Part shown: in pieces, positions 1 through 64,000 of the stretch | Position numbering within the stretch: position 1 is the stretch's first letter | Layout of the letters: each line of letters opens with the position of its first letter | Assembly (NCBI RefSeq): GCF_002117485.1 | Contig: NZ_CP021033.1 | Span: forward strand, 1 to 64,000 | Reading direction: 5' to 3' | Source: Rhizobium sp. NXC14 | GTDB lineage: Bacteria > Pseudomonadota > Alphaproteobacteria > Rhizobiales > Rhizobiaceae | DNA: 64,000 bases | Position numbers and translations under genes: made by a program | The notes under the pieces: generated by a model | Databases searched by the model: none | What the model was told of the DNA's origin: nothing | The model's input: only the letters and a program-made list of their open reading frames with translations

Positions 1-1787
1 CTCCGCGTGCGGGACTCCGCTCCGCCCAGTTCGAACTGGGTGACCAGTTCGCGCAGCCGTTCGGCTTCGCTGGCCAGTGTCATGCTGGCGGCGGTGGTTT
101 CCTCGACCATGGCGGCGTTCTGCTGGGTGACCTGGTCGAGCTGGCCCATGGCCGAATTGACTTCCGAGAGACTGGTCGCCTGGTCACGCGCCGAGGCGGC
201 GAGCGTTTCCATGCGCTGGTTGATATCGACGATGAAACGCCCGATGTCGCTAAGCGCCGCGCCGGTGTGGTTGACCAGTTCGACGCCGCTCGCGACCTTG
301 GCGGATGCCCGCCCGATCAGCTCCTTGATCTCCCGGGCGGCCTGGGCCGAGCGCTGCGCAAGCTCGCGCACTTCCTGGGCAACGACGGCAAAACCCTTGC
401 CGGCCTCGCCGGCGCGTGCAGCTTCGACGCCGGCGTTGAGCGCCAGCAGGTTGGTCTGGAAGGCGATCTGGTCTATGACGCCGATGATATTGTTGATCTG
501 CCTCGAGGATTCCTCGATCTGGCTCATGGCGTCGACGGTCTGGGCCACCACCTTGCCGGAGGCGATGGCGCTGCGATTGGCGTTGTCGGCAACGTTGCGC
601 GCCTCTTCGGCGATCTTGAAGGCTTCGGTCACCTTGGCCGTGACGGCGTCGAGCGCAGCGGCGGTCTCCTCGAGCGTCGCTGCCTGCCGTTCGGTGCGGC
701 CGGAAAGTTCGCTGGAACCATTGTTGATCTCGCGGGTGCCCGAATTGATGATCGACACGCTTTTTGAAACCGAAATCAGCGTGCCGCCGAGCTGCTCCAC
801 CGACGCATTGAAATCGTGCCGCAGCGGCTCGAATTCCGGCGCGAACCGATCCGAGAGCTGAAAGGCGAGATCGCCCTCGGCAAGCCGTTTCAGGCCGGCG
901 GCGAGGCCCGAGGTCGCAGTCTTCAGCCGTGCTGCAGCGCCGCGCTCCGCCTGCTCCTGGTCGGCCAGCCGGTTTGCTTCGGCCAGACGCCGGCTTTCCT
1001 CGGCCTGGCTTTCCAGCCGGATCCGGGCGATGGCGTTTTGGCGGAAGACCTCGACTGAGCCCGCCATCAGGCCGATCTCGTCGCCGCGCCCGGCATAGGG
1101 GATCGCCTTATCAGTCTCGCCGGCTGCGAGTTCCTGCATGGATCGGGTGATGCGCTGGATCGGACGCGACACATGCCGGGCGATGGCAATGAGAATGCCG
1201 AGGCCGATGATGGCGGCAAGGCCTGTGAGCGCCAGCTCAGTTTCGATCTTCGTTTCAAGGGCCTTGCCGGCCTCGGCGACGCTCTCGGTCGCGATGCTGT
1301 CGACGATGGCGTTGACGGCGGTGATGCCGGTCAGGATCGCCTGCTGCGAACGCGCCAGCTTCTCGGCCGTCGGCACTTCGTCTGCCTGCTGCAGGCCGAG
1401 GCTCACCTTGACGTCCGTTTCCCAGGCGTCATGCGCCTCGCGAAGCGAGCGCACGCCCTCGGTCAGGGATGTGGCGAGATCGACGCGGCTAAGCTCGTCG
1501 AGCGATCGCGAAAGCGCGCCGTTGCTTTCCTCGAATGCCGCCTTGACCTCGGCTGCCGGCACGAAATTCGTCATCGCGAGCACCTGGTCGACCACTGATG
1601 TCGCCTGCCGGAACTGCTGCTCGATATGGGCCGAGGCGAGCTTGGCATTCACCGCCTCCTGCACCACAGCGGCGACCCGAGCCTGGCCGGTGATAGCCTG
1701 GTTGCCGATCAGGAAGGCGCTGCCGAATCCCACGACGATCGTCGCCACCATGGGGACGAGGATCTGCATGCGTATGGAGAGTTTCAT
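1..1787 (-). CDS. Methyl-accepting chemotaxis protein, 3' end outside window
   Basis: Membrane chemoreceptor that signals to CheA/CheW. About 595 residues are visible. A membrane segment lies near residues 8-28, then a helical periplasmic domain, a second membrane segment near 185-205, a HAMP region (RPIQRI) and a long coiled-coil signalling domain. The conserved hairpin tip contains [10 protein letters not shown] and GKGFAVVA near residue 450. The reading frame stays open to the window edge, so the C-terminus is missing. The ATG at 1787 follows the upstream peroxidase stop by only 8 bases, so the two are probably co-transcribed. The ligand is unknown. The family call is sure; a role in redox or peroxide sensing is inferred only from the neighbour. 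Confidence 0.93.
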
Positions 1788-1795
1788 GGTGCACC

Positions 1796-2779
1796 TTAGT
1801 TCGGCAACGTCGGCAGGGGAATGTCCTGCTTTTCGGCGGTCAGAGTTCCCAAAAAGGCGATCAGATCATCGCGTTCCTGGTCGGTCAGCAGGAAGGGCAT
1901 CATGGCGGGGTCCTGCGAGGGGCGCCCGACGCCGCCGCTTTCGTAATGGGCGATGACCCCCTCCATGCTCTTCAGGCTGCCGTCATGCATATAGGGGCCG
2001 CGATAGAGCGTGTTGCGCAGGCCCGGCGTCTTGAAGGCATGCTGATTGTTCGGGCTGCTCGGATCAATCTTGAAGCGGCCTATATCCTCATCCGGCAGGC
2101 CGATGTCATGAAACTTGTTGTCCGTGAAATTCCAGCCCGAATGGCAGGCGGAACAGCCGGCGCTGCCGGTGAAGACCTCGAAGCCGCGCTTGGCGCTGTC
2201 GGAGACCGCCTTCTCGTCGCCATCCACCCAGCGGTCGAAGGGCGACCAGTTGGAAACCACTGTCCGCTCATAGGTGGCGATCGCCGTCAGGATCGTCTCC
2301 CTTGTGATCCCTTTATCGGGGAAGACCTCGCCGAACCACGCCTTGTAATCGGGAATGTTCTGCATTTCGGCGACAGCGGTTTCGAGCTTGCCGTTCATCT
2401 CGGCGGCTGCGGTAATGGGACCTGCTGCCTGCTCCTCCAGGTTCTTGGCGCGGCCATCCCAGAAGAAGGGTGATACCCAGGCGACGTTCAGGACTGTCGG
2501 CGCCTGGCGGGCGAGCGCGGTATTGGCCGCGCCGATCGGTGTCTTCACCGGCGTCTCGAAGCCGAAGGAAGGATTATGGCAGCTGGCGCAGGTCATGTTC
2601 TTGTTGCCGGAAAGCCGGGGATCGAAGAACAGCATCTTGCCGAGCGTCGCGAGTTGCGGCGAATAGGGCGTCACCTTCTCGAAAGGCACCGTCAGCGGCC
2701 TTTTGTAGGCGGAAAGATCGGCCGCCGCGGACTGGGCTGCGGCCATTGCAAAGAGGGAAGCTGCAACCAGAAAACGCAT
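1796..2779 (-). CDS. Di-haem cytochrome c peroxidase (CCP/MauG family), exported
   Basis: Periplasmic enzyme expected to reduce hydrogen peroxide with electrons from a c-type cytochrome. The 327-residue product starts with a Sec signal peptide (about 1-20, ending in a run of Ala). It has two haem-binding CxxCH motifs, CASCH at 64-68 and CSACH at 209-213, the usual two-domain arrangement of the family, and a length normal for it. MauG-like modifying enzymes share the fold, so the exact substrate is not fixed. It is the first gene of a likely two-gene unit with the chemoreceptor downstream, which is an unusual pairing. Confidence 0.92.
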
Positions 2780-2957
2780 CGTATTAGCACGTCCAGCGAG
2801 ATTTAATAGCTGGTGCTTAAATTAGAATAATAGCGTTAAAGCTCTGTAAAGCCTGAAATACATGAAGTTATAACTACTAGACGTTGCACAGAAAATAGTT
2901 TTGTCTGAGAATACACCAGCAGGTTATTCTTCCATGGCATGTCGAGCGCAATATTCT

Positions 2958-4169
2958 TCAAGACTTCTGCGTCATGGGTGCTTTCACGACGAGGAGGGCA
3001 GCGCCGGCGAGCGCCGCGAAGGCCGCGCCGGCGGCGAAGGTGGTGGCCGGTCCCGCCGCTTCCCACAAAGCCCCGGCCACCACACTGGCGAGCAGCAGCG
3101 CAGCCCCCGAGACGAGGTTGAAGGCGCCGAACGCGGTGCCGCGCAGATCGGCAGGTGCCGCGTCGGCGACGAGCGCCGCAAAGACGCCCTGCGTGGAGCC
3201 CATGTGCAGACCCCATAACAGCACACCGAGACCGAGGCCGATAAAGCCTGGGACGAAGGCGAGGACGAGATCGGCCGCGATCAGCAGGCCGATGCCGATC
3301 AAAAGCAGCGTCACCCTGTCGAACCGATCCGCCAGGATGCCGACCGGATAGGCCGACAGGGCATAGACGAGGTTCATGCCGATAAGGACGAGCGGCGCCA
3401 GCATGACCGGCAAGCCGAGCCGCCCGGTATCGAGGAGCAGAAAAGCCTCGCTGAAACGAGCCAGCGTAAAAATCGCCGCCACCATCGTGACGAGCCAATA
3501 GGCGGTGGGAAGGCGGAGCAGGTCCTGCTTGCGCAAGGGAATGCGCACGCTCTTGCTAGCCGCCACCTGCGAAGACTCCTTGACGAACATGAGGACGATG
3601 CCGACCGACACGAAGGCCGGGATGACCGCGATCCAGAAGACGGTGGCGAACTGGTCTGAAGTCCACCACATCAGGACCAGGGCAAGAGCCGGCCCGAGAA
3701 AGGCGCCGACAGTATCGAGCGATTGACGCAGTCCGAAGCTAGCGCCACGAATTTCTGGCGCTGTTATGTCGGCGATCAGCGCATCGCGCGGCGCACCGCG
3801 GATGCCTTTGCCGACGCGGTCGATGAAGCGCGCCGCCATCAGCCAATCGATCGTCGGCGCCAGCGGAAAGACCGGTTTGGTCAGCGCCGCCATGCCGTAG
3901 CCGGCAAGCACCAGCAGCTTGCGCCGGCCGAACCAGTCGCTGATCGCGCCTGAAAAGACCTTGGTGATGGCGGCGGTCGCCTCCGCGATGCCTTCGATGA
4001 TGCCGACCGAAAGAGCCGATGCTCCGAGTACCGTGACCATATAGACCGGCAGGAGGCCATGGATCATCTCGGAGGAGACGTCCATGAACAGAGAGACAAA
4101 GCCCAGTGCCCACACGCCACCGGGCATGGCCCGGGACGGTTTGCGGCCCTTGGTGGTGATGTCAGTCAT
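2958..4169 (-). CDS. MFS transporter
   Basis: Integral membrane secondary transporter of about 403 residues with roughly twelve hydrophobic segments in two halves. The loop motif DWFGRRKLLV after the second segment is the MFS signature, and a related loop (ADRFDR) appears in the second half. The start is placed at the ATG at 4169 because a GGAGGA ribosome site (4177-4182) lies 7 bases upstream; a longer frame begins ten codons earlier without such a site. RGAPRDALIADI resembles efflux-type MFS members. The substrate cannot be told. It is transcribed alone, convergent with nothing and separated from the peroxidase promoter by about 180 bases. Confidence 0.88.
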   Translation of the reverse strand: MTDITTKGRKPSRAMPGGVWALGFVSLFMDVSSEMIHGLLPVYMVTVLGASALSVGIIEGIAEATAAITKVFSGAISDWFGRRKLLVLAGYGMAALTKPVFPLAPTIDWLMAARFIDRVGKGIRGAPRDALIADITAPEIRGASFGLRQSLDTVGAFLGPALALVLMWWTSDQFATVFWIAVIPAFVSVGIVLMFVKESSQVAASKSVRIPLRKQDLLRLPTAYWLVTMVAAIFTLARFSEAFLLLDTGRLGLPVMLAPLVLIGMNLVYALSAYPVGILADRFDRVTLLLIGIGLLIAADLVLAFVPGFIGLGLGVLLWGLHMGSTQGVFAALVADAAPADLRGTAFGAFNLVSGAALLLASVVAGALWEAAGPATTFAAGAAFAALAGAALLVVKAPMTQKS

Positions 4170-4284
4170 CCGCGAATCCTCCAGGCGGGCCATCGTCAAA
4201 CCGTCGCAGCATTCTTATGCAGCAACCGACCCGTGCGCCATGAAAATGCCCAGGGTGTCACCGGAGGAAGCGCAACTGTTGGCC

Positions 4285-4761
4285 CTATCGGGCGGCGTTC
4301 CTCTTGCCGAGGAGGGCGGCCCGGATCTGCTCGCTTTTGCTGATGACGGGAGGGGGAATCACCACAGGTGCCGGCTCGGGTTTCTCGGCCTTCGCGGCGC
4401 TCTGCTTGAGGCTCAGGAAACGCTTCTGCGCAACCAATCGGTCTTCCTCCGACAGCGGCTCGACCGGTTCGCCGTCGAGGTTATGGCGCATTGAATCGGG
4501 CTGGGCGCTGGCGAAATAATAGCGCCGGCAATGGACATAGGCCGCGGTCGCGCGCCGAAGCGTCGTCACGCCGGCATCGGGCTTCAGGAGCGGGCGGAGC
4601 TCGTTGAACAGGCCGACGGCGAAGGGAAGGACCGGATCTCCGGCCTTTGCCGGAAGCACGCCGACTGGCCGGACCAACAGCGTGTTGATCGCGTTTGCCT
4701 GTTCCACGTCGAGCTCGGTCGCCGCAATCGGGCCGCGGCTGATCTTCCAGGGTTTGTCCAT
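4285..4761 (-). CDS. ProQ/FinO-domain RNA-binding protein
   Basis: Small basic protein of 158 residues. The centre (about 40-115) matches the ProQ/FinO fold: PFAVGLFNELRPLL, then VHCRRYYFASAQ and MRHNLDGEPVEPLSEEDR, the strongly conserved end of the domain. The C-terminal tail is Lys/Ala/Pro-rich and ends in a short basic helix. Known members are global RNA chaperones that bind structured 3' ends of mRNAs and sRNAs. The family is clear; targets here are unknown. It is divergent from panC across about 240 bases. Confidence 0.85.
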   Translation of the reverse strand: MDKPWKISRGPIAATELDVEQANAINTLLVRPVGVLPAKAGDPVLPFAVGLFNELRPLLKPDAGVTTLRRATAAYVHCRRYYFASAQPDSMRHNLDGEPVEPLSEEDRLVAQKRFLSLKQSAAKAEKPEPAPVVIPPPVISKSEQIRAALLGKRNAAR

Positions 4762-5003
4762 GCATTCTCCATAACGGCCGACTGTGATGGTATCTTGACG
4801 GAGAGGGTAGATAGAGGCGCAGGTCGCACATTGCTAGCCCTGCGGCAAGCCGCATGCGAGACACCATTTCCGAGCGGATATGGGTCGGTTTATCGACCCG
4901 CCATGCATCTAATCGTTTTTTGTCACGGAAGTGCATTGACCTCCCGCTTCGATTACACTTCTTATCCGCCCCCAAGATGAGTGACCGGCCGCGGGGAGGA
5001 TGT

Positions 5004-5927
5004 ATGCGGGTTTTCTCGAACATTGAAGAGCTGCGCCACACGCTTGATGCGCTCAAGCGGCAGGGGCGCACCGTCGGCCTCGTTCCGACCATGGGCTATC
5101 TCCACGCCGGACATCTCAAGCTCGTCACGCGCGCCCGGGCCGAGAACGACATCGTCGTCGTCTCAATCTTCGTCAATCCGCTGCAATTCGGCCCGGCCGA
5201 AGACCTCGGCAAATATCCGCGCGATCTCGAGCGCGATGGCGCCATGCTCAAGCAGGCCGGCGTGAATTTCCTCTTCGCGCCGGGCGTCGAGGATATGTAT
5301 CCCCGCCCGATGAAGACGGTGGTCGACGTTCCCGATCTCGGCCGCGAACTCGAAGGCGCAGTCAGGCCCGGCCATTTTGCCGGAGTCGCCACCGTCGTCA
5401 CCAAGCTTTTCAACATCGTCCAGCCGCAAACTGCCTATTTCGGGGAGAAGGACTACCAGCAGGTCGTCATCATCAAGCGAATGGTGGAAGATCTCGCCGT
5501 GCCGGTGCGGGTGATCTCTGTGCCGACCGTGCGCGACAGCGACGGCCTCGCCTTGTCGTCGCGCAATGTCTATCTCAGCCCCGATGAGCGGCGCGCGGCA
5601 GTGATCGTTCCGCAGGCGCTCGACGAAGCCGAGCGGCTCATCGCCGAAGGCATCACGGATGCGCGAGAACTTGAGGCGAAGCTTACCGCTTTCATCGGCC
5701 GAGAGCCTCTGGCAAAGCCTGAAGTTGTCGCCGTCAGGGATGCGGTAACGCTGGCGCCGGTCGCTTCGCTCGAAGACCCCATCGTCGTGGCGCTCTTCGT
5801 GCAGATCGGCACGACGCGGCTTCTTGACAACAGAGTTGTTGGAGACAACAGCAGCCCGGTGAGCGGGAACAGAATGATCCGGGACAACCGAATGAGCGGC
5901 CAGCCGGGAAAGGGAGTGACGAAATGA
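5004..5927 (+). CDS. panC: Pantothenate synthetase
   Basis: Cytoplasmic enzyme that joins pantoate and beta-alanine using ATP, the last step of vitamin B5 synthesis. The 307-residue product shows the class I synthetase signatures [10 protein letters not shown] (HxGH-type) and SRNVYLS (a KMSKS-like loop), and FGEKDYQQ. The frame is open further upstream, but the ATG at 5004 is chosen because GGGGAGGA sits at 4993-5000 and the product then starts with the normal N-terminus. The stop overlaps the panB start by ATGA, so the two are translationally coupled. A polar Asn/Arg-rich tail of about 25 residues extends past the usual C-terminus. Confidence 0.96.
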
Positions 5928-6745
5928 GCGCCACCGGATCTCAGAAGCGCCTGACGCCGACGCGGATCGCAGCCATGAAAGGCGGTAAGCCGATCGTCTG
6001 CCTCACCGCCTATACGACGCCGATGGCGCGCCTCCTCGACGAGCATTGCGACCTGCTTTTGGTCGGGGACTCGCTCGGCATGGTGCTCTACGGCATGGAG
6101 ACCACGATCGGCGTGACGCTAGACATGATGATCGCCCATGGCAAGGCCGTGATGCGCGGCGTCGCCAATGCCTGCGTCGTCGTCGACATGCCCTTCGGCA
6201 GCTATCAGGAATCGAAGGAAATCGCCTTCCGCAACGCCGTACGCATCCTGCAGGAAACCGGCTGCGACGCCGTCAAGCTCGAAGGCGGCGAGGAGATGGC
6301 CGAAACCATCGCCTTCCTGACGAAGCGGGGCATTCCCGTGCTCGGCCATATCGGCCTGATGCCGCAGCTCGTCCACACCGCCGGCGGCTATCGCTCCGTC
6401 GGCCATTCCGAACACGAAACCTCGAAGATCCGCCGCGACGCGCATGCGATCGGCGGCTCGGGCGCCTTCGCCGTCGTCGTCGAGGGCACGGTGGAGCCGC
6501 TGGCCCGCGAAGTGACGGCAGCCGTGCACATCCCGACTATCGGCATCGGCGCCTCTTCCGCCTGCGACGGCCAGATCCTGGTTTCCGACGACATTCTCGG
6601 CCTCTTCAATGATTTCAAGCCGCGTTTCGTCAAGCGCTACGACGAGCTCGGCAAGAGGGTCGCGGACGCTGCCGCCTCTTATGCCGAGGAGGTGCGCGCG
6701 CGCAAATTTCCGGCAGCCGAGCATACGTTCAAGCGCCGCAGCTGA
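5924..6745 (+). CDS. panB: 3-methyl-2-oxobutanoate hydroxymethyltransferase
   Basis: Cytoplasmic enzyme that transfers a one-carbon unit from methylene-tetrahydrofolate to ketoisovalerate to give ketopantoate, the first committed step of pantothenate synthesis. The 273 residues cover a normal full-length PanB, with [17 protein letters not shown], the metal/substrate motif [21 protein letters not shown] and IGIGAS. It overlaps panC by four bases (ATGA). The pathway enzymes for beta-alanine and ketopantoate reduction are not in the window. Confidence 0.97.
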
Positions 6746-6789
6746 GGTGAGGGGCGGGTCTTAGACGCTAGGATGACGGCCAAGGTCCG

Positions 6790-7702
6790 TCACGTGAGCG
6801 GATCCTGCGCGCGCATCGTCTCGGCCGAGCGGCGCACCGCCTCGGCGACTTCCTGCAGCTGCTTGGCCATGGGCGTCGAATTGCGCCAGACCATGCCGAT
6901 CGTCCGCGACGGCTGTGGCGAGGGGAAGCGGGAGATTGAGACAGGCGCCGACCGCGTTTCGACCGGAACGGCCATCTCAGGGATCAGGGTGACGCCGATG
7001 CCGGCGCCGACCATCTGGACGAGGGTGGAGAGCGAGCTGCCTTCCATGATCTCCCGCGGGCGGGCTGGGCCGATCTTGCAGAAGGACAGCGCCTGATCAC
7101 GAAAACAGTGGCCCTCTTCTAGCAGCAGGAGCCGCATTTCGCGCAAGGCTTCGCGCTCTGGCACCGGCTTGTCTCCATCGTCCTGCCGCCGGACCAGCAC
7201 GAATTCTTCCCTGAAAAGCTCGAGCTCGGTGAGCGAGGGTTCCGACACCGGCAGCGCGACGATCGCCATGTCAAGCTGGCCCTGTGTCAATTCCTGAATC
7301 AGCCTGCCCGTCTGTGTCTCGCGCACCTCGATCTGAATTCCGGCGAAGCTTTTGTTGAGATCGTTTATAATCGCCGGCAGCAGGTAGGGTGCGATCGTCG
7401 GGATGATGCCGATGCGCAGACGCGTGAGGAACGATTCATGCGAGGCTCGGGCAAACTCCCCCAATTCGTCGACGGCGCGCAGGATGTCTCGGACCCTCAG
7501 CGCGAAGCTCTGTCCAAACGGGGTAAGCTTCACCTCGCGCGCGCTGCGCTCGAAGAGCTCGCCGCCCAATTCCTGCTCGAGTTCTTTGATCTGCATGGAG
7601 AGCGCCGGCTGGGAGATGGCGCAGGCGTCGGCGGCACGGCGGAAGCGGCCATCCCGCGCCAGGGCTTCAAAATAGCGTAGCTGTTTCAGGGTAAGATTCT
7701 TC

Positions 7703-7704
<2 letters not shown>
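6790..7704 (-). CDS. oxyR: LysR-family peroxide sensor OxyR
   Basis: Peroxide-responsive transcription factor. The N-terminal winged helix spans about residues 1-60 (ARDGRFRRAADACAISQPALS). The regulatory domain carries the redox motif GHCFRDQALSFC, with Cys200 and Cys209 in the positions of the disulfide-forming pair of E. coli OxyR. The length of 304 is normal. It is divergent from katG with about 140 bases between start codons, the classic arrangement in rhizobia, so it most likely activates katG and controls itself. Confidence 0.95.
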
Positions 7705-10034
<2,330 letters not shown>

Positions 10035-10053
10035 TAAAGGCAGCCATTTCGGC

Positions 10054-10087
10054 CCGGGCGCGGTTTCGACCGCGCCCGGTTTTTTTT
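10054..10087 (+). terminator. Rho-independent terminator of katG
   Basis: A perfect 11-bp GC-rich stem (10054-10064 with 10069-10079) closed by a TTCG loop is followed by eight T residues. It begins 19 bases after the katG stop. Confidence 0.95.
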
Positions 10088-10179
10088 GTAAATGTCCTGG
10101 GGCGGCTACAACCGACCAAGCTTCCGATCCTCGCCGCACGTGATGGTTCGTGGGGCGCGGGCACCACCTATCCTTCCCT

Positions 10180-10520
10180 CATTCCTTTGACCTCAGGCTT
10201 CGCCCGAGGGACAGGGATCCAGCGCGCCCAAGTCCTTGGGCTAGGAAACTCCGTTGTTTTCAAGATAGTCATTCAGCGCGCGGACGCGCGGTGGCTGGAT
10301 TCCTGTGACAGGCACAGGAATGAGGAGTGTGGGGTTAGCCTCCGGCCACTTTTCCGCAGCCGTTTCATTTTTACTCGGCGTCGTCTTCGGCCTTGTGCCG
10401 AGGATCTGCTGCCCTATCGACCGGAAGCAAGTGCTCGGGACAAGCCCGAGCTTGACGGAAGAGAGTTCAGAGGCACCACCGCCCAATCGCCCAGATCATC
10501 CCCGCCACGCCGCGAACTTC
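10180..10520. repeat. Rhizobial intergenic repeat-like sequence in the katG-SDR gap
   Basis: The 490 bases between katG and the next gene hold no convincing gene. They contain several short palindromes of the type scattered between rhizobial genes, such as CCAAGTCCTTGGG, TTCCTGTGACAGGCACAGGAA and GCTCGGGACAAGCCCGAGC. Recognition is from memory of such elements, not from an alignment, so boundaries are approximate. Confidence 0.35.
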
Positions 10521-10575
10521 TAGCCATGACCGACCCCGCATGCGATAGATGATCGACACATTTGGAGGAGTGGAC

Positions 10576-11301
10576 ATGAAGGATTTGCAAGGTAAAGTCG
10601 CGGCCATTACTGGAGCTGCCTCGGGTATTGGATTGGCGACGACCGAGGCGATCATCGCGGCGCGCGGCACGGTCGTGATGATCGATCGGGACGAGGCGGC
10701 GCTGAGTGCGGCCTGCGGCAGGCTCGGCGAGAGGGCGATCGCGCTGCCGCTCGACCTTCTGAAACCCGAGGATTGCGCCGGCCTGCTGGACGGCATTCTC
10801 TCGAAGGCCGGCCAGCTCGACATCTTCCATGCCAATGCCGGCACCTATATCGGCGGGGATCTGGCGGATGCCGACCTCGATGCGATCGACCGCATGCTCA
10901 ATCTGAACGTCAACGTGGTCATCAAGAACGTCCGGACGGTCATGCCGCACATGATCGAGAGAGGGACGGGAGACATCATCGTCACCAGTTCGGTCGCGGG
11001 CCATGCCCCGGTCCCGTGGGAGCCGGTCTATTCGCCTTCGAAATGGGCGATGCATTGCTTCGTCCAGACCATGCGGCGGCAGCTCCTCAAGAACGGCATC
11101 CGCGTCGGGTCCGTCTCGCCCGGACCTGTCAGCAGCGCTCTGCTGAAAGACTGGCCTGCGGAAAACCTGCGCAAGGCAAAAGAGGCGGGCGCGCTGATCG
11201 AACCCCGCGACGTCGCGGAAGCAGTGCTCTTCATGCTGACCCGGCCGCGCAACGTGACGATCCGCGACGTGGTGATCCTGCCGAGCGCCTTCGACATCTG
11301 A
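10576..11301 (+). CDS. SDR oxidoreductase, ribitol 2-dehydrogenase-like
   Basis: NAD(P)-dependent short-chain dehydrogenase of 241 residues. It has the cofactor motif TGAASGIG (12-19), HANAG (85-89), the active-site Ser near 138 and YSPSK (Tyr152, Lys156). The segments DIFHANAGTYIGG and the C-terminal NVTIRDVVILPS closely resemble bacterial ribitol 2-dehydrogenase, so a polyol substrate is likely, though not proven. The start at 10576 has GGAGGA at 10564-10569. No sugar-alcohol transporter or kinase lies next to it, so it stands alone. Confidence 0.8.
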   Translation: MKDLQGKVAAITGAASGIGLATTEAIIAARGTVVMIDRDEAALSAACGRLGERAIALPLDLLKPEDCAGLLDGILSKAGQLDIFHANAGTYIGGDLADADLDAIDRMLNLNVNVVIKNVRTVMPHMIERGTGDIIVTSSVAGHAPVPWEPVYSPSKWAMHCFVQTMRRQLLKNGIRVGSVSPGPVSSALLKDWPAENLRKAKEAGALIEPRDVAEAVLFMLTRPRNVTIRDVVILPSAFDI

Positions 11302-11396
11302 TATGAGTGAAGGCAGTGTGGATTCCTCTCCGTATAAACCGGCTGCGTGAAGAGGCGGATAGTGCGTGCCGAAACGCCGGCTGAAGCTCTCCGGGG

Positions 11397-11807
11397 CTAC
11401 CGCACGGTCGTCCAATCCTCGACGCGCAGGCCATCCACGCGCCGGAACTCCCCGACGTTGTTCGTAATAAGAACAAGGTCCCGCGTCTTCGCCTGCGCGG
11501 CTAACAGCACATCATAAGGACCGATCGGTGTTCCCTTTGCCGCCAACGCCGCGCGGATCTCTCCAGCGGCCAGCGCATCCTCGCGCTCGAAACCGACGGT
11601 CGGGAAATCCGCCATGAACAGGCGCAGGGTTTCGAGATTGTAGGAAATTTTCGCGCTCTTGTAGGCGCCGTAATAGAGCTCGTGCATGACGATGCTCGAC
11701 AGCCCGATCGATCCCTCGTCGCTGTCCATGACGTGGGCGAGCAGCATGTCGGACTTCCGGCCGATCAGAGCGATAACCGCATTGGTATCGATGAGATGAG
11801 TGATCAC
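11397..11807 (-). CDS. vapC: VapC-type PIN-domain toxin
   Basis: Probable RNase toxin of a type II toxin-antitoxin pair. The 136-residue PIN domain keeps the acidic metal-binding set: Asp7 in LIDTNAV, Glu43 in HELYYGAYKS, Asp99 in GPYDVLLAAQA, and a C-terminal TNNVGEF region. Its ATG overlaps the antitoxin stop by four bases, the normal coupling for vapBC. VapC toxins often cut initiator tRNA or rRNA; the target here is unknown. Confidence 0.9.
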   Translation of the reverse strand: MITHLIDTNAVIALIGRKSDMLLAHVMDSDEGSIGLSSIVMHELYYGAYKSAKISYNLETLRLFMADFPTVGFEREDALAAGEIRAALAAKGTPIGPYDVLLAAQAKTRDLVLITNNVGEFRRVDGLRVEDWTTVR

Positions 11808-12064
11808 TTGAACAAGTCCTGAAGGCCAGTTCTCTCCTGATCTTCTGGCTGCTCACGTCCCTCCGCCATGAAATCGTCGCTGAGGCCGCGCTCCAGGGCG
11901 CTGCGCAACGAGGCCCAGCGGCCGCCGTGATCGGTCCGCGGCCGCAGAATGATCGCATCGCCTTCCCGTGTCACTTCCACCTGATCGACGTCGAAGCGAA
12001 ACTCCTTCGGCAGCCGGACGGCCTGCGAATTGCCGGATTGAAAGACGCGCGCATATTGCGGCAT
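11804..12064 (-). CDS. vapB: VapB-type antitoxin (AbrB/SpoVT fold)
   Basis: Antitoxin of 86 residues. The N-terminus has the swapped-hairpin DNA-binding signature ARVFQSGNSQAVRLPKEF, and the acidic C-terminal half would wrap the toxin. The start is the ATG at 12064, behind a GGAG site; the longer open frame reads through the promoter. It overlaps vapC by ATGA. Members of the family repress their own operon, and an AT-rich inverted repeat lies just upstream. Confidence 0.88.
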   Translation of the reverse strand: MPQYARVFQSGNSQAVRLPKEFRFDVDQVEVTREGDAIILRPRTDHGGRWASLRSALERGLSDDFMAEGREQPEDQERTGLQDLFK

Positions 12065-12083
12065 AGAGAACGCTCCACGGATC

Positions 12084-12105
12084 GTATATATAGTTATGTA
12101 TATAC
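12084..12105. promoter_or_regulatory. Inverted repeat upstream of vapBC, likely operator
   Basis: GTATATA and TATATAC arms of seven bases are separated by eight bases, 20 bp upstream of the vapB start in an otherwise GC-rich region. The position fits the promoter and autoregulatory site. Inferred. Confidence 0.55.
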
Positions 12106-12139
12106 GCGGCTGGCAGCACTCATGCAAGAAGCCGTTCCG

Positions 12140-12697
12140 CTAGCGAGGCAGAATGCCGAAAGGCGAGAGCGTCAGCAGATCGGGATCATCGGTCGCCGTC
12201 GCTTTCGCCACCTGGGCATGGCTCATGCTGTAGCCGTAGGCAAGGACGCGGACGCCGTCGATCATGAAGAACTGCGCCTGGTCCAAGCCGGGCCGCAGGC
12301 TGCCCGTTACGGTGACGGGCTCGTACATTCTTTCGAGGTGCAGAGGCTCCTGCGGAACGACGCGGACCAGCTGATTGGGCGGAGGGGAAGGCATGTGGCT
12401 GCAGGCTCCGGCCCACGGGACGAGCATGAATTCGTAGACGAGATCACCATCCTGGTCGACCGGCAGCACGAAGCCCGTCAATGCGACCGGCTGGCCTTCG
12501 TCATGCCAGGCAAACGTTTCGCCCTGCGGGCCGCTGACCGTCTTGCCCGACAGCGGCATTGTTGCCTTGGCCTGGTCGGCCGGCCGCAAAGCGCTCCAGA
12601 AGATGGGCTGGGCTGCGGCAAAGGCATCGGAAACCGGCGGTGCGGAAGCAAATGCCAGCACCCCGAACATCAGGCGAAACAGTCTGTGCTTCATCAT
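12140..12697 (-). CDS. Exported DUF3299 protein
   Basis: Protein of about 185 residues with an N-terminal signal peptide (residues 2-28, LFRLMFGVLAFASAPP then Ala-rich). The body has the DUF3299 hallmarks: LTGFVLPVDQDG, FMLVPWAGACSHMPSPPPNQ and GSLRPGLDQAQFFMIDG. The family is periplasmic or lipoprotein-like with no settled function. Two consecutive ATGs (12697 and 12694) follow a GGGAGA site; the first is used. A separate gene from vapBC. Confidence 0.8.
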   Translation of the reverse strand: MMKHRLFRLMFGVLAFASAPPVSDAFAAAQPIFWSALRPADQAKATMPLSGKTVSGPQGETFAWHDEGQPVALTGFVLPVDQDGDLVYEFMLVPWAGACSHMPSPPPNQLVRVVPQEPLHLERMYEPVTVTGSLRPGLDQAQFFMIDGVRVLAYGYSMSHAQVAKATATDDPDLLTLSPFGILPR

Positions 12698-12795
12698 CGC
12701 GTCTCCCGTGGCCGGCCGTTTCGGCGACCTGCCGCTGCCGCGGATGCTACTCCTGATTTCGCTCGGCCGTCCATCCGCTTTCCCTCGGCGCAAAG

Positions 12796-12882
12796 GATTT
12801 CCTGACCAAGCCCTTCGAGGCGATCCAGGCGGTGCTGCGCATCTTCAACCTGCTCGAAACTCGCATCCTGACGCTGGAACTC
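12796..12882 (+). pseudogene. Response-regulator receiver fragment (relic)
   Basis: A short plus-strand stretch reads DFLTKPFEAIQAVLR followed by IFNLLETRILTLEL. This is the conserved Lys-Pro loop and last helix of a receiver domain plus its linker, as in receiver/output proteins. No start, no phosphoacceptor region and no output domain is found around it, and the frame soon ends. It looks like the remains of a deleted two-component regulator between the DUF3299 gene and the oxidase-like gene. Confidence 0.55.
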
Positions 12883-12966
12883 ACGGGCTGGCGACGCCGA
12901 AATCGGACCGCCCCCAGGGACGATTGATCGCCTCCACTCGACGTCCGAAAGCGCGCCGATTTCAGG

Positions 12967-13539
12967 TCAGGGATTGACCCAGCGGCAAGAAGAGAGGGCA
13001 CCGGCTTCGTCATAACAGAACAGCGCGCGACGATTGTCCTGCCGCCGCAGCTGGAACCAATCCAGCGTCCAGGCCCGGAAGATCAAGACGCCAAAGCGCG
13101 TCTTCCCCTCGGCCTCATCCGCAGGCTCTGCCGCGTCGATCATTTCGAAGGCGCGCTCGTCCCCGGGCGGGCCGCCCGCATAGGTCATCCGCGTCCGCGC
13201 GGGCAGCCTGCCCCACGCGGCATTAGCACCTCCGCTTCCCGGCCCATGAAGCTCGACCGCCCCTTGAAGCCGAAGCTGCAGCCGGCTCTCGGCGCTAAAG
13301 CCGAGGATCGTGGCGCGGGAATTGACTGAAAGTTCCAGCCATTTGGAGCTGCGCGTATCCGTATGAAATTCGAGACACCGCGCCGACCTATCGGCCGCAC
13401 GCAGTACGACCATGCGCGCCTGCGGCTTCGCCTCGGTATCGACGGAGCAGAGGCTCACATAGCGGAAACCCGACTGCGGATCCGCCGCAGCCGTTTCCAG
13501 CTCCGCCCATGCCGAGGCATCGATGTCAGTCAGATCCAC
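12967..13539 (-). CDS. Pyridoxamine 5'-phosphate oxidase-family flavoprotein
   Basis: Protein of about 190 residues with the split-barrel FMN fold of PNPOx-like enzymes: PQSGFRYVSLCSVD, ARMVVLRAADR, LEFHTDTRSSKW and a C-terminal WFQLRRQDNRRALFCYD. It is shorter and more divergent than true PdxH, so it is called only to family. The start is uncertain: the GTG at 13539 lies just past the stop of the upstream SDR, whereas the longest frame would overlap that gene by 100 bases. It probably forms a unit with the SDR. Confidence 0.72.
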   Translation of the reverse strand: MDLTDIDASAWAELETAAADPQSGFRYVSLCSVDTEAKPQARMVVLRAADRSARCLEFHTDTRSSKWLELSVNSRATILGFSAESRLQLRLQGAVELHGPGSGGANAAWGRLPARTRMTYAGGPPGDERAFEMIDAAEPADEAEGKTRFGVLIFRAWTLDWFQLRRQDNRRALFCYDEAGALSSCRWVNP

Positions 13540-13549
13540 CGGCAGTCGC

Positions 13550-14254
13550 TCAGACGGAACGGGCGATGCCGCCGTCGACGCGGATGTTCTGGCCGGTGAT
13601 GTAGCCCGCACCTTCCGACAGGAGGAAGGCGATGGTGGCGGCGATTTCATCGCTCGTGCCGTAGCGGCCCATCGGAACGCTGTCCCGCCGCTCGTCGGTC
13701 GCGGGCAGGCTGTCGATCCAGCCGGGCAGGACGTTGTTCATGCGGATGTTCTTGGCCGCATAGGTGTCGGCGAAAATTTTGGTGAAGCTTGCCAGTCCCG
13801 CGCGGGCGACCGCAGAGGTCGGGAACATCGGCGAAGGCTCGAAGGCCCATGCCGTCGAAATGTTAACGATCGCACCGCCGCCCTGGGCTTCCATGATCGG
13901 CGTCACCAGGCGGGTCGGCCGCACGGCGCTGAGGAAATAGACCTCCATGCCCTTGTGCCAGTCCTCGTCTGAAATTTCGAGGATCGGCGCACGCGGGCCG
14001 TGACCGGCGGAATTGACCAGCGCGTCGATCCGCCCCCATCGCTCCATCGCCAGATCGACGAGCCGCTTCAGGTCGTCGTTCGACTGGTTCGAGCCGGTGA
14101 CGCCGACGCCGCCGAGCTCATTTGCCAGCGCCTCTCCCTTGCCGGAGGAAGAGAGAACAGCGACGCGATAGCCGTCCGCGGCGAGCCTCCTGGCGGCCGC
14201 CGCCCCCATGCCGGACCCGCCGGCGGTGATGAGAGCGACTTTTCCTTCAGACAT
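13550..14254 (-). CDS. SDR-family protein lacking the catalytic Tyr/Lys
   Basis: Short-chain dehydrogenase fold of 234 residues. The cofactor motif is TAGGSGMG (10-17, Ala in place of the usual second Gly), with NSAG at 81-84, Ser133 and the C-terminal GYITGQNIRVDGG. At the position of the YxxxK active site the sequence is FPTSA (Phe144 to Ala148), so both catalytic residues are replaced. The flanking residues still align with normal SDRs (ARAGLASFTK). The start at 14254 has GGAGG at 14260-14264. It is divergent from a LysR gene, which probably regulates it. Activity as a dehydrogenase is doubtful. Confidence 0.85.
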   Translation of the reverse strand: MSEGKVALITAGGSGMGAAAARRLAADGYRVAVLSSSGKGEALANELGGVGVTGSNQSNDDLKRLVDLAMERWGRIDALVNSAGHGPRAPILEISDEDWHKGMEVYFLSAVRPTRLVTPIMEAQGGGAIVNISTAWAFEPSPMFPTSAVARAGLASFTKIFADTYAAKNIRMNNVLPGWIDSLPATDERRDSVPMGRYGTSDEIAATIAFLLSEGAGYITGQNIRVDGGIARSV

Positions 14255-14354
14255 TGAAACCTCCGATAGCTGATTTTGCGCAGCATTATGGCAGATGCTG
14301 ATGGGACTTTCGCGCGAGAAAGAAAGCTGCCAGACTGTAGAAAATCTACTGGAT

Positions 14355-15236
14355 ATGCCGATGAACCAATCCCGCCGCACGCTGCCGTCCCTCAATGCCC
14401 TGCGCGCCTTCGAGGTTTCCGGCCGCAGGCTGAATTTCCGCGCCGCCGCCGAAGAACTGGGCGTCACGCAGGGGGCGGTCGCGCAGCAGGTTCGCGCGCT
14501 GGAGGATCAGCTCGGCCTCAGGCTGTTCCAACGCCTTGCCCGCGGCCTTGCGCTCACTGCCTATGGCACGGCCTATCTGGCGGACGTGACCCGCGCCTTC
14601 GATACGCTTGCCGAAGCGACCGCGCGGCTTCTCGACCGGCCGGAAATGGTAACGATCACCGCCACCCCCACGGTCGCCACCAGGCTGTTGATCCCGCGGC
14701 TCGCCGAGCTCTACGCGGCCCTTCCCGACATCGATCTGAGGACGGTCGCCACCGAGGCGCTCGCCGATTTCGACCGCGACCAAGTAGACATCGCGGTGCG
14801 CCTCACCCGCCCGCCTTTTCCCGCGAACCTGCAGACACAGCTCTTGTTCCGACAGGAGCTTGTGGCGGTCGCCAGCCCGCATCTGGTCAAGGGCCTGACC
14901 TTGCCCTTAAGCGGCGAACAGCTTCGCAAGCTGCCGCTTCTGCACGACTCGCACGATCACTGGCCGGTATTCCTGCGCACGCGCGAGAAGCTGCCCGGCG
15001 CGGCCTTCAACCATACGACCCTGGCGCTCGACGCCGCGCTCGCGGGCCAGGGCGTCGTGCTCGCCTGCCGGGCTTTCGTCACGGCCGATCTCGAAGCAGG
15101 GCGGCTGGTGCGGGTGACGGATGCGACGGCGACCATCGGAGCCGATTACTTCCTCGTGCGCAAACGCTCCTCATCGCCGCGAAAGGCCGTGGACGCGGTC
15201 TGGGACTGGTGTGCGGCGCAGCTGTCGCTTACCTGA
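14355..15236 (+). CDS. LysR-family regulator (GcvA-like)
   Basis: Transcription factor of about 293 residues. The winged helix covers roughly 10-70 (LPSLNALRAFEVSGRRLNFR, then AAEELGVTQGAVAQQVRALE), in the style of GcvA/AmpR regulators. The effector domain follows and includes VDIAVRLTRPPFP. The start is not certain: ATGs at 14355 and 14361 are both possible, and an upstream ATG at 14295 would extend into the shared promoter. It is divergent from the SDR/oxidase pair, its likely target. Confidence 0.88.
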   Translation: MPMNQSRRTLPSLNALRAFEVSGRRLNFRAAAEELGVTQGAVAQQVRALEDQLGLRLFQRLARGLALTAYGTAYLADVTRAFDTLAEATARLLDRPEMVTITATPTVATRLLIPRLAELYAALPDIDLRTVATEALADFDRDQVDIAVRLTRPPFPANLQTQLLFRQELVAVASPHLVKGLTLPLSGEQLRKLPLLHDSHDHWPVFLRTREKLPGAAFNHTTLALDAALAGQGVVLACRAFVTADLEAGRLVRVTDATATIGADYFLVRKRSSSPRKAVDAVWDWCAAQLSLT

Positions 15237-15307
15237 CGCGTGCCGCATGAAAACATCGACGGACAATAATGCGGGTCGCAACCTCTCTCCACTCACCCAG
15301 GCGCCCC

Positions 15308-16276
15308 TCACGCCAGCAGCACCTTGCCACCCGTCCGGAAAGGCAGGGCAGAGCGGAGCGCATTGCCGATCTTTTCCAGCGGAAAGACCTCCCGCACCTC
15401 GGTCGCGATGACCTTGCCCTCGATCTGCGTAGCAACTTCGGAATAGGCGCGCTGGACCTCGACCATCGCCTCGGAGTGAACCCATTCCCTAAGGTGACAA
15501 TAGGAAAAGGCGATTTCGGGATGGGACGACCAGAATGACGGCGGGATGCTCTCACCCGAAAGCAGACCATAATGCAGGAAGTAACCGCCAGGCTTCAGCG
15601 CATCGGCAAGTACCGAGGCGCGCGGGCCGCCGACGCAATCGAGCACTGCATCGAGCCCGGACCTGCCGGCGAGGCAGGCCGCGAGATCGCCATCCGCCCT
15701 TTCGACGATAACCGCCTCCAGCCGGCCACGGAGGCGCGCGAGGGATTCTTCGCTGCGGACGATTGCGATCGGCTCGACGCCAACGGCGTTCGCCATGCCG
15801 ATCAGGATCGATCCGATCGAGGAGGCGGCGGCATTGATGGCGATGCGCATGCCGGGCCTCAGCCCGATCTTCTTATGCAGCATCAGCCAGGCCGTCATCG
15901 GATTGACGTAGCTGGTCGCGGCTTCGAAATCGGAAAGCGCGTCGGGTACGCGAAGGCACCAGCTCGGATCGGTATCCTTGAATTCCTGCCATCCGCCGGC
16001 GCTGCGTACCGGCAGCACGCGCGCCCCTGGCACAAGCCCACGAACCTCTTCGCCGCATGCCTCGACCACGCCCAAGGCTTCGAAGCCGGGGATGAACGGC
16101 AGGGTCGTGCGGCCGGCATAGGCGCCTGAGATGGTGATGATATCGGAGGGATTGATCGAGCGCGCCAGCAGGCGGACGCGAACCTGGTCGCGCGAGAGCG
16201 GCGCCAGTTCGGCCCGTTCGATCCCGACGACCTCCTCGGCCGGCCCGAATTTTCGCACGACCGCCTGATATTGCAT
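15308..16276 (-). CDS. MDR-superfamily oxidoreductase, enoyl-thioester-reductase-like
   Basis: NADPH-dependent medium-chain reductase of 322 residues without the structural zinc Cys cluster. SINPSDIITISGAY and FIPGFEALGVV match the 2-enoyl thioester reductase (MECR/ETR) branch, and NAAASSIGSILIGMA is the nucleotide-binding turn. The start is the ATG at 16276, six bases from a GGGGG site; another ATG at 16282 touches that site. It is divergent from a thioesterase-ligase-thiolase run, consistent with acyl-CoA chemistry. Quinone reductase is the main alternative. Confidence 0.8.
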   Translation of the reverse strand: MQYQAVVRKFGPAEEVVGIERAELAPLSRDQVRVRLLARSINPSDIITISGAYAGRTTLPFIPGFEALGVVEACGEEVRGLVPGARVLPVRSAGGWQEFKDTDPSWCLRVPDALSDFEAATSYVNPMTAWLMLHKKIGLRPGMRIAINAAASSIGSILIGMANAVGVEPIAIVRSEESLARLRGRLEAVIVERADGDLAACLAGRSGLDAVLDCVGGPRASVLADALKPGGYFLHYGLLSGESIPPSFWSSHPEIAFSYCHLREWVHSEAMVEVQRAYSEVATQIEGKVIATEVREVFPLEKIGNALRSALPFRTGGKVLLA

Positions 16277-16329
16277 TTGCATCCCCCACACAGTCGGTTA
16301 GAACACGCCGTCGAAATTTCGGTGATCGA

Positions 16330-16746
16330 ATGAGCGTTGACGACAGGCCTTTAGCATCGTTCCGGGTCTCGATGCGAGACATCGACATCTATGGTCATGT
16401 CCACAATTCGGTTTACCTCGATTATTGCGAGGATGCGGTCGTCGAGTTCCTGCGCCACCGCGAGATCCTCAGCCACTTCCGCCACACCACCTCAGGCGTT
16501 GCCTATCACGTCAAGAAGGCGGAGATCACCTTTCACAGCCCGATCGACGTCGACGATGTCGTGGAGGCGAAGGTCAAGGTCGAGAAGATCGGCAGGTCGA
16601 GCCTCTCCTTTACGATCGAGCTCTTTCGCCAGCGCGATGGCGCCCATTGCGCATCGGGCGGGCTCGTCTGGGTCTGCGTCGGCCTTTCCGACAGCCGCCC
16701 TACGCCGATCCCCGAGGCGACCAGAGCCGCCTTGTCGCAGGGCTGA
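16330..16746 (+). CDS. Hotdog-fold acyl-CoA thioesterase (4HBT/YbgC-like)
   Basis: Protein of 138 residues with the 4HBT motif: SMRDIDIYGHVHNSVYLDY carries the Asp and the His-Asn element, followed by the long central helix and the beta strands typical of a hotdog. Known relatives hydrolyse acyl-CoA or acyl-ACP thioesters. It starts the plus-strand run with the ligase three bases after its stop, so it is almost certainly co-transcribed with it. Confidence 0.85.
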   Translation: MSVDDRPLASFRVSMRDIDIYGHVHNSVYLDYCEDAVVEFLRHREILSHFRHTTSGVAYHVKKAEITFHSPIDVDDVVEAKVKVEKIGRSSLSFTIELFRQRDGAHCASGGLVWVCVGLSDSRPTPIPEATRAALSQG

Positions 16747-16749
16747 CCC

Positions 16750-18267
16750 ATGCCGATCCACGCGGAGCTTCGTCGACACGCCACGGATAGACCTGACAAG
16801 CCGGCGGTCGTGATCGACGGCAACTCCTTAAGCTATGGCGAACTCTATAGCCGCGCCGGCGCGATCTACCGATTCATCCAGGCGCTTCCGCGCTCGAACG
16901 GCCGTTCATTCGATCTTCCCGGCGTCGAGAAGCTTGTAGCGGTCAGCCTCGGTAATCACATCGGTTTTGCAGAGTATTTTATCGCCGCCACCGCGCTGGC
17001 GAATGCCTGCGCGGTCATCGATCCGATGATGCCGGAGGCAACGATCGAGCGCATCGTCGAGCGCCTGGCGCCTGACGCGCTTGTCGTCGATGATGCTGCC
17101 AGCCCGAGCGCCGAAATCGGTCGCAGGCTCGGCATCCCTGTCATCGTCGCCGGAGCGGAACCCTTCGACCTCACGGCGATGGGGGACGATATGCCCGTCG
17201 ATGCCGAGGGGATCTTCCTGATCGGTTTTACCTCGGGCACGACAGCCGAACCGAAGGCCTATTATCGCTCGCGCGAGCAATGGCGCCGGAGCCTCGACCG
17301 GGGACGCCTCGTGTTCGAACTCCAGGACGCGCCCTCGACCCTGTGCCCGGGAGCGCTGGCGCATGGGCTCGCGCTTTACGCACTCGTCGAAGCGCTCGAT
17401 GCCGGAGCAACCTTCCACTCGATCGGGAAATGGGATGCCGGCGCGGTCGCGCGCATTCTCTCCTCAGAAAAGATAGAGCGGCTGGTTGCCGTGCCCACCC
17501 ATATAGCGGGCATCGCCCGGGCATGGAGCGAGCCGATGGAATCCTTACGCGAGGTGCTGACCGCCGGCGCCAAGCTGAACCTCAACGAAGTCCAATCAAT
17601 GCGCCGACTTTTTCCGAAGGCGCGCATCCGGGAATATTACGGCGCCTCCGAAATCGGTTTCATGACCGTTTCGACGCTCGTTGGCGGCGCGACCGATTTT
17701 CCGATCGACCGGGTCGGGCGAGCCTATCCCGGCGTCGAAATCTCCATTCGCGACCCGGAAGAAAACGATGTCGGCACCGATGTGCCGGGCACCATCTTCG
17801 TCAACAGCGACCTGATTGCCGACGGCTATCTCTGGGGCGACGACGGCCAGGCGTTCCGGGTCACCCCGGCGGGCGCGACTGTCGGCGATCTCGGCGAGAT
17901 CGATGCAAACGGCATGCTGCGGGTGATCGGCCGGGCGGGCGGCATGATGATATCGGGCGGCAACAACGTCTATCCCGCCGAGGTCGAGAGCGCGCTCAAA
18001 ACCTGCCGCGGCGTCGAAGATGCCGTCGTCTTCGGGCGGCCGGATCCCTATTACGGCCAAAGCATCGTTGCCGTCGTCTCGGGGGAGGCGATGGATGCGA
18101 AAATGCTTGCCGAGCATTGCGCAGGCAGGCTTGCAAGGTTCAAGATCCCCAGGCAATTCTACCATATCGGCGCCTGGCCGATGACGAGCAGCGGCAAGAT
18201 CGCGCGCGGGCAGGTAGAGGCATCGGTGATTTCGGGAGACGGTCTTGTCCTACGCCTATCAGCCTGA
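16750..18267 (+). CDS. AMP-dependent acyl-CoA synthetase/ligase
   Basis: Adenylate-forming enzyme of 505 residues that would activate a carboxylic acid to its CoA thioester. The P-loop is FTSGTTAEPKAYYRS, the adenine-binding motif is REYYGASEIG, and the C-terminal domain has GGMMISGGNNVYPAEVE and the catalytic-Lys segment MTSSGKIARG. Substrate chain length cannot be read from the sequence. It overlaps the thiolase gene by 23 bases and follows the thioesterase directly, so the three form one operon. Confidence 0.9.
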   Translation: MPIHAELRRHATDRPDKPAVVIDGNSLSYGELYSRAGAIYRFIQALPRSNGRSFDLPGVEKLVAVSLGNHIGFAEYFIAATALANACAVIDPMMPEATIERIVERLAPDALVVDDAASPSAEIGRRLGIPVIVAGAEPFDLTAMGDDMPVDAEGIFLIGFTSGTTAEPKAYYRSREQWRRSLDRGRLVFELQDAPSTLCPGALAHGLALYALVEALDAGATFHSIGKWDAGAVARILSSEKIERLVAVPTHIAGIARAWSEPMESLREVLTAGAKLNLNEVQSMRRLFPKARIREYYGASEIGFMTVSTLVGGATDFPIDRVGRAYPGVEISIRDPEENDVGTDVPGTIFVNSDLIADGYLWGDDGQAFRVTPAGATVGDLGEIDANGMLRVIGRAGGMMISGGNNVYPAEVESALKTCRGVEDAVVFGRPDPYYGQSIVAVVSGEAMDAKMLAEHCAGRLARFKIPRQFYHIGAWPMTSSGKIARGQVEASVISGDGLVLRLSA

Positions 18268-19444
18268 CGAGGATTGGCAGCCGGTCGTGGTCGCCGCCTA
18301 CCGCACGCCGATCGGCCGGGCCTTCGGCTCGCTGTCGACGGTTGCAGCCGAAGACCTGCTTACCCCCATCATCCGCCGGATCGTCGCAGAAACAGGCGTT
18401 GCGCCTGATGCCATCGACGACGTGCTGGTCGGCAATGCCGCCGGCGGCGGCGGCAATATCGGCCGGCTGGCCGCCCTCCATGCCGGCCTGCCCATGGCCG
18501 TTCCCGGTGTTGCGATCGACCGGCAATGCGGTTCCGGCCTCGAAGCGATCATCATGGCCGCCCGGCTGATCCAGGCGAAGGCCGGTTCGTGTTTCCTTGC
18601 CGGTGGCGTCGAAAGCGTCAGCACTGCGCCGTGGCGCGTGGAACGACCGAAGACGAATGGCGCAGTGCCGCGCTTTTACGGGCGGGCGCGGTTTTCACCT
18701 GAGGCGATCGGCGATCCCGAGATGGGCATCGCCGCCGAAAATGTTGCGCGCAAATTTGACATCTCGCGCCGGCTTCAGGATGAGTTCGCCCTACGCAGTC
18801 ACCGGCTCGCCGTCGCAGCAGCCGAAGCAGGCCGCTTCCGGCCGGAGATCGTCGAGATCGCCACCGCCGGCGGCCCCGTAACGCGAGACGAATGTCCGCG
18901 CCCGACGACCTCGCTCGAGGCGCTCGCAAAGCTGAAACCCGTTTTCCTGGCGGATGGCTCGGTGACGGCAGGCAATGCTTGCCCTGTGAACGACGGCGCC
19001 TGCCTGGTGCTCGTCATGAGCCGCGGCATGGCGAAGAGCCTCGGCATCGAAAAAGGCATCGCCTTCATCGACAGCGCCGCCGCCGGCGTCGACCCCAACC
19101 TGCTCGGCATCGGCCCGGTCGCCTCGACGGACAAGCTTCTGCAGCGCCAGCCTCACCTGTCCCTTTCCGCAATCGACGCCATCGAATTCAACGAGGCTTT
19201 CGCGGCCCAGGTTCTGGCGTCGCTCGATCAGCTGGATCTATCAGCCGACACGGTCAACAAAGAGGGCGGCGCCATCGCTCTTGGCCATCCCTTCGGCGCA
19301 TCCGGCGCGATCCTGGTCACCCGGCTCTACGGCCAGCTGATCCGCAGGGACGGCTGGGCACCAGGCACAACCGGCCTCGCCATGATCGGCATCGGCGGCG
19401 GCATCGGGCTCACGGCGCTTTTCGAGGCTGTCCGCCTCTTCTGA
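18245..19444 (+). CDS. Thiolase-family protein lacking the second catalytic Cys
   Basis: Thiolase-fold protein of 399 residues, nominally acetyl-CoA acyltransferase. Nucleophile Cys95 is present in DRQCGSGLEA, Asn316 in EFNEAFA and His348 in GHPFGASGA. The acid/base Cys expected in the C-terminal xCxGGGxG motif is replaced: the sequence is LAMIGIGGGIG with Gly382. The codon is ggc, not a one-base change from an obvious Cys codon context error in a run. The start is a TTG at 18245 after GGGAGA, inside the end of the ligase gene. It may have a changed reaction. Confidence 0.88.
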   Translation: MSYAYQPDEDWQPVVVAAYRTPIGRAFGSLSTVAAEDLLTPIIRRIVAETGVAPDAIDDVLVGNAAGGGGNIGRLAALHAGLPMAVPGVAIDRQCGSGLEAIIMAARLIQAKAGSCFLAGGVESVSTAPWRVERPKTNGAVPRFYGRARFSPEAIGDPEMGIAAENVARKFDISRRLQDEFALRSHRLAVAAAEAGRFRPEIVEIATAGGPVTRDECPRPTTSLEALAKLKPVFLADGSVTAGNACPVNDGACLVLVMSRGMAKSLGIEKGIAFIDSAAAGVDPNLLGIGPVASTDKLLQRQPHLSLSAIDAIEFNEAFAAQVLASLDQLDLSADTVNKEGGAIALGHPFGASGAILVTRLYGQLIRRDGWAPGTTGLAMIGIGGGIGLTALFEAVRLF

Positions 19445-19515
19445 GAAGACCGCCATCAGGCACTTGCGCTGCCGGTTTCAATCCTCTTGTGATCTGGCTC
19501 GATCGATATTCGAAA

Positions 19516-20451
19516 TCAAGGCGGCTCCGGTGCGGCGAGGGCGCCCGCAATCTGATCCCGAAGCCAGACACTCCCCGGATCGCGATCGAAACGACGAAGC
19601 CAATACATGGTCACGTCCATTTTCGGCGAATCCATTGGGGGCATGAACACGTCGAGCATCAGCCGGCCGGTCAACATGCGCGCGAAATGAACCGGAATGC
19701 TCCCCAGCATTTCGCTCGCTTCAACAGCAAGAGCGACCGCGTGGAAATGCGGCACCGTGACCATGACACGCCTGGCGAGACCCAGGCGTGCAAGGGCGGG
19801 ATCGATCGTCCCCGTCCTGCTGCCATCGGCCGAGCGCAGGACGTGGGGAACAGCGCAGAAGACGTCCGCCGGTATGGCGTCTCCTGGACAAATGCCATGG
19901 CTGGCAAGGAGCGGATGTCCTTGCTTGGCGACGCATACCAGCCATGATTGAAAAAGCTTACGGCTTACAATCCATTCAGGCGGTTCGAGCGACCGATCGA
20001 TAACGATATCAGCCCGGCCGTCACGCAGCATCTCGAAGACTTCCGATGATGCATGATCGATCATCTGCAGGATGATAGAGGGCGCCGCTTTGGCCAGGCG
20101 CGCAGCGAGAGGCGGCATCAACAGCGAGGAGAAGTAGTCCGATCCGACCAGCATGAAGGATCGGCTCGAGGTAGCGGGGTCGAAGGCAGCGTTCGTCGCC
20201 AATGCCTCTTCCATGCCGGCCAGGGCTTGCCTTATCGGTTCACGCAGCTCGAGCGCCCGGGCGGTCGGCATCATCTGATTGCCTTCCCGGACGAACAATT
20301 CGTCGTCCAGGAGCGTGCGCAGTCTTCCCAACGCCGAACTCACGGCCGGCTGCGACAAGCCGACACGCTCGCCGGCTCGCACGGTCGAGAGCTCCGCCAT
20401 CATGGCGTCGAATACACGCAACAGATTGAGATCGAGGGCTGAGAAATTCAC
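19516..20451 (-). CDS. LysR-family regulator (NodD-like type)
   Basis: Transcription factor of about 311 residues. The winged helix is at about 5-65 (DLNLLRVFDAMMAELSTVR, LSQPAVSSALGRLRTLLDD), the pattern of the NodD/NahR group. The effector domain follows (FMLVGSDYFSSLLMPPLAAR). The open frame is far longer upstream, but homology begins at NFSALDLNLL, so the GTG at 20451 is chosen, with GGGGA ten bases before. It is divergent from the cupin gene at 20562, its likely target. Confidence 0.87.
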   Translation of the reverse strand: MNFSALDLNLLRVFDAMMAELSTVRAGERVGLSQPAVSSALGRLRTLLDDELFVREGNQMMPTARALELREPIRQALAGMEEALATNAAFDPATSSRSFMLVGSDYFSSLLMPPLAARLAKAAPSIILQMIDHASSEVFEMLRDGRADIVIDRSLEPPEWIVSRKLFQSWLVCVAKQGHPLLASHGICPGDAIPADVFCAVPHVLRSADGSRTGTIDPALARLGLARRVMVTVPHFHAVALAVEASEMLGSIPVHFARMLTGRLMLDVFMPPMDSPKMDVTMYWLRRFDRDPGSVWLRDQIAGALAAPEPP

Positions 20452-20561
20452 GAACTCAATATCCCCTATATGATCATTCAATTTCCGTGCAGCCGCTTCC
20501 AGCAATAAATTTGGAAAGCAGTATAAGACTCTATTCCATTCAACCTTGGAAGGAAATTGCC

Positions 20562-21023
20562 ATGAATGTCGTTGGGGGCATCGGGCGGACCGTAAGCTGG
20601 ATGGACACTTCCTACACCATACACGTGGGGCGATTTGAGAGCGGCGGAATTGTCGGAGTTTTTGAAGGCACCGTGCCTGCCGGCGGCGGGCCGCCCGTCC
20701 ACATTCATCACAACGAGGACGAAGTGATCCATGTGATCGAAGGCGACTATGAGTTCTGGCTGAACGGCGCGATCGTCCCGGTCGCCGCGGGAAGATCGAT
20801 CTTCCTGCCGCGTGGCGTGCCGCACACATTTCGAGTGGCAAGCGCTTCTCCCGGACGCAACCTCACCATTCTGACGCCGGGTGGCATGGAAGAATTCTTC
20901 ATCGAGGCAGCTGCGCACGCTCCTCGTCTGCCGGAGCATATGGATCGGTTGCTCCAGCTTGCGGAACGTTATGGGATCGAATTTCGCGGGCCGCCGGATT
21001 GGGACGCCGCCCGGGCGTCCTAA
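20562..21023 (+). CDS. Cupin-domain protein (quercetinase-like)
   Basis: Single-cupin protein of 153 residues. The first motif is PVHIHHNEDEVIHVIEGDYEF (His/His/Glu metal ligands) and the second PRGVPHTFRV (His). Related proteins bind Fe, Mn or Ni and include dioxygenases, but many are uncharacterised. The start at 20562 has GGAAGGA at 20547-20553. The divergent LysR gene suggests induction by a small aromatic or similar effector; that is inference. Confidence 0.82.
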   Translation: MNVVGGIGRTVSWMDTSYTIHVGRFESGGIVGVFEGTVPAGGGPPVHIHHNEDEVIHVIEGDYEFWLNGAIVPVAAGRSIFLPRGVPHTFRVASASPGRNLTILTPGGMEEFFIEAAAHAPRLPEHMDRLLQLAERYGIEFRGPPDWDAARAS

Positions 21024-21419
21024 CAACGTCACCCTGCATCCACGATTGCAAAGTGCGCGGATCGCGTCTCCCACCCCGCAACCCAACGCTTGGACGCCTC
21101 CGTCTCCGTGGCGAAGCCGGCAGGCCTGCGCGATCGTGATGATATTCTCAGCCTCGGTCATCTCCACCAACGGCACGTCCGGCCGATGCCGGATGACACC
21201 AGCCTTCTCTTCTCCGACGCCACACCTCGACCGCAGGTGAGCCGCGCTACAGCCTTGGCATAGGACGACCGCGACAGAGAGAGAATGGTTCGAACTCCCG
21301 ATCCGGCGCATTCTCTTGGCGGTCGGCTGTGCTCGGCCGGCCGGAAAATCCGCGAGGCGTTTGCGGCCGCACCTTACAATCAACAGAGGACATTCCTCGA
21401 AAGCACTAGGGAGATTACC
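21024..21419. other. Gap of about 395 bases, no gene recognised
   Basis: Both strands carry open stretches, but none has a ribosome site or a family match that I can name. The region leads into the NmrA-like gene, whose AGGGAG site is at the right-hand end. No clear terminator follows the cupin gene. Confidence 0.4.
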
Positions 21420-22184
21420 ATGAAGATCGTTGTTATCGGCGGGACCGGCCTCATCGGATCGAAGACCGTGGAAAGGTTGCGCAAGACGGGACACGACGTT
21501 TTGGCGGCCTCGCCGAATTCGGGCGTCGACACGATCACCGGCAAGGGCGTCGTCGAAGCGCTTGCCGGGGCGCAGGTGGTACTCGACCTCGCCAACTCGC
21601 CTTCATTCGAAGACCAGGCCGTGCTCGAATTCTTCCAGACCTCCGGCCGCAACCTGCTCAAGGCAGGGGCTGCAGCCGGCGTGAAGCACCACATCGCTCT
21701 GTCGATCGTCGGCATGGAGCGGCTGCAGGGCAGCGGGTATATGCGGGCCAAGATGGTGCAGGAACAGCTGATCAAGGACTCCGGCATTCCCTATACCATC
21801 GTGCACTCCACCCAGTTTCATGAATTTATGGCCGGCATCGCCCAGTCGAACACGGTCGGCCAGGCGGTGCATCTGTCGCCGGCCTATCTTCAGCCGATCG
21901 CCTCGGACGACGTCGCCGACGTCATGGCGGACGTGGCGCTCTCTGCACCCGTCAACGGCATGATCGAAATCGGCGGCCCCGAGAAGATTCGGCTGACCGA
22001 TATCGTCATGCGCCTCTTCAAGGCGACGAACGATCCGCGCCAGGTGATGGCGGATCCGCACGCCCGCTATTTTGGCGTCGAACTCGACGACACGTCGCTG
22101 GTGGCTGGTCCTAATGCGCGGCTCGGCAAGATCCGTTTCGACGACTGGCTAAGCCAGCAGCCGCCCCAGAAGAAGAGCGCCTGA
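21420..22184 (+). CDS. NAD(P)-binding NmrA/atypical-SDR protein
   Basis: Rossmann-fold protein of 254 residues beginning with the cofactor motif GGTGLIGSK (8-16). It lacks an SDR Tyr-Lys active site, as in NmrA-like redox sensors and NAD(P)H-binding quinone reductases; the segment SGYMRAKMVQEQ and the phrase PYTIVHSTQFHEF are typical of this group. The ATG at 21420 follows AGGGAG; the longer frame has no support. The exported cupin gene follows after 48 bases on the same strand, so co-transcription is possible. Confidence 0.83.
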   Translation: MKIVVIGGTGLIGSKTVERLRKTGHDVLAASPNSGVDTITGKGVVEALAGAQVVLDLANSPSFEDQAVLEFFQTSGRNLLKAGAAAGVKHHIALSIVGMERLQGSGYMRAKMVQEQLIKDSGIPYTIVHSTQFHEFMAGIAQSNTVGQAVHLSPAYLQPIASDDVADVMADVALSAPVNGMIEIGGPEKIRLTDIVMRLFKATNDPRQVMADPHARYFGVELDDTSLVAGPNARLGKIRFDDWLSQQPPQKKSA

Positions 22185-22232
22185 TAGCAAACCGGCGCTT
22201 ATCGCCATTCCCATCGACTGAGGAGACCAGAC

Positions 22233-22646
22233 ATGCTCAGGAAAATAATCTCGGCGGCGGCCTTTGCGCTTGTCCTTGCCGCCGGCACTCACGCTGACGC
22301 CGCTGGCGGCAAAGCCAAGGTGACCCTCGTCTTTGACCAGAAGCTGCCCAATGTTCCCGGCAAGAGCATGAAGGCCGTGCTGGTGGAATATGAACCGGGG
22401 GGCCAGTCGCCCGGCCATACGCACCCGAAGTCGGCCTTCATCTACGCCACCGTTCTCGAAGGGGCGATCACTAGCAAGGTGAATGACGGGCCGGAGAAGA
22501 CCTACAAGGCCGGCGAGAGCTTTCCCGAATTTCCCGGCGATCATCACGCCGTCAGCAAGAATGCCAGCAAGACAAAACCGGCGCGCCTGCTTGCGGTGTT
22601 CGTGCTCAATACCGACGAGACGGACCTGACGACAGACGACAAGTAA
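22233..22646 (+). CDS. Exported cupin-domain protein
   Basis: Protein of 137 residues with a signal peptide (about 1-23, ISAAAFALVLAAGTHADA). The mature part is a single cupin: GGQSPGHTHPKSAFIYATVLEG holds the first His pair, and PGDHHAVSKNAS the second motif. GAGGAGA precedes the ATG at 22233. It is probably periplasmic; ligand and role are unknown. It follows the NmrA-like gene and converges on the PLP enzyme gene. Confidence 0.82.
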   Translation: MLRKIISAAAFALVLAAGTHADAAGGKAKVTLVFDQKLPNVPGKSMKAVLVEYEPGGQSPGHTHPKSAFIYATVLEGAITSKVNDGPEKTYKAGESFPEFPGDHHAVSKNASKTKPARLLAVFVLNTDETDLTTDDK

Positions 22647-22695
22647 CCTCAACCTCGATGCCCGGCGCTGCCGGGTATCGATTCCGTGCGCCGCA

Positions 22696-23979
22696 TCAAA
22701 CGGCCTGCAGCGCCAGTTCCAGGTCGGCGATCAGATCATCCGGATGCTCGATGCCGATCGACAGCCGGATTGTCGATTCCAGCACGCCGATGCGCTCCCT
22801 GACATCGGCAGGCACGCCGGAATGCGTCATGGCGGCGGGGTGGCTTGCGAGCGATTCCGTGCCACCGAGGCTGACGGCGAGCTTAAAGACCTGCAGCGCG
22901 TTCAGGAATTTGAAGGAGGCCGGCTGGCCACCGCGGATATCGAAGGAGAAGGTCGAGCCGGCGCCGGTGCATTGCGCGGCGAAGGTGCGGCCCGACGGCG
23001 AATCCGGATCGTGGTAGGGGAGATAATGAACCGTCTCGACCTTCGGATGATCCCGCAGAAAATCGGCCACCGCTCGCGCATTGCTGTTCGCCCGCTCCAT
23101 GCGTAGCTGCAGCGTTTCGAGCGACCGGCCGAGCATCCAGCAGGAATGCGGATCGAGCTGCGTACCGATCGCGCCGCGCAGCGCCTTGACCTGTTTGATG
23201 ACAGCCTTGCGCCCGAGGACTGCGCCGGCGATCAGATCGGAATGGCCTCCGACATATTTGGTCAGCGAATAGAGCGAGATATCGGCGCCATGCTCGATCG
23301 GCCGCTGGAAGACCGGCCCGAGCAGGGTATTGTCGCAGACGACGACCGGTACATGCCCCTGCGTTGCGCCGATTGCATCGGCCACGCGCCGGATCATCGC
23401 AACGTCCACCAGACTGTTGGTCGGGTTGGCGGGCGTCTCGATCAGGATCACGGACACGCGACCCTTGCCGGCTGCCTCATCCGCCGCCTTCTGCACCGAT
23501 GCCTCGCTGACGCCATCGGCAAAGCCGACCGCCGCGACGCCGAAATTGAGGAAGGTTTTCGCCAGTAAGGTTTCCGTGCCGCCATAGAGCGGCTGCGAAT
23601 GCAGGATCGCATCCCCCGGCCGGACGAAGGCGAATAGAGTGGTGGCGATCGCCGCCATGCCGGAAGAGAAGAGCGCACCGCTTTCCGTCCGCTCGTAAAC
23701 GGCGAGCCTGTCCTCCACGATCTCGCTGTTCGGATGATTGAAGCGCGAATAGACGAGGCCGGCGCCCTTGCCGGCCGGCGGCTCGCGACGGCCGGAGACA
23801 TAATCGAAGAAATCGCGGCCATCCTCGGCGGAATTGAAGACGAAGGTGGAGGTCAGAAACACCGGCGGCTTGACCGCCCCTTCCGAAAGTTCGGGATCGT
23901 AGCCGTAGTTCAGCATCTGCGTTTCGGGATGCAGGGCATGATTGCCGATATGGGTTTTGGAAGGATGCGGGGCGGTCAT
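22696..23979 (-). CDS. Cystathionine gamma-synthase/lyase-family PLP enzyme
   Basis: Pyridoxal-phosphate enzyme of 427 residues of the Cys/Met metabolism family. The cofactor Lys241 is in [14 protein letters not shown], Asp216 in CDNTLLGP, and [10 protein letters not shown] and ETPANPT are the usual substrate and phosphate elements. Members perform gamma-synthase, gamma- or beta-lyase or sulfhydrylase reactions; this longer subtype is common in rhizobia and its exact reaction is not fixed. The ATG at 23979 has AGGAGAC upstream; the open frame extends much further without coding character. Confidence 0.88.
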
Positions 23980-24113
23980 GATCGTCTCCTCTGTCGAACC
24001 TGCCGAAGGACAAGATACATCAAATCGGGGAGCAGTCATCGAGACTGCTCGATTAAGAGTGGCGATGATGCAGTCCGAAAACCGCTCACCCTTTCGGCCT
24101 CGTGCCGAGACGC

Positions 24114-25193
24114 TCAGCTCGCGATCTCGCCCAGAGTATCGGCGACATAGGCGCCGCGCGCACCCATCGGCAGCGGATGGCCCGTCGTCGTGTCCCGCGC
24201 CGTCTGATGCTCCAGCTCGGCATTGAGCTCCGCGCCGACAATGAGAATGACTACGGAAAGCCAGATCCAGATGAGAAAGCCGATCAACGCGCCAAGGGTG
24301 CCATAGGTCGCGTTGTAATTGGCGAAATGCTCGAGATAGAAAGAGAAGCCAAGCGACATGGCGGCCCAGGCGAGCGCAGTCAGCCCCGCGCCCCATGTCA
24401 TCCACCGGATCCTGGCGGGCTCGCGGCTCGGGCCGAAACGGTAGACCAAGGTCACGGCCACCGCGGCGACGAAGAGAAGCAGCGGCCATCTCAAGAGAAG
24501 CGCCATCTGCTCCTGGAACTGGTCGAGCCAGAGATAGGAGAGCACGACAGGCATCACGCCGACGAGCGCCACCATGACGACCGCAAAAACCATCGCGCAG
24601 AGGGTAAAGCAGAGCCCGATCAGATTCAGCCGCACCAGGCTGCGCTTCTCCCTCTCCTCATAGGCGACGTTCATTGCGTCGAAGATCGCCAGCGTGCCGC
24701 TATGCGTGCTCCACAGTGCAATGCCAAGACCGACGAAAAAGGTAATGCCGAGCGTGCTCTCGCGGTTTTCGACCAGCGCCTTGATCTGGTCGGCAAGAAG
24801 ATCGAATGCGCCGGGCGGCAGAAGCACGGCGAGCTCGCGAAGATGTTCGGAGATGGTGATGGGATCCGCCACCAGGCCATAAAGCGAGACCAAGGCTGCC
24901 AAGGCCGGAAACAGTGCCAGGAGCAGATAGAAGGTCACGCCCGCCGCAATGAGGGTGACCCGGTCGTCGAGGACCTCATGGAAGACGCGCCAGAACACAT
25001 CGCGAAGGCCGCTCATCGGAATGGCCTCGGGTGTCGCCGCGCTGCGCCCGTGATCGTCACCGGACCAGGCGACTGCCGCCGGCGGCGCCAGCGAGCTGCG
25101 CTGCCTTGCCTGCATAAACACGATCGCCCCGACGGTGGCGGCGACCATCGCCGTGGCGAGGGGATATCTCTTGAGGTGGAGCGCATCAACCAT
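24114..25193 (-). CDS. YihY/BrkB-family inner-membrane protein
   Basis: Integral membrane protein of 359 residues. After a short N-terminal anchor (about 8-27) come five to six hydrophobic segments with the family signatures [41 protein letters not shown] and [17 protein letters not shown]. The family was once called ribonuclease BN in error and has no agreed function. The ATG at 25193 is seven bases from GGAGGA. Single-gene unit. Confidence 0.88.
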
Positions 25194-25508
25194 TACCCTA
25201 TCCTCCGAATTGCTTCGTGGATAACGCCGGGTGCGGCTAAAGGATGCAAGCCGTTGCATTCCTCCGGAGATTTCGAGTGAGGGGAGGGCGCCCGCTGCCG
25301 CTCCAAGCGCCGCAAGGCAGGAACTGCCTCGGCTTAGAAAATCTCAAGTCGATGATTTTACGTGTATAATTTCTTGTACGGAAGCCAAATCGACCGTTGC
25401 TTTCGTTACTTCGGCAAAGCCATGGTTCATGCACTTTCGCGGGCATGGCATCCTTGCGGCGCCAGAAGAGCAAATTCGCGCCCGTAAACCATTAGATGGA
25501 AGGCAGTT
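25194..25508. other. Gap of about 315 bases without a recognised gene
   Basis: The left end is the YihY promoter region. An AT-richer patch near 25355-25380 (TTTTACGTGTATAATTTC) could be a promoter, but no gene starts behind it. Confidence 0.4.
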
Positions 25509-26525
25509 CTATTCCGGCAGTCCGGCCTTGCGCAACGCCAACGCCAGCCCATTCATTAGCTGAGGCCGCACCACGTCCATCCGGACAAACTCGCCTATCG
25601 TCCAGCCAGGCGCGACCTGCAGGAGGCGCCCGGCAGCGGCTCGAGCGGCCTCCAGCCGATCGAGATTGGCATAACTTGCCACCAGGCTGGCATGAAGGAT
25701 GCTAAAACCGGGGTTCACCTGGATGCCGAGAGCTGAATACTTTACCGCCTCCTCGAACTGCGAGGTAAACAGGCTGACCCAAGCCAATGCGAGATAGGAA
25801 TGGTAGTTCATTGGATCGAGTGGGCTTAGCCGAAGCGCCTTGAATGCATGGTCGCGTGACCGGTCGTAAGTTTCGTTGAACATGTGGACCATCGCGCTTA
25901 ATCCGTAAGCGAGCGACGAATTGCCGTCCAGCATCAGTGCCCTGTCAAGCGCGTTGATCGAGCGCTCGTAACCGTGGGTTATCGTGGCATGGACGAAAGC
26001 TCCGAGGCAAAGCGCCTGCGGATCGTCCCGGCCTGTCGCGAGTGCCGCGTGCGCGTGTCTAAGCGCAGCGGCTCTATCCTCGGGATGGAAGCCGCCGCGC
26101 AGGAAACGCTGCTCGTATCCCCAGGCGGCATAGCCATGTGCGCAGGCGTAGTCGGGATCAAGACGCAAGGCCTCTCTCAGCAACCGCAGGGCTTCATCAG
26201 ACTCCGCCGGCGTGTTGGCATAAGTGTGCGGCAACGCGCGGAGAAAAAAATCATAGGCATCCAGGCTGCCTGGCCGTTTGCGTCGCGCGCGCTCGATCTC
26301 CGCCTGCCGGATCGTCGGCTCAAGTGTACCAACGATCCGCTCGGTTAGCTGATCCTGCAGATCGAAAATGTCCTCCGCTGCGCCCTCAAACCTGTCGGCC
26401 CAGATATGGGTTGCGTCCCGCCCTTCGATCAGTTGCGCAGTGATGCGCAACCGGTTCGCTGAGCGCCGGATACTGCCTTCCAGCACATAGCGGACACCAA
26501 GTTCTCTGGCGATCTGCCTGACGTT
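25509..26525 (-). pseudogene. C-terminal (TolB-like/TPR) part of split adenylate-cyclase-type gene
   Basis: This half continues the cyclase protein in another frame. It reads NVRQIARELGVRYVLEGS, RLRITAQLIEGRDATHIWAD and then TPR-like helices (EALRLLREALRLDPDYACAH). These are the usual middle and end of the rhizobial class III cyclase-TolB-TPR proteins. It has no start of its own at the right place; the first in-frame Met is inside MLEGSIRRS. The frame runs from 26525 and joins the N-terminal half at a small deletion, so the whole locus 25509-27235 is probably inactive or makes a truncated cyclase. Confidence 0.85.
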
Positions 26526-27235
26526 TATGCGAAGGTGGAGTTTCGCGCGATGACGAACAGGCTCGGAATTTTGGAAAGATTGGTGATGACATCCTCGACC
26601 AGTCCATCCGCAAAATACTCCTGTTCTGGATCGCCGCTCATGTTCTCAAAGGCCAACACGGCTATCGACGGCCTATTCGGCAGGGCAGGTGGCCTCGCCA
26701 ATCGCGTCTCCGGTGAAGTCCCTTCCTGCACGAGGCGATGCACCGTGATCGGCTCGGTGATATTCTTGACCTGCTGCTCCCCCATCGATTCAAATCCGAA
26801 GGCAAGTGTCTTTTCGACCTCCCGCACGACTTTGCCGGAGATGCAGATGCCACCGGGATCAGCGAGTTGCTGCAGACGCGCCGACACATTGACGCCTTCT
26901 CCATAGCGGTCATCGCCGTCGACAATGACTTCACCGAGATTGAGCCCAATCCTCAGCTCCAGCCGCTCGTTTTGCGGCACCTTCGCATTGCGCTCGTTCA
27001 GCGCGCGCTGCACCGACACCGCGCATTCCACAGCATCCACGGCGCTGCCGAATTCGGCGAGCAAGCCGTCGCCCATGAGCTTGAAGATGCAGCCGCGTCG
27101 CTTGGTGACTTCTGGTTCGATCAGCGCTTTGCGCATCGCGGTGAGACGCTCGAACGTGCCCGTCTCGTCCCGCTCCATCAGCGCCGAGTACCCGACGACG
27201 TCGGCCGCTAAGATAGCCGCGAGCTTCCTGTCCAT
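26525..27235 (-). pseudogene. N-terminal class III adenylate/guanylate cyclase part of split gene
   Basis: The 236-residue product holds a complete class III cyclase domain: [16 protein letters not shown] (metal Asp near 12), [12 protein letters not shown] (second Asp) and [16 protein letters not shown]. It continues into the linker with the TolB-like start [25 protein letters not shown], then stops at VIARNSTFA. Relatives continue with YKG and about three more residues before NVRQ; here GCATA joins directly to AACGTC, so roughly 16 bases appear lost and the frame breaks. The ATG at 27235 has GAGGGGG. The cyclase domain could still be made and be active. Confidence 0.85.
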
Positions 27236-27706
27236 CTACCCCCTCACATGAAGACATGCCGAACATTAACATAGAAGCGGAAAGCCACCTAGGAGCCTTC
27301 CCGGCAGCAGCAGCAAATGCGGGCAAGATGAAGCATCACCACATCAGTTGTCCGCGGACAACCCATCCAGGAGATGCCTGCCGAACATGCCGAAAGAAGA
27401 TCTTACAGAACCTGCGCGGACAGAAAGCCGTTGACCCGCCGCTGCAAAAGAGCAAACCGGCGGCAGGCAGCCACGACGCCAACTGGCCTCATGTGGCGAC
27501 AACTAGGCGGCCCTCGTTCGCGACCGATCATAAATCGCCGCCTCCCCGGTTGTCCGCGCAGGAGATCATCTGCGCGATATCGCTGGTGGATATCGGCTTG
27601 AATTCGCCGCATTGCGGCACTACCTCGTGATGAGCCGAAGCGCTGCCCTCCGAGCTGCTTTGGCCCGATAGACAGCACTCCTCCTCCCATGCTGTCGGTC
27701 ACTATC

Positions 27707-27738
27707 GAAGCCCGGCGCACTCTCCCGCGCCGGGCTTC
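27707..27738. terminator. Orphan GC-rich hairpin
   Basis: Two perfectly complementary 12-base arms (27707-27718, 27727-27738) enclose eight bases. There is no T run and no gene ends next to it, so it may be a terminator left by a lost gene. Confidence 0.45.
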
Positions 27739-27759
27739 TGTCAGGGCGATATCAAACCC

Positions 27760-27960
27760 CCACGCCGTTCGAAGCCCTCATGGGGCACCGCAGGGTCACT
27801 CCCTCGTGGCCGCCGACACCCTCCAACGCCTCTCGTCGACCTCGGCACTCACCAACGGACGTCAGCCACGGCATCCTCCGCCAACCCTCATGCTGAGGTG
27901 CGCAGCCGGCAGGGCGGAGCCTCGAAGCACTCGCAGCAACGCCGCTCCTTTCGACGCGAC
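27760..27960. repeat. Intergenic repeat, copy A
   Basis: Contains CCCTCCAA, GGCATCC-CC-CCAAC-CCCTCAT, CAGCCGG-CGGAGC and GCAAC-CCGCTCCTT blocks that recur at 28530-28760 on the other side of the GFA gene; a shorter block ending CGCCGCTCCTT occurs again at about 29862. The order of blocks differs, so the copies are rearranged or degenerate. Confidence 0.45.
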
Positions 27961-28080
27961 TCGCACCCACGCCCCTTGAAGTGCTCTTGAGCGCCGGCGC
28001 GGTAACCTCCTACACTCTCATGGGACGCAGCGCTCTAACCGACCACGAACAAGATCAGCAAAAAGCAACCGAGTTGACGG

Positions 28081-28521
28081 ATGAACAGGCTTGCGCAATG
28101 CCATTGCGGATCACTCCGCGCAAAGACATCAGGCGATCCGCTCATGGTGAGCATCTGCCACTGCCGCGATTGCCAGCGCAGAACCGGCGCGGTGGCCGGC
28201 AGCGGCGCGATCTTCGCGAAGGCGGAAGTGATGACCGAGGGGGATCGCAGGATCTTCGAGCGGGACGCCGCGCAGGGGCGCAAGGTGCGATTCCATTTCT
28301 GCCCGAACTGCGGCACGTCCCTATACTGGGAAGGCGATTTCAATCCCGACCTCTACATCGTCGCCGTTGGCGCGTTCGCCGACCCGGCATTTCCACCGCC
28401 CCTGGTTTCCGTCTACGAGGAGTCCAGGCACGATTGGTTTCAGCTTCCCGATGGGGTGAAGCGCGCGCAACGCGGGCTGGTTTCGGCAGCGGCTGCGGAC
28501 AAGGAGCAGGGCAGCGGCTAG
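28081..28521 (+). CDS. GFA-family (glutathione-dependent formaldehyde-activating-like) protein
   Basis: Small zinc-binding protein of 146 residues. The Cys set is typical: QCHCGS near the N-terminus, CHCRDCQRRTG near 27-37 and HFCPNCGTSLYWE near 73. Members include the formaldehyde-activating enzyme, but most, like this one, have unknown substrates. It is bracketed by two copies of an intergenic repeat with an IS110 remnant beyond, so it may be part of a mobile or rearranged segment. The start ATG at 28081 lacks a strong ribosome site. Confidence 0.82.
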   Translation: MNRLAQCHCGSLRAKTSGDPLMVSICHCRDCQRRTGAVAGSGAIFAKAEVMTEGDRRIFERDAAQGRKVRFHFCPNCGTSLYWEGDFNPDLYIVAVGAFADPAFPPPLVSVYEESRHDWFQLPDGVKRAQRGLVSAAAADKEQGSG

Positions 28522-28529
28522 CGGCCTTG

Positions 28530-28760
28530 GTGGCCGTGCGCCATGAGGGCGGCTCCTCTTCGGCAGCCGGTGCGGAGCGTGCGGCAACACCGCTCCTTGT
28601 CATTTGACACCTGCGCACCCGCTCCGACCTTCGAGGCCCTTACAGGCACCTCAGGGTGAGGCTCTCTTGGGCGTCGCGCCCGCGCAAAATCATACGGCGC
28701 CCGCCATCGACACGGCCTCGCCGACGCCCTCCAAGGCGCGGCATCCCCCAACATCCCTCA
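28530..28760. repeat. Intergenic repeat, copy B
   Basis: Shares the CAGCCGG-CGGAGC, GCAAC-CCGCTCCTT, CCCTCCAA and GGCATCC-CC-CAAC-CCCTCAT blocks with copy A. The remaining bases to 28921 precede the IS110 transposase and probably contain its left end, which I cannot delimit. Confidence 0.45.
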
Positions 28761-28921
28761 TCCTTGTACGTTGCCGTTGGCGTATAAACGGGCTGCGCGA
28801 CCGACGGGGATGCGTGTCATCCTTGCGTTTCGAACTCGTGCCCCAGCGAGCATCTCCGTCGCGATGTCTTCGCTCGAACGGTTGATTGGGCTTCGAGCCC
28901 GCGTTGCAAGGAGGAGCACCC

Positions 28922-29862
<941 letters not shown>

Positions 29863-30130
29863 CCTCGAAGGACACGCCGCGGCGCCGCTCCTTGCATCAA
29901 TCAACGTGGCGCGCCGCTCCTCTCCGGAGCAACAGTCGATATCCCGACGCATTTTTGATCAGCAGCCGCCGCTCAGCTTCATCCCTGCGAAAGCTCCTCG
30001 TCTCCGCTCAAAAGCGACAGCAACTACATGCCGTGAGAAGACAGTAGAGAAGTAAAGGAACCAAACCTCGATATTACTTCCATTTCCGGAACAATACCAA
30101 ATAAATCAGGGCGCTAGCCCCTATACCGTT

Positions 30131-30300
30131 GCAAACTCCAGCCGCTTAGCCGGCATCACCACCCTGGTGTCCCGGCATTAAGCTTGAGAAAATTCGCTTC
30201 GATGCCATCTCTGAAGATGACGCCGCGTTCAGGCATCTCGGAAAACGATGGCAAGCGGCTGATCCCCGGGAGACGATGCCCACGGCAAGGCGGTTCCCAA
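30131..30300 (-). pseudogene. Relic copy of the 3' end of the NAD-kinase-like gene
   Basis: This segment is a degenerate copy of the 3' end of the gene at 31790-32728. Stretches such as TCGATGCCATCTCTGAAGAT here and TCGATGCCGTCGCTGAAGAT there, and GACGATGCC in both, align in order with many point changes and stops over about 165 bases. The rest of the 29863-30472 gap shows no gene: the left part is the IS110 edge and a repeat block, the right part the promoter region of the kinase-like gene at 30473. Confidence 0.7.
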
Positions 30301-30472
30301 CATGGTAGGCATTTGATGAGCCTTTGAGACGACCAAAGGAAGCGACGGCTTATCGAAGCCGCGCTACGATTTATGATCTTATGAGCCCGACCAAATCAGT
30401 CACCGCCTCTTAATCGTGGATTGCAGTGACTGCGAGGTTCGAGAAGTCAGCTGTGAATAAGGAAGACAGCCC

Positions 30473-31078
30473 ATGAACCTATTTATTCTTCTCTTGGGCT
30501 TTCCCGGCGTCGGAAAGCTGACGATCGCGAGAGAACTAAGCCCGCTGCTGGCCGCGAAGGTCATTGATAATCATTGGTTCAACAACCCGATACTGCGTCT
30601 GCTCGATGACGATGGAACGACGCCCCTTCCGAATGGAATATGGGAATATACCGGAAGGGTCCGGCAAGCCGTCCTGGATGCAATCGTCGCCTATGGCCAT
30701 ACCTCGGCGAACTTCATCTTCACCCATGCTGGCATAGAAGGTGACGAACGCAGTCTTCGAACCTTTGAGCAAATTGCCGGCGCGGCGCAACGACGCGAGG
30801 CGCTGCTGGTGCCTGTGAGATTGCTCTGTGACGAGGAGGAGTTGGCGCGTCGCGTTACCACACCGGCGCGTCGCGAGCGGTTGAAATCGATTGATGCGCA
30901 GGCATCGAGGGAGAAAAGCAGAAGAGCCCAGGTCCTCGCTCCCCAACACCCGCTTACGCTGAATTTGGATGTTACGTCAAAGACGGCAGAAGCAAGCGCG
31001 GCAGCCATTCACGATCACATTTTGGGCATCGCACAGACGATGCGTCGAGACTCAGCCTCGGACACAATCCCTGCATAG
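30473..31078 (+). CDS. P-loop NTPase, small-molecule-kinase-like
   Basis: Protein of 201 residues with a Walker A motif near the N-terminus (LLGFPGVGKLTIARELS, 7-23). The size, the NHWFNNP segment and the late Arg-rich lid (VTTPARRERLKSID) resemble AAA-type kinases such as chloramphenicol phosphotransferase-like or shikimate-kinase-like proteins. No substrate can be assigned. AAGGAAG precedes the ATG. It sits between the NAD-kinase relic and a DUF4304 gene, in a segment that may have been inserted as a unit. Confidence 0.75.
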   Translation: MNLFILLLGFPGVGKLTIARELSPLLAAKVIDNHWFNNPILRLLDDDGTTPLPNGIWEYTGRVRQAVLDAIVAYGHTSANFIFTHAGIEGDERSLRTFEQIAGAAQRREALLVPVRLLCDEEELARRVTTPARRERLKSIDAQASREKSRRAQVLAPQHPLTLNLDVTSKTAEASAAAIHDHILGIAQTMRRDSASDTIPA

Positions 31079-31103
31079 GCTAGGTAGCTCGCACGCAGAT
31101 CGT

Positions 31104-31688
31104 TCAGAGCGCAATCCCATTCTTGATCGCCCAAGCAGTAAAGCGCTCTTTAGCGGCAGGTCTGGATGCGATTGCCGCTTTTAATCTCCGAGTCGCCTCC
31201 GCCTTGTCACCCGTCAGCCAAGCCGCGCTAAACGATTGCAAAGAAGGACTATCCCGGAGAGCCGCAGCAACGTTCGACAGGTCACGATGGGCGTCGAGCC
31301 ATGGCAGGCCGACCGACTGCATTTTCTCCACTAGATCAGCAGATATTCCGCTTAAGTTTGCTCCCGGCTCAATGATCCACCAATGGTCTTGACCATAAGC
31401 AAGACTTCCCAGCCGCTCGCGAATGGTGCAATCATATTCTTTGGGTTTGCCATCAATTGCGCTCTGTCCAGAGAGAACAGCAACGGACGTCATGTAGGCT
31501 CCGAGATTTATCGTGAACTGCCCCCTGTCACCGAAATTTGAGCGACTTGCCTGGACATTGGCGACGAGCCAGTTTTCTCCATCGGCTTTATGCCAAGTCC
31601 GCCCGGACTTCCTGAAACCGTGCGCTCGCAGCAGCTCCGCATATCCGAGCTTGATAACCTCATCGATGCTGTGCGCGATATCGCTCAT
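31104..31688 (-). CDS. DUF4304-domain protein
   Basis: Protein of 194 residues with the DUF4304 pattern: LLRAHGFRKSGRTWHKADGE then NFGDRGQFTINLGAY and DHWWIIEPG. There is no signal peptide or membrane segment. Function is unknown; relatives occur near polymorphic toxin and mobile loci. The ATG at 31688 is preceded by AAGGAGG. It converges with the P-loop NTPase gene. Confidence 0.78.
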   Translation of the reverse strand: MSDIAHSIDEVIKLGYAELLRAHGFRKSGRTWHKADGENWLVANVQASRSNFGDRGQFTINLGAYMTSVAVLSGQSAIDGKPKEYDCTIRERLGSLAYGQDHWWIIEPGANLSGISADLVEKMQSVGLPWLDAHRDLSNVAAALRDSPSLQSFSAAWLTGDKAEATRRLKAAIASRPAAKERFTAWAIKNGIAL

Positions 31689-31789
31689 AGAACCTCCTTG
31701 TCTGAGCGGAGACAAAGCCCCGGCGCGATGTCAACATTGTAAGCGCAATCGCTGCTCCGGTATCCGGTCCCAGATCTCTAGCCCGTCCA

Positions 31790-32728
31790 TCACACCACCA
31801 GCAACCCCTGCCGCTCAGCCAGCGTCACCTCCGCCCGCGTGCCGGCGTTGAACTCCAGAAAATCCGCCTCGATGCCGTCGCTGAAGATGACGCCGTGTTC
31901 CGGCATTTCGGAGACGATGGTGAGCGGCTGGTCCTGAGAGACGATGCCAGCGACGATGGTGGTGCCGGTGGTGCGGCTGGGGAAGGGTTCGCGCACGAAG
32001 TAACGCAGGTAATCCGCATCCCAGGCGAAGGACATGTCGATCGTCCGGTTGGCGGGTGCGAGCCCCAGCGCGCTTGCGGCTCCGAGCCAGCCGGAGTAGA
32101 GGCTCTTCAGCCAGCCGGTCGATCCCATGCCTGTCGAGACGATGATGCCGCTCGAGGACTGGCGTTCCTCGCGCTCCTCTGCGTGAAGGATATAGCGCGC
32201 CGAGACGTGGCTTTGCGGCCCGATGAAGAGGTCGTTGACGGCGTGGATGACGGCGCCGGTGTTGAGCGTCGCCTTGGCCATGCTGACGTGTTTGATCGGC
32301 CGCTTGTTCTTCAGCGCCTCGCCGATCACTCTCGGAAGGCTCTTCGGGTTGAAGGGCAGCAGCAGGCCGTCCCAGCGCCTGGGATCGGGGTTGACCCCGA
32401 GCACCGGCTGCCCGTCGAGATATTTCAGCGTATTGGCGACCAGCCCATCCTGGCCGAGCACGACGACGACATCGTCCGGAGCGAAGACGAAGCTCGCGAG
32501 GTAGCGGCGGTCGAGGCGCTGGACGCGGGCGACGGCACGCAGGCTTGCTTCCACCTCTGATATAGCCGTTTCGTATCGCTTCTTCTCCGCGAGGTAGTCG
32601 CTGAAGTCGGCGCCGAGATGTTCGACATAGAACTGCGCTTGCTGCACCGTGTTGAACCGGGCGATGAGTTCGTCGAGCCGGGTGGGCCTGACGACAAGGA
32701 TGATCTTGCGCTCGTCAGAGACCGGCAC
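31790..32728 (-). CDS. ATP-NAD kinase-like protein
   Basis: Protein of 312 residues in the NAD kinase/diacylglycerol kinase fold. The GGDG loop appears as LGQDGLVANT (Gln93 in place of the second Gly), the substrate motif as VNDLFIG, and SSGIIVSTGMGSTGW is the conserved all-beta-domain motif. It would phosphorylate NAD(H) or a related nucleotide; the changed loop leaves this open. Its start overlaps the end of the SPFH gene by 14 bases, so it is the second gene of that operon. A broken copy of its 3' end lies at 30131-30300. Confidence 0.82.
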   Translation of the reverse strand: MPVSDERKIILVVRPTRLDELIARFNTVQQAQFYVEHLGADFSDYLAEKKRYETAISEVEASLRAVARVQRLDRRYLASFVFAPDDVVVVLGQDGLVANTLKYLDGQPVLGVNPDPRRWDGLLLPFNPKSLPRVIGEALKNKRPIKHVSMAKATLNTGAVIHAVNDLFIGPQSHVSARYILHAEEREERQSSSGIIVSTGMGSTGWLKSLYSGWLGAASALGLAPANRTIDMSFAWDADYLRYFVREPFPSRTTGTTIVAGIVSQDQPLTIVSEMPEHGVIFSDGIEADFLEFNAGTRAEVTLAERQGLLVV

Positions 32729-33749
32729 GGTCCTTGCCCTCCTGCGGCTGCAAGATCTCCCTGAGAAGATCGGGCGAGACGTTCAGCTGGCCGATCTTCG
32801 TCGCATTGTCGGCAAGGTCACGGAAGGCGAGCGCCATCAGCTGGCCCGGCTGCATACCGACCGAGGCGAGTGCCTGCAGCACTTTCGGATCGGCCTCCTC
32901 GAAGGATTTCATCATCGCCGTCAGCGCATAGGCCTGCGCGTCGGCCTCGGCCCGGGCATTGGTCGCCGCCAGCGTCACCAGCTCGCGGTTCTGCTCTTCG
33001 AGCGCGATCTTGCCGGCCATTTCTTCCCGGCGGATTTGCAGCTGCCGTTCCTGCACGGCGCGTTCGGCCTCCATCTGGGCTTCGCGCACCTGCCGCCTCT
33101 TGTTCTCCAGGGTAATCTCGGTGGCGATCTCGTTTTCCTTGATCGTCCGCTCCTGCTCGATCGCCGCGTTGCGCCTGCTATAGATGGCCTCGTCGGCCTG
33201 CCGCAGCAGGGCTTCACGGGCATGTGCTTCCAGCGCCTTTGATGTCTCGGCCTTCGGCATCACGGCAAGCAGCGACAGGCCGAGAATCTCCAAGCCGAGC
33301 GCTTCGATCGTCGGATGCACCTTGAGCGCCTCGGCCACTCCGGCGACGAGCGCCTCGCCCGAAGCAAGAACCTCCTTCAGCGACAGCGTCTGCACCTCGG
33401 CGCGCATCGCCACCTGAACGCGGTCGATCACGCGGGTCGAAAGCTTCTGCGGATCCTCCGAGACATAGTGGCCCCTGCGGTCGAGCGTGAAATTCAAAAG
33501 TGCCGCCGTGCGGCGCGGCTCGGCGATGCGGTAGGTGATCTGCCCCTGCACCGTCACTTCCTGGAAGTCTGATGTCACCAGAGGAAAGATGAAAGGATCG
33601 TTGACGCTGGCCGTCGGCACGAGCACGAGAGAGCTCGAAGGCGAGAAATGCCAGAAGGCAAGGCCGGCGCCCTCGCGGACGGCCTTGCCGTTCTGATATT
33701 GGATGACGTATTGCGTGGGTTCCGTCTTGATGAAGCGCAGTCCGAACAT
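32715..33749 (-). CDS. SPFH/band-7 (flotillin-like) protein
   Basis: Protein of 344 residues. The SPFH domain fills about 10-190 (VREGAGLAFWHFSPSS, DFQEVTVQGQITYRI, STRVIDRVQVAMRAEVQ). It is followed by a long charged coiled coil (about 195-260, rich in Glu/Arg/Gln: NAAIEQERTIKENEI). No clear membrane segment is visible, so membrane attachment would be peripheral. The start at 33749 matches the beginning of homology. It heads an operon with the NAD-kinase-like gene and is divergent from an NrtR-like regulator; two regulator-type boxes lie in its promoter. Confidence 0.87.
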   Translation of the reverse strand: MFGLRFIKTEPTQYVIQYQNGKAVREGAGLAFWHFSPSSSLVLVPTASVNDPFIFPLVTSDFQEVTVQGQITYRIAEPRRTAALLNFTLDRRGHYVSEDPQKLSTRVIDRVQVAMRAEVQTLSLKEVLASGEALVAGVAEALKVHPTIEALGLEILGLSLLAVMPKAETSKALEAHAREALLRQADEAIYSRRNAAIEQERTIKENEIATEITLENKRRQVREAQMEAERAVQERQLQIRREEMAGKIALEEQNRELVTLAATNARAEADAQAYALTAMMKSFEEADPKVLQALASVGMQPGQLMALAFRDLADNATKIGQLNVSPDLLREILQPQEGKDRAGL

Positions 33750-33808
33750 ATCCGTTTTCCTGTTCTTGGCGCGAGCTCCTCGCTCGTGTCGAAAAAGAGA
33801 AACATGGC

Positions 33809-33851
33809 TTAGTGGCAAATGTCAACTAACTTAGTTGAAGATTTACACTAA
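33809..33851. promoter_or_regulatory. Two tandem 21-bp palindromic boxes, probable NrtR operator
   Basis: Box 1 (33809-33829) and box 2 (33831-33851) are both TTAGT-N11-ACTAA and are one base apart. The junction forms an extra perfect palindrome, TCAACTAA-c-TTAGTTGA (33822-33838). The minus-strand TTGACA at 33820-33825, a possible -35 for the SPFH operon, is inside box 1. NrtR proteins are known to bind palindromes of about this length; the link to this regulator is inferred from position. Confidence 0.75.
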
Positions 33852-33876
33852 GGCTCACACCTGCTATGTTCCCATC

Positions 33877-34572
33877 ATGACGACACACGATAATGACGCC
33901 TTCAAACCAATCGCCACCGTCGATCTCGCCATCTTCTCGCTGTCGCCGGCGGGCCTCTCCGTGCTTCTGGTGCGACGCGCGAACGCGCCCTTCACCGGCG
34001 ACTGGGCCCTGCCTGGCGGCTGGATCCATATCGACGAGGATGCGGATCTGGAGGGCGCGGCGCGGCGGGTTCTGAAGGAAAAGACCGGCGTCGAAACACC
34101 CTATCTCGAACAGCTGCAAACGACGGGGAACCGCGATCGAGACCCGCGGGGCTGGAGCATCAGCATCGTCTATATCGCGCTGCTTTCGGCCGACGACGTC
34201 GCCGAACGGCAGGATGCGCTGGCCGAGGAGGCCGAATGGCGGCCGATAGAAGGCGACGGCGTCGGCTTGTCCCTTGCCTTCGACCATGCGTCCCTCCTCA
34301 AGGAGGCGCTCGGCCGCATCCGGAGCAAGGTCGAATATTCGAGCCTGCCCGGCCATCTGCTACCGGCCCGCTTTACACTCAGCGAGCTGCAATCGGTCTA
34401 TGAAACCCTTCTCGGCCGCAAGCTGGACAAATCGGCTTTTCGAAAGCGCATGGCGGAGGCCGATTTCCTGGAGCCGGTCGAAGGCGAGATGCGCCGGGCG
34501 AGCAACCGGCCCGCCCAGATGTTCCGCTTGAAGGACGCCCAGTCGCTGGTGCTGTTCGACCGAAGGATCTGA
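33877..34572 (+). CDS. nrtR: NrtR-type Nudix/winged-helix transcriptional regulator
   Basis: Protein of 231 residues with two domains. The first (about 10-145) is a Nudix fold with a degenerate box: GGWIHIDEDADLEGAARR, where canonical catalytic Glu positions are changed (RR and KE in place of RE and EE). The second is a winged helix (LPARFTLSELQSVYETLLGR, then KSAFRKRMAEADFLEP). This architecture is that of NrtR, an ADP-ribose-sensing regulator of NAD metabolism. The divergent SPFH/NAD-kinase-like operon and the boxes between support it. No other NAD genes are nearby, so the effector and regulon are unproven. Confidence 0.83.
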   Translation: MTTHDNDAFKPIATVDLAIFSLSPAGLSVLLVRRANAPFTGDWALPGGWIHIDEDADLEGAARRVLKEKTGVETPYLEQLQTTGNRDRDPRGWSISIVYIALLSADDVAERQDALAEEAEWRPIEGDGVGLSLAFDHASLLKEALGRIRSKVEYSSLPGHLLPARFTLSELQSVYETLLGRKLDKSAFRKRMAEADFLEPVEGEMRRASNRPAQMFRLKDAQSLVLFDRRI

Positions 34573-34731
34573 GCCGTCCGCGCCCAGCGGGGCGCCAGAT
34601 TAGGCATTCAGACGCTGCTGCTTCTGCTGGTCGAAGAAATCAACCCGTGGAGCGGTCTGCCGCTCATCCTCCCGCTTGCTGCCTGCAATCCGGGTCGCAG
34701 GCCTATGGATGCATTTGTCTTCCACGGAAGC

Positions 34732-34756
34732 GGAACAATGATCTGCCGGCGAGGTT
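34732..34756 (+). promoter_or_regulatory. EcfG-type promoter, GGAAC-N17-GTT
   Basis: GGAAC at 34732-34736 and GTT at 34754-34756, 45 bases before the start of the exported protein. Matches the general-stress consensus of alphaproteobacteria. Confidence 0.65.
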
Positions 34757-34800
34757 GTGAATAGGCCTAGCATGCAAAGATCCCCAAGGAGGACAATAGA

Positions 34801-35121
34801 ATGCGTATGAAACTCGTAGCAGCTTCACTTTTCGCTCTCGGCATGGCCACGTCGGCTTTCGCCCAGTCCAACCCGGCACCGGCCGGCGCCACGATCGACA
34901 AGAACCAGGCCGATCAGGGCGGCGGCGCCACGACCGACACGAAGGCCAAGAAGCCGATGGCGACTGATACCACCACGACCGGCTCAACAACCAGCGGCAC
35001 GATGAAAATGGACAAGACCAAGTGCCCGAACCCGGTCAACAACTCCGCCAATCTCCAGACGCAGGGCGGCACGAGCAACGCCACGCCGATGGACGAAGCC
35101 TGCGCAGCGCATAACAACTGA
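34801..35121 (+). CDS. Small exported Thr/Asp-rich protein
   Basis: Protein of 106 residues with a clear signal peptide (about 1-21, VAASLFALGMATSAFA). The mature chain is hydrophilic and low in complexity, rich in Thr, Ser, Gly, Asn and Lys, with two Cys late in the sequence (CPNP and EACAAHNN). No family is recognised. AGGAGG lies before the ATG at 34801, and an EcfG-type promoter precedes it, so it is probably a stress-induced periplasmic protein. A hairpin follows. Confidence 0.72.
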   Translation: MRMKLVAASLFALGMATSAFAQSNPAPAGATIDKNQADQGGGATTDTKAKKPMATDTTTTGSTTSGTMKMDKTKCPNPVNNSANLQTQGGTSNATPMDEACAAHNN

Positions 35122-35136
35122 GCGGCTTGCCTGCTC

Positions 35137-35164
35137 AATGAACCCCGCTTCGGCGGGGTTCATT
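35137..35164 (+). terminator. Hairpin after the exported protein gene
   Basis: A perfect 12-bp stem with a TTCG loop (35137-35148 with 35153-35164) begins 16 bases after the stop. It has no T run, so termination may be partial or Rho-assisted. Confidence 0.7.
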
Positions 35165-35339
35165 CCGAGGGAAGGCATATCTGCCACCCTTCCACCGCTC
35201 ACTTTATCCATTTCCACAGCCTCCCGTTTCCAGACATTCAGCAAAATTCTAGTTGAGATTGCAGGCGCGAGATGGTCCTATCGTACCTGCGAAGCCCTGA
35301 GTCCGCGCTCTCCTTCCGATATTTGAACCCGAGCGGCCC

Positions 35340-37193
35340 ATGTCGATTTCAGATGCGATCTATCGTCCTTTCGAAACCCTGATCCGGCCGCTGGACATAC
35401 CCTACCGGCCGCTGCCGTCGAAAGGGCCGGTGACGGTGCTCCTGCATTTCATCGGCATGTTTCGTGGCGTGCTGATTGCGCTGGCGCTTTGCTCCATGGT
35501 GTTCGAGGTGATCAACCTGACGATTGTCTGGGGGCTTTCGGTCATCGTTGACGGTGTGACTGAGCTAGGTGCTGCCGCCTTCCTGCAGAGTGAATGGCGG
35601 CTGCTGACCGTTCTCGGCCTCCTGATCTTTCCCGTAATGCCTATCGTGTCCTTCATGCTCAACACGCTGAACTCGCACACATTGGGCATAGCAATGCCGG
35701 CCGCCATCCAGTGGCAGGGGCACAAGGCGGTGGAGCGGCAGGATCTCGCCTTCTTCCACGATGTCTATGCCGGCCAGGTTTCCTCGCGGCTGCAGCAGGT
35801 CTCGTCCGCCGTCCAGCAGCAGATTCTCGCCGCTTTCCAGTCCATTCCGCGCTTCCTGATGCAGCTGGTGGGCTCGGTGATCCTGCTGAGCGCGCTTGCC
35901 TGGCAGCTTGCGCTGCCGGTCGTCGTCTGGATCGTGCTCAACGTCGCCTTCACCGCCAAGATCGTGCCCGTCTTCGTCGAGCGCTCGCGCCGCACCGCCA
36001 AGCAGCGCAGCCTGGTCGCCGGCGCCATCACCGATCTCTATACCAACATGCAGATGATCAAGCAGTTTGCGGCCGAAGACAGCGAGGCGGGCGCCATCCG
36101 CCGCATCATCGGCAAGGCGGTGCAGACGCAGCACAGCGAACAGCGCATCTACCGCTCGTCGGAAGTGACCGTCGTCATTTTCAATACGCTCTTGTGGCTG
36201 AGCATGCTGGCGATCGGATTTTCCGGCCTCGTCAAAGGCTTCCTCACGGTCGGCGAGTTCGTCGGGGCGATCTATATCCTCCACCGGCTGTCGTCGCAGA
36301 TCTTCGTCTTCCTGCAGATGGGCCAGCAGATCTTCCAGGCGATCGGCACGATCAAGGACGCCATGCCTGTCATGACGACGCCGCCCACAATCATCGACCG
36401 GCCGGATGCGACCAATCTCACGGTGCAACAAGGCGAAATCCGCTTCGAAAGCGTCCGCTTCGCCTACAAGTCCGGCAAACCCGTCATCGACAATCTGTCG
36501 CTGACGATCCGGCCAGGCGAGAAGGTCGGTCTCGTCGGTCTGTCAGGCGCCGGCAAGACGACGCTCGCAAACCTGCTCCTGCGCTTCTACGATATCAACG
36601 AGGGCGCGATCCTGATTGATGCGCAGGATATCCGCGCGGTCACCCAAGCGAGCCTTCGCCGGGCGATCGGCGTCATCGCCCAGGATGTCGCGCTGCTGCA
36701 TCGCTCGGTCGGCGACAATATCCGTTACGGCCGGCCGGAGGCGACGCGGGAAGAGATCGAGCGGGTGGCGAAGATGGCGAGCGCCGATGCCTTCATCGCC
36801 GATCTTGCCGACAGCGAAGGCCGCAAGGGCTACGATGCCTTCGTCGGCGATCGCGGCATCAAACTGTCCGGCGGCCAGCGCCAGCGCGTCGCAATTGCCC
36901 GCGTGCTCCTGAAGAATGCGCCGATCCTGGTCCTCGACGAGGCGACCTCCGCCCTCGACAGCGAATCCGAAGCCATCATCCAGGAAAGGCTGAACCTCGT
37001 CATGGAGGGAAAGACGGTGATCGCCATCGCCCACCGCCTCTCGACGATCGCCAGAATGGACCGCATCGTCGTGCTCGATCGCGGACGGATTGTGGAAGAA
37101 GGCCGGCTGGAAGAACTGGTCGAACGCGAGGGGCTGTTTGCACGGCTGTGGAGGCGCCAGACCGGTGGCTTCATCCCTGAGGACATCGATTGA
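35340..37193 (+). CDS. ABC exporter, fused membrane and ATPase domains
   Basis: Half-transporter of 617 residues. The membrane domain (about 30-330) has six hydrophobic segments. The ATPase domain has Walker A GLSGAGKTTLAN near 398-409, the LSGGQRQRVAIAR signature near 508, Walker B ILVLDEATSALD near 530 and the His switch AIAHRLSTIA. It would work as a dimer. MsbA-like lipid or drug export is typical, but the substrate is not known. It precedes a LacI gene but has no matching operator, so it is not part of the sugar operon. Confidence 0.9.
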   Translation: MSISDAIYRPFETLIRPLDIPYRPLPSKGPVTVLLHFIGMFRGVLIALALCSMVFEVINLTIVWGLSVIVDGVTELGAAAFLQSEWRLLTVLGLLIFPVMPIVSFMLNTLNSHTLGIAMPAAIQWQGHKAVERQDLAFFHDVYAGQVSSRLQQVSSAVQQQILAAFQSIPRFLMQLVGSVILLSALAWQLALPVVVWIVLNVAFTAKIVPVFVERSRRTAKQRSLVAGAITDLYTNMQMIKQFAAEDSEAGAIRRIIGKAVQTQHSEQRIYRSSEVTVVIFNTLLWLSMLAIGFSGLVKGFLTVGEFVGAIYILHRLSSQIFVFLQMGQQIFQAIGTIKDAMPVMTTPPTIIDRPDATNLTVQQGEIRFESVRFAYKSGKPVIDNLSLTIRPGEKVGLVGLSGAGKTTLANLLLRFYDINEGAILIDAQDIRAVTQASLRRAIGVIAQDVALLHRSVGDNIRYGRPEATREEIERVAKMASADAFIADLADSEGRKGYDAFVGDRGIKLSGGQRQRVAIARVLLKNAPILVLDEATSALDSESEAIIQERLNLVMEGKTVIAIAHRLSTIARMDRIVVLDRGRIVEEGRLEELVEREGLFARLWRRQTGGFIPEDID

Positions 37194-37248
37194 GCGGGGC
37201 AGGGGGGCTGTCATCGCTTGACTCATCGAAAAGGGATTGATACCAATG

Positions 37249-37266
37249 TGGGTAATCGATAACCCA
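37249..37266. promoter_or_regulatory. LacI-type operator upstream of the sugar operon
   Basis: TGGGTAATCGATAACCCA is an 18-bp palindrome with only one mismatched pair position and a central CG, the form LacI-family proteins prefer. It ends 10 bases before the regulator start codon, consistent with repression of the whole operon by its first gene. Confidence 0.65.
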
Positions 37267-37276
37267 AAGCGAACCC

Positions 37277-38281
37277 GTGACTGCTTCACTCAACGACATA
37301 GCCGCCCGCGCAGGCGTTTCCGTCAAGACCGTGTCAGGCGCTCTGCATGGCGGTTCGGCGCGCATGTCGGATGAAACGCGCCAGCGGATCAAGGGGATCG
37401 CCGAGGAACTCGGTTACGTCACCAACTTCGCCGCTCGCAGCATGCGGCAGGGCTGGATGCCGCTTGTCGGCCTCGTCGCCGATGACCTGATCACCTCGCC
37501 TTTCGCGACCGAGATCATCAGGGGGCTCGACGGCGCCGTGCGCGCTTCCGACATGGCCGTCTTCGCCATGACGCTCAGCGGCCACCGCAGCGTCGGATCA
37601 ATCCTCGACGAGATGCGGCGCTTTCGCCCGCGCGCGATTGCCTATGCGGCCATGTATCACAAAAGCGTCGACCTGCCGCGTGAATTTGCCGATACCGTCG
37701 GGGTGATGATCAACTGCCGGGACGCCAATGACCGCGTGACGTCCCTGGTGCCGGACGAAACGGGAGCGGCGATCGAAATCACGCAGTACCTGATCGAGGC
37801 AGGCCGTCGCAATATCGCTTTCATCAACCTGCCCGGCATTCTCGCTGGCGAACTGCGCGAACTCGGTTTTCGCCAGGCGCTCGATCATGCCGGCATCAAC
37901 GGAGCCGGCGCCTTGGTCTTGCCGGCCGTCGGCAAGGCTGTTTACAGCGACCGGGCGCCTAGCCTCGTGGCAACGCATGTGCATGAGCTGATGAAAGGTC
38001 CCCGGCCACCCGATGCCATCCTGTGCGGTAATGACCGCGTGGCGATGGAGGTCTATGCCGCACTGCGCCGCTCGGGCGCGACCATTCCCGATGACGTTGC
38101 CGTTGCAAGCTTCGACAACCAGGTCGAGATCGCCTCGCGCCTCGATCCGCCGCTGACAACAATGGCGCTGCCGCACCGCGCCATGGGTCGCCAGGCCGCG
38201 CACATCCTGCTTGCCGAAGACCGGCCTCCGGTCGGGGTCCAGAAACTGCCGTTCCAGTTGGTGGAACGGGCATCCGTGTAA
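37277..38281 (+). CDS. LacI-family regulator of the fructoside operon
   Basis: Regulator of 334 residues. The N-terminal helix-turn-helix is LNDIAARAGVSVKTVSGALHG with the hinge following (RMSDETRQRIKGIAEELGY). The remainder is a periplasmic-binding-like sensor domain (VGLVADDLITSPFATEIIRG, ILCGNDRVAMEVY). A GTG start at 37277 is used because homology begins there. It is the first gene of a run with a binding protein, two permeases and a GH32 hydrolase; the sugar that releases it is probably a fructose-containing oligosaccharide (inference from the hydrolase). Confidence 0.88.
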   Translation: MTASLNDIAARAGVSVKTVSGALHGGSARMSDETRQRIKGIAEELGYVTNFAARSMRQGWMPLVGLVADDLITSPFATEIIRGLDGAVRASDMAVFAMTLSGHRSVGSILDEMRRFRPRAIAYAAMYHKSVDLPREFADTVGVMINCRDANDRVTSLVPDETGAAIEITQYLIEAGRRNIAFINLPGILAGELRELGFRQALDHAGINGAGALVLPAVGKAVYSDRAPSLVATHVHELMKGPRPPDAILCGNDRVAMEVYAALRRSGATIPDDVAVASFDNQVEIASRLDPPLTTMALPHRAMGRQAAHILLAEDRPPVGVQKLPFQLVERASV

Positions 38282-38317
38282 ATTGAGGAAGGCCCATTCA
38301 ATTGAGGAGGAATTCTA

Positions 38318-39610
38318 ATGGGTAAACGTTTACTTTGGTCTCTCGTCCTGTCTTCGGCACTGGCCGCCACTTGGGCTGACGCAGCCGAAAAGACCGCGAT
38401 CCAGGTCATGCATCAGGGCGATCCAGGCTTTGTCGCCGCCTATGGCAAGGTCGCCGAGCGCTTCGAAGCCGCCAATCCCGATGTCGATGTCCAATTCATC
38501 TATGCGCCGCACGACGCCTATAACGAGAAGTTCAGCGCGGCCGTCATGGCCAAGCAACTGCCCGACGTCATGGAGCTCGATGCGCCGTTCCTCGCCAATT
38601 ACGTCTGGTCGGGATATCTTCAGCCGATCAAGCCGCTGATCGACAAGGACGTCCTCGACGACATGACGGAGTCCAACATCGCTCAGGGCACATATCCGAT
38701 CGACAAGGATCTCTATGCCATCGGCCTGACGGACTCTTCCGTCGTTCTTTACGGCAACAAGAAATATCTCGAAGCGATCGGGGCCCGCATCCCGAAATCC
38801 GTCGACGATGCCTGGACGCGGGCGGAGTTCGAAACCTATCTCGAGAAGCTCTCGAAGCTCGATGGCGTGAAATGGCCGATTGACACCTTCCGCGGCTACG
38901 GCATCAAGACCGAATGGATAACCTACGCATACGGCCCCATCCTGCAATCGGCCGGCTGCGATCTGATCGACCGCAAAGCCTGGAAATCCGAGGGCACGCT
39001 CGACAGCGACGCCTGCGTCGATGCGCTTGCGATGATGCAGAAATGGGTTAAGAACGGCTGGGTCGTGCCACAGTCGGCCGGCACCAACCAGTTCTACGCC
39101 GAAGGCAATCCGGCGGCCCTGGCGCTCGGCGGACATTGGGTCTATGCGGAGGCGGTAGCCGCCATGAAGGACAACCTCGTCGTCCTGCCGCTTCCGAAGT
39201 TCGGCGCAAAGAGCGTAAGCCCCAATGGCACCTGGATCTGGGCGATCACCAAGACATCGAAACATCCCGATATCGCGGCTAAGTTCATCAGCTTCCTGCT
39301 GAAGGACAAGGAATACCGGGCCTATGTCGCAAGCCAATCCGGCTATCCCGGATTGAAGAGCTTCGCTGCCGAGTCTCCGCTCTATGCCGATGGCGGTCCG
39401 ATGGCGATCGCCTTCGAACAGGCATCGAAGACCGCCGTCGCACGTCCGCCGCATCCAGCCTATCCCACAATCACGTCAGCCTTCATGCAAGCCGTCGACG
39501 AGGTGTTCAATGGCGGCGATCCCAGGGAGGCGCTCACAACAGCCGCCAAGAAGATCGACCAGGACATCGAGGACAATGACGGATACCCGCCGTTCGATGA
39601 CGAGCAATAA
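38318..39610 (+). CDS. ABC sugar-binding protein (family 1)
   Basis: Periplasmic solute-binding protein of 430 residues with a signal peptide (about 1-23, SLVLSSALAATWADA). The mature protein resembles maltose/oligosaccharide-binding proteins: KVAERFEAANPDVDVQFIY, KKYLEAIGARIPKSVDDAW and ALGGHWVYAEAVAAMKDN. GGAGGA precedes the ATG. It delivers substrate to the two permeases downstream. Confidence 0.9.
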   Translation: MGKRLLWSLVLSSALAATWADAAEKTAIQVMHQGDPGFVAAYGKVAERFEAANPDVDVQFIYAPHDAYNEKFSAAVMAKQLPDVMELDAPFLANYVWSGYLQPIKPLIDKDVLDDMTESNIAQGTYPIDKDLYAIGLTDSSVVLYGNKKYLEAIGARIPKSVDDAWTRAEFETYLEKLSKLDGVKWPIDTFRGYGIKTEWITYAYGPILQSAGCDLIDRKAWKSEGTLDSDACVDALAMMQKWVKNGWVVPQSAGTNQFYAEGNPAALALGGHWVYAEAVAAMKDNLVVLPLPKFGAKSVSPNGTWIWAITKTSKHPDIAAKFISFLLKDKEYRAYVASQSGYPGLKSFAAESPLYADGGPMAIAFEQASKTAVARPPHPAYPTITSAFMQAVDEVFNGGDPREALTTAAKKIDQDIEDNDGYPPFDDEQ

Positions 39611-39699
39611 TTGCCCTCGCCGACCAATCGGAGCCTTGCGATGTGTCCGTGTGACATCGCAAGGCGGAACCGACATCAAGCCTGGAGAGGAGGAGCTGT

Positions 39700-40632
39700 A
39701 TGGCCATGCAACAATCGACATCGTCGCGATCCGCTCGAATAACGCTCCGGCGTGACAAGGGACGGCTGATGCAGGAAGCGGCCATGCTCGCGCCGGCGAT
39801 CATCCTGTTAACCGTTTTTCTGATCGTGCCGTTCCTCCTGTCTTTCTGGACGGCGATGACCAACCAGCCTCTCGTGCCCCGGCCGACGCCCGTCCGCTTC
39901 GTCTGGTTCAACAATTTCATCCGCACCTTCCAGGACGATCTCTTCTGGACGGCTCTCTGGAACGTCTCGCGCTTCACCTTCTGGATCATTCCGGCGCAAT
40001 GCGGCCTCGCCTTTGCGACGGCGCTGCTGCTGCATCAGAAGCTGCCGTTCCGCAATCTGCTGCGCGGCATGTTCTTCCTTCCGGCGATCACCTCGATGGT
40101 GGTGGTCTGCGTCATCTGGGGCACCCTGTTCCAATATCCGACGGGACCGTTCAACCAGATCCTCGGGTTTCTCTCCGGCGGAGCGATCCAGCCGATCGAT
40201 TGGCTCGGCGATCCCGAATGGGCGATGTTTTCCATCGTCCTGCTCTCGGCCTGGCAGGCCTATGGCTTCCAGATGATCGTCTATCTCGCCGGCCTCCAGG
40301 GCATTCCCGACGAACTCTACGATGCCGCCAAGATCGACGGCGCCAACGCCTTCCGGCGATTCTGGCATGTCACGATGCCAGGCCTGCGGCCGACCCATGT
40401 CTTCGTCCTCGTGATCACAACTATCCAGGCATTCAAGCTCTACACCCAGGTCGCCATCCTCACGCAGGGCGGGCCGAAGAGCAGCACCGAGACGGTGGTG
40501 CATTACATGGTCCGCGCCGGCTTCGAAGAACAGAAGATGGGCTATGCCTCCGCCGTGTCCGTCATCCTGTTCGTCATCGTTCTCATCATCGCGCTGATCC
40601 AGCGCCAGCTCCTGAGGCGCTTCGATGTCTGA
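39700..40632 (+). CDS. ABC sugar permease, MalF-like
   Basis: Inner-membrane permease of 310 residues with six membrane segments and the conserved cytoplasmic EAA loop (ELYDAAKIDGANAFRRFWH). GGAGAGGAGGAG precedes the ATG at 39700. Its end overlaps the next permease by eight bases, so the pair is coupled. Confidence 0.9.
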   Translation: MAMQQSTSSRSARITLRRDKGRLMQEAAMLAPAIILLTVFLIVPFLLSFWTAMTNQPLVPRPTPVRFVWFNNFIRTFQDDLFWTALWNVSRFTFWIIPAQCGLAFATALLLHQKLPFRNLLRGMFFLPAITSMVVVCVIWGTLFQYPTGPFNQILGFLSGGAIQPIDWLGDPEWAMFSIVLLSAWQAYGFQMIVYLAGLQGIPDELYDAAKIDGANAFRRFWHVTMPGLRPTHVFVLVITTIQAFKLYTQVAILTQGGPKSSTETVVHYMVRAGFEEQKMGYASAVSVILFVIVLIIALIQRQLLRRFDV

Positions 40633-41518
40633 TATCGCTCTCTCGATCCCGCAGGCCCGCGTGGCGCGGCCGCGCTCCGCCGCAAGGGTTTTACGCATCG
40701 TCCAGACGGTTTCCATCTTCATCATTGCCCTGGTGATCGTCTCTCCATTGCTGCTCCTCGTCGTGGCGAGCCTCAAGGACGATCGCTTCCAGATTCTGGC
40801 CGATATGGGCAGTTTCCGCGCCTTCTGGGTTTCGAAACCGACGCTCTCCAACTATGCGGAGGTCGGCCACCTCTCGGGCGAACTCGCCTTCGGCCGTTAC
40901 CTCATCAACTCGCTGATCATTCTGATCACGACGGTTTGCTCCGGCCTGATCGTCAATTCGATGGCCGGCTTCGTTCTGGCCTGGGGATCGCTCAAGGGCC
41001 GCGCCGTCATTCTGTCGATCGTGATTGCGCTTTATGTGATCCCGCAGGAAAGCATCATCATGCCCCTGGTGATGATGGTTTCGCGCGCCGGAATGGCCGA
41101 TACCTTCGCAGTGCAGATCGTGCCCTGGGTCGCGAGCCCTCTCTACATCTTCCTGTTCTACCAGTTCTTCACGCAGCTGCCGAAGGAACTGCTGGAAGCC
41201 GCCGAGATGGACGGCGCTTCCTTCTTCCGGGCCTATCGCTCGATTTTCCTGCCACTCAGCCTGCCCGCACTGGCCACCGTCTCGATCCTCATGGGCATCG
41301 AGACCTGGAACCAGTATCTCTGGCCGATCCTCGTCACCCAGACCGATTATGCCCGGCCGATCGCCGTCGCCATCGCGACCTTCTTCGGTCAGGACAGCAT
41401 CTACTGGGATCGGGCGATGGCCGCCTCCGTATTGATGATGATCCCGATCCTGGGGCTCTACCTCGTTTTCCAGCGCTGGTTCGTGAGTTCCTTCATCGGC
41501 TCCGCCGTGAAAGGTTGA
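40625..41518 (+). CDS. ABC sugar permease, MalG-like
   Basis: Second inner-membrane subunit, 297 residues, six membrane segments, EAA loop ELLEAAEMDGASFFRAYRS. It overlaps the upstream permease gene by eight bases and is followed within five bases by the hydrolase gene. No ATP-binding subunit is encoded in the operon; one from elsewhere, of the MalK/MsmK type, must serve. Confidence 0.9.
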   Translation: MSDIALSIPQARVARPRSAARVLRIVQTVSIFIIALVIVSPLLLLVVASLKDDRFQILADMGSFRAFWVSKPTLSNYAEVGHLSGELAFGRYLINSLIILITTVCSGLIVNSMAGFVLAWGSLKGRAVILSIVIALYVIPQESIIMPLVMMVSRAGMADTFAVQIVPWVASPLYIFLFYQFFTQLPKELLEAAEMDGASFFRAYRSIFLPLSLPALATVSILMGIETWNQYLWPILVTQTDYARPIAVAIATFFGQDSIYWDRAMAASVLMMIPILGLYLVFQRWFVSSFIGSAVKG

Positions 41519-41522
41519 ATTG

Positions 41523-43241
41523 ATGACAAGCCAAGCGATGACTCCGTCCCATGAACGCGGGCCGGAGACGATCAGCGCCGTCCTGCCCGCGGGAGCGACG
41601 ATCCACGCGTGGATCAAGGCCCGGCATGGCGGCGCCGTGGGAAGTTTGACCGCCCATGTCGATGGCGAACCGGCCATCACTGTGGAAACGTCAAATCGCC
41701 ATGAATTCGAGTTTCGGGTGCTGACGCTGGAAAGCGGTGGGGAAACCGACTTCTCCTACAATCCCGTGACGACGCAGGTCTCGGTTCTCTACGCCTTCCT
41801 TCAGCCCGGCGTTCTCGAAAAAGGCATCCGGATGCTGCATGTCGGGTCTTCCAACGTCGCACCCGAAATCTCCGGCGGCTATCACTTCCGCCCACCCTTC
41901 GGTTGGATGAACGATCCCAACGGTTTTGGTAGATTCGGCGGCAGGGTGCACCTGTTCTATCAGCACTACCCGCATAGCCTGCGGTGGAACAACATGCATT
42001 GGGGTCACGCTGTCTCGGACGATTTTCTTCATTGGACGCATCTTCCGATCTTTCTTCCGCCTTCGGACGAACTCGCGGCGCAGGCGGATGGGCGCGGCGG
42101 CGCATTTTCCGGCTCGGCGATCGCTCTTCCCAGGGATGAAGCCGGCGTTCGCATCTTCTTCACCGAGCACATGAAGGATCGGAAACCGGAGGAACAGGTT
42201 CAGTTCACAGCAACCAGCCGCGATCTTGTCAGCGTCGACCCGGCAAGCCTGATCCTGCCCGCGCGGCCCGCGGGCCTCGGCCTGACGACCGACTTCCGCG
42301 ATCCCTATGTCTTCATGGGTCCCGATGACAAATGGAAGATGCTGCTCGGCACTCGGGACCGTGAGGGCGGCGTCATCCTGCTTTACGAAACGGACGATCC
42401 GGCTGCGGCGGCGGGGTGGAGCTTCCTCGGCGTGCTTCATCGCGAGAACCGCTTCGGAATGACGGCCGCGGAATGCCCCTGCATGGTGCCCCTCGACGGT
42501 CCCGCAAACGACCCATCGACCCTCTGGGCACTGATCTTCGGTCTTCTCACAAGCCGCGATCCGGCAACCGGCCGGCGCAACATGACGCTTGCGACCGTCG
42601 GTCGCTTCGATGGCCGCAGCTTCGCCGTGGAATTCGAACAGGAACTGGATTTCGGCACCGACGCCTACGCGTTCCAGGCCTTCGTCGATGGCGGCGGCCC
42701 GGTCGGCATCGCATGGCTGGCGAACTGGACTGACGTCTCCAAGGATATCGACATGGCGACGGCGATGACGCTGCCGCGCCGGCTGGCATTGCACGAGGGG
42801 GCTCTGATCACGCCACCGGTCGCCGGTGTCGAAAGCCTGCGGCAACGCCGGCTAGATGCCTATGGCCTTCTGGACGGCCAGGCGGTCGACCTCGCCAACG
42901 GCGCCGTCGAAATCCTGCTCACCCTCAAGGAGCCGGGCAAGGCGTTCCGCCTGACGTTCGAACATCCGCAGGCGGCGCTCGAGGTCCTGTTGAACGACGA
43001 TGGGCTGAGCATTCCCTTTTCGGTGGCGAATGCCAAGGTCTCGCCACGCTACATCGCCGCCGGCGCGCGCCCGTCGACCATCCGGATATTCCTCGATGCA
43101 GGTTCGATCGAGGTCTTCGCCGACGATGGCCGCTGGACCGGAACCAAGCGGCTGCCCGGCTTCAGCGGGGTAAGCTCGGTGCGTCTCATCGCGCCCGAGG
43201 GGAATGTGCTCGCTATCGAAGTTTGGCAACTCGGTCTTTGA
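41523..43241 (+). CDS. Glycoside hydrolase family 32 (beta-fructosidase)
   Basis: Enzyme of 572 residues that should release fructose from sucrose, inulin- or levan-type oligosaccharides. The catalytic set is complete: Asp131 in GWMNDPNGFG (nucleophile), Asp260 in DFRDPYVF (transition-state stabiliser) and Glu317 in AAECPCM (acid/base). The C-terminal beta-sandwich (STIRIFLDAGSIEVFADDG) is normal. An N-terminal domain of about 120 residues precedes the catalytic domain and may bind sugar. No signal peptide is seen, so it acts inside the cell after uptake. A TTG one codon before the ATG is an alternative start. Confidence 0.92.
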   Translation: MTSQAMTPSHERGPETISAVLPAGATIHAWIKARHGGAVGSLTAHVDGEPAITVETSNRHEFEFRVLTLESGGETDFSYNPVTTQVSVLYAFLQPGVLEKGIRMLHVGSSNVAPEISGGYHFRPPFGWMNDPNGFGRFGGRVHLFYQHYPHSLRWNNMHWGHAVSDDFLHWTHLPIFLPPSDELAAQADGRGGAFSGSAIALPRDEAGVRIFFTEHMKDRKPEEQVQFTATSRDLVSVDPASLILPARPAGLGLTTDFRDPYVFMGPDDKWKMLLGTRDREGGVILLYETDDPAAAAGWSFLGVLHRENRFGMTAAECPCMVPLDGPANDPSTLWALIFGLLTSRDPATGRRNMTLATVGRFDGRSFAVEFEQELDFGTDAYAFQAFVDGGGPVGIAWLANWTDVSKDIDMATAMTLPRRLALHEGALITPPVAGVESLRQRRLDAYGLLDGQAVDLANGAVEILLTLKEPGKAFRLTFEHPQAALEVLLNDDGLSIPFSVANAKVSPRYIAAGARPSTIRIFLDAGSIEVFADDGRWTGTKRLPGFSGVSSVRLIAPEGNVLAIEVWQLGL

Positions 43242-43266
43242 TCTGCGAGGCAGCCCCGGTAAAAGC

Positions 43267-43289
43267 ACGGCCGCCGAGGCGGCGGCCGT
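43267..43289. terminator. Shared hairpin between convergent genes
   Basis: A 9-bp perfect stem (43267-43275 with 43281-43289) of GC pairs with a 5-base loop lies between the GH32 and DUF892 genes, which converge here. Confidence 0.6.
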
Positions 43290-43316
43290 TGCGAAGGGAC
43301 ACCGCGGTCGAGCGGC

Positions 43317-43820
43317 TCAGGCTGCCTTGCCTTTGCCCTTGATGTTGGCCGAGGACTCGGCGAGCCGCGTGAGCTTCTTGTCAGTCGCCTCTTCTTCGGC
43401 AAGCGTAGCCTGCAGCAGTGGCACTGCATCCTTGAGGCCGAGCTGCTTTGCCCAGGCGATCAACGTGCCGTAGCGGGCGATTTCATAATGCTCGACGGAC
43501 TGTGCGGACGAAATCAGACCAGCATCGAGGGCAGCGGTGCCCTTAAATTCGTCCATGATCTCCTCGGCTTCGGCGATGATGCCTTGAATGGCCTCGCAGG
43601 TCTTGCCGCGTGCCGGTTTGCCGATCATTTCGAAAACCTGTTCGAGGCGTTCGACCTGCGCCTGGGTCTCGTCGCGATGCTGCAGAAAACCGGCCTTGCC
43701 TTCTTCCGATTCCGCGGCGCGGGCCATCTTCGGCAGGGCCTTCAGGATCTGCTTTTCGGCGTAATAGATGTCCTTGAGAGTATCGAGAAACAGATCGTTC
43801 AGAGTCTTCTCGGTTGCCAT
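43317..43820 (-). CDS. DUF892/YciF ferritin-like stress protein 1
   Basis: Four-helix ferritin-like protein of 167 residues. It begins with LNDLFLDTLKDIYYAEKQIL, the YciE/YciF signature, and shows metal-ligand-type Glu/His spacing (AEKQ, EAEEIMDE, SVEHYEIARYG). The family is induced by osmotic and general stress and its activity is not settled. AGGAGG precedes the ATG. Two EcfG-type promoters lie upstream. A second, divergent paralogue is at 49879-50391. Confidence 0.88.
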   Translation of the reverse strand: MATEKTLNDLFLDTLKDIYYAEKQILKALPKMARAAESEEGKAGFLQHRDETQAQVERLEQVFEMIGKPARGKTCEAIQGIIAEAEEIMDEFKGTAALDAGLISSAQSVEHYEIARYGTLIAWAKQLGLKDAVPLLQATLAEEEATDKKLTRLAESSANIKGKGKAA

Positions 43821-43853
43821 TTAATCCTCCTGTGGCGTGTCGTGACGACAATC

Positions 43854-43878
43854 AACTCTCGCATCGGTCGGATGTTCC
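43854..43878 (-). promoter_or_regulatory. EcfG-type promoter, proximal to DUF892 gene 1
   Basis: On the minus strand GGAAC (43874-43878), 17 bases, GTT (43854-43856), about 35 bases before the DUF892 start. Confidence 0.7.
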
Positions 43879-43888
43879 GATCAGAAAT

Positions 43889-43916
43889 ATGACGCCCCCT
43901 TGGGCGGGGGCGTCAT
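43889..43916. other. Hairpin between the two EcfG-type promoters
   Basis: An 11-bp perfect stem (43889-43899 with 43906-43916) closed by six bases, ATGACGCCCCC to GGGGGCGTCAT. It sits between the distal promoter and the gene, so it could limit read-through or stabilise a leader. There is no T run on the plus strand. Confidence 0.6.
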
Positions 43917-43973
43917 CTCTGTCCGGCCAAGGAAGAGACCGCCCGATCGAGAGTACCGGGACGGCGATCACCG

Positions 43974-43998
43974 AACGATTGCGGGACGCCGTTGTTCC
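43974..43998 (-). promoter_or_regulatory. EcfG-type promoter, distal, best match
   Basis: Minus-strand GGAAC (43994-43998), then 16 bases and CGTT ending at 43974: a full match to the GGAAC-N16-CGTT form. It is about 155 bases from the DUF892 start, with the hairpin in between. Confidence 0.65.
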
Positions 43999-44105
43999 CG
44001 TCCGCGAGCCGGCGAGCAGCCGCCGGCCAAGCCGGACTTGTGTCCGGTATCGTACGGCAACGAATAGGGAGCCAGCGACTTTCCTTCTCATCCCAGGAGA
44101 GAAAA

Positions 44106-44633
44106 ATGGCTTCCTCGTCTTCAGTACGCCCCGCATCGCATTTCAAAGAAAAATCCGCGATCGAGCGGGAGATCGTCGAGCTGACACCAGCATTGCGGGC
44201 CTTTGCCCGAAGGTTCCTGCGCAGCGATGACGACATTGACGACCTTGTTCAGGAAACCCTGCTGAAGGCGCTGAACTCGCTTCACCTCTACCAGCCCGGC
44301 ACCTCGCTCAAATCCTGGCTTTTCACCATCCTGCGAAACACGTTCTGCACTAATTATCGGCGGAAGAAACGCGAGCCGGGTGGAATGGACGCGGCGATGG
44401 AACAGGTGGCGATCGCCCCGACCCAGGAGTGGGTGCTGCGGGAGCACGAATTGCAGCGGGCATTAACCCTTCTTTCCGACGACAGGCGCCGGGCTCTGAC
44501 GTTGGTGGCTGCCGGAACGAGCTATGAGGACGCCGCCAAGATGTGCGGGTGCCGGATCGGCACCTTGAAAAGCCGTGTGAGCCGCGCCCGCGAGTGCCTG
44601 ATTGCGATGCTCGGAAACCATCTCGTCGATTGA
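44106..44633 (+). CDS. EcfG-like extracytoplasmic-function sigma factor
   Basis: Sigma factor of 175 residues with regions 2 (ALRAFARRFLRSDDDIDDLV, QETLLKALNSL) and 4 (SYEDAAKMCGCRIGTLKSRV, SRARECL). LVQETLLKA, SLKSWLFTILRNTF and CGCRIGTLKSRVSRAR closely follow the EcfG/RpoE2 group that runs the alphaproteobacterial general stress response. The ATG at 44106 has AGGAGAG. No NepR or PhyR is adjacent, so it is probably an accessory paralogue rather than the master copy. EcfG-type promoters lie on both sides of it, but none for it was found. Confidence 0.82.
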   Translation: MASSSSVRPASHFKEKSAIEREIVELTPALRAFARRFLRSDDDIDDLVQETLLKALNSLHLYQPGTSLKSWLFTILRNTFCTNYRRKKREPGGMDAAMEQVAIAPTQEWVLREHELQRALTLLSDDRRRALTLVAAGTSYEDAAKMCGCRIGTLKSRVSRARECLIAMLGNHLVD

Positions 44634-44663
44634 GCCCGCTGCGCCGGCCGCTTCGCCTCGAGC

Positions 44664-44688
44664 GGAACAAACGGTCGTGGTCCTGGTT
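44664..44688 (+). promoter_or_regulatory. EcfG-type promoter upstream of the P450 gene
   Basis: GGAAC (44664-44668), 17 bases, GTT (44686-44688), 70 bases before the P450 start. It is flanked by GTTCC and so also reads as a match on the other strand. Confidence 0.6.
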
Positions 44689-44758
44689 CCAAGCCCAAAT
44701 CGATAGGATCGGCCGATCGAATCGATATGGGCCAACCGCCGGGCCAGGCTGAAGAGTC

Positions 44759-46081
44759 ATGAACGCGCGAAGCCACGCCATCTTTCCCAGAGTTAATCGC
44801 GCCGGATGGCTCGATACGCTCCAAGTATTGACGGCGGTCGTGGCCCCAACGGTTGCCAAGGGCATCATCATTCGCCGCCCGACAATGGAGCGTCTGGCGG
44901 AGCGGCAAGGCTTCGACAGAACCGCCGTGGAACAGATGCAGCGGCTGAGAAACAAATACGGGCCGGCTCCTCTTCTGCTGCCCATCCCATTGCGACCACA
45001 ACTGCTGATCCTCGATCCGGCCGATGTCGCCACGGTGCTTCAATCGTCGCCCGAACCGTTTGCCGCGGCGACGACGGAAAAGCATGCCGCCCTTGTTCAC
45101 TTCGAGCCGAAAAACGTCCTTATCTCATCGGACTCTCGGCGCGCCGAGCTTCGGCCTGCCCATGAGCACGCTTTGGCAGCGGCAGACCGGCTGCATCCAT
45201 ATGCGATGCATTTCAAGAAGATCGTGGACGCAGAATTCCTGCAGATCCTGAACTTACCCCGTGAGCTCGATTGGCCGGCCTTTTCGCAGGCCTGGTTCCG
45301 GATCGTCCGGCGGATTGTCCTCGGCGAACGAGCGCGCAACGACGTTACATTGACCGAGACCTTGAACGAACTTCGAGGCCGGGCGAACTGGGCATTTGCC
45401 GCCCCAGTCGATCAGCGCAAGCTTGCTCGGTTTCACGACCAGGTCGGCCGCTATCTTCGAGAGCCGGAGAAGTACAGTCTTGTCAATCGGTTTCCCAGAG
45501 GCGATGAGCTTGCTCCGGAAAACCAGGTGGCCCAATGGCTGTTCGCCTTTGATGCAGCCGGAATTGCCGTTATGAGGACGCTCGCCTTGCTGGCCTGCCA
45601 TGTGAGCTACTGGGGCAAAGCCGTGGAAGAGGCCGTCGGCGTGGATCTCGATCGCCCCTTCACACGCAGTTGTCTGCTGGAGGTTTTGCGTCTCTGGCCG
45701 ACGACGCCCGCCATCCTCAGGCAGCTGACCAGGGACATCCAGTCAGGCGACAGGGTCATCGCTCGCGGCACTGGCGTCATCATCTTCGTCCCCTTTTTCC
45801 ATCGAGACCCCGCGCTCCTCTATGCCAATCGGATGGAACCGAGCATCTGGGGACAGAACGATGCGTTGCCGGCCGCAGGGCTCGTGCCTTTCAGCGCCGG
45901 TCCTGTCATATGCCCGGCACATAATCTCGTGCCCACGATTGCAAGCCTTGCCGTGGGCACATTCTTGTCGGCCGCCGAGATTGTGCTGCTGCATCCGTCT
46001 TTAGACGTCGCCAATCTTCCCGGCACTCTCAATCACTTCGACATCCGTTTAAAGCTGACTGCGCGGCGCAGGGAGAAATAG
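44759..46081 (+). CDS. Cytochrome P450
   Basis: Haem mono-oxygenase-type protein of 440 residues. The ExxR motif is in LLEVLRLWPTTP near residue 307, and the haem-ligand loop is PFSAGPVICPAHNL, with Cys near 384; the usual Gly after the Cys is Ala. FVPFFHRDP and the HxxAL-like region support the family. No ferredoxin or reductase is adjacent. Redox partner and substrate are unknown. It follows the EcfG-like sigma gene and has its own EcfG-type promoter. Confidence 0.88.
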   Translation: MNARSHAIFPRVNRAGWLDTLQVLTAVVAPTVAKGIIIRRPTMERLAERQGFDRTAVEQMQRLRNKYGPAPLLLPIPLRPQLLILDPADVATVLQSSPEPFAAATTEKHAALVHFEPKNVLISSDSRRAELRPAHEHALAAADRLHPYAMHFKKIVDAEFLQILNLPRELDWPAFSQAWFRIVRRIVLGERARNDVTLTETLNELRGRANWAFAAPVDQRKLARFHDQVGRYLREPEKYSLVNRFPRGDELAPENQVAQWLFAFDAAGIAVMRTLALLACHVSYWGKAVEEAVGVDLDRPFTRSCLLEVLRLWPTTPAILRQLTRDIQSGDRVIARGTGVIIFVPFFHRDPALLYANRMEPSIWGQNDALPAAGLVPFSAGPVICPAHNLVPTIASLAVGTFLSAAEIVLLHPSLDVANLPGTLNHFDIRLKLTARRREK

Positions 46082-46123
46082 GTGCTGCCTCAATGGCCGC
46101 GGCACATTTCAGGTCGCGCCGGC

Positions 46124-46297
46124 TCACAGCCTTTGCATGACCCCGTAAACGAGGATCAAGATGTAGAGCAGAAAGGCGATGCCGACCACGGTCGCGATCA
46201 CAGCGATGACCAGCCACAGGGTTTTCAGCGCATCCCGCTGCCCTTCGTCGCTCGGCCGGTCCAAGCGGATCGGGTCGTCTTTCGGCCACTTCGTCAA
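46124..46297 (-). CDS. Small single-span membrane protein
   Basis: A 57-residue product with one hydrophobic helix (about 28-51, LWLVIAVIATVVGIAFLLYI) after a charged N-terminus. The start is a TTG at 46297 that overlaps the stop of the upstream 50-residue gene by TTGA. No family recognised. The open frame continues upstream without a stop, so a longer product is possible. Confidence 0.5.
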   Translation of the reverse strand: MTKWPKDDPIRLDRPSDEGQRDALKTLWLVIAVIATVVGIAFLLYILILVYGVMQRL

Positions 46298-46446
46298 GGA
46301 TTGGCTTCCGTTGAAGATTGCGTGGGCTGACCGCTTATGCTGATCGAGTTCCACGAGAGCGTAGCGCCGAACGCGATCACGAGCCCGACCAAGAGAATGG
46401 CTCCCAAATAGATCATGAAAGCGCGACGGTCCGATTCCTGGCTCAT
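46294..46446 (-). CDS. Small membrane protein, 50 residues
   Basis: Begins MSQESDRRAF and has one membrane helix (about 11-31, MIYLGAILLVGLVIAFGATL). AAGGAGAG lies six bases before the ATG at 46446, a strong site. It is too short for ordinary gene calling. Coupled by overlap to the 57-residue gene downstream and follows nrsF, so all may be one SigF-linked transcript. Confidence 0.6.
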   Translation of the reverse strand: MSQESDRRAFMIYLGAILLVGLVIAFGATLSWNSISISGQPTQSSTEANP

Positions 46447-46512
46447 CTTCTCTCCTTCGGTCCTCGAACCAAGGGAAACCCGGAATGTTCCAGATCAAGA
46501 AACCGAGAAGGA

Positions 46513-47157
46513 TCACCAGCGTAGCAGGCGGGGTCCGGTGACGGCGCCGACAGCGCCGATGAGCAGGATGCCGAGCGTATACCAGATCAACACGAAAGGC
46601 ATGCCGTTTTCGGTGCAGAACCAGGAATAGACCCAGGCGCCGGCTGCTCCCGCGGCAATGCCGGCGACGAAGCCGGTCAGCCGCAGATCCACTGGCGCTG
46701 CACGGCGCAGTGCCCAGACCGTACCGGCATAGACCGGGATCGCAAAGCCTGCGATGAGCGGCGGGCAATGCAGCGCCGAGGAGCCGAGGATCAGCAATCG
46801 ATAGCTCTCGCTCGGCGCCATCAGAAGCTGAATGGCCGCGACGGCCGTCATGGCGGCGAAGATCAAGGCGAGCAGACCGAAAAAGCGTCCCTCCGAGCCA
46901 TCGGGGCGGGAAAGCCGAAAAACGGCTGCAAAGGCGGCCGCCGCAATCAGGGCATTATAGGCCGACTTGATCCAGAAGACCGGCAGCATCAACACGTCTG
47001 AGATATCGACCCGGGGGCCGAGAATGATCAGCATCAGCAGCAGGGAAAATGCGAGGGCGGGCGCTATGCCGAGCGCAAAGCGGCGCCATAGCGCGTTGCG
47101 CGGCACCGGCTTCAGGTCGCTTGTCAATCGTTCGATGATATCGTCCGTCTTTGTCAC
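46513..47157 (-). CDS. nrsF: NrsF (DUF1109) anti-sigma-like membrane protein
   Basis: Inner-membrane protein of 214 residues with about six hydrophobic segments, the DUF1109/NrsF layout: a cytoplasmic N-terminus (IIERLTSDLKPVPRNALWRR), then paired helices with Cys residues in CPPLIAGFAIP and WFCTENG. NrsF holds the sigma factor SigF inactive until oxidative or metal stress. It starts at a GTG that overlaps the sigF stop (GTGA), so the pair is coupled. Confidence 0.85.
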   Translation of the reverse strand: MTKTDDIIERLTSDLKPVPRNALWRRFALGIAPALAFSLLLMLIILGPRVDISDVLMLPVFWIKSAYNALIAAAAFAAVFRLSRPDGSEGRFFGLLALIFAAMTAVAAIQLLMAPSESYRLLILGSSALHCPPLIAGFAIPVYAGTVWALRRAAPVDLRLTGFVAGIAAGAAGAWVYSWFCTENGMPFVLIWYTLGILLIGAVGAVTGPRLLRW

Positions 47158-47702
47158 GATGTGCCTCGCAATCTCTCTCCGAGCGCCTTGAGCGCCCGAT
47201 GGATGCTGACTTTCACCGCCGATTCGGACTGGCCGGTGCGGCTTGCGGCGTCGGCAACCGAACTGCCCTCGAGCTTCACCTGCCGGATCAGTTCCTGCTG
47301 TCTCGGCGGCAAGCCGTCAAGCAACCGCTCGACGTCCAGGCGGGCAGTCAGTCTGTCCTCCCTGAAGTCGCTTTCGATCTCTTCATCAAGCTCTGTCTCA
47401 GCCAGCCTGCGTCCGCCACGGCCGCGGTGATGGTCTATCAGCTTGTAGCGGGCGATGGAGAAAAACCAGGCGGTAAAAGGTCTGTTCCGGTCATAGGTAG
47501 ACCGTCGGGAATGCAGCGCCAGCAACGTCTCCTGCACCAGATCTTCCATGTCCGCTCTCGTCGCCGCAGCCATCCTGCGGCTGTAATAGCCGACAAGCAG
47601 CACACGCAAAGCCGTCAGCAAACGCCGATAGGCAGCCTCGTCCCCGTCAAGGGACAGAAGCATCAATGCTTTCAGGGCTTCTTCCGAATGGGCGGTGGTC
47701 AT
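47154..47702 (-). CDS. SigF-like ECF sigma factor
   Basis: Sigma factor of about 182 residues. Region 2 is DMEDLVQETLLALHSRRSTY with PFTAWFFSIARYKLIDHHR; region 4 is LPPRQQELIRQVKLEGSSVA, DAASRTGQSESAVKVSIHR. The downstream NrsF partner defines it as SigF-type. The start is taken as the ATG at 47702. Typical SigF target genes (DoxX, DUF2282, DUF692) are not adjacent. Confidence 0.87.
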   Translation of the reverse strand: MTTAHSEEALKALMLLSLDGDEAAYRRLLTALRVLLVGYYSRRMAAATRADMEDLVQETLLALHSRRSTYDRNRPFTAWFFSIARYKLIDHHRGRGGRRLAETELDEEIESDFREDRLTARLDVERLLDGLPPRQQELIRQVKLEGSSVADAASRTGQSESAVKVSIHRALKALGERLRGTS

Positions 47703-47819
47703 GCTGTCAAAGAGCTCATTCGTAGCTGCAGGCAATCGGGTTACACCGTAAATCAAACAATTTCGGCACCGAACCTCTATCACATGAGTGTGAAGCTGTA
47801 ACGCATCCCGACGGACCGC

Positions 47820-47987
47820 GAATGGATAGATGTGAGCCGGCGGCAGATCGCCGACGGACACGGTAATCTGTTCCAGGAAAATTCCCAGGACCAAGCTTTT
47901 TTGATCAAGACGCTTGATGGCAGCGGATGGTTCTATGAGAGCATCGATCTCGTCGACGCCTTCCATCCGCAGATTATCCTCGCCTAG
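47820..47987 (+). pseudogene. C-terminal relic of a molybdopterin oxidoreductase-like gene
   Basis: An open stretch reads EWIDVSRRQIADGHGN and then DGSGWFYESIDLVDAFHPQI before a TAG. The last block resembles the catalytic-domain motif of sulfite-oxidase/MsrP-like molybdopterin proteins (WYESID-x-DAFHPQT). Nothing before or after continues the protein, so it is a fragment. It lies in a 440-base gap (47703-48143) with no other gene. Confidence 0.4.
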
Positions 47988-48143
47988 GTGATGAACCTGG
48001 AAGTAGCGCGCCGACCAGGCTCCGGGTCGAGCGGCAGCTTGGTTAACGGATTCAAGGCAGTCGCGATCACGGGCAGCTTTACGGCGGCAATGACGGCGTC
48101 CGGGGGGATCGCGGCTCGAATGGAATGCGGGAATAGGCTGCGG

Positions 48144-48893
48144 TTATCCCTGTGCAGCCAATCGGTTCGAAAGAGCTGATCGCTTCGATTTTCTCAGAGG
48201 TCCAAGCAGTCGCTCATATTCGTCCTCCGCCCTGCCGTAGGCGTCGGCGGCGAATTCCTCGAGACCGGCGCGATCTCTGACGATCACCAGCCCTCGGACG
48301 GAGCGGATGAAATGGTTGCCCTCGAGCAGATGCAGCGCTGTGGTGACGCTCGGGCGTCTGACTGCCAGCATCAGTGCAATGAATTCATGGGTCAGGGCGA
48401 GCTTATCGCCGTCAATGCGATCGTGGCACATCAAGATCCAGCGAGCCAGCCGCTCATCGATGCCGTGGATCGCATTGGAGAGCGCGGTGAAACCGGCCTG
48501 AACCGCGAGGGCGTGGGTGCTCTTATGCAGCAGACTGGTAAGCACCGGCTGAGTTTTGATCAGATCCAGCAACGTGTCTTGCTGCAACCGATACGCAAAA
48601 CCCGGTACCTGGACGGTGATCTCGGTAATGTTGATTCCCGCGTCGATCGCTGCCGCAGTGGGGGCAAACCCCTCACGGCCGAACAATCCGGCTTCGACGC
48701 GATTGCCCTCGGGCGAAATATTGATGACGGAACCTACCCCCGAGCACGGAAAATAGACGTAGTCGATCGCCCGGCCGGCTTCGGCCATGAGAAAGCCGCG
48801 AGGGGTCTCGCAAGCTTCGAGACGAGAAACGACCGCTGCAAGCTCCTCCTTGGGCAAGAGGGCGAGCAACCGGTTCTCATTGGGCGGTGTCAT
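48144..48893 (-). CDS. Crp/Fnr-family regulator 1
   Basis: Protein of 249 residues. The cyclic-nucleotide-like domain covers about 10-130 (DYVYFPCSGVGSVINISPEG), then a dimer helix and winged helix (LTHEFIALMLAVRRPSVTTA, LHLLEGNHFIRSVRGLVIV). It lacks the Fnr Cys cluster. The same architecture is repeated at 53037 and 56479, so it is one of three related regulators in 10 kb. The ATG at 48893 is used; a TTG four codons upstream is possible. An EcfG-type promoter lies about 60 bases upstream. Confidence 0.88.
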   Translation of the reverse strand: MTPPNENRLLALLPKEELAAVVSRLEACETPRGFLMAEAGRAIDYVYFPCSGVGSVINISPEGNRVEAGLFGREGFAPTAAAIDAGINITEITVQVPGFAYRLQQDTLLDLIKTQPVLTSLLHKSTHALAVQAGFTALSNAIHGIDERLARWILMCHDRIDGDKLALTHEFIALMLAVRRPSVTTALHLLEGNHFIRSVRGLVIVRDRAGLEEFAADAYGRAEDEYERLLGPLRKSKRSALSNRLAAQG

Positions 48894-48953
48894 AGCTTCT
48901 GCCAATGCTCGCTCTCCGGAAGACGCGGGGTTTTAAGGCAGTCTGATCTATGC

Positions 48954-48978
48954 AACTCACGAGCCCGCCCACGGTTCC
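48954..48978 (-). promoter_or_regulatory. EcfG-type promoter of Crp/Fnr gene 1
   Basis: Minus-strand GGAAC (48974-48978), 17 bases, GTT (48954-48956), about 60 bases before the start codon. Confidence 0.68.
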
Positions 48979-48992
48979 TGCAATGTGCGGAA

Positions 48993-49830
48993 TCAGCGAG
49001 AGGTATCGCTGGCAGACTTGCCGGCCTTTGCCGGATCAAGGTCGTAGCGCCCGCCTTCGGGCACAGCGATGTCGCGGAAGGCGACAGCGAGACGATGCAG
49101 CTGATTTCTGACATACTGCCCCTTGATAGGCCTGCCGTGCCCAGAGATGATAAGCGCCGGTTCCAGCGATGCCAGAAGCGAGACGGATTTTTGCGCCTCC
49201 TGCGAATCCGGCGTAAAATAGCGCGGCGGTCCGTGGATCTCCGGTGTCTGGGCGATCGCTTCGTAAGCCGATTCCTGTCCCGTCGTAATGATGGCGGCGC
49301 CCGCTATCAGCGTACGGTCGCTTTCACGCCAAAGCGAGATATGGCCCGGCGACCCGGCGTATGGAGCCATACCCATCCCGGCATCCCCGGCACAGTCTGG
49401 TCGGCAGGTGGCATTTCCAGCCGTGGCCGCACATCGACAGGCGAGCGCGGATAGAGCTGCGATAGCAAGGTCATGGCGCCGCCGCCGGCCAGCGGATCGG
49501 CGCGAGGATAGGACGCCTCTCCCTCCAGATACGGCCTTTTCCAGCGGATGCGCGAAGACAGGCACATCCCAGTAGCTTGCGAGACTCTCGACGGATCCGG
49601 CGTGATCGGAATGCGCATGCGTCATCACGATGGCGGCAGGCGGCACATTGTCACCAAACCGCAGGGCCGCGAACTCCCTGATCCGATCGCTCGAAGTCGA
49701 CAGGCCCGTATCGATGAGAACCCACGGACCTTGCCCGTCGGGTCGCCATAAAAGATGACGTTGACGATCCACATCGTTCGATAGGCAAGATCGGACGTCA
49801 GGACGACCTGCGTTCCATCAGCCGATTTCC
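48993..49830 (-). pseudogene. Metallo-beta-lactamase-fold hydrolase with at least three frameshifts
   Basis: The protein can be followed across frames: an N-terminal piece (ADGTQVVLTSDLAYRTMW to NVIFYGDPTGK), a second in another frame with VLIDTGLSTSSDR and the metal motif MTHAHSDHAGS, a third (RPYLEGEASYPRADPLAGG to WLHTPG), and a return to the second frame (SPGHISLWRESDRTLIAGAA, GHGRPIKG). Frame changes lie near 49730, 49530 and 49350. The last two nearly compensate, but about 60 residues are scrambled. No intact start is visible. Confidence 0.85.
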
Positions 49831-49878
49831 TCGCGGGCGCAGGTCACCATCGGACAGAGGAAGCTGGTTGACCATGCC

Positions 49879-50391
49879 TCAGACCTTCGCCGTTTCGCCG
49901 GCCTGGCGCAGCGAAAGGAACTTGGTCGTCAGCGCGACGACGTTGTCGTTGATCCATTGCGCCATTGCCAGTTCCTCAGCGAGACTGGCTTGCAGGCCGG
50001 ACATGGCGCCGCCAAAACCGCCGGCTTCGGCGATGGTGAGCAGCGATTTGTAGGCCGCGGCTTCGAAGTTTTCGAAAGCATAGTTGGCGAAGGAATTCTT
50101 CAGGATCTCGTCGCCGGCAACCGTATGGCCAAGTGCCGCCATCGATCCGCTAAAGGAAAGTGCGAGGTCCTTCAGCGTCGACTTGTCCTCATTCAAACCG
50201 TCGAGGATCTCTTCCAGGCGCACGATCTGGCCATCGGTTTCGCGGATGTGCTGATCGAGCTTTTCAGCGACTTCCGGATAATTTTCGATGCGCTTGAGCT
50301 GCGGCTTCATGATGCTGAGCGCCTGGTTTTCCATGGCATGCGCGTTTCTCAAGCCGACGACGAAAATGTCACGAATCTCGTTCTCTGCCAT
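49879..50391 (-). CDS. DUF892/YciE ferritin-like stress protein 2
   Basis: Four-helix protein of 170 residues with the family start IRDIFVVGLRNAHAMENQAL and later QLKRIENYPEVAEKLDQHI and FENFEAAAYKSLLTIAEAGG. It is a distant paralogue of the protein at 43317. AAGGAGG precedes the ATG. It is divergent from Mn-catalase, and each has its own EcfG-type promoter in the 190 bases between, so both should rise together under stress. Confidence 0.87.
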   Translation of the reverse strand: MAENEIRDIFVVGLRNAHAMENQALSIMKPQLKRIENYPEVAEKLDQHIRETDGQIVRLEEILDGLNEDKSTLKDLALSFSGSMAALGHTVAGDEILKNSFANYAFENFEAAAYKSLLTIAEAGGFGGAMSGLQASLAEELAMAQWINDNVVALTTKFLSLRQAGETAKV

Positions 50392-50420
50392 ATCGGGCCT
50401 CCTTTTTCTCGAAGCACCCT

Positions 50421-50445
50421 AACCGGAACGATTCGTCTTAGTTCC
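50421..50445 (-). promoter_or_regulatory. EcfG-type promoter of DUF892 gene 2
   Basis: Minus-strand GGAAC (50441-50445), 17 bases, GTT (50421-50423), 30 bases before the start codon. Confidence 0.7.
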
Positions 50446-50499
50446 CAGCAATCCCCATCCGTACGAATGAAACCAACCCTCTCGGATTACCGCGCATCG

Positions 50500-50524
50500 G
50501 GAACCGCCTCCTCGTCCGGTTGTT
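50500..50524 (+). promoter_or_regulatory. EcfG-type promoter of Mn-catalase
   Basis: GGAAC (50500-50504), 17 bases, GTT (50522-50524), 55 bases before the catalase start. Confidence 0.7.
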
Positions 50525-50578
50525 GGGGCCGAGTCCTGATGCCTTGGCATAGACGAACACCCCAAAAAGGAGAGACTG

Positions 50579-51403
50579 ATGTTCTATACGGATGGAAAGC
50601 TTCAATTCCCGGTGCGGGTCGATTCACCCGATCCTCAATTCGCCAGAGCTTTGCAGCAGGCAATCGGCGGCGTGGAAGGCGAGATCCGGGTTGCCATGCA
50701 ATATTTCTTTCAGGCCTTCGGCGCCCGTGGCAATCCCAAGTTCCGCGATCTCCTGATGAATACGGCGGCGGAAGAACTCGGCCACATCGAGATGCTGGCG
50801 ACAGCGGTTGCATTGAACCTTGAGGGCGCTCCGGTTTCGGTCAAGGAAGAAGTTGCCGGCGATCCTGTCGCGAGCGCGGTGCTTGGCGGGCTGAACATGA
50901 AGAACCTGCTCTCGGCCGGCCTCTCAGCCATGCCCGTCGATTCCGACGGCGTTCCCTTCGACATGTCGCATATCTACGCAAGCGGCAATATCGCCGCAGA
51001 CATGGCGGCCAATGTCGCCGCCGAATCCACTGGTCGGGTTTTGGCCACCCGCCTGTTCAACCTCACGAACGATCCCGGGATGAAGCAGATGCTCTCCTAT
51101 CTGATCGCTCGTGACACCATGCATCAGAACCAATGGATGGCAGCACTCGAAGAACTCGGCGGCCCGACAAAGGTCTTCCCGATTCCGAACAGCTTCCCCC
51201 AGGAGCAGGAACTGCAGGAATTCAGCTACGCCTATCTCGGCTTCCAGCAGGACGGCAGCGAGCCGGCGCCGGGACGCTGGTCGCAAGGTCCATCAATCGA
51301 CGGTAAGGGGAATTTCAAGACAGTCGTTCCGCAGCCGATGGGACAGAAGCCGGTCCTCGGACCGGCCAAACCTGACAGCGGAGCACAGGCTGAGCAGTTG
51401 TAA
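50579..51403 (+). CDS. Manganese catalase
   Basis: Non-haem catalase of 274 residues that disproportionates hydrogen peroxide at a di-manganese centre. The five metal ligands of the family are in place: Glu35 (GVEGEIRVAMQ), Glu66 and His69 (AAEELGHIEM), Glu149 (VAAESTGRVLAT) and His182 (RDTMHQNQW). AGGAGA is upstream. It heads a plus-strand run with the DUF4142 and esterase genes and is preceded by an EcfG-type promoter. It complements katG for stationary or stressed cells. Confidence 0.93.
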   Translation: MFYTDGKLQFPVRVDSPDPQFARALQQAIGGVEGEIRVAMQYFFQAFGARGNPKFRDLLMNTAAEELGHIEMLATAVALNLEGAPVSVKEEVAGDPVASAVLGGLNMKNLLSAGLSAMPVDSDGVPFDMSHIYASGNIAADMAANVAAESTGRVLATRLFNLTNDPGMKQMLSYLIARDTMHQNQWMAALEELGGPTKVFPIPNSFPQEQELQEFSYAYLGFQQDGSEPAPGRWSQGPSIDGKGNFKTVVPQPMGQKPVLGPAKPDSGAQAEQL

Positions 51404-51445
51404 CTGGCGGTCAGGCTCGCCCCGCACTCATACCGGAGAACGTTC

Positions 51446-51940
51446 ATGAAGGTGATAGCCAGACTTTGCTTTCTTTTGCTGATTGCGGCGCCCGCTCTTG
51501 CCGATGACGCCTCGCACCAGAAGGCAACCGATTTCGCCACGCGCGCGTCCATCTCGAACATGTTCGAGGTGGAAGCCGCTAGGATCGAAGTTGCCAAGGG
51601 CTCGGCTGAGGACGCCAAGCAATTTGCCAATGACATGCTGAAGGATCACGGGCGAGCGGGACCGGCATTGACGCAAGCAGCCAAAGAGGATGGTGTCGAG
51701 CTGCCATCCGCCCTCGACGAAGAGCACCAGAAGAAGCTTGAAGCACTTGGGCAAAGCCCTGAGAGTGACCTCGACCAAGCCTATCTATCGACGCAGGTTT
51801 CGGCGCATCAGCAGGCTGTGTCCCTTTTCTTGGACTATTCGCAAAATGGTCCTGACGGAGCCTTGAAGCGTGCCGCCCAGAAGATCCTGCCGGATCTCAG
51901 GATGCATCTGACCCGGATCCAGGGACTGACGTCGAAGTGA
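51446..51940 (+). CDS. DUF4142 exported protein
   Basis: Protein of 164 residues with a signal peptide (about 1-19) and a helical ferritin-like body: ATRASISNMFEVEAARIEVA, KQFANDMLKDHGRAGPALTQ. DUF4142 proteins are periplasmic, common in stress islands of alphaproteobacteria, and have no proven activity. It follows Mn-catalase by 42 bases and its stop overlaps the next gene. Confidence 0.85.
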   Translation: MKVIARLCFLLLIAAPALADDASHQKATDFATRASISNMFEVEAARIEVAKGSAEDAKQFANDMLKDHGRAGPALTQAAKEDGVELPSALDEEHQKKLEALGQSPESDLDQAYLSTQVSAHQQAVSLFLDYSQNGPDGALKRAAQKILPDLRMHLTRIQGLTSK

Positions 51941-52929
51941 AAAAGACGTCACATCGGATGGCGGCGAGCGGGAGCCCGCCGCATGTGACCTGTCACGAGA
52001 TCCGACACGCGCGCGGGCTCAATGCTGTGCTCGGCCTACTTCCGCGTTACCATACCGGCCGCCGTTGGAATTCCAGGGTCATGCAGGCCGCCATTGAAGC
52101 AGCGCAGTTCTTCCTGCCCGATGGACTGCTTGCCCGCCGCGACATTGCCACCCGAACGATCAAGGCGGGCGGCAGGCGGATCAATCTGAGGCTGATCAGC
52201 CCAGGCGACGGCGTCTGCGGCCTCTACGTCCATTTCCATGGTGGCGCCTGGGTGATGGGCAACGCCCGGCTTGACGACCGCATCACCCGCCCAATCGCCA
52301 GAGACTGTCGAATACTGGTGGCCGGCGTCGATTTTCATAATGCGGCCGACGACCGGCTGGACCTCTCTCTTCAGGACAGCAAGGTCGCGATCGAATGGCT
52401 CGTCGATCATCTCGCCGAGTTTGAGGTCGAGCGGATTATCGTGGGTGGCGAATCCTCGGGCGCGCATCTCGCCGCGGAGGCGCTCCTCCACCTTCGCGAG
52501 CGCGGCAAGGCGGAGAGGGTTGTCGGATTTGTTTCCATGTGCGGTGCTTTCGATCTCGGCGGGTCGCAAAGTCTGCGGCTCTCGACCGGCAGAAGCCTGG
52601 TGATCGATGGGCCATCGGCGCTGCGCAATTTGCAGCGACTGACGCCAAGCCTTTCCGGGCGTGAGGCGAAGGGTCCGTTGTTTGCCGATCTCTCTGGCCT
52701 GCCCCCCGCCCTGCTGGTCGCCGGAGCGCTCGATCCAATCCTCGACGACAGCATCTCGATGTATGAGCGATGGCAGAGCCAAAGCGGCAATGCCGACCGC
52801 GTCATCTTCCCGGAGGCCCCGCACGGCTTCAACCGATTGCCGACCAGGCTGGCAGATAGAGCAAACAGCCTAGTCAGGTCATGGATCTCGCAGACGCTCG
52901 GCCGCACTGCGAGCGCGGGTAGTGGCTGA
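51937..52929 (+). CDS. Alpha/beta-hydrolase, HSL-like esterase
   Basis: Protein of 330 residues in the hormone-sensitive-lipase family. The oxyanion motif is HFHGGAWVMG (100-109), nucleophile Ser173 is in GGESSGAHLAAE, the acid is in GALDPILDDS and the His in EAPHGFNRLP. The usual YRLAPE element is replaced by VDFHNAADDRLDL, so it is divergent. The start is the GTG at 51937, which overlaps the DUF4142 stop (GTGA). Substrate unknown. Confidence 0.85.
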   Translation: MKKTSHRMAASGSPPHVTCHEIRHARGLNAVLGLLPRYHTGRRWNSRVMQAAIEAAQFFLPDGLLARRDIATRTIKAGGRRINLRLISPGDGVCGLYVHFHGGAWVMGNARLDDRITRPIARDCRILVAGVDFHNAADDRLDLSLQDSKVAIEWLVDHLAEFEVERIIVGGESSGAHLAAEALLHLRERGKAERVVGFVSMCGAFDLGGSQSLRLSTGRSLVIDGPSALRNLQRLTPSLSGREAKGPLFADLSGLPPALLVAGALDPILDDSISMYERWQSQSGNADRVIFPEAPHGFNRLPTRLADRANSLVRSWISQTLGRTASAGSG

Positions 52930-53036
52930 TCGAGCGCAGGCCCTCGAGTCTGTACGCTATTGCACAATGTATTGCTCAACGATTCGAGATGGTTAGGTTC
53001 GCCCGCAGCAAGGGCCGCATTATCACTGATGCGCGT

Positions 53037-53762
53037 ATGGACATGGATGACCAACAATTGAACTTTCGCAATGAACTTTTGCGCGCCATGGGCCCGCAGG
53101 AGCAGCAGCTCCTGCTGCCGCATCTGGAGCCCGTCGATCTCGAAGTGCCTCTGGTCATTGAAATGGAGAATAGTCCGGTCAGCGACGTCTATATTCTCGA
53201 ATCAGGGCTTGCCTCGATCGTGGCGAGATTTCCGGGCGGGCGTGATATCGAAGTGGGCATTGTCGGCCGCGAGGGCATGACGGGTGCAGCAGTAATTCTG
53301 GGGGGAAATCAATCCGCGAACCGGACGTTCATGCAAGTCTCCGGCCATGGCTTCAAATTGCCGGCATCGGTCCTTTCTGCGGCGATGGAGGAAAGCCGCC
53401 CCTTGCGCAGCCTGCTTCTCGCCTATGTCCAGGCGCTGCTCGCGCAGACAACGTCGACGGTGCTCGCCAACGGCCATGCCAAGCTCGAGGAGCGGCTGGC
53501 GCGATGGCTGCTGATGGTCCATGACCGGACCGATGGCGCGACCATTTGGCTGACCCACGAGTTTCTGGCGGTGATGCTCGGCGTGCGCCGCGCAGGGGTC
53601 ACGGTCGCTCTGCACCTGCTCGAAGGCAAGGGGCTGATCCGATCCACGCGGCGACAGATCGTCATCCTCAACCGGCGGGGATTGATAGAAGAGGCGCATG
53701 GATCCTACGGCGCTGCCGAAGAAGAATATCGGCGGCTGATCGGCAAGGATCTCGCCCGCTGA
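53037..53762 (+). CDS. Crp/Fnr-family regulator 2
   Basis: Protein of about 241 residues of the same type as the regulators at 48144 and 56479: sensor domain with VYILESGLASIVARFPGGRD and GREGMTGAAVILGG, winged helix WLTHEFLAVMLGVRRAGVTV with LHLLEGKGLIRSTRRQIVI. No Cys cluster. Two close ATGs (53037, 53043) and a longer frame make the start uncertain. It stands alone after the esterase gene. Confidence 0.87.
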   Translation: MDMDDQQLNFRNELLRAMGPQEQQLLLPHLEPVDLEVPLVIEMENSPVSDVYILESGLASIVARFPGGRDIEVGIVGREGMTGAAVILGGNQSANRTFMQVSGHGFKLPASVLSAAMEESRPLRSLLLAYVQALLAQTTSTVLANGHAKLEERLARWLLMVHDRTDGATIWLTHEFLAVMLGVRRAGVTVALHLLEGKGLIRSTRRQIVILNRRGLIEEAHGSYGAAEEEYRRLIGKDLAR

Positions 53763-53786
53763 AAAGCATGCCGCCGCGTGAGCGCC

Positions 53787-54218
53787 TCAGGACCGCTCCC
53801 TCCGCTCCTTCTCGGAGGCATGCCAGGCTCTGTCGATACTGCCTTCCTCCGCCTTGTGAAAGAATTGCGAGCACACGAGCCAGCCTTTCAGCGGCCTCAG
53901 AATGAGAATGCAGGCGATGACGCTGAGGGGCAGGCTGACGATGAGATGCACCCAGATCGCCGGCTCGAACGTGAATTGGAACCAGAGGGCAAAGGCGAGC
54001 GCCGGAACGGCGACGATCGACATCGCGAAGAAGGCCGGCCCATCCGCCGGATCGGCGAATGAATAATCCAGGCCGCAGACTTCGCAGCCTCGGGCGAGCG
54101 TAAGATATCCGGAAAACAGATGACCCCGCTGGCACCGCGGGCAGCGTCCCAAAAGTCCCGTGAGGGCAGGGTTCGTCGTTACCTGATAATTGGTGGGAAC
54201 TTCATTTTCGGGTTCCAT
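53787..54218 (-). CDS. DUF983 zinc-ribbon membrane protein
   Basis: Protein of 143 residues. The N-terminus has two Cys pairs (GRCPRCQRGHLF and GCEVCGLDYSF) forming a probable zinc ribbon, then two membrane helices (about 65-85 and 92-112). DUF983 has no agreed role; some members sit near cytochrome oxidase genes. The EcfG-type motif ends only nine bases before the start, so a leader would be very short. Confidence 0.83.
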   Translation of the reverse strand: MEPENEVPTNYQVTTNPALTGLLGRCPRCQRGHLFSGYLTLARGCEVCGLDYSFADPADGPAFFAMSIVAVPALAFALWFQFTFEPAIWVHLIVSLPLSVIACILILRPLKGWLVCSQFFHKAEEGSIDRAWHASEKERRERS

Positions 54219-54226
54219 TCCCCTCG

Positions 54227-54251
54227 AACCGCGCCCGAAGGGGCAGGTTCC
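54227..54251 (-). promoter_or_regulatory. EcfG-type motif just upstream of the DUF983 gene
   Basis: Minus-strand GGAAC (54247-54251), 17 bases, GTT (54227-54229). Very close to the start codon, so weaker than the other sites. Confidence 0.45.
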
Positions 54252-54287
54252 GCAGCCGACGGTGTTTTTCGGCGGACCGGCGGTGGA

Positions 54288-54470
54288 TCAGCCTGATCCT
54301 GGCGTGATGCTCTGGTCGTCCTTCTCGGACAGCGCGCCGGCGCCGGGCGTTTTGCTTTCGTCTATGAGATGATCCTTGGCGTGAGGGCCGGCGGGCGGGT
54401 TTTTCCTCGCATCGGCGGTTTCCTTTTCGGTTCCTTCGATGTCGGCTCGCGCTTTTTCACCGTCATTCAT
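54288..54470 (-). CDS. Small hydrophilic protein, 60 residues
   Basis: Lys/Glu/Asp-rich protein with no hydrophobic segment, probably disordered (MNDGEKARADIEGTEKETAD at the start, Pro/Gly-rich end). GAGGAG precedes the ATG, which overlaps the stop of the upstream gene (ATGA). No family recognised; the make-up resembles small stress proteins. Confidence 0.55.
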   Translation of the reverse strand: MNDGEKARADIEGTEKETADARKNPPAGPHAKDHLIDESKTPGAGALSEKDDQSITPGSG

Positions 54471-54769
54471 GAGCTGCTCCTCGTCAGATTGAGATGACCG
54501 AGCGGCCGTTTCGATCTCCGCCCCGCCGTGATCGCAGCAGTTCGGGAGAGCCCCCTTTTCGCCGACGCCAGACGGCCGACCGACAGCAGCTTGACCTCGT
54601 CAGTCAAACCGTGGCGATAAAGGCGAATGAGCAGAGCGGCGACCTCCTGCATTTCAGGCGAACGCACGGCTTTGCCGGCCTCGCGGCAGATCACATCCAA
54701 GACGATTTGCAGACGCTGAAGATCGGCAGAATCGAGCGCTTTCAAATGGATGGACTGAGAATCGAGCAT
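54467..54769 (-). CDS. Hypothetical protein, 100 residues
   Basis: The N-terminal half (about 1-62) is amphipathic and helical (IHLKALDSADLQRLQIVLDV, MQEVAALLIRLYRHG), like a small protein-binding domain; the C-terminal half is basic (GRRSKRPLGHLNLTR). The ATG at 54769 follows AGGG. It is coupled by ATGA to the 60-residue gene. No family is recognised. Confidence 0.6.
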   Translation of the reverse strand: MLDSQSIHLKALDSADLQRLQIVLDVICREAGKAVRSPEMQEVAALLIRLYRHGLTDEVKLLSVGRLASAKRGLSRTAAITAGRRSKRPLGHLNLTRSSS

Positions 54770-54903
54770 GACCCTGGTCCCTAAGCTTTTCACCGTGCGT
54801 TTTTGAATAATGGGACTCTATTGCAGCCGAAACAACTCCTCGTCCTCCATTGTACGGAAGCGAACACCCACCGCATCGCGCGCCCGAAGGGAAGCCAGGC
54901 GCT

Positions 54904-55275
54904 TTAGTGATAATAGGACGGGTCCCCTCCGAACAGAGCGGCGATCATCGCGTCCACGTCGGAAGGACGCCCACTGACCACAAAGCTGCCCGGCGGTGTT
55001 TCGGATCGCTCGTCATAGGCAAAGATGAAAGGAATCCGCCGTGTCTCCAACCAATCATTTATCCAGAGCATGGCTTCGTCGGAAATCGTCACGTCGACGA
55101 TCACCGCATCGAACAGCAGGCCCTCGCTCAAGCATTCCATGGCGCTGGAGATGACAAGGGGGCCGGCGAGCACCGCCTGGCGCGCGATCAACGCCTTTCT
55201 TGCACCGTCCGAAAGGAAGCCGGCTTCACCAATGATAAGGATCGTCTTGCCGGCGACCGGACTGAGCGACTTCAT
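54904..55275 (-). CDS. Degenerate response-regulator receiver protein
   Basis: Single receiver-like domain of 123 residues without an output domain. The phosphoacceptor-like Asp61 is in FDAVIVDVTISDE, but the N-terminal acidic pair is reduced to one Glu (IIGEAGFLS) and the usual Thr and Lys residues are not obvious. Such stand-alone receivers often act with HWE kinases. An EcfG-type promoter is 140 bases upstream. The kinase at 57410 is a possible partner. Confidence 0.65.
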   Translation of the reverse strand: MKSLSPVAGKTILIIGEAGFLSDGARKALIARQAVLAGPLVISSAMECLSEGLLFDAVIVDVTISDEAMLWINDWLETRRIPFIFAYDERSETPPGSFVVSGRPSDVDAMIAALFGGDPSYYH

Positions 55276-55414
55276 GGCGGACGCCTACTGTAATCCAGGT
55301 TTTAGGGTGATCATGCTGTTCAATGGCGGTTTAGAAGCATAGGCGGGTCCGCGCCTGTATCGTGCCTACCATATTCGAGCCTGTCATGCGACGTTCATTT
55401 TGCCCTGACCGCCG

Positions 55415-55439
55415 AACCCTTGCCGGGCCGCCTTGTTCC
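55415..55439 (-). promoter_or_regulatory. EcfG-type promoter, 140 bases upstream of the receiver gene
   Basis: Minus-strand GGAAC (55435-55439), 17 bases, GTT (55415-55417). No gene lies between it and the receiver protein start at 55275. Confidence 0.55.
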
Positions 55440-55549
55440 CCGGCGGTTGGGATCGGGGCGCCGGCCGTGCGATCCGTACGTTTTCGCACCAGCTGTTGAA
55501 ATCGATGACCCTAAGTTTAGGATCGTCGCATACAAGGGGAGGAACGCGG

Positions 55550-55849
55550 ATGATGCAGCACGCGGGAATCACGAAGCCGCCGTTACAGCCCGACGACGTG
55601 GCAATGCTGACCGCGGTCCTTGAAGACTGGTGCCAGGAAAAATCATGCGGGATCGCCAGCCGGGCAGCCGAACATATTGCCAGAGAACTCGTATCCTGGT
55701 TCGAATGCGGCATTCGAGACAAGCATAGGCTCGCAGGCCTGATGCGGCATGTGTATCTGGATCCAGAGGACCTGCTCGTCACCCCGGATGCACCGGCCTG
55801 CGCACATGTGCGCGAGAATGCCGGGCGGGCGGATGGGCACGATGGATAG
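55550..55849 (+). CDS. Hypothetical protein, 99 residues
   Basis: Helical soluble protein (LQPDDVAMLTAVLEDWCQEK, AAEHIARELVSWFECGIRDK). No family recognised. GGGGAGGA (55536-55543) supports the ATG at 55550. Its end overlaps the next gene, so the two are coupled. Confidence 0.68.
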   Translation: MMQHAGITKPPLQPDDVAMLTAVLEDWCQEKSCGIASRAAEHIARELVSWFECGIRDKHRLAGLMRHVYLDPEDLLVTPDAPACAHVRENAGRADGHDG

Positions 55850-56138
55850 AACGCGGCAAAGTGCCCCTGTCGCGGCGGGGCATTCCGAACTCGGTTTTGT
55901 CGATCGGCAGATTGCTCTGCGACAGATCGTTGCCGATCTTAGAAACCTGCGCGATGGAGTGCCGGACAACTTCGGTCGAGCTCCGGCTCTCGATCGTCTG
56001 CTTCGCATGATCGACGCTTCGGTCATATCGATTGCCAAAGCGGATGACGAGGAATGGGAGATCATTCTTATGGAGCTCCTCGATCTTCGCGCGACGATGA
56101 CGCGTCTTGCCACTGGCGGCGCCGAAACGTCCCACTGA
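55842..56138 (+). CDS. Hypothetical helical protein, 98 residues
   Basis: Soluble helical protein (ELGFVDRQIALRQIVADLRN, LDRLLRMIDASVISIAKADD). No family recognised. It overlaps the previous gene by eight bases; another ATG at 55833 is possible. No ribosome site of its own is strong, in line with coupling. Confidence 0.6.
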   Translation: MDRTRQSAPVAAGHSELGFVDRQIALRQIVADLRNLRDGVPDNFGRAPALDRLLRMIDASVISIAKADDEEWEIILMELLDLRATMTRLATGGAETSH

Positions 56139-56255
56139 TTTCGACAGCAGGATTTGAAACGAGGAAATTGTCGCCGTTTTAAAGGGCGCCCTGGTTCTTT
56201 TCCACGGAACCTTAAGACAGGCTATGGCATTGGTTCTGCAACGATGGGGCGGCTG

Positions 56256-56495
56256 ATGCCACGATTTTATTTTAATGTCGTTTCAGACACCGGCACGGTC
56301 GTTGATCCCGATGGTTCTGAACTGGCGACCATTGAAGACGCCAGGCGCGAAGCCGTTCAGGATGCAAGAGCCCTCATGAGTCAGGCAATTCTTTCGGGAA
56401 AAGACATTTCAGCGAGAAAGATCTACATCTGCGACGAACAGGGGACCCTGGTTCTGATCGTGCCTTTCGCCGATACGATCAGGAGTGCCGATTAG
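56256..56495 (+). CDS. DUF6894-like small protein
   Basis: Protein of 79 residues starting MPRFYFNVVSDTGTVVDPDG and containing EDARREAVQDARALMSQAI, the pattern of a very common small rhizobial family (DUF6894). Function unknown; copies are often stress-linked. It overlaps the end of the convergent Crp/Fnr gene by 17 bases. Confidence 0.75.
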   Translation: MPRFYFNVVSDTGTVVDPDGSELATIEDARREAVQDARALMSQAILSGKDISARKIYICDEQGTLVLIVPFADTIRSAD

Positions 56496-57219
56496 TGGGG
56501 CGCCGGATCGGCAGACCGATCAAACGTTGATATTCGCGCTCCGGAACGCCGTAGCAGCCGGCTGCGATTTCTTCCAGCCGGTCCCTGTCGAGGATCCTGA
56601 CATTGGCGCGCGTCGACCTGATCGCTCGAAGACCTTCAATGACGTGCAATTCGTTGGTGACGCCTGCGCGGCGCACGCCGAGCATGATGGCCAGCAGTTC
56701 ATGCGTCAGCGGCAGGTCGCTGCCATTCAGCCGGTCGTGGCACATCAGCAGCCAGCGGGCGAGCCGCTCGTGCATGTTGTAGCGCCCGTTGGCAAGCGCT
56801 GACTGGGCCAGCTGAATGTCGCAGCAATGCATGTATTTGAGGAAAAGTTCGTTGGCGACCGGAAATTCCGCCAGCACCTGCTTGAAGCTTTTCACCGACA
56901 CCTGCACGCCGGAGCCGGCGACCTGAACGAAGGTGCGGTTGGGTGTCGTATCCGTTCTCAGCAGGACATGGAGGCCGGACATGCCGTCATGTCCGATGTG
57001 GCCGACCTCGACGGCTTCGTCATCGCCATTGGCGGCCACCATTGAGGCAAGACCGCCTTCGATGAAACAGACATACTCGTTCGGCTGATCGGCTTCGACC
57101 AGAACATGTCTGGCCGGAAGTTCGATCAGACTGCCATCGCCGGTGAGCTTTTGGAATGCCTCGGCCGGCAGGGCCTTCAACAGCAGATTCCGAATATTGC
57201 GTTGGTCCGGTACGTGCAT
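56479..57219 (-). CDS. Crp/Fnr-family regulator 3
   Basis: Protein of 246 residues of the same type as the ones at 48144 and 53037: sensor with YVCFIEGGLASMVAANGDDE and GHDGMSGLHVLLRTD, winged helix PLTHELLAIMLGVRRAGVTN. AGGAG precedes the ATG at 57219. No Cys cluster. The putative partner histidine kinase gene is transcribed the same way further upstream. Confidence 0.88.
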   Translation of the reverse strand: MHVPDQRNIRNLLLKALPAEAFQKLTGDGSLIELPARHVLVEADQPNEYVCFIEGGLASMVAANGDDEAVEVGHIGHDGMSGLHVLLRTDTTPNRTFVQVAGSGVQVSVKSFKQVLAEFPVANELFLKYMHCCDIQLAQSALANGRYNMHERLARWLLMCHDRLNGSDLPLTHELLAIMLGVRRAGVTNELHVIEGLRAIRSTRANVRILDRDRLEEIAAGCYGVPEREYQRLIGLPIRRPTNRHS

Positions 57220-57409
57220 GCGCTTCTCCTGGCGGGAGACAGCCCGTGCTCATACCGACGCCTCGTTGGCGGTAATGACAGAGATATGGGTCATGCATGC
57301 AATGATGACCATCTGTAGAAGAGTTTTGTACGGTTGTGACAAAAGCCGGGCGATAGAATTCCCAAGGGCGCCCTTGCCGACTTCATTCCCCGGCCGACAC
57401 GGAACGCTC

Positions 57410-58783
57410 TCAAACCTCCCTTGGCAGCCGGATCACGAACCCCGTGCCGGGCTCCCGGTTTTCGATGTGAAGCTCGGCCCTCAGTTGCTGCACCAACGCA
57501 CGCACGATCTTCATTCCGAGGCTTTTTCCGCCGTTCTGGCCGGACAGCACTTCCGGCGGCAGTCCTCGTCCGTCGTCGGCGATCTCGAGGCGGATCTCAT
57601 CGGCAATGCTGCGGGCGCTGACTGTGACGGCGCCGGAGACATCGGGATAGGCGTGCTTGAAGGCATTGGTCACCAGCTCATTGACGAGGAGGGCGATCTG
57701 GATCGCCCGGTCGGCATCGACCATGCATTGATCAGCGTTGACTGATACTGCGTGGCGGGAGGTCGATTGCTGCAGGCGCTGGCAGAGGCTCGACAGGAAA
57801 TCCGCCAGATCCACCGTTTCGATATCCGGCTGACGCCATAATTGATCGTGCACCTGGGCGATGGTTCCGACACGCGCTTCCGCATCGCGAAGCGCCTGTC
57901 CGACCTCCTCCTGTTTGGTCGAACGGGCCTGCATGGCGAGCATGGCCGCAACCAGAGCCAGGCTGTTCTTGACGCGATGGCTCATCTCCCGCAGCATGAT
58001 CTGCTGATGCTCGTCGGCGAAATGCCGCTCGGTATCGTCCCGGAGCACTTTGAGAAAACCGGCGCGCTGGGCGCGCAGCGGCATGGTCAAGCCGCTGCCC
58101 CAGAATGTCGAGCCGTCCTTACGCAAGTGAAACCGCTCGTTCTCGGCGCGGCCGCGCTCGGCCGCCGCCTCCATCTCGCGCTCCAGCGCGCCCTCTTCGC
58201 GGTCCTCGGGAACGAACAGGATGCGGGCGTCGCGACCGAGGATCTCGCTCTCCTCGTAGCCGAAGATGCGGCACGCGCCGGTGTTCCAGCTGATGATCCG
58301 CCCATCGCGGCCGAAGGCGAAGATCGCATAGTCGATCGCGCTTTTGAGAATAAGCTGGAGGCGCTCTTCGCTGGCGCGCCGAGCTTCGTCCTCATGCAGC
58401 ATCTGCGTTCGGTCGCGGACGATTTTCAGAAGGCCATAGGTCTCGCCGGCATCGTTGCGAAGCGGCATCATCAGTCCCGAAGCCCAGAACGAACTGCCGT
58501 CCTTTCTCACATGCCAGCGATTGTCGTCGGCGCGGCCGGTGGTCAAGGCAAGCCTGATCTCCTTAAGCATTGCCCCGGCAAGCTGATCTTCGAACGTAAA
58601 GATCACGGCACCGCTCTGTCCGATGATTTCGGGCGGCGAATAGCCGAAGAGATTTTCCGCGCCGGCGCTCCACGTCACGACAGTGCCGTCGCGATCCATC
58701 GCAAAGATTGCATAGTCCCGGGCGCTCTCAATGATGTGCCGATAGATTTCCGCCTCGTCGCTCGAAAGGGGATATTGATCCAT
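57410..58783 (-). CDS. PAS-PAS sensor histidine kinase (HWE/HisKA_2 type)
   Basis: Cytoplasmic sensor kinase of 457 residues. Two PAS domains occupy about 10-125 and 140-255 (SARDYAIFAMDRDGTVVTWS; SAIDYAIFAFGRDGRIISWN). The phosphoacceptor His269 is in LREMSHRVKNSLALVAAML, and the ATPase has LLVNELVTNAFKHAYP and DDGRGLPPE, a group-11/HWE-like set. There is no membrane segment. Kinases of this type drive the PhyR/EcfG general stress response, which fits the genomic setting, but the receiver partner is not proven. Confidence 0.9.
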   Translation of the reverse strand: MDQYPLSSDEAEIYRHIIESARDYAIFAMDRDGTVVTWSAGAENLFGYSPPEIIGQSGAVIFTFEDQLAGAMLKEIRLALTTGRADDNRWHVRKDGSSFWASGLMMPLRNDAGETYGLLKIVRDRTQMLHEDEARRASEERLQLILKSAIDYAIFAFGRDGRIISWNTGACRIFGYEESEILGRDARILFVPEDREEGALEREMEAAAERGRAENERFHLRKDGSTFWGSGLTMPLRAQRAGFLKVLRDDTERHFADEHQQIMLREMSHRVKNSLALVAAMLAMQARSTKQEEVGQALRDAEARVGTIAQVHDQLWRQPDIETVDLADFLSSLCQRLQQSTSRHAVSVNADQCMVDADRAIQIALLVNELVTNAFKHAYPDVSGAVTVSARSIADEIRLEIADDGRGLPPEVLSGQNGGKSLGMKIVRALVQQLRAELHIENREPGTGFVIRLPREV

Positions 58784-58960
58784 GTCTGCGCCCCCATGGA
58801 ATTGCCGTCAGTTACATTAGCACTTACTACAGTATATTCTCACCCAAGTGCGCTTGCGTACAAAGTGGCTACGGAGCCTTCTGTCGATAATAGCAGTTTA
58901 CGGCGAGGTGCCTTGCACTCGGCCATTGACGTGTCCTCTTGCCAAACAAAGGGCAGCGTG

Positions 58961-59559
58961 ATGCGAGCGTTCGAAAGCGAAAATCTCATTCTGTCGCAGT
59001 TGGCGGATCCGGGAACCGGCATTGCTTCCATTGTAGGCGACGAGTCCTGAGGGCAGCAAAGTCGAGATCGGCGTGCTTGGCAGGGACGGGATGTTGCCGC
59101 CGGCTCTGACGGTGGACGCGGAGCAGTTTTCATTCGACGTCACGATGCAGGTTGGGCTGTGATGGGCGCCGTGCGGAAGCCGGCGCCCTGGCATGCTTCC
59201 TCGCCGATCGGCCTGCGGTCCGCCGGCTGCTTTCGCGTTTTCTCCATAACTTGTTCCCGCAGGTCGCCAACACCGCGCCCTCCAACGCCGTGCACAAGAT
59301 CGATGTTCGCCTGGCGAAATGGATTCTGATGTGCAACGACCGCCTCAATGACGAAGAGGTTGAAATCACGCACGAATATGTGGCCACGTTGCTCGGAGTG
59401 CGCCGTTCCAGTGTCACCGATGCCTTACGCATCCTGGAGGGTAAGCATCTCATTTATTTCACCCGCGGCCTGGTGATCATCCAGAACCGCGCATCCCTCG
59501 AAGCCTTCGCCGCAGAGGCCTACGACCTCCCTGGTACCACAGGACGCGGCTGCCGCTGA
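58961..59559 (+). pseudogene. Broken fourth Crp/Fnr-family regulator
   Basis: Three frames must be joined: MRAFESENLILSQLADPG ending at GDES*, then PEGSKVEIGVLGRDGMLPPA to TMQVGL*, then the C-terminal half (NAVHKIDVRLAKWILMCNDR, ITHEYVATLLGVRRSSVTDA). These are the sensor domain and winged helix of the same regulator type as the three intact ones nearby. The changes lie near 59046 and 59158. The last 130 residues keep a usable open frame, but the sensor is broken and truncated. Confidence 0.85.
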
Positions 59560-59626
59560 TCGACCGCCCATCTCTGGCGCTGAGGCGCTGAAGCCGGCGT
59601 GCACCGAAGTCGGCGATACCCACGCG

Positions 59627-59887
59627 TCACTTACCCGGCAGATCCTTTTCGGTCGTCGCAGCTGCCGGAAGGCGGTTCTGCGACCCCTCCCTATCGGACG
59701 CGCGCAAAGGAGCTGTGGGCGCCTTCTGGACATAGATGCCGAGTCCGAGCGCGCCGATGGCGACCACAAAAGCGCCGGCGATGGCGGCGACCGATCGTCG
59801 CCCATCCTGCTTGATCATTCCGAAAGCAAGAGCAATTCCGAGAAAGGCCGCCCCTCCCGATACCGCAAAAAGCCAGAGATAATTCAT
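59627..59887 (-). CDS. Small two-helix membrane protein
   Basis: Protein of 86 residues with two hydrophobic helices (YLWLFAVSGGAAFLGIALAF; SVAAIAGAFVVAIGALGLGI) and a charged tail. Three ATGs in a row (59893, 59890, 59887) follow GGGAG; the third has the best spacing. No family name is known to me. It has its own EcfG-type promoter 27 bases upstream. Confidence 0.68.
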   Translation of the reverse strand: MNYLWLFAVSGGAAFLGIALAFGMIKQDGRRSVAAIAGAFVVAIGALGLGIYVQKAPTAPLRASDREGSQNRLPAAATTEKDLPGK

Positions 59888-59913
59888 CATCATGCTCCCA
59901 ATGTCAGGCCCCG

Positions 59914-59938
59914 AACCCGTGAAGATGGTGTAGGTTCC
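59914..59938 (-). promoter_or_regulatory. EcfG-type promoter of the 86-residue membrane protein
   Basis: Minus-strand GGAAC (59934-59938), 17 bases, GTT (59914-59916). Confidence 0.68.
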
Positions 59939-60077
59939 CACGGTCGTTGACGCGCGGGCGATGCGCGCTTGAATTTCATGCGGCGCATTGACGCACAACT
60001 GCCACGGTGCTACCAAGGAATTGGTCAGGCCAGTTGACCAGCGGCGTGCTTGAGGAGAAGCCGCCGGGGAGGCCAAG

Positions 60078-60836
60078 ATGTTTTCGCCCGTTGAATCGCG
60101 CCGCCTCTACAGGCAGGTGGCGGATCAGATTCGTTCAATGATCGCCGGCGGCGAGCTTGTCGTCGGCCAGAAGCTGCCGGCCGAGCGCGAGCTGGCAGAG
60201 CAACTGTCGGTATCACGCCCGACCGTGCGCGAAGCCCTGATCGTTCTGGAGGTCGAGGGTCTCGTCAACATCCGCATGGGCTCCGGCATCTATGTGGTGC
60301 GCCGGCAGGGCATCAGCATGGCGACAAGCGAAAGCGAGCCAGTGGAGGGGCCTTTCGAATTGCTGCAGGCGCGCGCGATCATCGAATGCGCCATAGCCGA
60401 AGAAGCGGCAACCCGGGCCAGGCCTGAAGACATTGCCGTGCTTGACGAGGCGCTGATGCGCATGAGCGGCGGCGTCAACGATGCGGCGACGGTGCTCGCC
60501 GCCGACCGCGCCTTTCACACCGGCATTGCCGCCATTGTCGGCAATTCGACGTTGACCCGCGTGACGGGCGAGATGTTCGACATGCGCATGACTCCCTATT
60601 TCGCCAAGCTCGCCAGCCATTTCGAGGGGCCGACGACATGGCGCAGCGCCGTCGATGAGCACCGGGCCATCCGCGATGCAATCGCCGCCGGCGATGCCGC
60701 CGGCGCGAAGGCTGCAATGCGCAGCCATCTCACCCTATCGCAGAAGAGATTTTCCGAGAGCTTCGGGGAGGAGTTCTCGGGAGAGGAGGAGCGCGGCCGC
60801 GACAAGGCGCCCGCGAAAGGAACCACCAAGACTTAA
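60078..60836 (+). CDS. GntR/FadR-family regulator
   Basis: Regulator of 252 residues. The winged helix is at about 8-75 (LYRQVADQIRSMIAGGELVV, LAEQLSVSRPTVREALIVLE) and the C-terminal FCD domain is all-helical (LLQARAIIECAIAEEAATRA, AADRAFHTGIAAI). FCD-type members often sense sugar acids. It sits 24 bases before the TRAP binding-protein gene in the same direction, so it probably controls uptake of its own effector. Confidence 0.88.
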   Translation: MFSPVESRRLYRQVADQIRSMIAGGELVVGQKLPAERELAEQLSVSRPTVREALIVLEVEGLVNIRMGSGIYVVRRQGISMATSESEPVEGPFELLQARAIIECAIAEEAATRARPEDIAVLDEALMRMSGGVNDAATVLAADRAFHTGIAAIVGNSTLTRVTGEMFDMRMTPYFAKLASHFEGPTTWRSAVDEHRAIRDAIAAGDAAGAKAAMRSHLTLSQKRFSESFGEEFSGEEERGRDKAPAKGTTKT

Positions 60837-60860
60837 ACCCGAGCACGGGAGGAGAGCGCA

Positions 60861-61835
60861 ATGAAGATGAGACTGGCAACGATACTGTGCACCGCAGCCG
60901 CGATCATGGCGACGACGGCGGTTGCGCATGCCCAGACCGTACTGAAATGGGCACATGTCTATGAAACCTCGGAGCCCTTCCACACTGATTCCGTCTGGGC
61001 CGCGGAAGAGATCGCCAAGCGTACCGACGGGCGCTACAAGATCGAGGTCTATCCGGCTTCGCAGCTCGGCAAGGAAGCCGACATCAACCAGGGGCTCAAG
61101 CTCGGTACGGTCGACATCATCATTTCTGGATCGAGCTTTGCCGCACGCGACTACAAGCCGATCGGCGTCACCTACTTCCCCTATATCTTCCGCAACCCCG
61201 ATCATCTGATCGCCTATACCAAGAGCGACGTCTTCAAGCGTCTTGCCAAGGGTTATGAGGACAAGACCGGCAACCATATCGCCGCCGTCAGCTATTACGG
61301 CACGCGCCACACCACCTCCAATAAACCGATTGCCAAATGCGCCGACATGCAGGGTCTGAAGATCCGCGTGCCCGACGTTCCGGCCTATCTCGCCATGCCG
61401 CGAGCATGCGGCGCCAACACCACGCCGATTGCCTTTGCCGAGGTCTATCTCGCTCTGCAGAACGGGACGGTCGAGGCGCAGGAAAACCCGCTGACGACGA
61501 TCGAGGCGAAGAAGTTCTACGAGGTCCAGAAAAACATCATCCTCACCGGCCATATCGTCGATCACCTGAACACCGTGATCTCGAAGCAGCTGTGGGCGAA
61601 GCTCTCCGACGAGGACAAGAAGATCTTCGGTGAAGTGATGCAGCAGGCAGCCGAGCGCACGAGCAAGACGATCGCCGGCAAGGAAAACAGCCTGGTTGCG
61701 ACCTTCAAGGAGAAGGGGCTCAACGTCGCCGAGGTCGACAAGAGCGATTTCGAGAAGAATGTGATGGAAAAGGTGAAGTTCGAAGACTTCGGCTACGAGA
61801 AGGCCGATTGGGAAGCGATCCGGGCGATTCAGTAG
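60861..61835 (+). CDS. TRAP transporter substrate-binding protein (DctP family)
   Basis: Periplasmic binding protein of 324 residues with a signal peptide (about 1-24, ending AVAHAQ). Mature start TVLKWAHVYETSEPFHTDSV, and the conserved LKIRVPDVPAYLAMPRACGA region that places the carboxylate-binding Arg. GGAGGAGAG precedes the ATG. Substrate is probably a carboxylate or sugar acid; not determined. Confidence 0.9.
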   Translation: MKMRLATILCTAAAIMATTAVAHAQTVLKWAHVYETSEPFHTDSVWAAEEIAKRTDGRYKIEVYPASQLGKEADINQGLKLGTVDIIISGSSFAARDYKPIGVTYFPYIFRNPDHLIAYTKSDVFKRLAKGYEDKTGNHIAAVSYYGTRHTTSNKPIAKCADMQGLKIRVPDVPAYLAMPRACGANTTPIAFAEVYLALQNGTVEAQENPLTTIEAKKFYEVQKNIILTGHIVDHLNTVISKQLWAKLSDEDKKIFGEVMQQAAERTSKTIAGKENSLVATFKEKGLNVAEVDKSDFEKNVMEKVKFEDFGYEKADWEAIRAIQ

Positions 61836-61854
61836 GAGCCTGAGAGCGCGGCCA

Positions 61855-62000
61855 GCCCCTCATCCGGCTGCCGCCACCTTCTCCCCGCCTTGCGGGGCGA
61901 AGGGGATATGCCGCCGCCTTTCCGTTCCTCTCCAACGTCTCGTGTGGCACGTCCCCTCGCCCCGTCAAGACGGGGAGAGGGTTAGGGTGAGGGGCAGCCT
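61855..62000. repeat. Palindromic intergenic repeat between dctP and dctQ genes
   Basis: The left arm AGCCCCTCATCCGGCTGCC and the right arm AGGGTTAGGGTGAGGGGC, with nested complementary arms CTTCTCCCCG/CGGGGAGAGG, form a large imperfect hairpin. This type of element is common between rhizobial genes. It lies inside the TRAP operon, in the 267-base gap. Confidence 0.65.
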
Positions 62001-62102
62001 TCGGCACGAACAAGGGCAGCAGCGGCACAAGGCTTGCCAACAATATGAAGGTCGCGCCGCCACACGCCGCGCCCATCTTCTCCAACCGGAACAAGGCCGA
62101 TC

Positions 62103-62675
62103 ATGTCGCAAGAAATTCATACGCCAATCACGGCCGAGGAAATCGGCCACGAATTCGAAGGGCACGCGCCGACCGCACATGTCGCAGACTATGCTGTCGA
62201 GGACTGGATCACGTTGATCGTCTTCTGGCTGATGGCGGGCTGCGTCTTCCTGCAGTTCTTCACGCGTTATGTGCTGAATGACAGCTATGCCTGGACCGAG
62301 GAAATCGCCATCAACTGCCTGATCGGCGTCGTCTTTCTCGGCGCGGTCATGTGCGTGCGCACCTCGCGGCATATTCAGGTGGATGTGTTCTATCACTATA
62401 TGCCGGCAGGGCTGGCGCGCGTGCTCGCGACCTTCGTCGATATCGTCCGCATCGGTTTCTTCGCCTATGGCTGCTATTTGATGTGGCGTTACGTCGACAT
62501 CGTCGCCGACGAGCAGATGGTCACCATCGACCTGCCGCGCAACATCGTCTTTTACTCCGTTCTCGTCGCCTTCGTGCTGATGCTGATCCGTGCGGTCATC
62601 GTCTTCATCGCCAATATGCGCCGCGGCTACTCCGTCCTGGAGCGCCCGGAAGAATTCCAATCCGTCGAAGGATGA
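62103..62675 (+). CDS. TRAP transporter small permease (DctQ family)
   Basis: Small inner-membrane subunit of 190 residues with four hydrophobic helices; WITLIVFWLMAGCVFLQFFT and EEIAINCLIGVVFLGAVMCV are typical. The large permease starts four bases after its stop. It joins with the binding protein and large permease as one importer. Confidence 0.88.
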   Translation: MSQEIHTPITAEEIGHEFEGHAPTAHVADYAVEDWITLIVFWLMAGCVFLQFFTRYVLNDSYAWTEEIAINCLIGVVFLGAVMCVRTSRHIQVDVFYHYMPAGLARVLATFVDIVRIGFFAYGCYLMWRYVDIVADEQMVTIDLPRNIVFYSVLVAFVLMLIRAVIVFIANMRRGYSVLERPEEFQSVEG

Positions 62676-62679
62676 CCCG

Positions 62680-64000
62680 ATGCTGCTGCTTCTTGGCTCG
62701 TTTCTGCTGCTGATGCTGGTCGGCGTGCCCGTCGCCATCTCGATGGCCGTCGCCTCCGTGCTTTACATCGTCCTTTACGGCGTGGCGCCAGACATCATCG
62801 TCGCCCAGCGCATGATCGCCGGCGTCGAGAGTTTTCCGCTGCTCGCCGTGCCCTTCTTCATCCTGGCCGGCAATCTGATGAATTCCGCCGGCGTTACCGG
62901 CCGTATCTATTCCTTCGCGGTCGCTCTCGTCGGCTGGATGAAGGGCGGGCTGGCGCAAGTCAACATCATCGGCTCCGTCATCTTCTCCGGCATGTCCGGC
63001 ACCGCGCTTGCCGATGCGGCCGGCATCGGCACGATCGAAATCAAGGCGATGAAGGACCATGGCTATCCCGTCGAGGCCGCTGTCGGTGTCACGGCGGCCT
63101 CGGCGACACTCGGGCCGATCTTCCCACCGTCGCTGCCCTTCGTCATCTACGGCATGATGGCGAATGTCTCGATCGGCGCCCTCTTCATGGCCGGCATCCT
63201 GCCCGGCGTCGTCATGACGCTGCTGATGATGGTCACCGTCGCCGCCTTCGCCTACCGCAAGCGCTGGGGTTCGGACGCGCCGTTCAATGTGCGCGAGCTC
63301 CTGTCGGCCGGCGTGGAAATCGTCGTCGTCCTGATGGTGCCTGTGGCGATCTATCTGATGATGCGCGCCGGTCTCTCGATGAATGCCGCGGCCGGCATCG
63401 CCCTTCTCGTGCTCCTGGCGCTCGACTGGTATTTCGGCTTCTCCGCCGTCATGGCGCTGATGACGCCGGTCATCCTGATCGGCGGCATGACGATGGGCTG
63501 GTTCACGCCGACCGAGGCCGCTGTCGCCGCCGTGCTCTGGTCGTTGTTCCTCGGCCTCGTACGCTACCGCACGATGACGCTCTCGACGCTTGCCAAAGCC
63601 AGCTTCGATACGATCGAAACGACGGCGTCGGTGCTCTTCATCGTCACGGCCGCTTCGGTTTTCGCGTGGCTCTTGACGGTCAGCCAGGCCGCGCAGCTGC
63701 TTTCCGATGCGATCCTGTCGATCACCGACAATAAATGGGTTTTCCTGATCCTGGTGAACCTGCTGATGCTCTTCGTCGGCTGCTTCCTCGATACGATCGC
63801 CGCAATCACCATCCTCGTGCCGATCCTTCTGCCGATTGTCGCGAAGTTCGGCATCGATCCCGTTCAGTTCGGCCTGATCATGACGCTGAACCTGATGATC
63901 GGCTTGCTTCACCCGCCGCTCGGCATGGTGTTGTTCGTGCTGTCGCGCGTCGCGAAGCTTTCGGTCGAACGCACGACGATGGCGATCGTGCCCTGGCTGG
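62680..64000 (+). CDS. TRAP transporter large permease (DctM family), 3' end missing
   Basis: Large permease; 440 codons are visible and the gene runs off the end. It has many hydrophobic segments and the family patterns VPFFILAGNLMNSAGVT, FSGMSGTALADAAGIGTIEI and GPIFPPSLPFVIYG. The ATG at 62680 follows the dctQ stop by four bases. It carries the Na+-coupled transport path. Confidence 0.92.
   Translation, partial: MLLLLGSFLLLMLVGVPVAISMAVASVLYIVLYGVAPDIIVAQRMIAGVESFPLLAVPFFILAGNLMNSAGVTGRIYSFAVALVGWMKGGLAQVNIIGSVIFSGMSGTALADAAGIGTIEIKAMKDHGYPVEAAVGVTAASATLGPIFPPSLPFVIYGMMANVSIGALFMAGILPGVVMTLLMMVTVAAFAYRKRWGSDAPFNVRELLSAGVEIVVVLMVPVAIYLMMRAGLSMNAAAGIALLVLLALDWYFGFSAVMALMTPVILIGGMTMGWFTPTEAAVAAVLWSLFLGLVRYRTMTLSTLAKASFDTIETTASVLFIVTAASVFAWLLTVSQAAQLLSDAILSITDNKWVFLILVNLLMLFVGCFLDTIAAITILVPILLPIVAKFGIDPVQFGLIMTLNLMIGLLHPPLGMVLFVLSRVAKLSVERTTMAIVPWL

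Follow-up and report, generated by a model that had tools for sequence, protein, structure and literature searches.

Candidate EcfG-type promoters around the plasmid-borne ecfG2 gene of Rhizobium sp. NXC14 suggest a -10 base split between EcfG paralogs

In the stretch of Rhizobium sp. NXC14 DNA analysed here (the window, 64,000 nucleotides), an extracytoplasmic sigma factor gene lies among repeated GGAAC-N17-GTT sites. The gene is:

44106..44633, + strand: ecfG2, non-canonical EcfG (ECF15-type) sigma factor, 175 aa

Pfam families Sigma70_r2, Sigma70_r4_2 and PhyR_sigma2 matched its ORF (longer form 43992-44633). The product has regions 2 and 4 only and is closest to EcfG/PhyR sigma factors; its best solved relative is 5uxx_A (E 9e-36). 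The gene is orthologous to ecfG2 of Rhizobium etli, sharing 98% identity with the p42f gene of strain CFN42; identity to the phyR-linked EcfG1 encoded by NXC14 itself is 42%. Because no phyR match was found within 4 kb, we classed it as a non-canonical EcfG, a call on nepR/phyR linkage that uses phyR. The CFN42 gene (PF00052, p42f; Jans et al. 2013, PMC3892343), which we equated with RHE_RS26680 by position, size and plasmid, is orthologous, has largely the same neighbourhood and is likewise plasmid-borne, of the EcfG group and without nepR/phyR beside it. In that 2013 study 19 units showed lowered expression when ecfG2 was mutated, just one of them preceded by the EcfG1 motif, and a motif search on the EcfG2 targets gave no hits, whereas we propose a motif and a local site set. 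A 2021 review called the EcfG2 pattern undetermined (PMC8103513).

Nine sites and a tenth at 34732 had been named in a first-pass annotation. All are present, with exactly 17 bases from GGAAC to GTT. Both strands of the window together hold 14 matches, compared with a mean of 1.11 and a maximum of 4 in 100 dinucleotide shuffles. By reading the ORFs we counted 11 sites upstream of genes, listed here with the palindromic partner of one of them:

34732..34756, + strand: EcfG-type promoter, GGTT, before a 106-aa protein with a signal-peptide-like start (34801-35121)
43854..43878, - strand: EcfG-type promoter, AGTT, DUF892 gene 1 (43317-43820)
43974..43998, - strand: second EcfG-type promoter of DUF892 gene 1, CGTT, the sole C-type island site
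44664..44688, + strand: EcfG-type promoter, GGTT, P450 gene (44759-46081); palindromic
44666-44690, - strand: palindromic partner of 44664+; palindrome kept in loci L001, L072, L073, L076 and L077
46467..46491, - strand: EcfG-type promoter, GGTT, 50-aa peptide with a hydrophobic stretch (46294-46446)
48954..48978, - strand: EcfG-type promoter, AGTT, Crp/Fnr regulator (48144-48905)
50421..50445, - strand: EcfG-type promoter, GGTT, DUF892 gene 2 (49879-50391)
50500..50524, + strand: EcfG-type promoter, TGTT, Mn-catalase (50579-51403)
54227..54251, - strand: EcfG-type promoter, GGTT, DUF983 (53787-54218), 9 bp ahead of the start codon
55415..55439, - strand: EcfG-type promoter, GGTT, before 54904-55275, receiver-like by eye
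59914..59938, - strand: EcfG-type promoter, GGTT, 86-aa protein with hydrophobic stretches (about 59627-59887)

Automatic gene calls had mislabelled 34732, 50500 and 59914 as coding, choosing overlapping or over-extended ORFs and ignoring short ones; ignoring short ORFs also left 46467 with no downstream gene. This last site, overlooked before, has counterparts in loci L001, L002 and L071-L078. A site read as matching 34732 occurs in 11 of 20 related loci, some of which end short of this region, and one resembling 59914 lies at position 19041 of L001. The promoter at 50500 perhaps also serves the DUF4142 and hydrolase genes after Mn-catalase. Gene 54904-55275 does have a site upstream, but its earlier naming as a receiver found no backing in Pfam (E<=1) or NCBIfam (0.001). 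The matches at 14826- and 47464- lie within coding sequence and are probably due to chance.

Eight fixed bases on a GC-rich plasmid could also produce such a pattern by chance or composition. Genome-wide, 236 matches in 6.686 Mb barely exceeded the 196 of the reversed control, a slight excess that suits this explanation; the whole-genome consensus-only test was uninformative, and the signal is local. Against chance, the 16.1 kb island held 12 matches where 0.57 were expected from genome density (Poisson 1.4e-12); the 12 take in one palindromic partner and one match inside coding sequence, and for 10 matches the value is 5.7e-10. The enrichment, previously judged by eye, thus holds against the genome background. 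In 20 related ecfG2 loci, spacer 17 gave 127 matches and 15 other spacers gave 5-22. We also observed directly that sites are kept across species in related loci although the spacer sequences have diverged. For the island, the spacing test and the local excess already refute chance, and as a general account of the pattern we give it almost no credence.

The directly observed clustering extends beyond the 'compact stress island' of the first-pass annotation. Sites do cluster around the EcfG sigma gene, but there is a second hot spot at 179-232 kb on the replicon. The densest 16-kb windows of the genome were the island and 179-195 kb of the same replicon, tied at 11 sites each; the third-densest (7 sites) contains ecfG1.

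The sites had also been read as RpoE2/EcfG promoters. Their fixed spacing, their position before stress genes and their conservation while spacers diverge support the EcfG type, and they share with canonical GGAAC-N16-CGTT the -35, the 16 bases to a four-base -10 and the GTT. They are not the canonical promoter, because C precedes GTT in only 1 of 11 upstream sites; in the other 10 the base is G, A or T.

This base bias by clade was seen directly in related loci. Near ecfG2 (22 loci), 12% of 63 site clusters had C before GTT, compared with 71% of 121 clusters near canonical ecfG (ecfG1) and 20% of 169 clusters near other non-canonical ecfG; control spacers gave 32-36% (ecfG2 versus canonical, Fisher 2.8e-14). 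The first two -10 bases were GG 30, AG 14, TG 12, CG 8 and CA 1 in ecfG2 loci and CG 75, CA 14, GG 6, TG 6 and AG 4 in 21 canonical A loci. In ecfG2 loci CATT hardly departed from background, with 1 cluster against 0.6 for the control. We scored 96 loci. The clade base counts rest on 94 of them, without L166 and L176, the latter a short contig lacking sites; here L190 was placed with the canonical loci although no phyR was detected in it. The two-base -10 and own-promoter counts rest on 95, with L176 excluded. None of L092-L094 (hits in Bacillus and Nitriliruptoraceae) or L108-L136 entered the counts.

Nine phyR-linked canonical loci ('canon B') do not fit the -10 rule. Their sites were mixed (C in 34% of 29 clusters; CG 10, AG 7, GG 7, CA 6, TG 5). 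Six of the 22 ecfG2 loci had just one or two sites within 7.5 kb, and two other non-canonical ecfG loci had none there. On the chromosome, CGTT was upstream and intergenic in 10/30 and GGTT in 5/30 examined, a weak difference; for each motif the 30 places that came first in the list were taken, out of 74 and 79 respectively, all on C1.

Two accounts of how the split arises were set aside. Under character displacement, canonical sigma factors would be strictly C only beside a second EcfG; 20 fresh loci from single-EcfG-hit genomes among 121 (19 of the loci phyR-linked) were still mostly CGTT/CATT (CG 85, CA 24, AG 6, GG 4, TG 3, GA 3, AA 1), one of them, L225, having a TGTT match only. Residues in regions 2.3-2.4 separate the clades (e.g. 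T79, N83, Y84 and K88 versus E, Q, M and G). We claim none as determinant, since the nine 'canon B' sigma factors have canonical residues there and yet mixed sites. A literature passage on loop L3 concerns a flipped 'master' base, which we read as the last T and not the differing base.

The sites might be EcfG-type but read mainly by chromosomal EcfG1, with EcfG2 merely amplifying, as reported for SigU in Caulobacter, and a non-C base marking a weaker site. C/GGTT has been reported in Methylobacterium, variable -10 boxes at EcfG-type sites in Sphingopyxis, and a single motif, ggAAC-N16-cgTT, was given to both R. etli sigma factors (PMC4167512); ecfG2 expression also depends in part on EcfG1. 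However, C near ecfG2 falls below control spacers (12% vs 34%) while canonical loci are strongly C, weak sites alone are not expected to cluster at ecfG2-type genes, and the ecfG1 and ecfG2 mutant regulons overlap in only 11 genes (PMC3892343). We therefore consider a main role of EcfG1 at these sites unlikely.

The sigma gene had been described as lacking a site of its own. It has a variant one, preceded by a dyad:

44057..44061, + strand: variant -35 element GCAAC of the predicted ecfG2 promoter
44079..44081, + strand: variant -10 element (A)CTT of the predicted ecfG2 promoter, placed by alignment
44042..44055, + strand: GTCCG-GTAT-CGTAC, an inverted repeat of 5-4-5 geometry with one mismatch; candidate dyad for an activator of ecfG2
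55476..55489, no strand assigned: possible second dyad, GTACG-TTTT-CGCAC, one mismatch, ~60 bp before the ORF at 55550; not significant alone

The promoter pattern was directly observed: GCAAC-N17-CTT preceded ecfG2 in 22/22 Rhizobium ecfG2 loci. The degenerate form G[CG]AAC-N17-[ACG]TT is matched by 3.0-4.4% of random 180-bp windows; the own-promoter pattern was found in 22/22 ecfG2 loci and 29/43 other non-canonical loci (for L001, L091 and L106 we enlarged the search window by hand, their assigned start codons lying too far upstream). Eighteen of the 29 are CATT, so the -10 rule looks looser in those genera.

Crp/Fnr-type operators are five-four-five inverted repeats beside the -35. The dyad has this geometry, with one mismatch in the window copy. 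GTNCG-N4-CGYAC-N-GCAAC was present in 22/22 Rhizobium ecfG2 loci and in 3/14 more distant loci (two Agrobacterium, one Shinella), and perfect dyads occur in L074, L075 and L076 at the place read as equivalent to 55476. The 23-mer around this dyad has no second copy in the genome even when 3 mismatches are allowed. Genome-wide, GTMCG-N4-CGTAC is rarer than its reversed control (10 matches against 64), an uninformative test that shows no over-representation, and the looser form in the window (2 matches, reached by 21/100 shuffles) is not above chance. Across all 96 loci we saw dyad and Crp/Fnr genes co-occur directly: such genes were near in 21/28 dyad loci, 3/38 dyad-less non-canonical loci and 0/30 canonical loci, using queries from the island itself, of which 22/28 dyad loci are orthologs. 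Among the six distant dyad loci, 5 had a Crp/Fnr gene nearby.

The island's other ECF factor, an NrsF-linked sigma (47154-47966) that we take to be of type ECF16, sits among the sites and could in principle read them. It had matches, however, in only 11/28 dyad loci and 2/38 others, and spacing-17 sites surround non-canonical ecfG regardless. Moreover, promoters of the S. meliloti ECF16 factor RpoE7 have the form TGTAAC..CGAA (PMC6180224), and we hold this reading to be highly improbable.

Taken together, the sites are probably ECF15/EcfG-class promoters of an island regulon centred on, and mainly read by, EcfG2, with a -10 base split and an activator-helped ecfG2 promoter. From sequence, we infer which sigma factor would read which site. 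EcfG2, a plasmid-borne paralog of chromosomal EcfG1, would read its own island; it would require GGAAC and GTT 17 bases apart and favour G, A or T as the base ahead of GTT. EcfG1 would need C at that position and take CGTT or CATT. CGTT would then be shared, DGTT EcfG2-type and CATT EcfG1-type, and the EcfG2 regulon would be partly insulated from EcfG1. Against this rule, one island site is CGTT, and the ecfG2 promoter is ACTT, not NGTT.

The rule agrees with four E. coli reporter results, in which phyR and ReC64 responded to both sigma factors, ecfG1 only to EcfG1 and ecfG2 only to EcfG2 (PMC3892343). The NXC14 sites are CGTT for phyR, CATT for nepR-ecfG1 and ACTT for ecfG2, and beyond the kinase gene, at the expected place of ReC64, a CGTT site is present; the comparison thus sets sites of this genome beside reporters from R. 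etli CFN42.

Autoregulation of ecfG2 has been reported (PMC3892343), contrary to a statement that non-canonical EcfG lack it (PMC8103513). We hypothesize that ecfG2 drives itself from GCAAC-N17-CTT, a weak promoter variant, with the aid of an activator that binds as a dimer to the GTNCG-N4-CGYAC dyad, placed one base ahead of the -35. The most likely activator is a Crp/Fnr regulator from the island, which encodes three intact ones; an EcfG-type promoter precedes at least one of the island's Crp/Fnr genes, which would make a feed-forward loop. We infer both that Crp/Fnr binds the dyad and that ecfG2 is activated through it.

Two other systems resemble this one in part. Sinorhizobium meliloti RpoE5 (SMb21484, PMC6180224) is also a plasmid-borne ECF15 paralog; its listed promoter is GGAAC-N17-ATT, and among the 29 other non-canonical ecfG genes that gave a promoter match, 15 have this arrangement upstream. 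In contrast to ecfG2, there is no dyad in the strain examined (L098), and a single putative RpoE5 target has been reported. Sphingopyxis granuli likewise has two paralogs, EcfG1 and EcfG2, and a flexible -10 box, but in the part of that source considered no -10 split by paralog is reported; CGTT was best among the changes tested, and changing the -10 away from it lowered transcription (PMC7083833).

For the Rhizobiaceae at large, we see an even balance for and against a picture in which a two-letter -10 code splits general-stress promoters between EcfG paralogs (canonical C-R-TT, non-canonical D-G-TT, CGTT shared), the non-canonical regulon moves together with its sigma gene as an island on a plasmid, and the sigma gene drives itself through a weak promoter dependent on a Crp/Fnr-type activator of that island. 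The analysis provides an explicit EcfG2 pattern, collections of sequences for the two classes and a rule in line with the four published reporter results. The -10 base difference suggests how a cell keeps two stress programmes apart, and the variant site could account for autoregulation of ecfG2 in the absence of GGAAC. A Crp/Fnr-type regulator may provide a second input to the general stress response.

GGAAC-N17-GTT was found 14 times in the window, compared with a mean of 1.11 and a maximum of 4 in 100 shuffles, and every site named in the first-pass annotation was present. Genome-wide, 236 matches were obtained versus 196 for the pattern read backwards, so that the pattern alone is uninformative at this scale. 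The stress-gene island around the sigma gene ecfG2 (~43854-59938) held 12 matches in 16.1 kb (0.57 expected), which confirms the reported site cluster as strongly enriched, also over the genome background: with palindromic partners merged, the island ties with positions 179-195 kb of the same contig (C4, NZ_CP021033.1) as the densest 16-kb window of the genome (11 sites each), followed by a window from 3484 kb of the chromosome (7 sites) that includes the phyR-linked ecfG1. Of 37 spacer-17 matches in the first 264 kb of C4, 17 were intergenic and preceded a start on the same strand; each of ten other spacers (12 to 22) gave 2-13 matches (0 or 1 upstream). A 200-kb sample of the chromosome yielded 4 matches with spacer 17 (2 upstream) and 2-5 with each of the other spacers (0-1 upstream). 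The P450 promoter (44664-44690) is palindromic, and its minus-strand GGAAC-N17-GTT points into the 3′ end of ecfG2; this palindrome also occurs in the related loci L001, L072, L073, L076 and L077. The DUF983 site (54218-54251) ends 9 bp short of the start codon, and a transcript from it would be leaderless or near-leaderless.

The sites extend beyond the compact island that had been proposed. A second hot spot on the same replicon (179-232 kb; L202-L205) contains 18 matches, nine of which lie between genes and ahead of a start on the same strand. C precedes GTT in 2/18 matches and in one of the nine upstream sites. Downstream genes include the following.

C4:179-232 kb: alcohol dehydrogenases, epimerase, cyanophycin-synthase-like ligase, NDH2-like oxidoreductase, receiver-cNMP-Crp hybrid regulator

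The genome comprises four contigs (6.686 Mb), of which C4 measures 889 kb, with the window at its positions 1-64000. The best plasmid match of the island is p1 of Rhizobium sp. NLR16a (78% of the query, 94% identity); R. etli CFN42 p42f is also among its Rhizobium plasmid matches (71%, 88% identity). In the p42f record, gene order near the sigma gene RHE_RS26680 is largely that of the island, but the annotation there lists neither an Mn-catalase nor a DUF983 gene. The product of the gene at 44106 is an EcfG-type factor with 42% identity to EcfG1 of the same genome; the gene is orthologous to the one presumed to be R. etli EcfG2/PF00052. Another ECF sigma factor, accompanied by a gene for an NrsF-type anti-sigma factor, is encoded within the island (46513-47966). 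A PAS-PAS HisKA_2/HWE kinase (57410-58783) is a possible input kinase to PhyR; its C-terminal half gives a sub-threshold match to the PhyK model. Only shorter open frames occupy 58870-59600, which by position would correspond to the fourth Crp/Fnr gene of NLR16a (L002, 18838-19566).

The surroundings of 20 ecfG2 orthologs, on 18 genome contigs and two plasmid records, yielded 127 spacer-17 matches, versus 5-22 for each of 15 other spacers (10 to 25); spacer bases change between loci while corresponding genes retain their site. Fifteen more loci from Agrobacterium, Sinorhizobium, Ensifer, Shinella, Rhodobacterales, Falsochrobactrum and other Rhizobium, among which L106 was later placed with the ecfG2 orthologs and L090 is canonical, gave 88 matches compared with 5-25 for each of twelve other spacers. 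Gene content differed where annotated (twelve records, four without annotation), with ferritin-like, catalase, P450 and Crp/Fnr genes recurring. Six of the 22 ecfG2 loci were site-poor, with 1 or 2 sites within 7.5 kb.

No site had been found in the first pass for the sigma gene itself. It does have one: the variant GCAAC-N17-CTT lies ~50 bp before ecfG2 in 22/22 Rhizobium loci. G[CG]AAC-N17-[ACG]TT precedes 29 of 43 other non-canonical genes (24 with GGAAC, 18 with CATT), compared with 3.0-4.4% of random 180-bp windows and none of 30 canonical genes, for which an absence is expected because they are second in an operon. The available part of Jans et al. (2013, PMC3892343) describes ecfG2 as autoregulated; contrary to this, non-canonical EcfG is without autoregulation in the part available of a 2021 review (PMC8103513).

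A dyad, GTNCG-N4-CGYAC, begins fifteen bases ahead of the ecfG2 -35 start. This composite occurs in 28/66 non-canonical loci, with GCAAC as -35 in 27 of the 28 versus GGAAC in the 23 other promoter hits; within 250 bp of canonical genes, the dyad was found in 0/30. Crp/Fnr genes, searched with queries from the island itself and among loci that are not independent, were nearby in 21/28 dyad loci, 3/38 dyad-less non-canonical loci and 0/30 canonical loci, and in five of the six dyad loci that are distant (<70% identical). Other island genes vary among the 28 (DUF892 gene 1 in 14, P450 in 11, Mn-catalase in two). Several islands carry further perfect dyads. In this genome, the dyad is rarer than its reversed control (10 vs 64) and a loose form is not above chance in the window, which argues against a broad dyad regulon. 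The symmetric site adjoining a weak promoter suggests that a putative activator acts at the dyad beside ecfG2.

The first-pass annotation had assigned the sites to the canonical RpoE2/EcfG promoter class and read them as a local stress regulon. That reading was right as to class (EcfG-type promoters, local stress regulon), but the -10 is not canonical. We compared sites up to 7.5 kb from the sigma gene, merging those at least 70% alike, in 94 of 96 loci for one base and 95 loci for two. For the Rhizobium ecfG2 set (22 genes, 63 clusters, 5.3 per control spacer), the base before GTT was G in 48%, A in 21%, T in 19% and C in 12%. C made up 20% near 42 other non-canonical genes (169 clusters; 17.9 per control spacer) and 71% near 30 canonical genes, L190 included (121 clusters; 10.8 per control spacer). 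Split by sigma score, the canonical set gave 82% of 92 clusters (21 loci) and 34% of 29 (nine loci). At control spacers, C accounted for 32-36% in each of the three main sets and for 46% in the nine-locus set.

Two bases before TT, by locus set
ecfG2 loci: GG 30, AG 14, TG 12, CG 8, CA 1
43 other non-canonical loci: GG 68, TG 37, CG 33, AG 32, CA 25
21 canonical loci: CG 75, CA 14, GG 6, TG 6, AG 4
Nine mixed canonical loci: CG 10, AG 7, GG 7, CA 6, TG 5
Fresh 20 loci (genomes with one EcfG hit; 19 phyR-linked): CG 85, CA 24, AG 6, GG 4, TG 3, GA 3, AA 1

These tallies, including the fresh sample, indicate C-R-TT for the main canonical clade with or without a second EcfG, and mostly D-G-TT near ecfG2. 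The exception is nine phyR-linked EcfG loci (L165, L167-L173 and L175) with sites without C bias, whose sigmas have canonical residues in regions 2.3-2.4. We found no earlier report of a -10 split by paralog in the literature searched, with subscription papers mostly outside its scope.

In the available part of Jans et al. (2013, PMC3892343), EcfG1 sites in R. etli are GGAAC-N16-CGTT, a motif present in only 1/19 units lowered in the ecfG2 mutant, and a motif search among EcfG2 targets gave no hits. The accessible text of the 2021 review (PMC8103513) calls the EcfG1 and EcfG2 promoter sequences distinct and the non-canonical pattern yet to be determined. In NXC14, the phyR promoter ends in CGTT, nepR-ecfG1 in CATT and ecfG2 in ACTT, and the expected ReC64 position, beyond the kinase gene, has a CGTT site. 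According to the same part of Jans et al. (PMC3892343), E. coli fusions of phyR and ReC64 answer both sigmas, ecfG1 only EcfG1 and ecfG2 only EcfG2; these four results fit the -10 split, the promoters being those of NXC14 and not of the CFN42 chromosome. S. meliloti rpoE5, listed with a promoter ending in CATT, is upregulated by RpoE2 (PMC6180224), as expected from the split. Our reading of the -10 contradicts the single motif, ggAAC-N16-cgTT, assigned to both R. etli sigmas in the portion available of PMC4167512.
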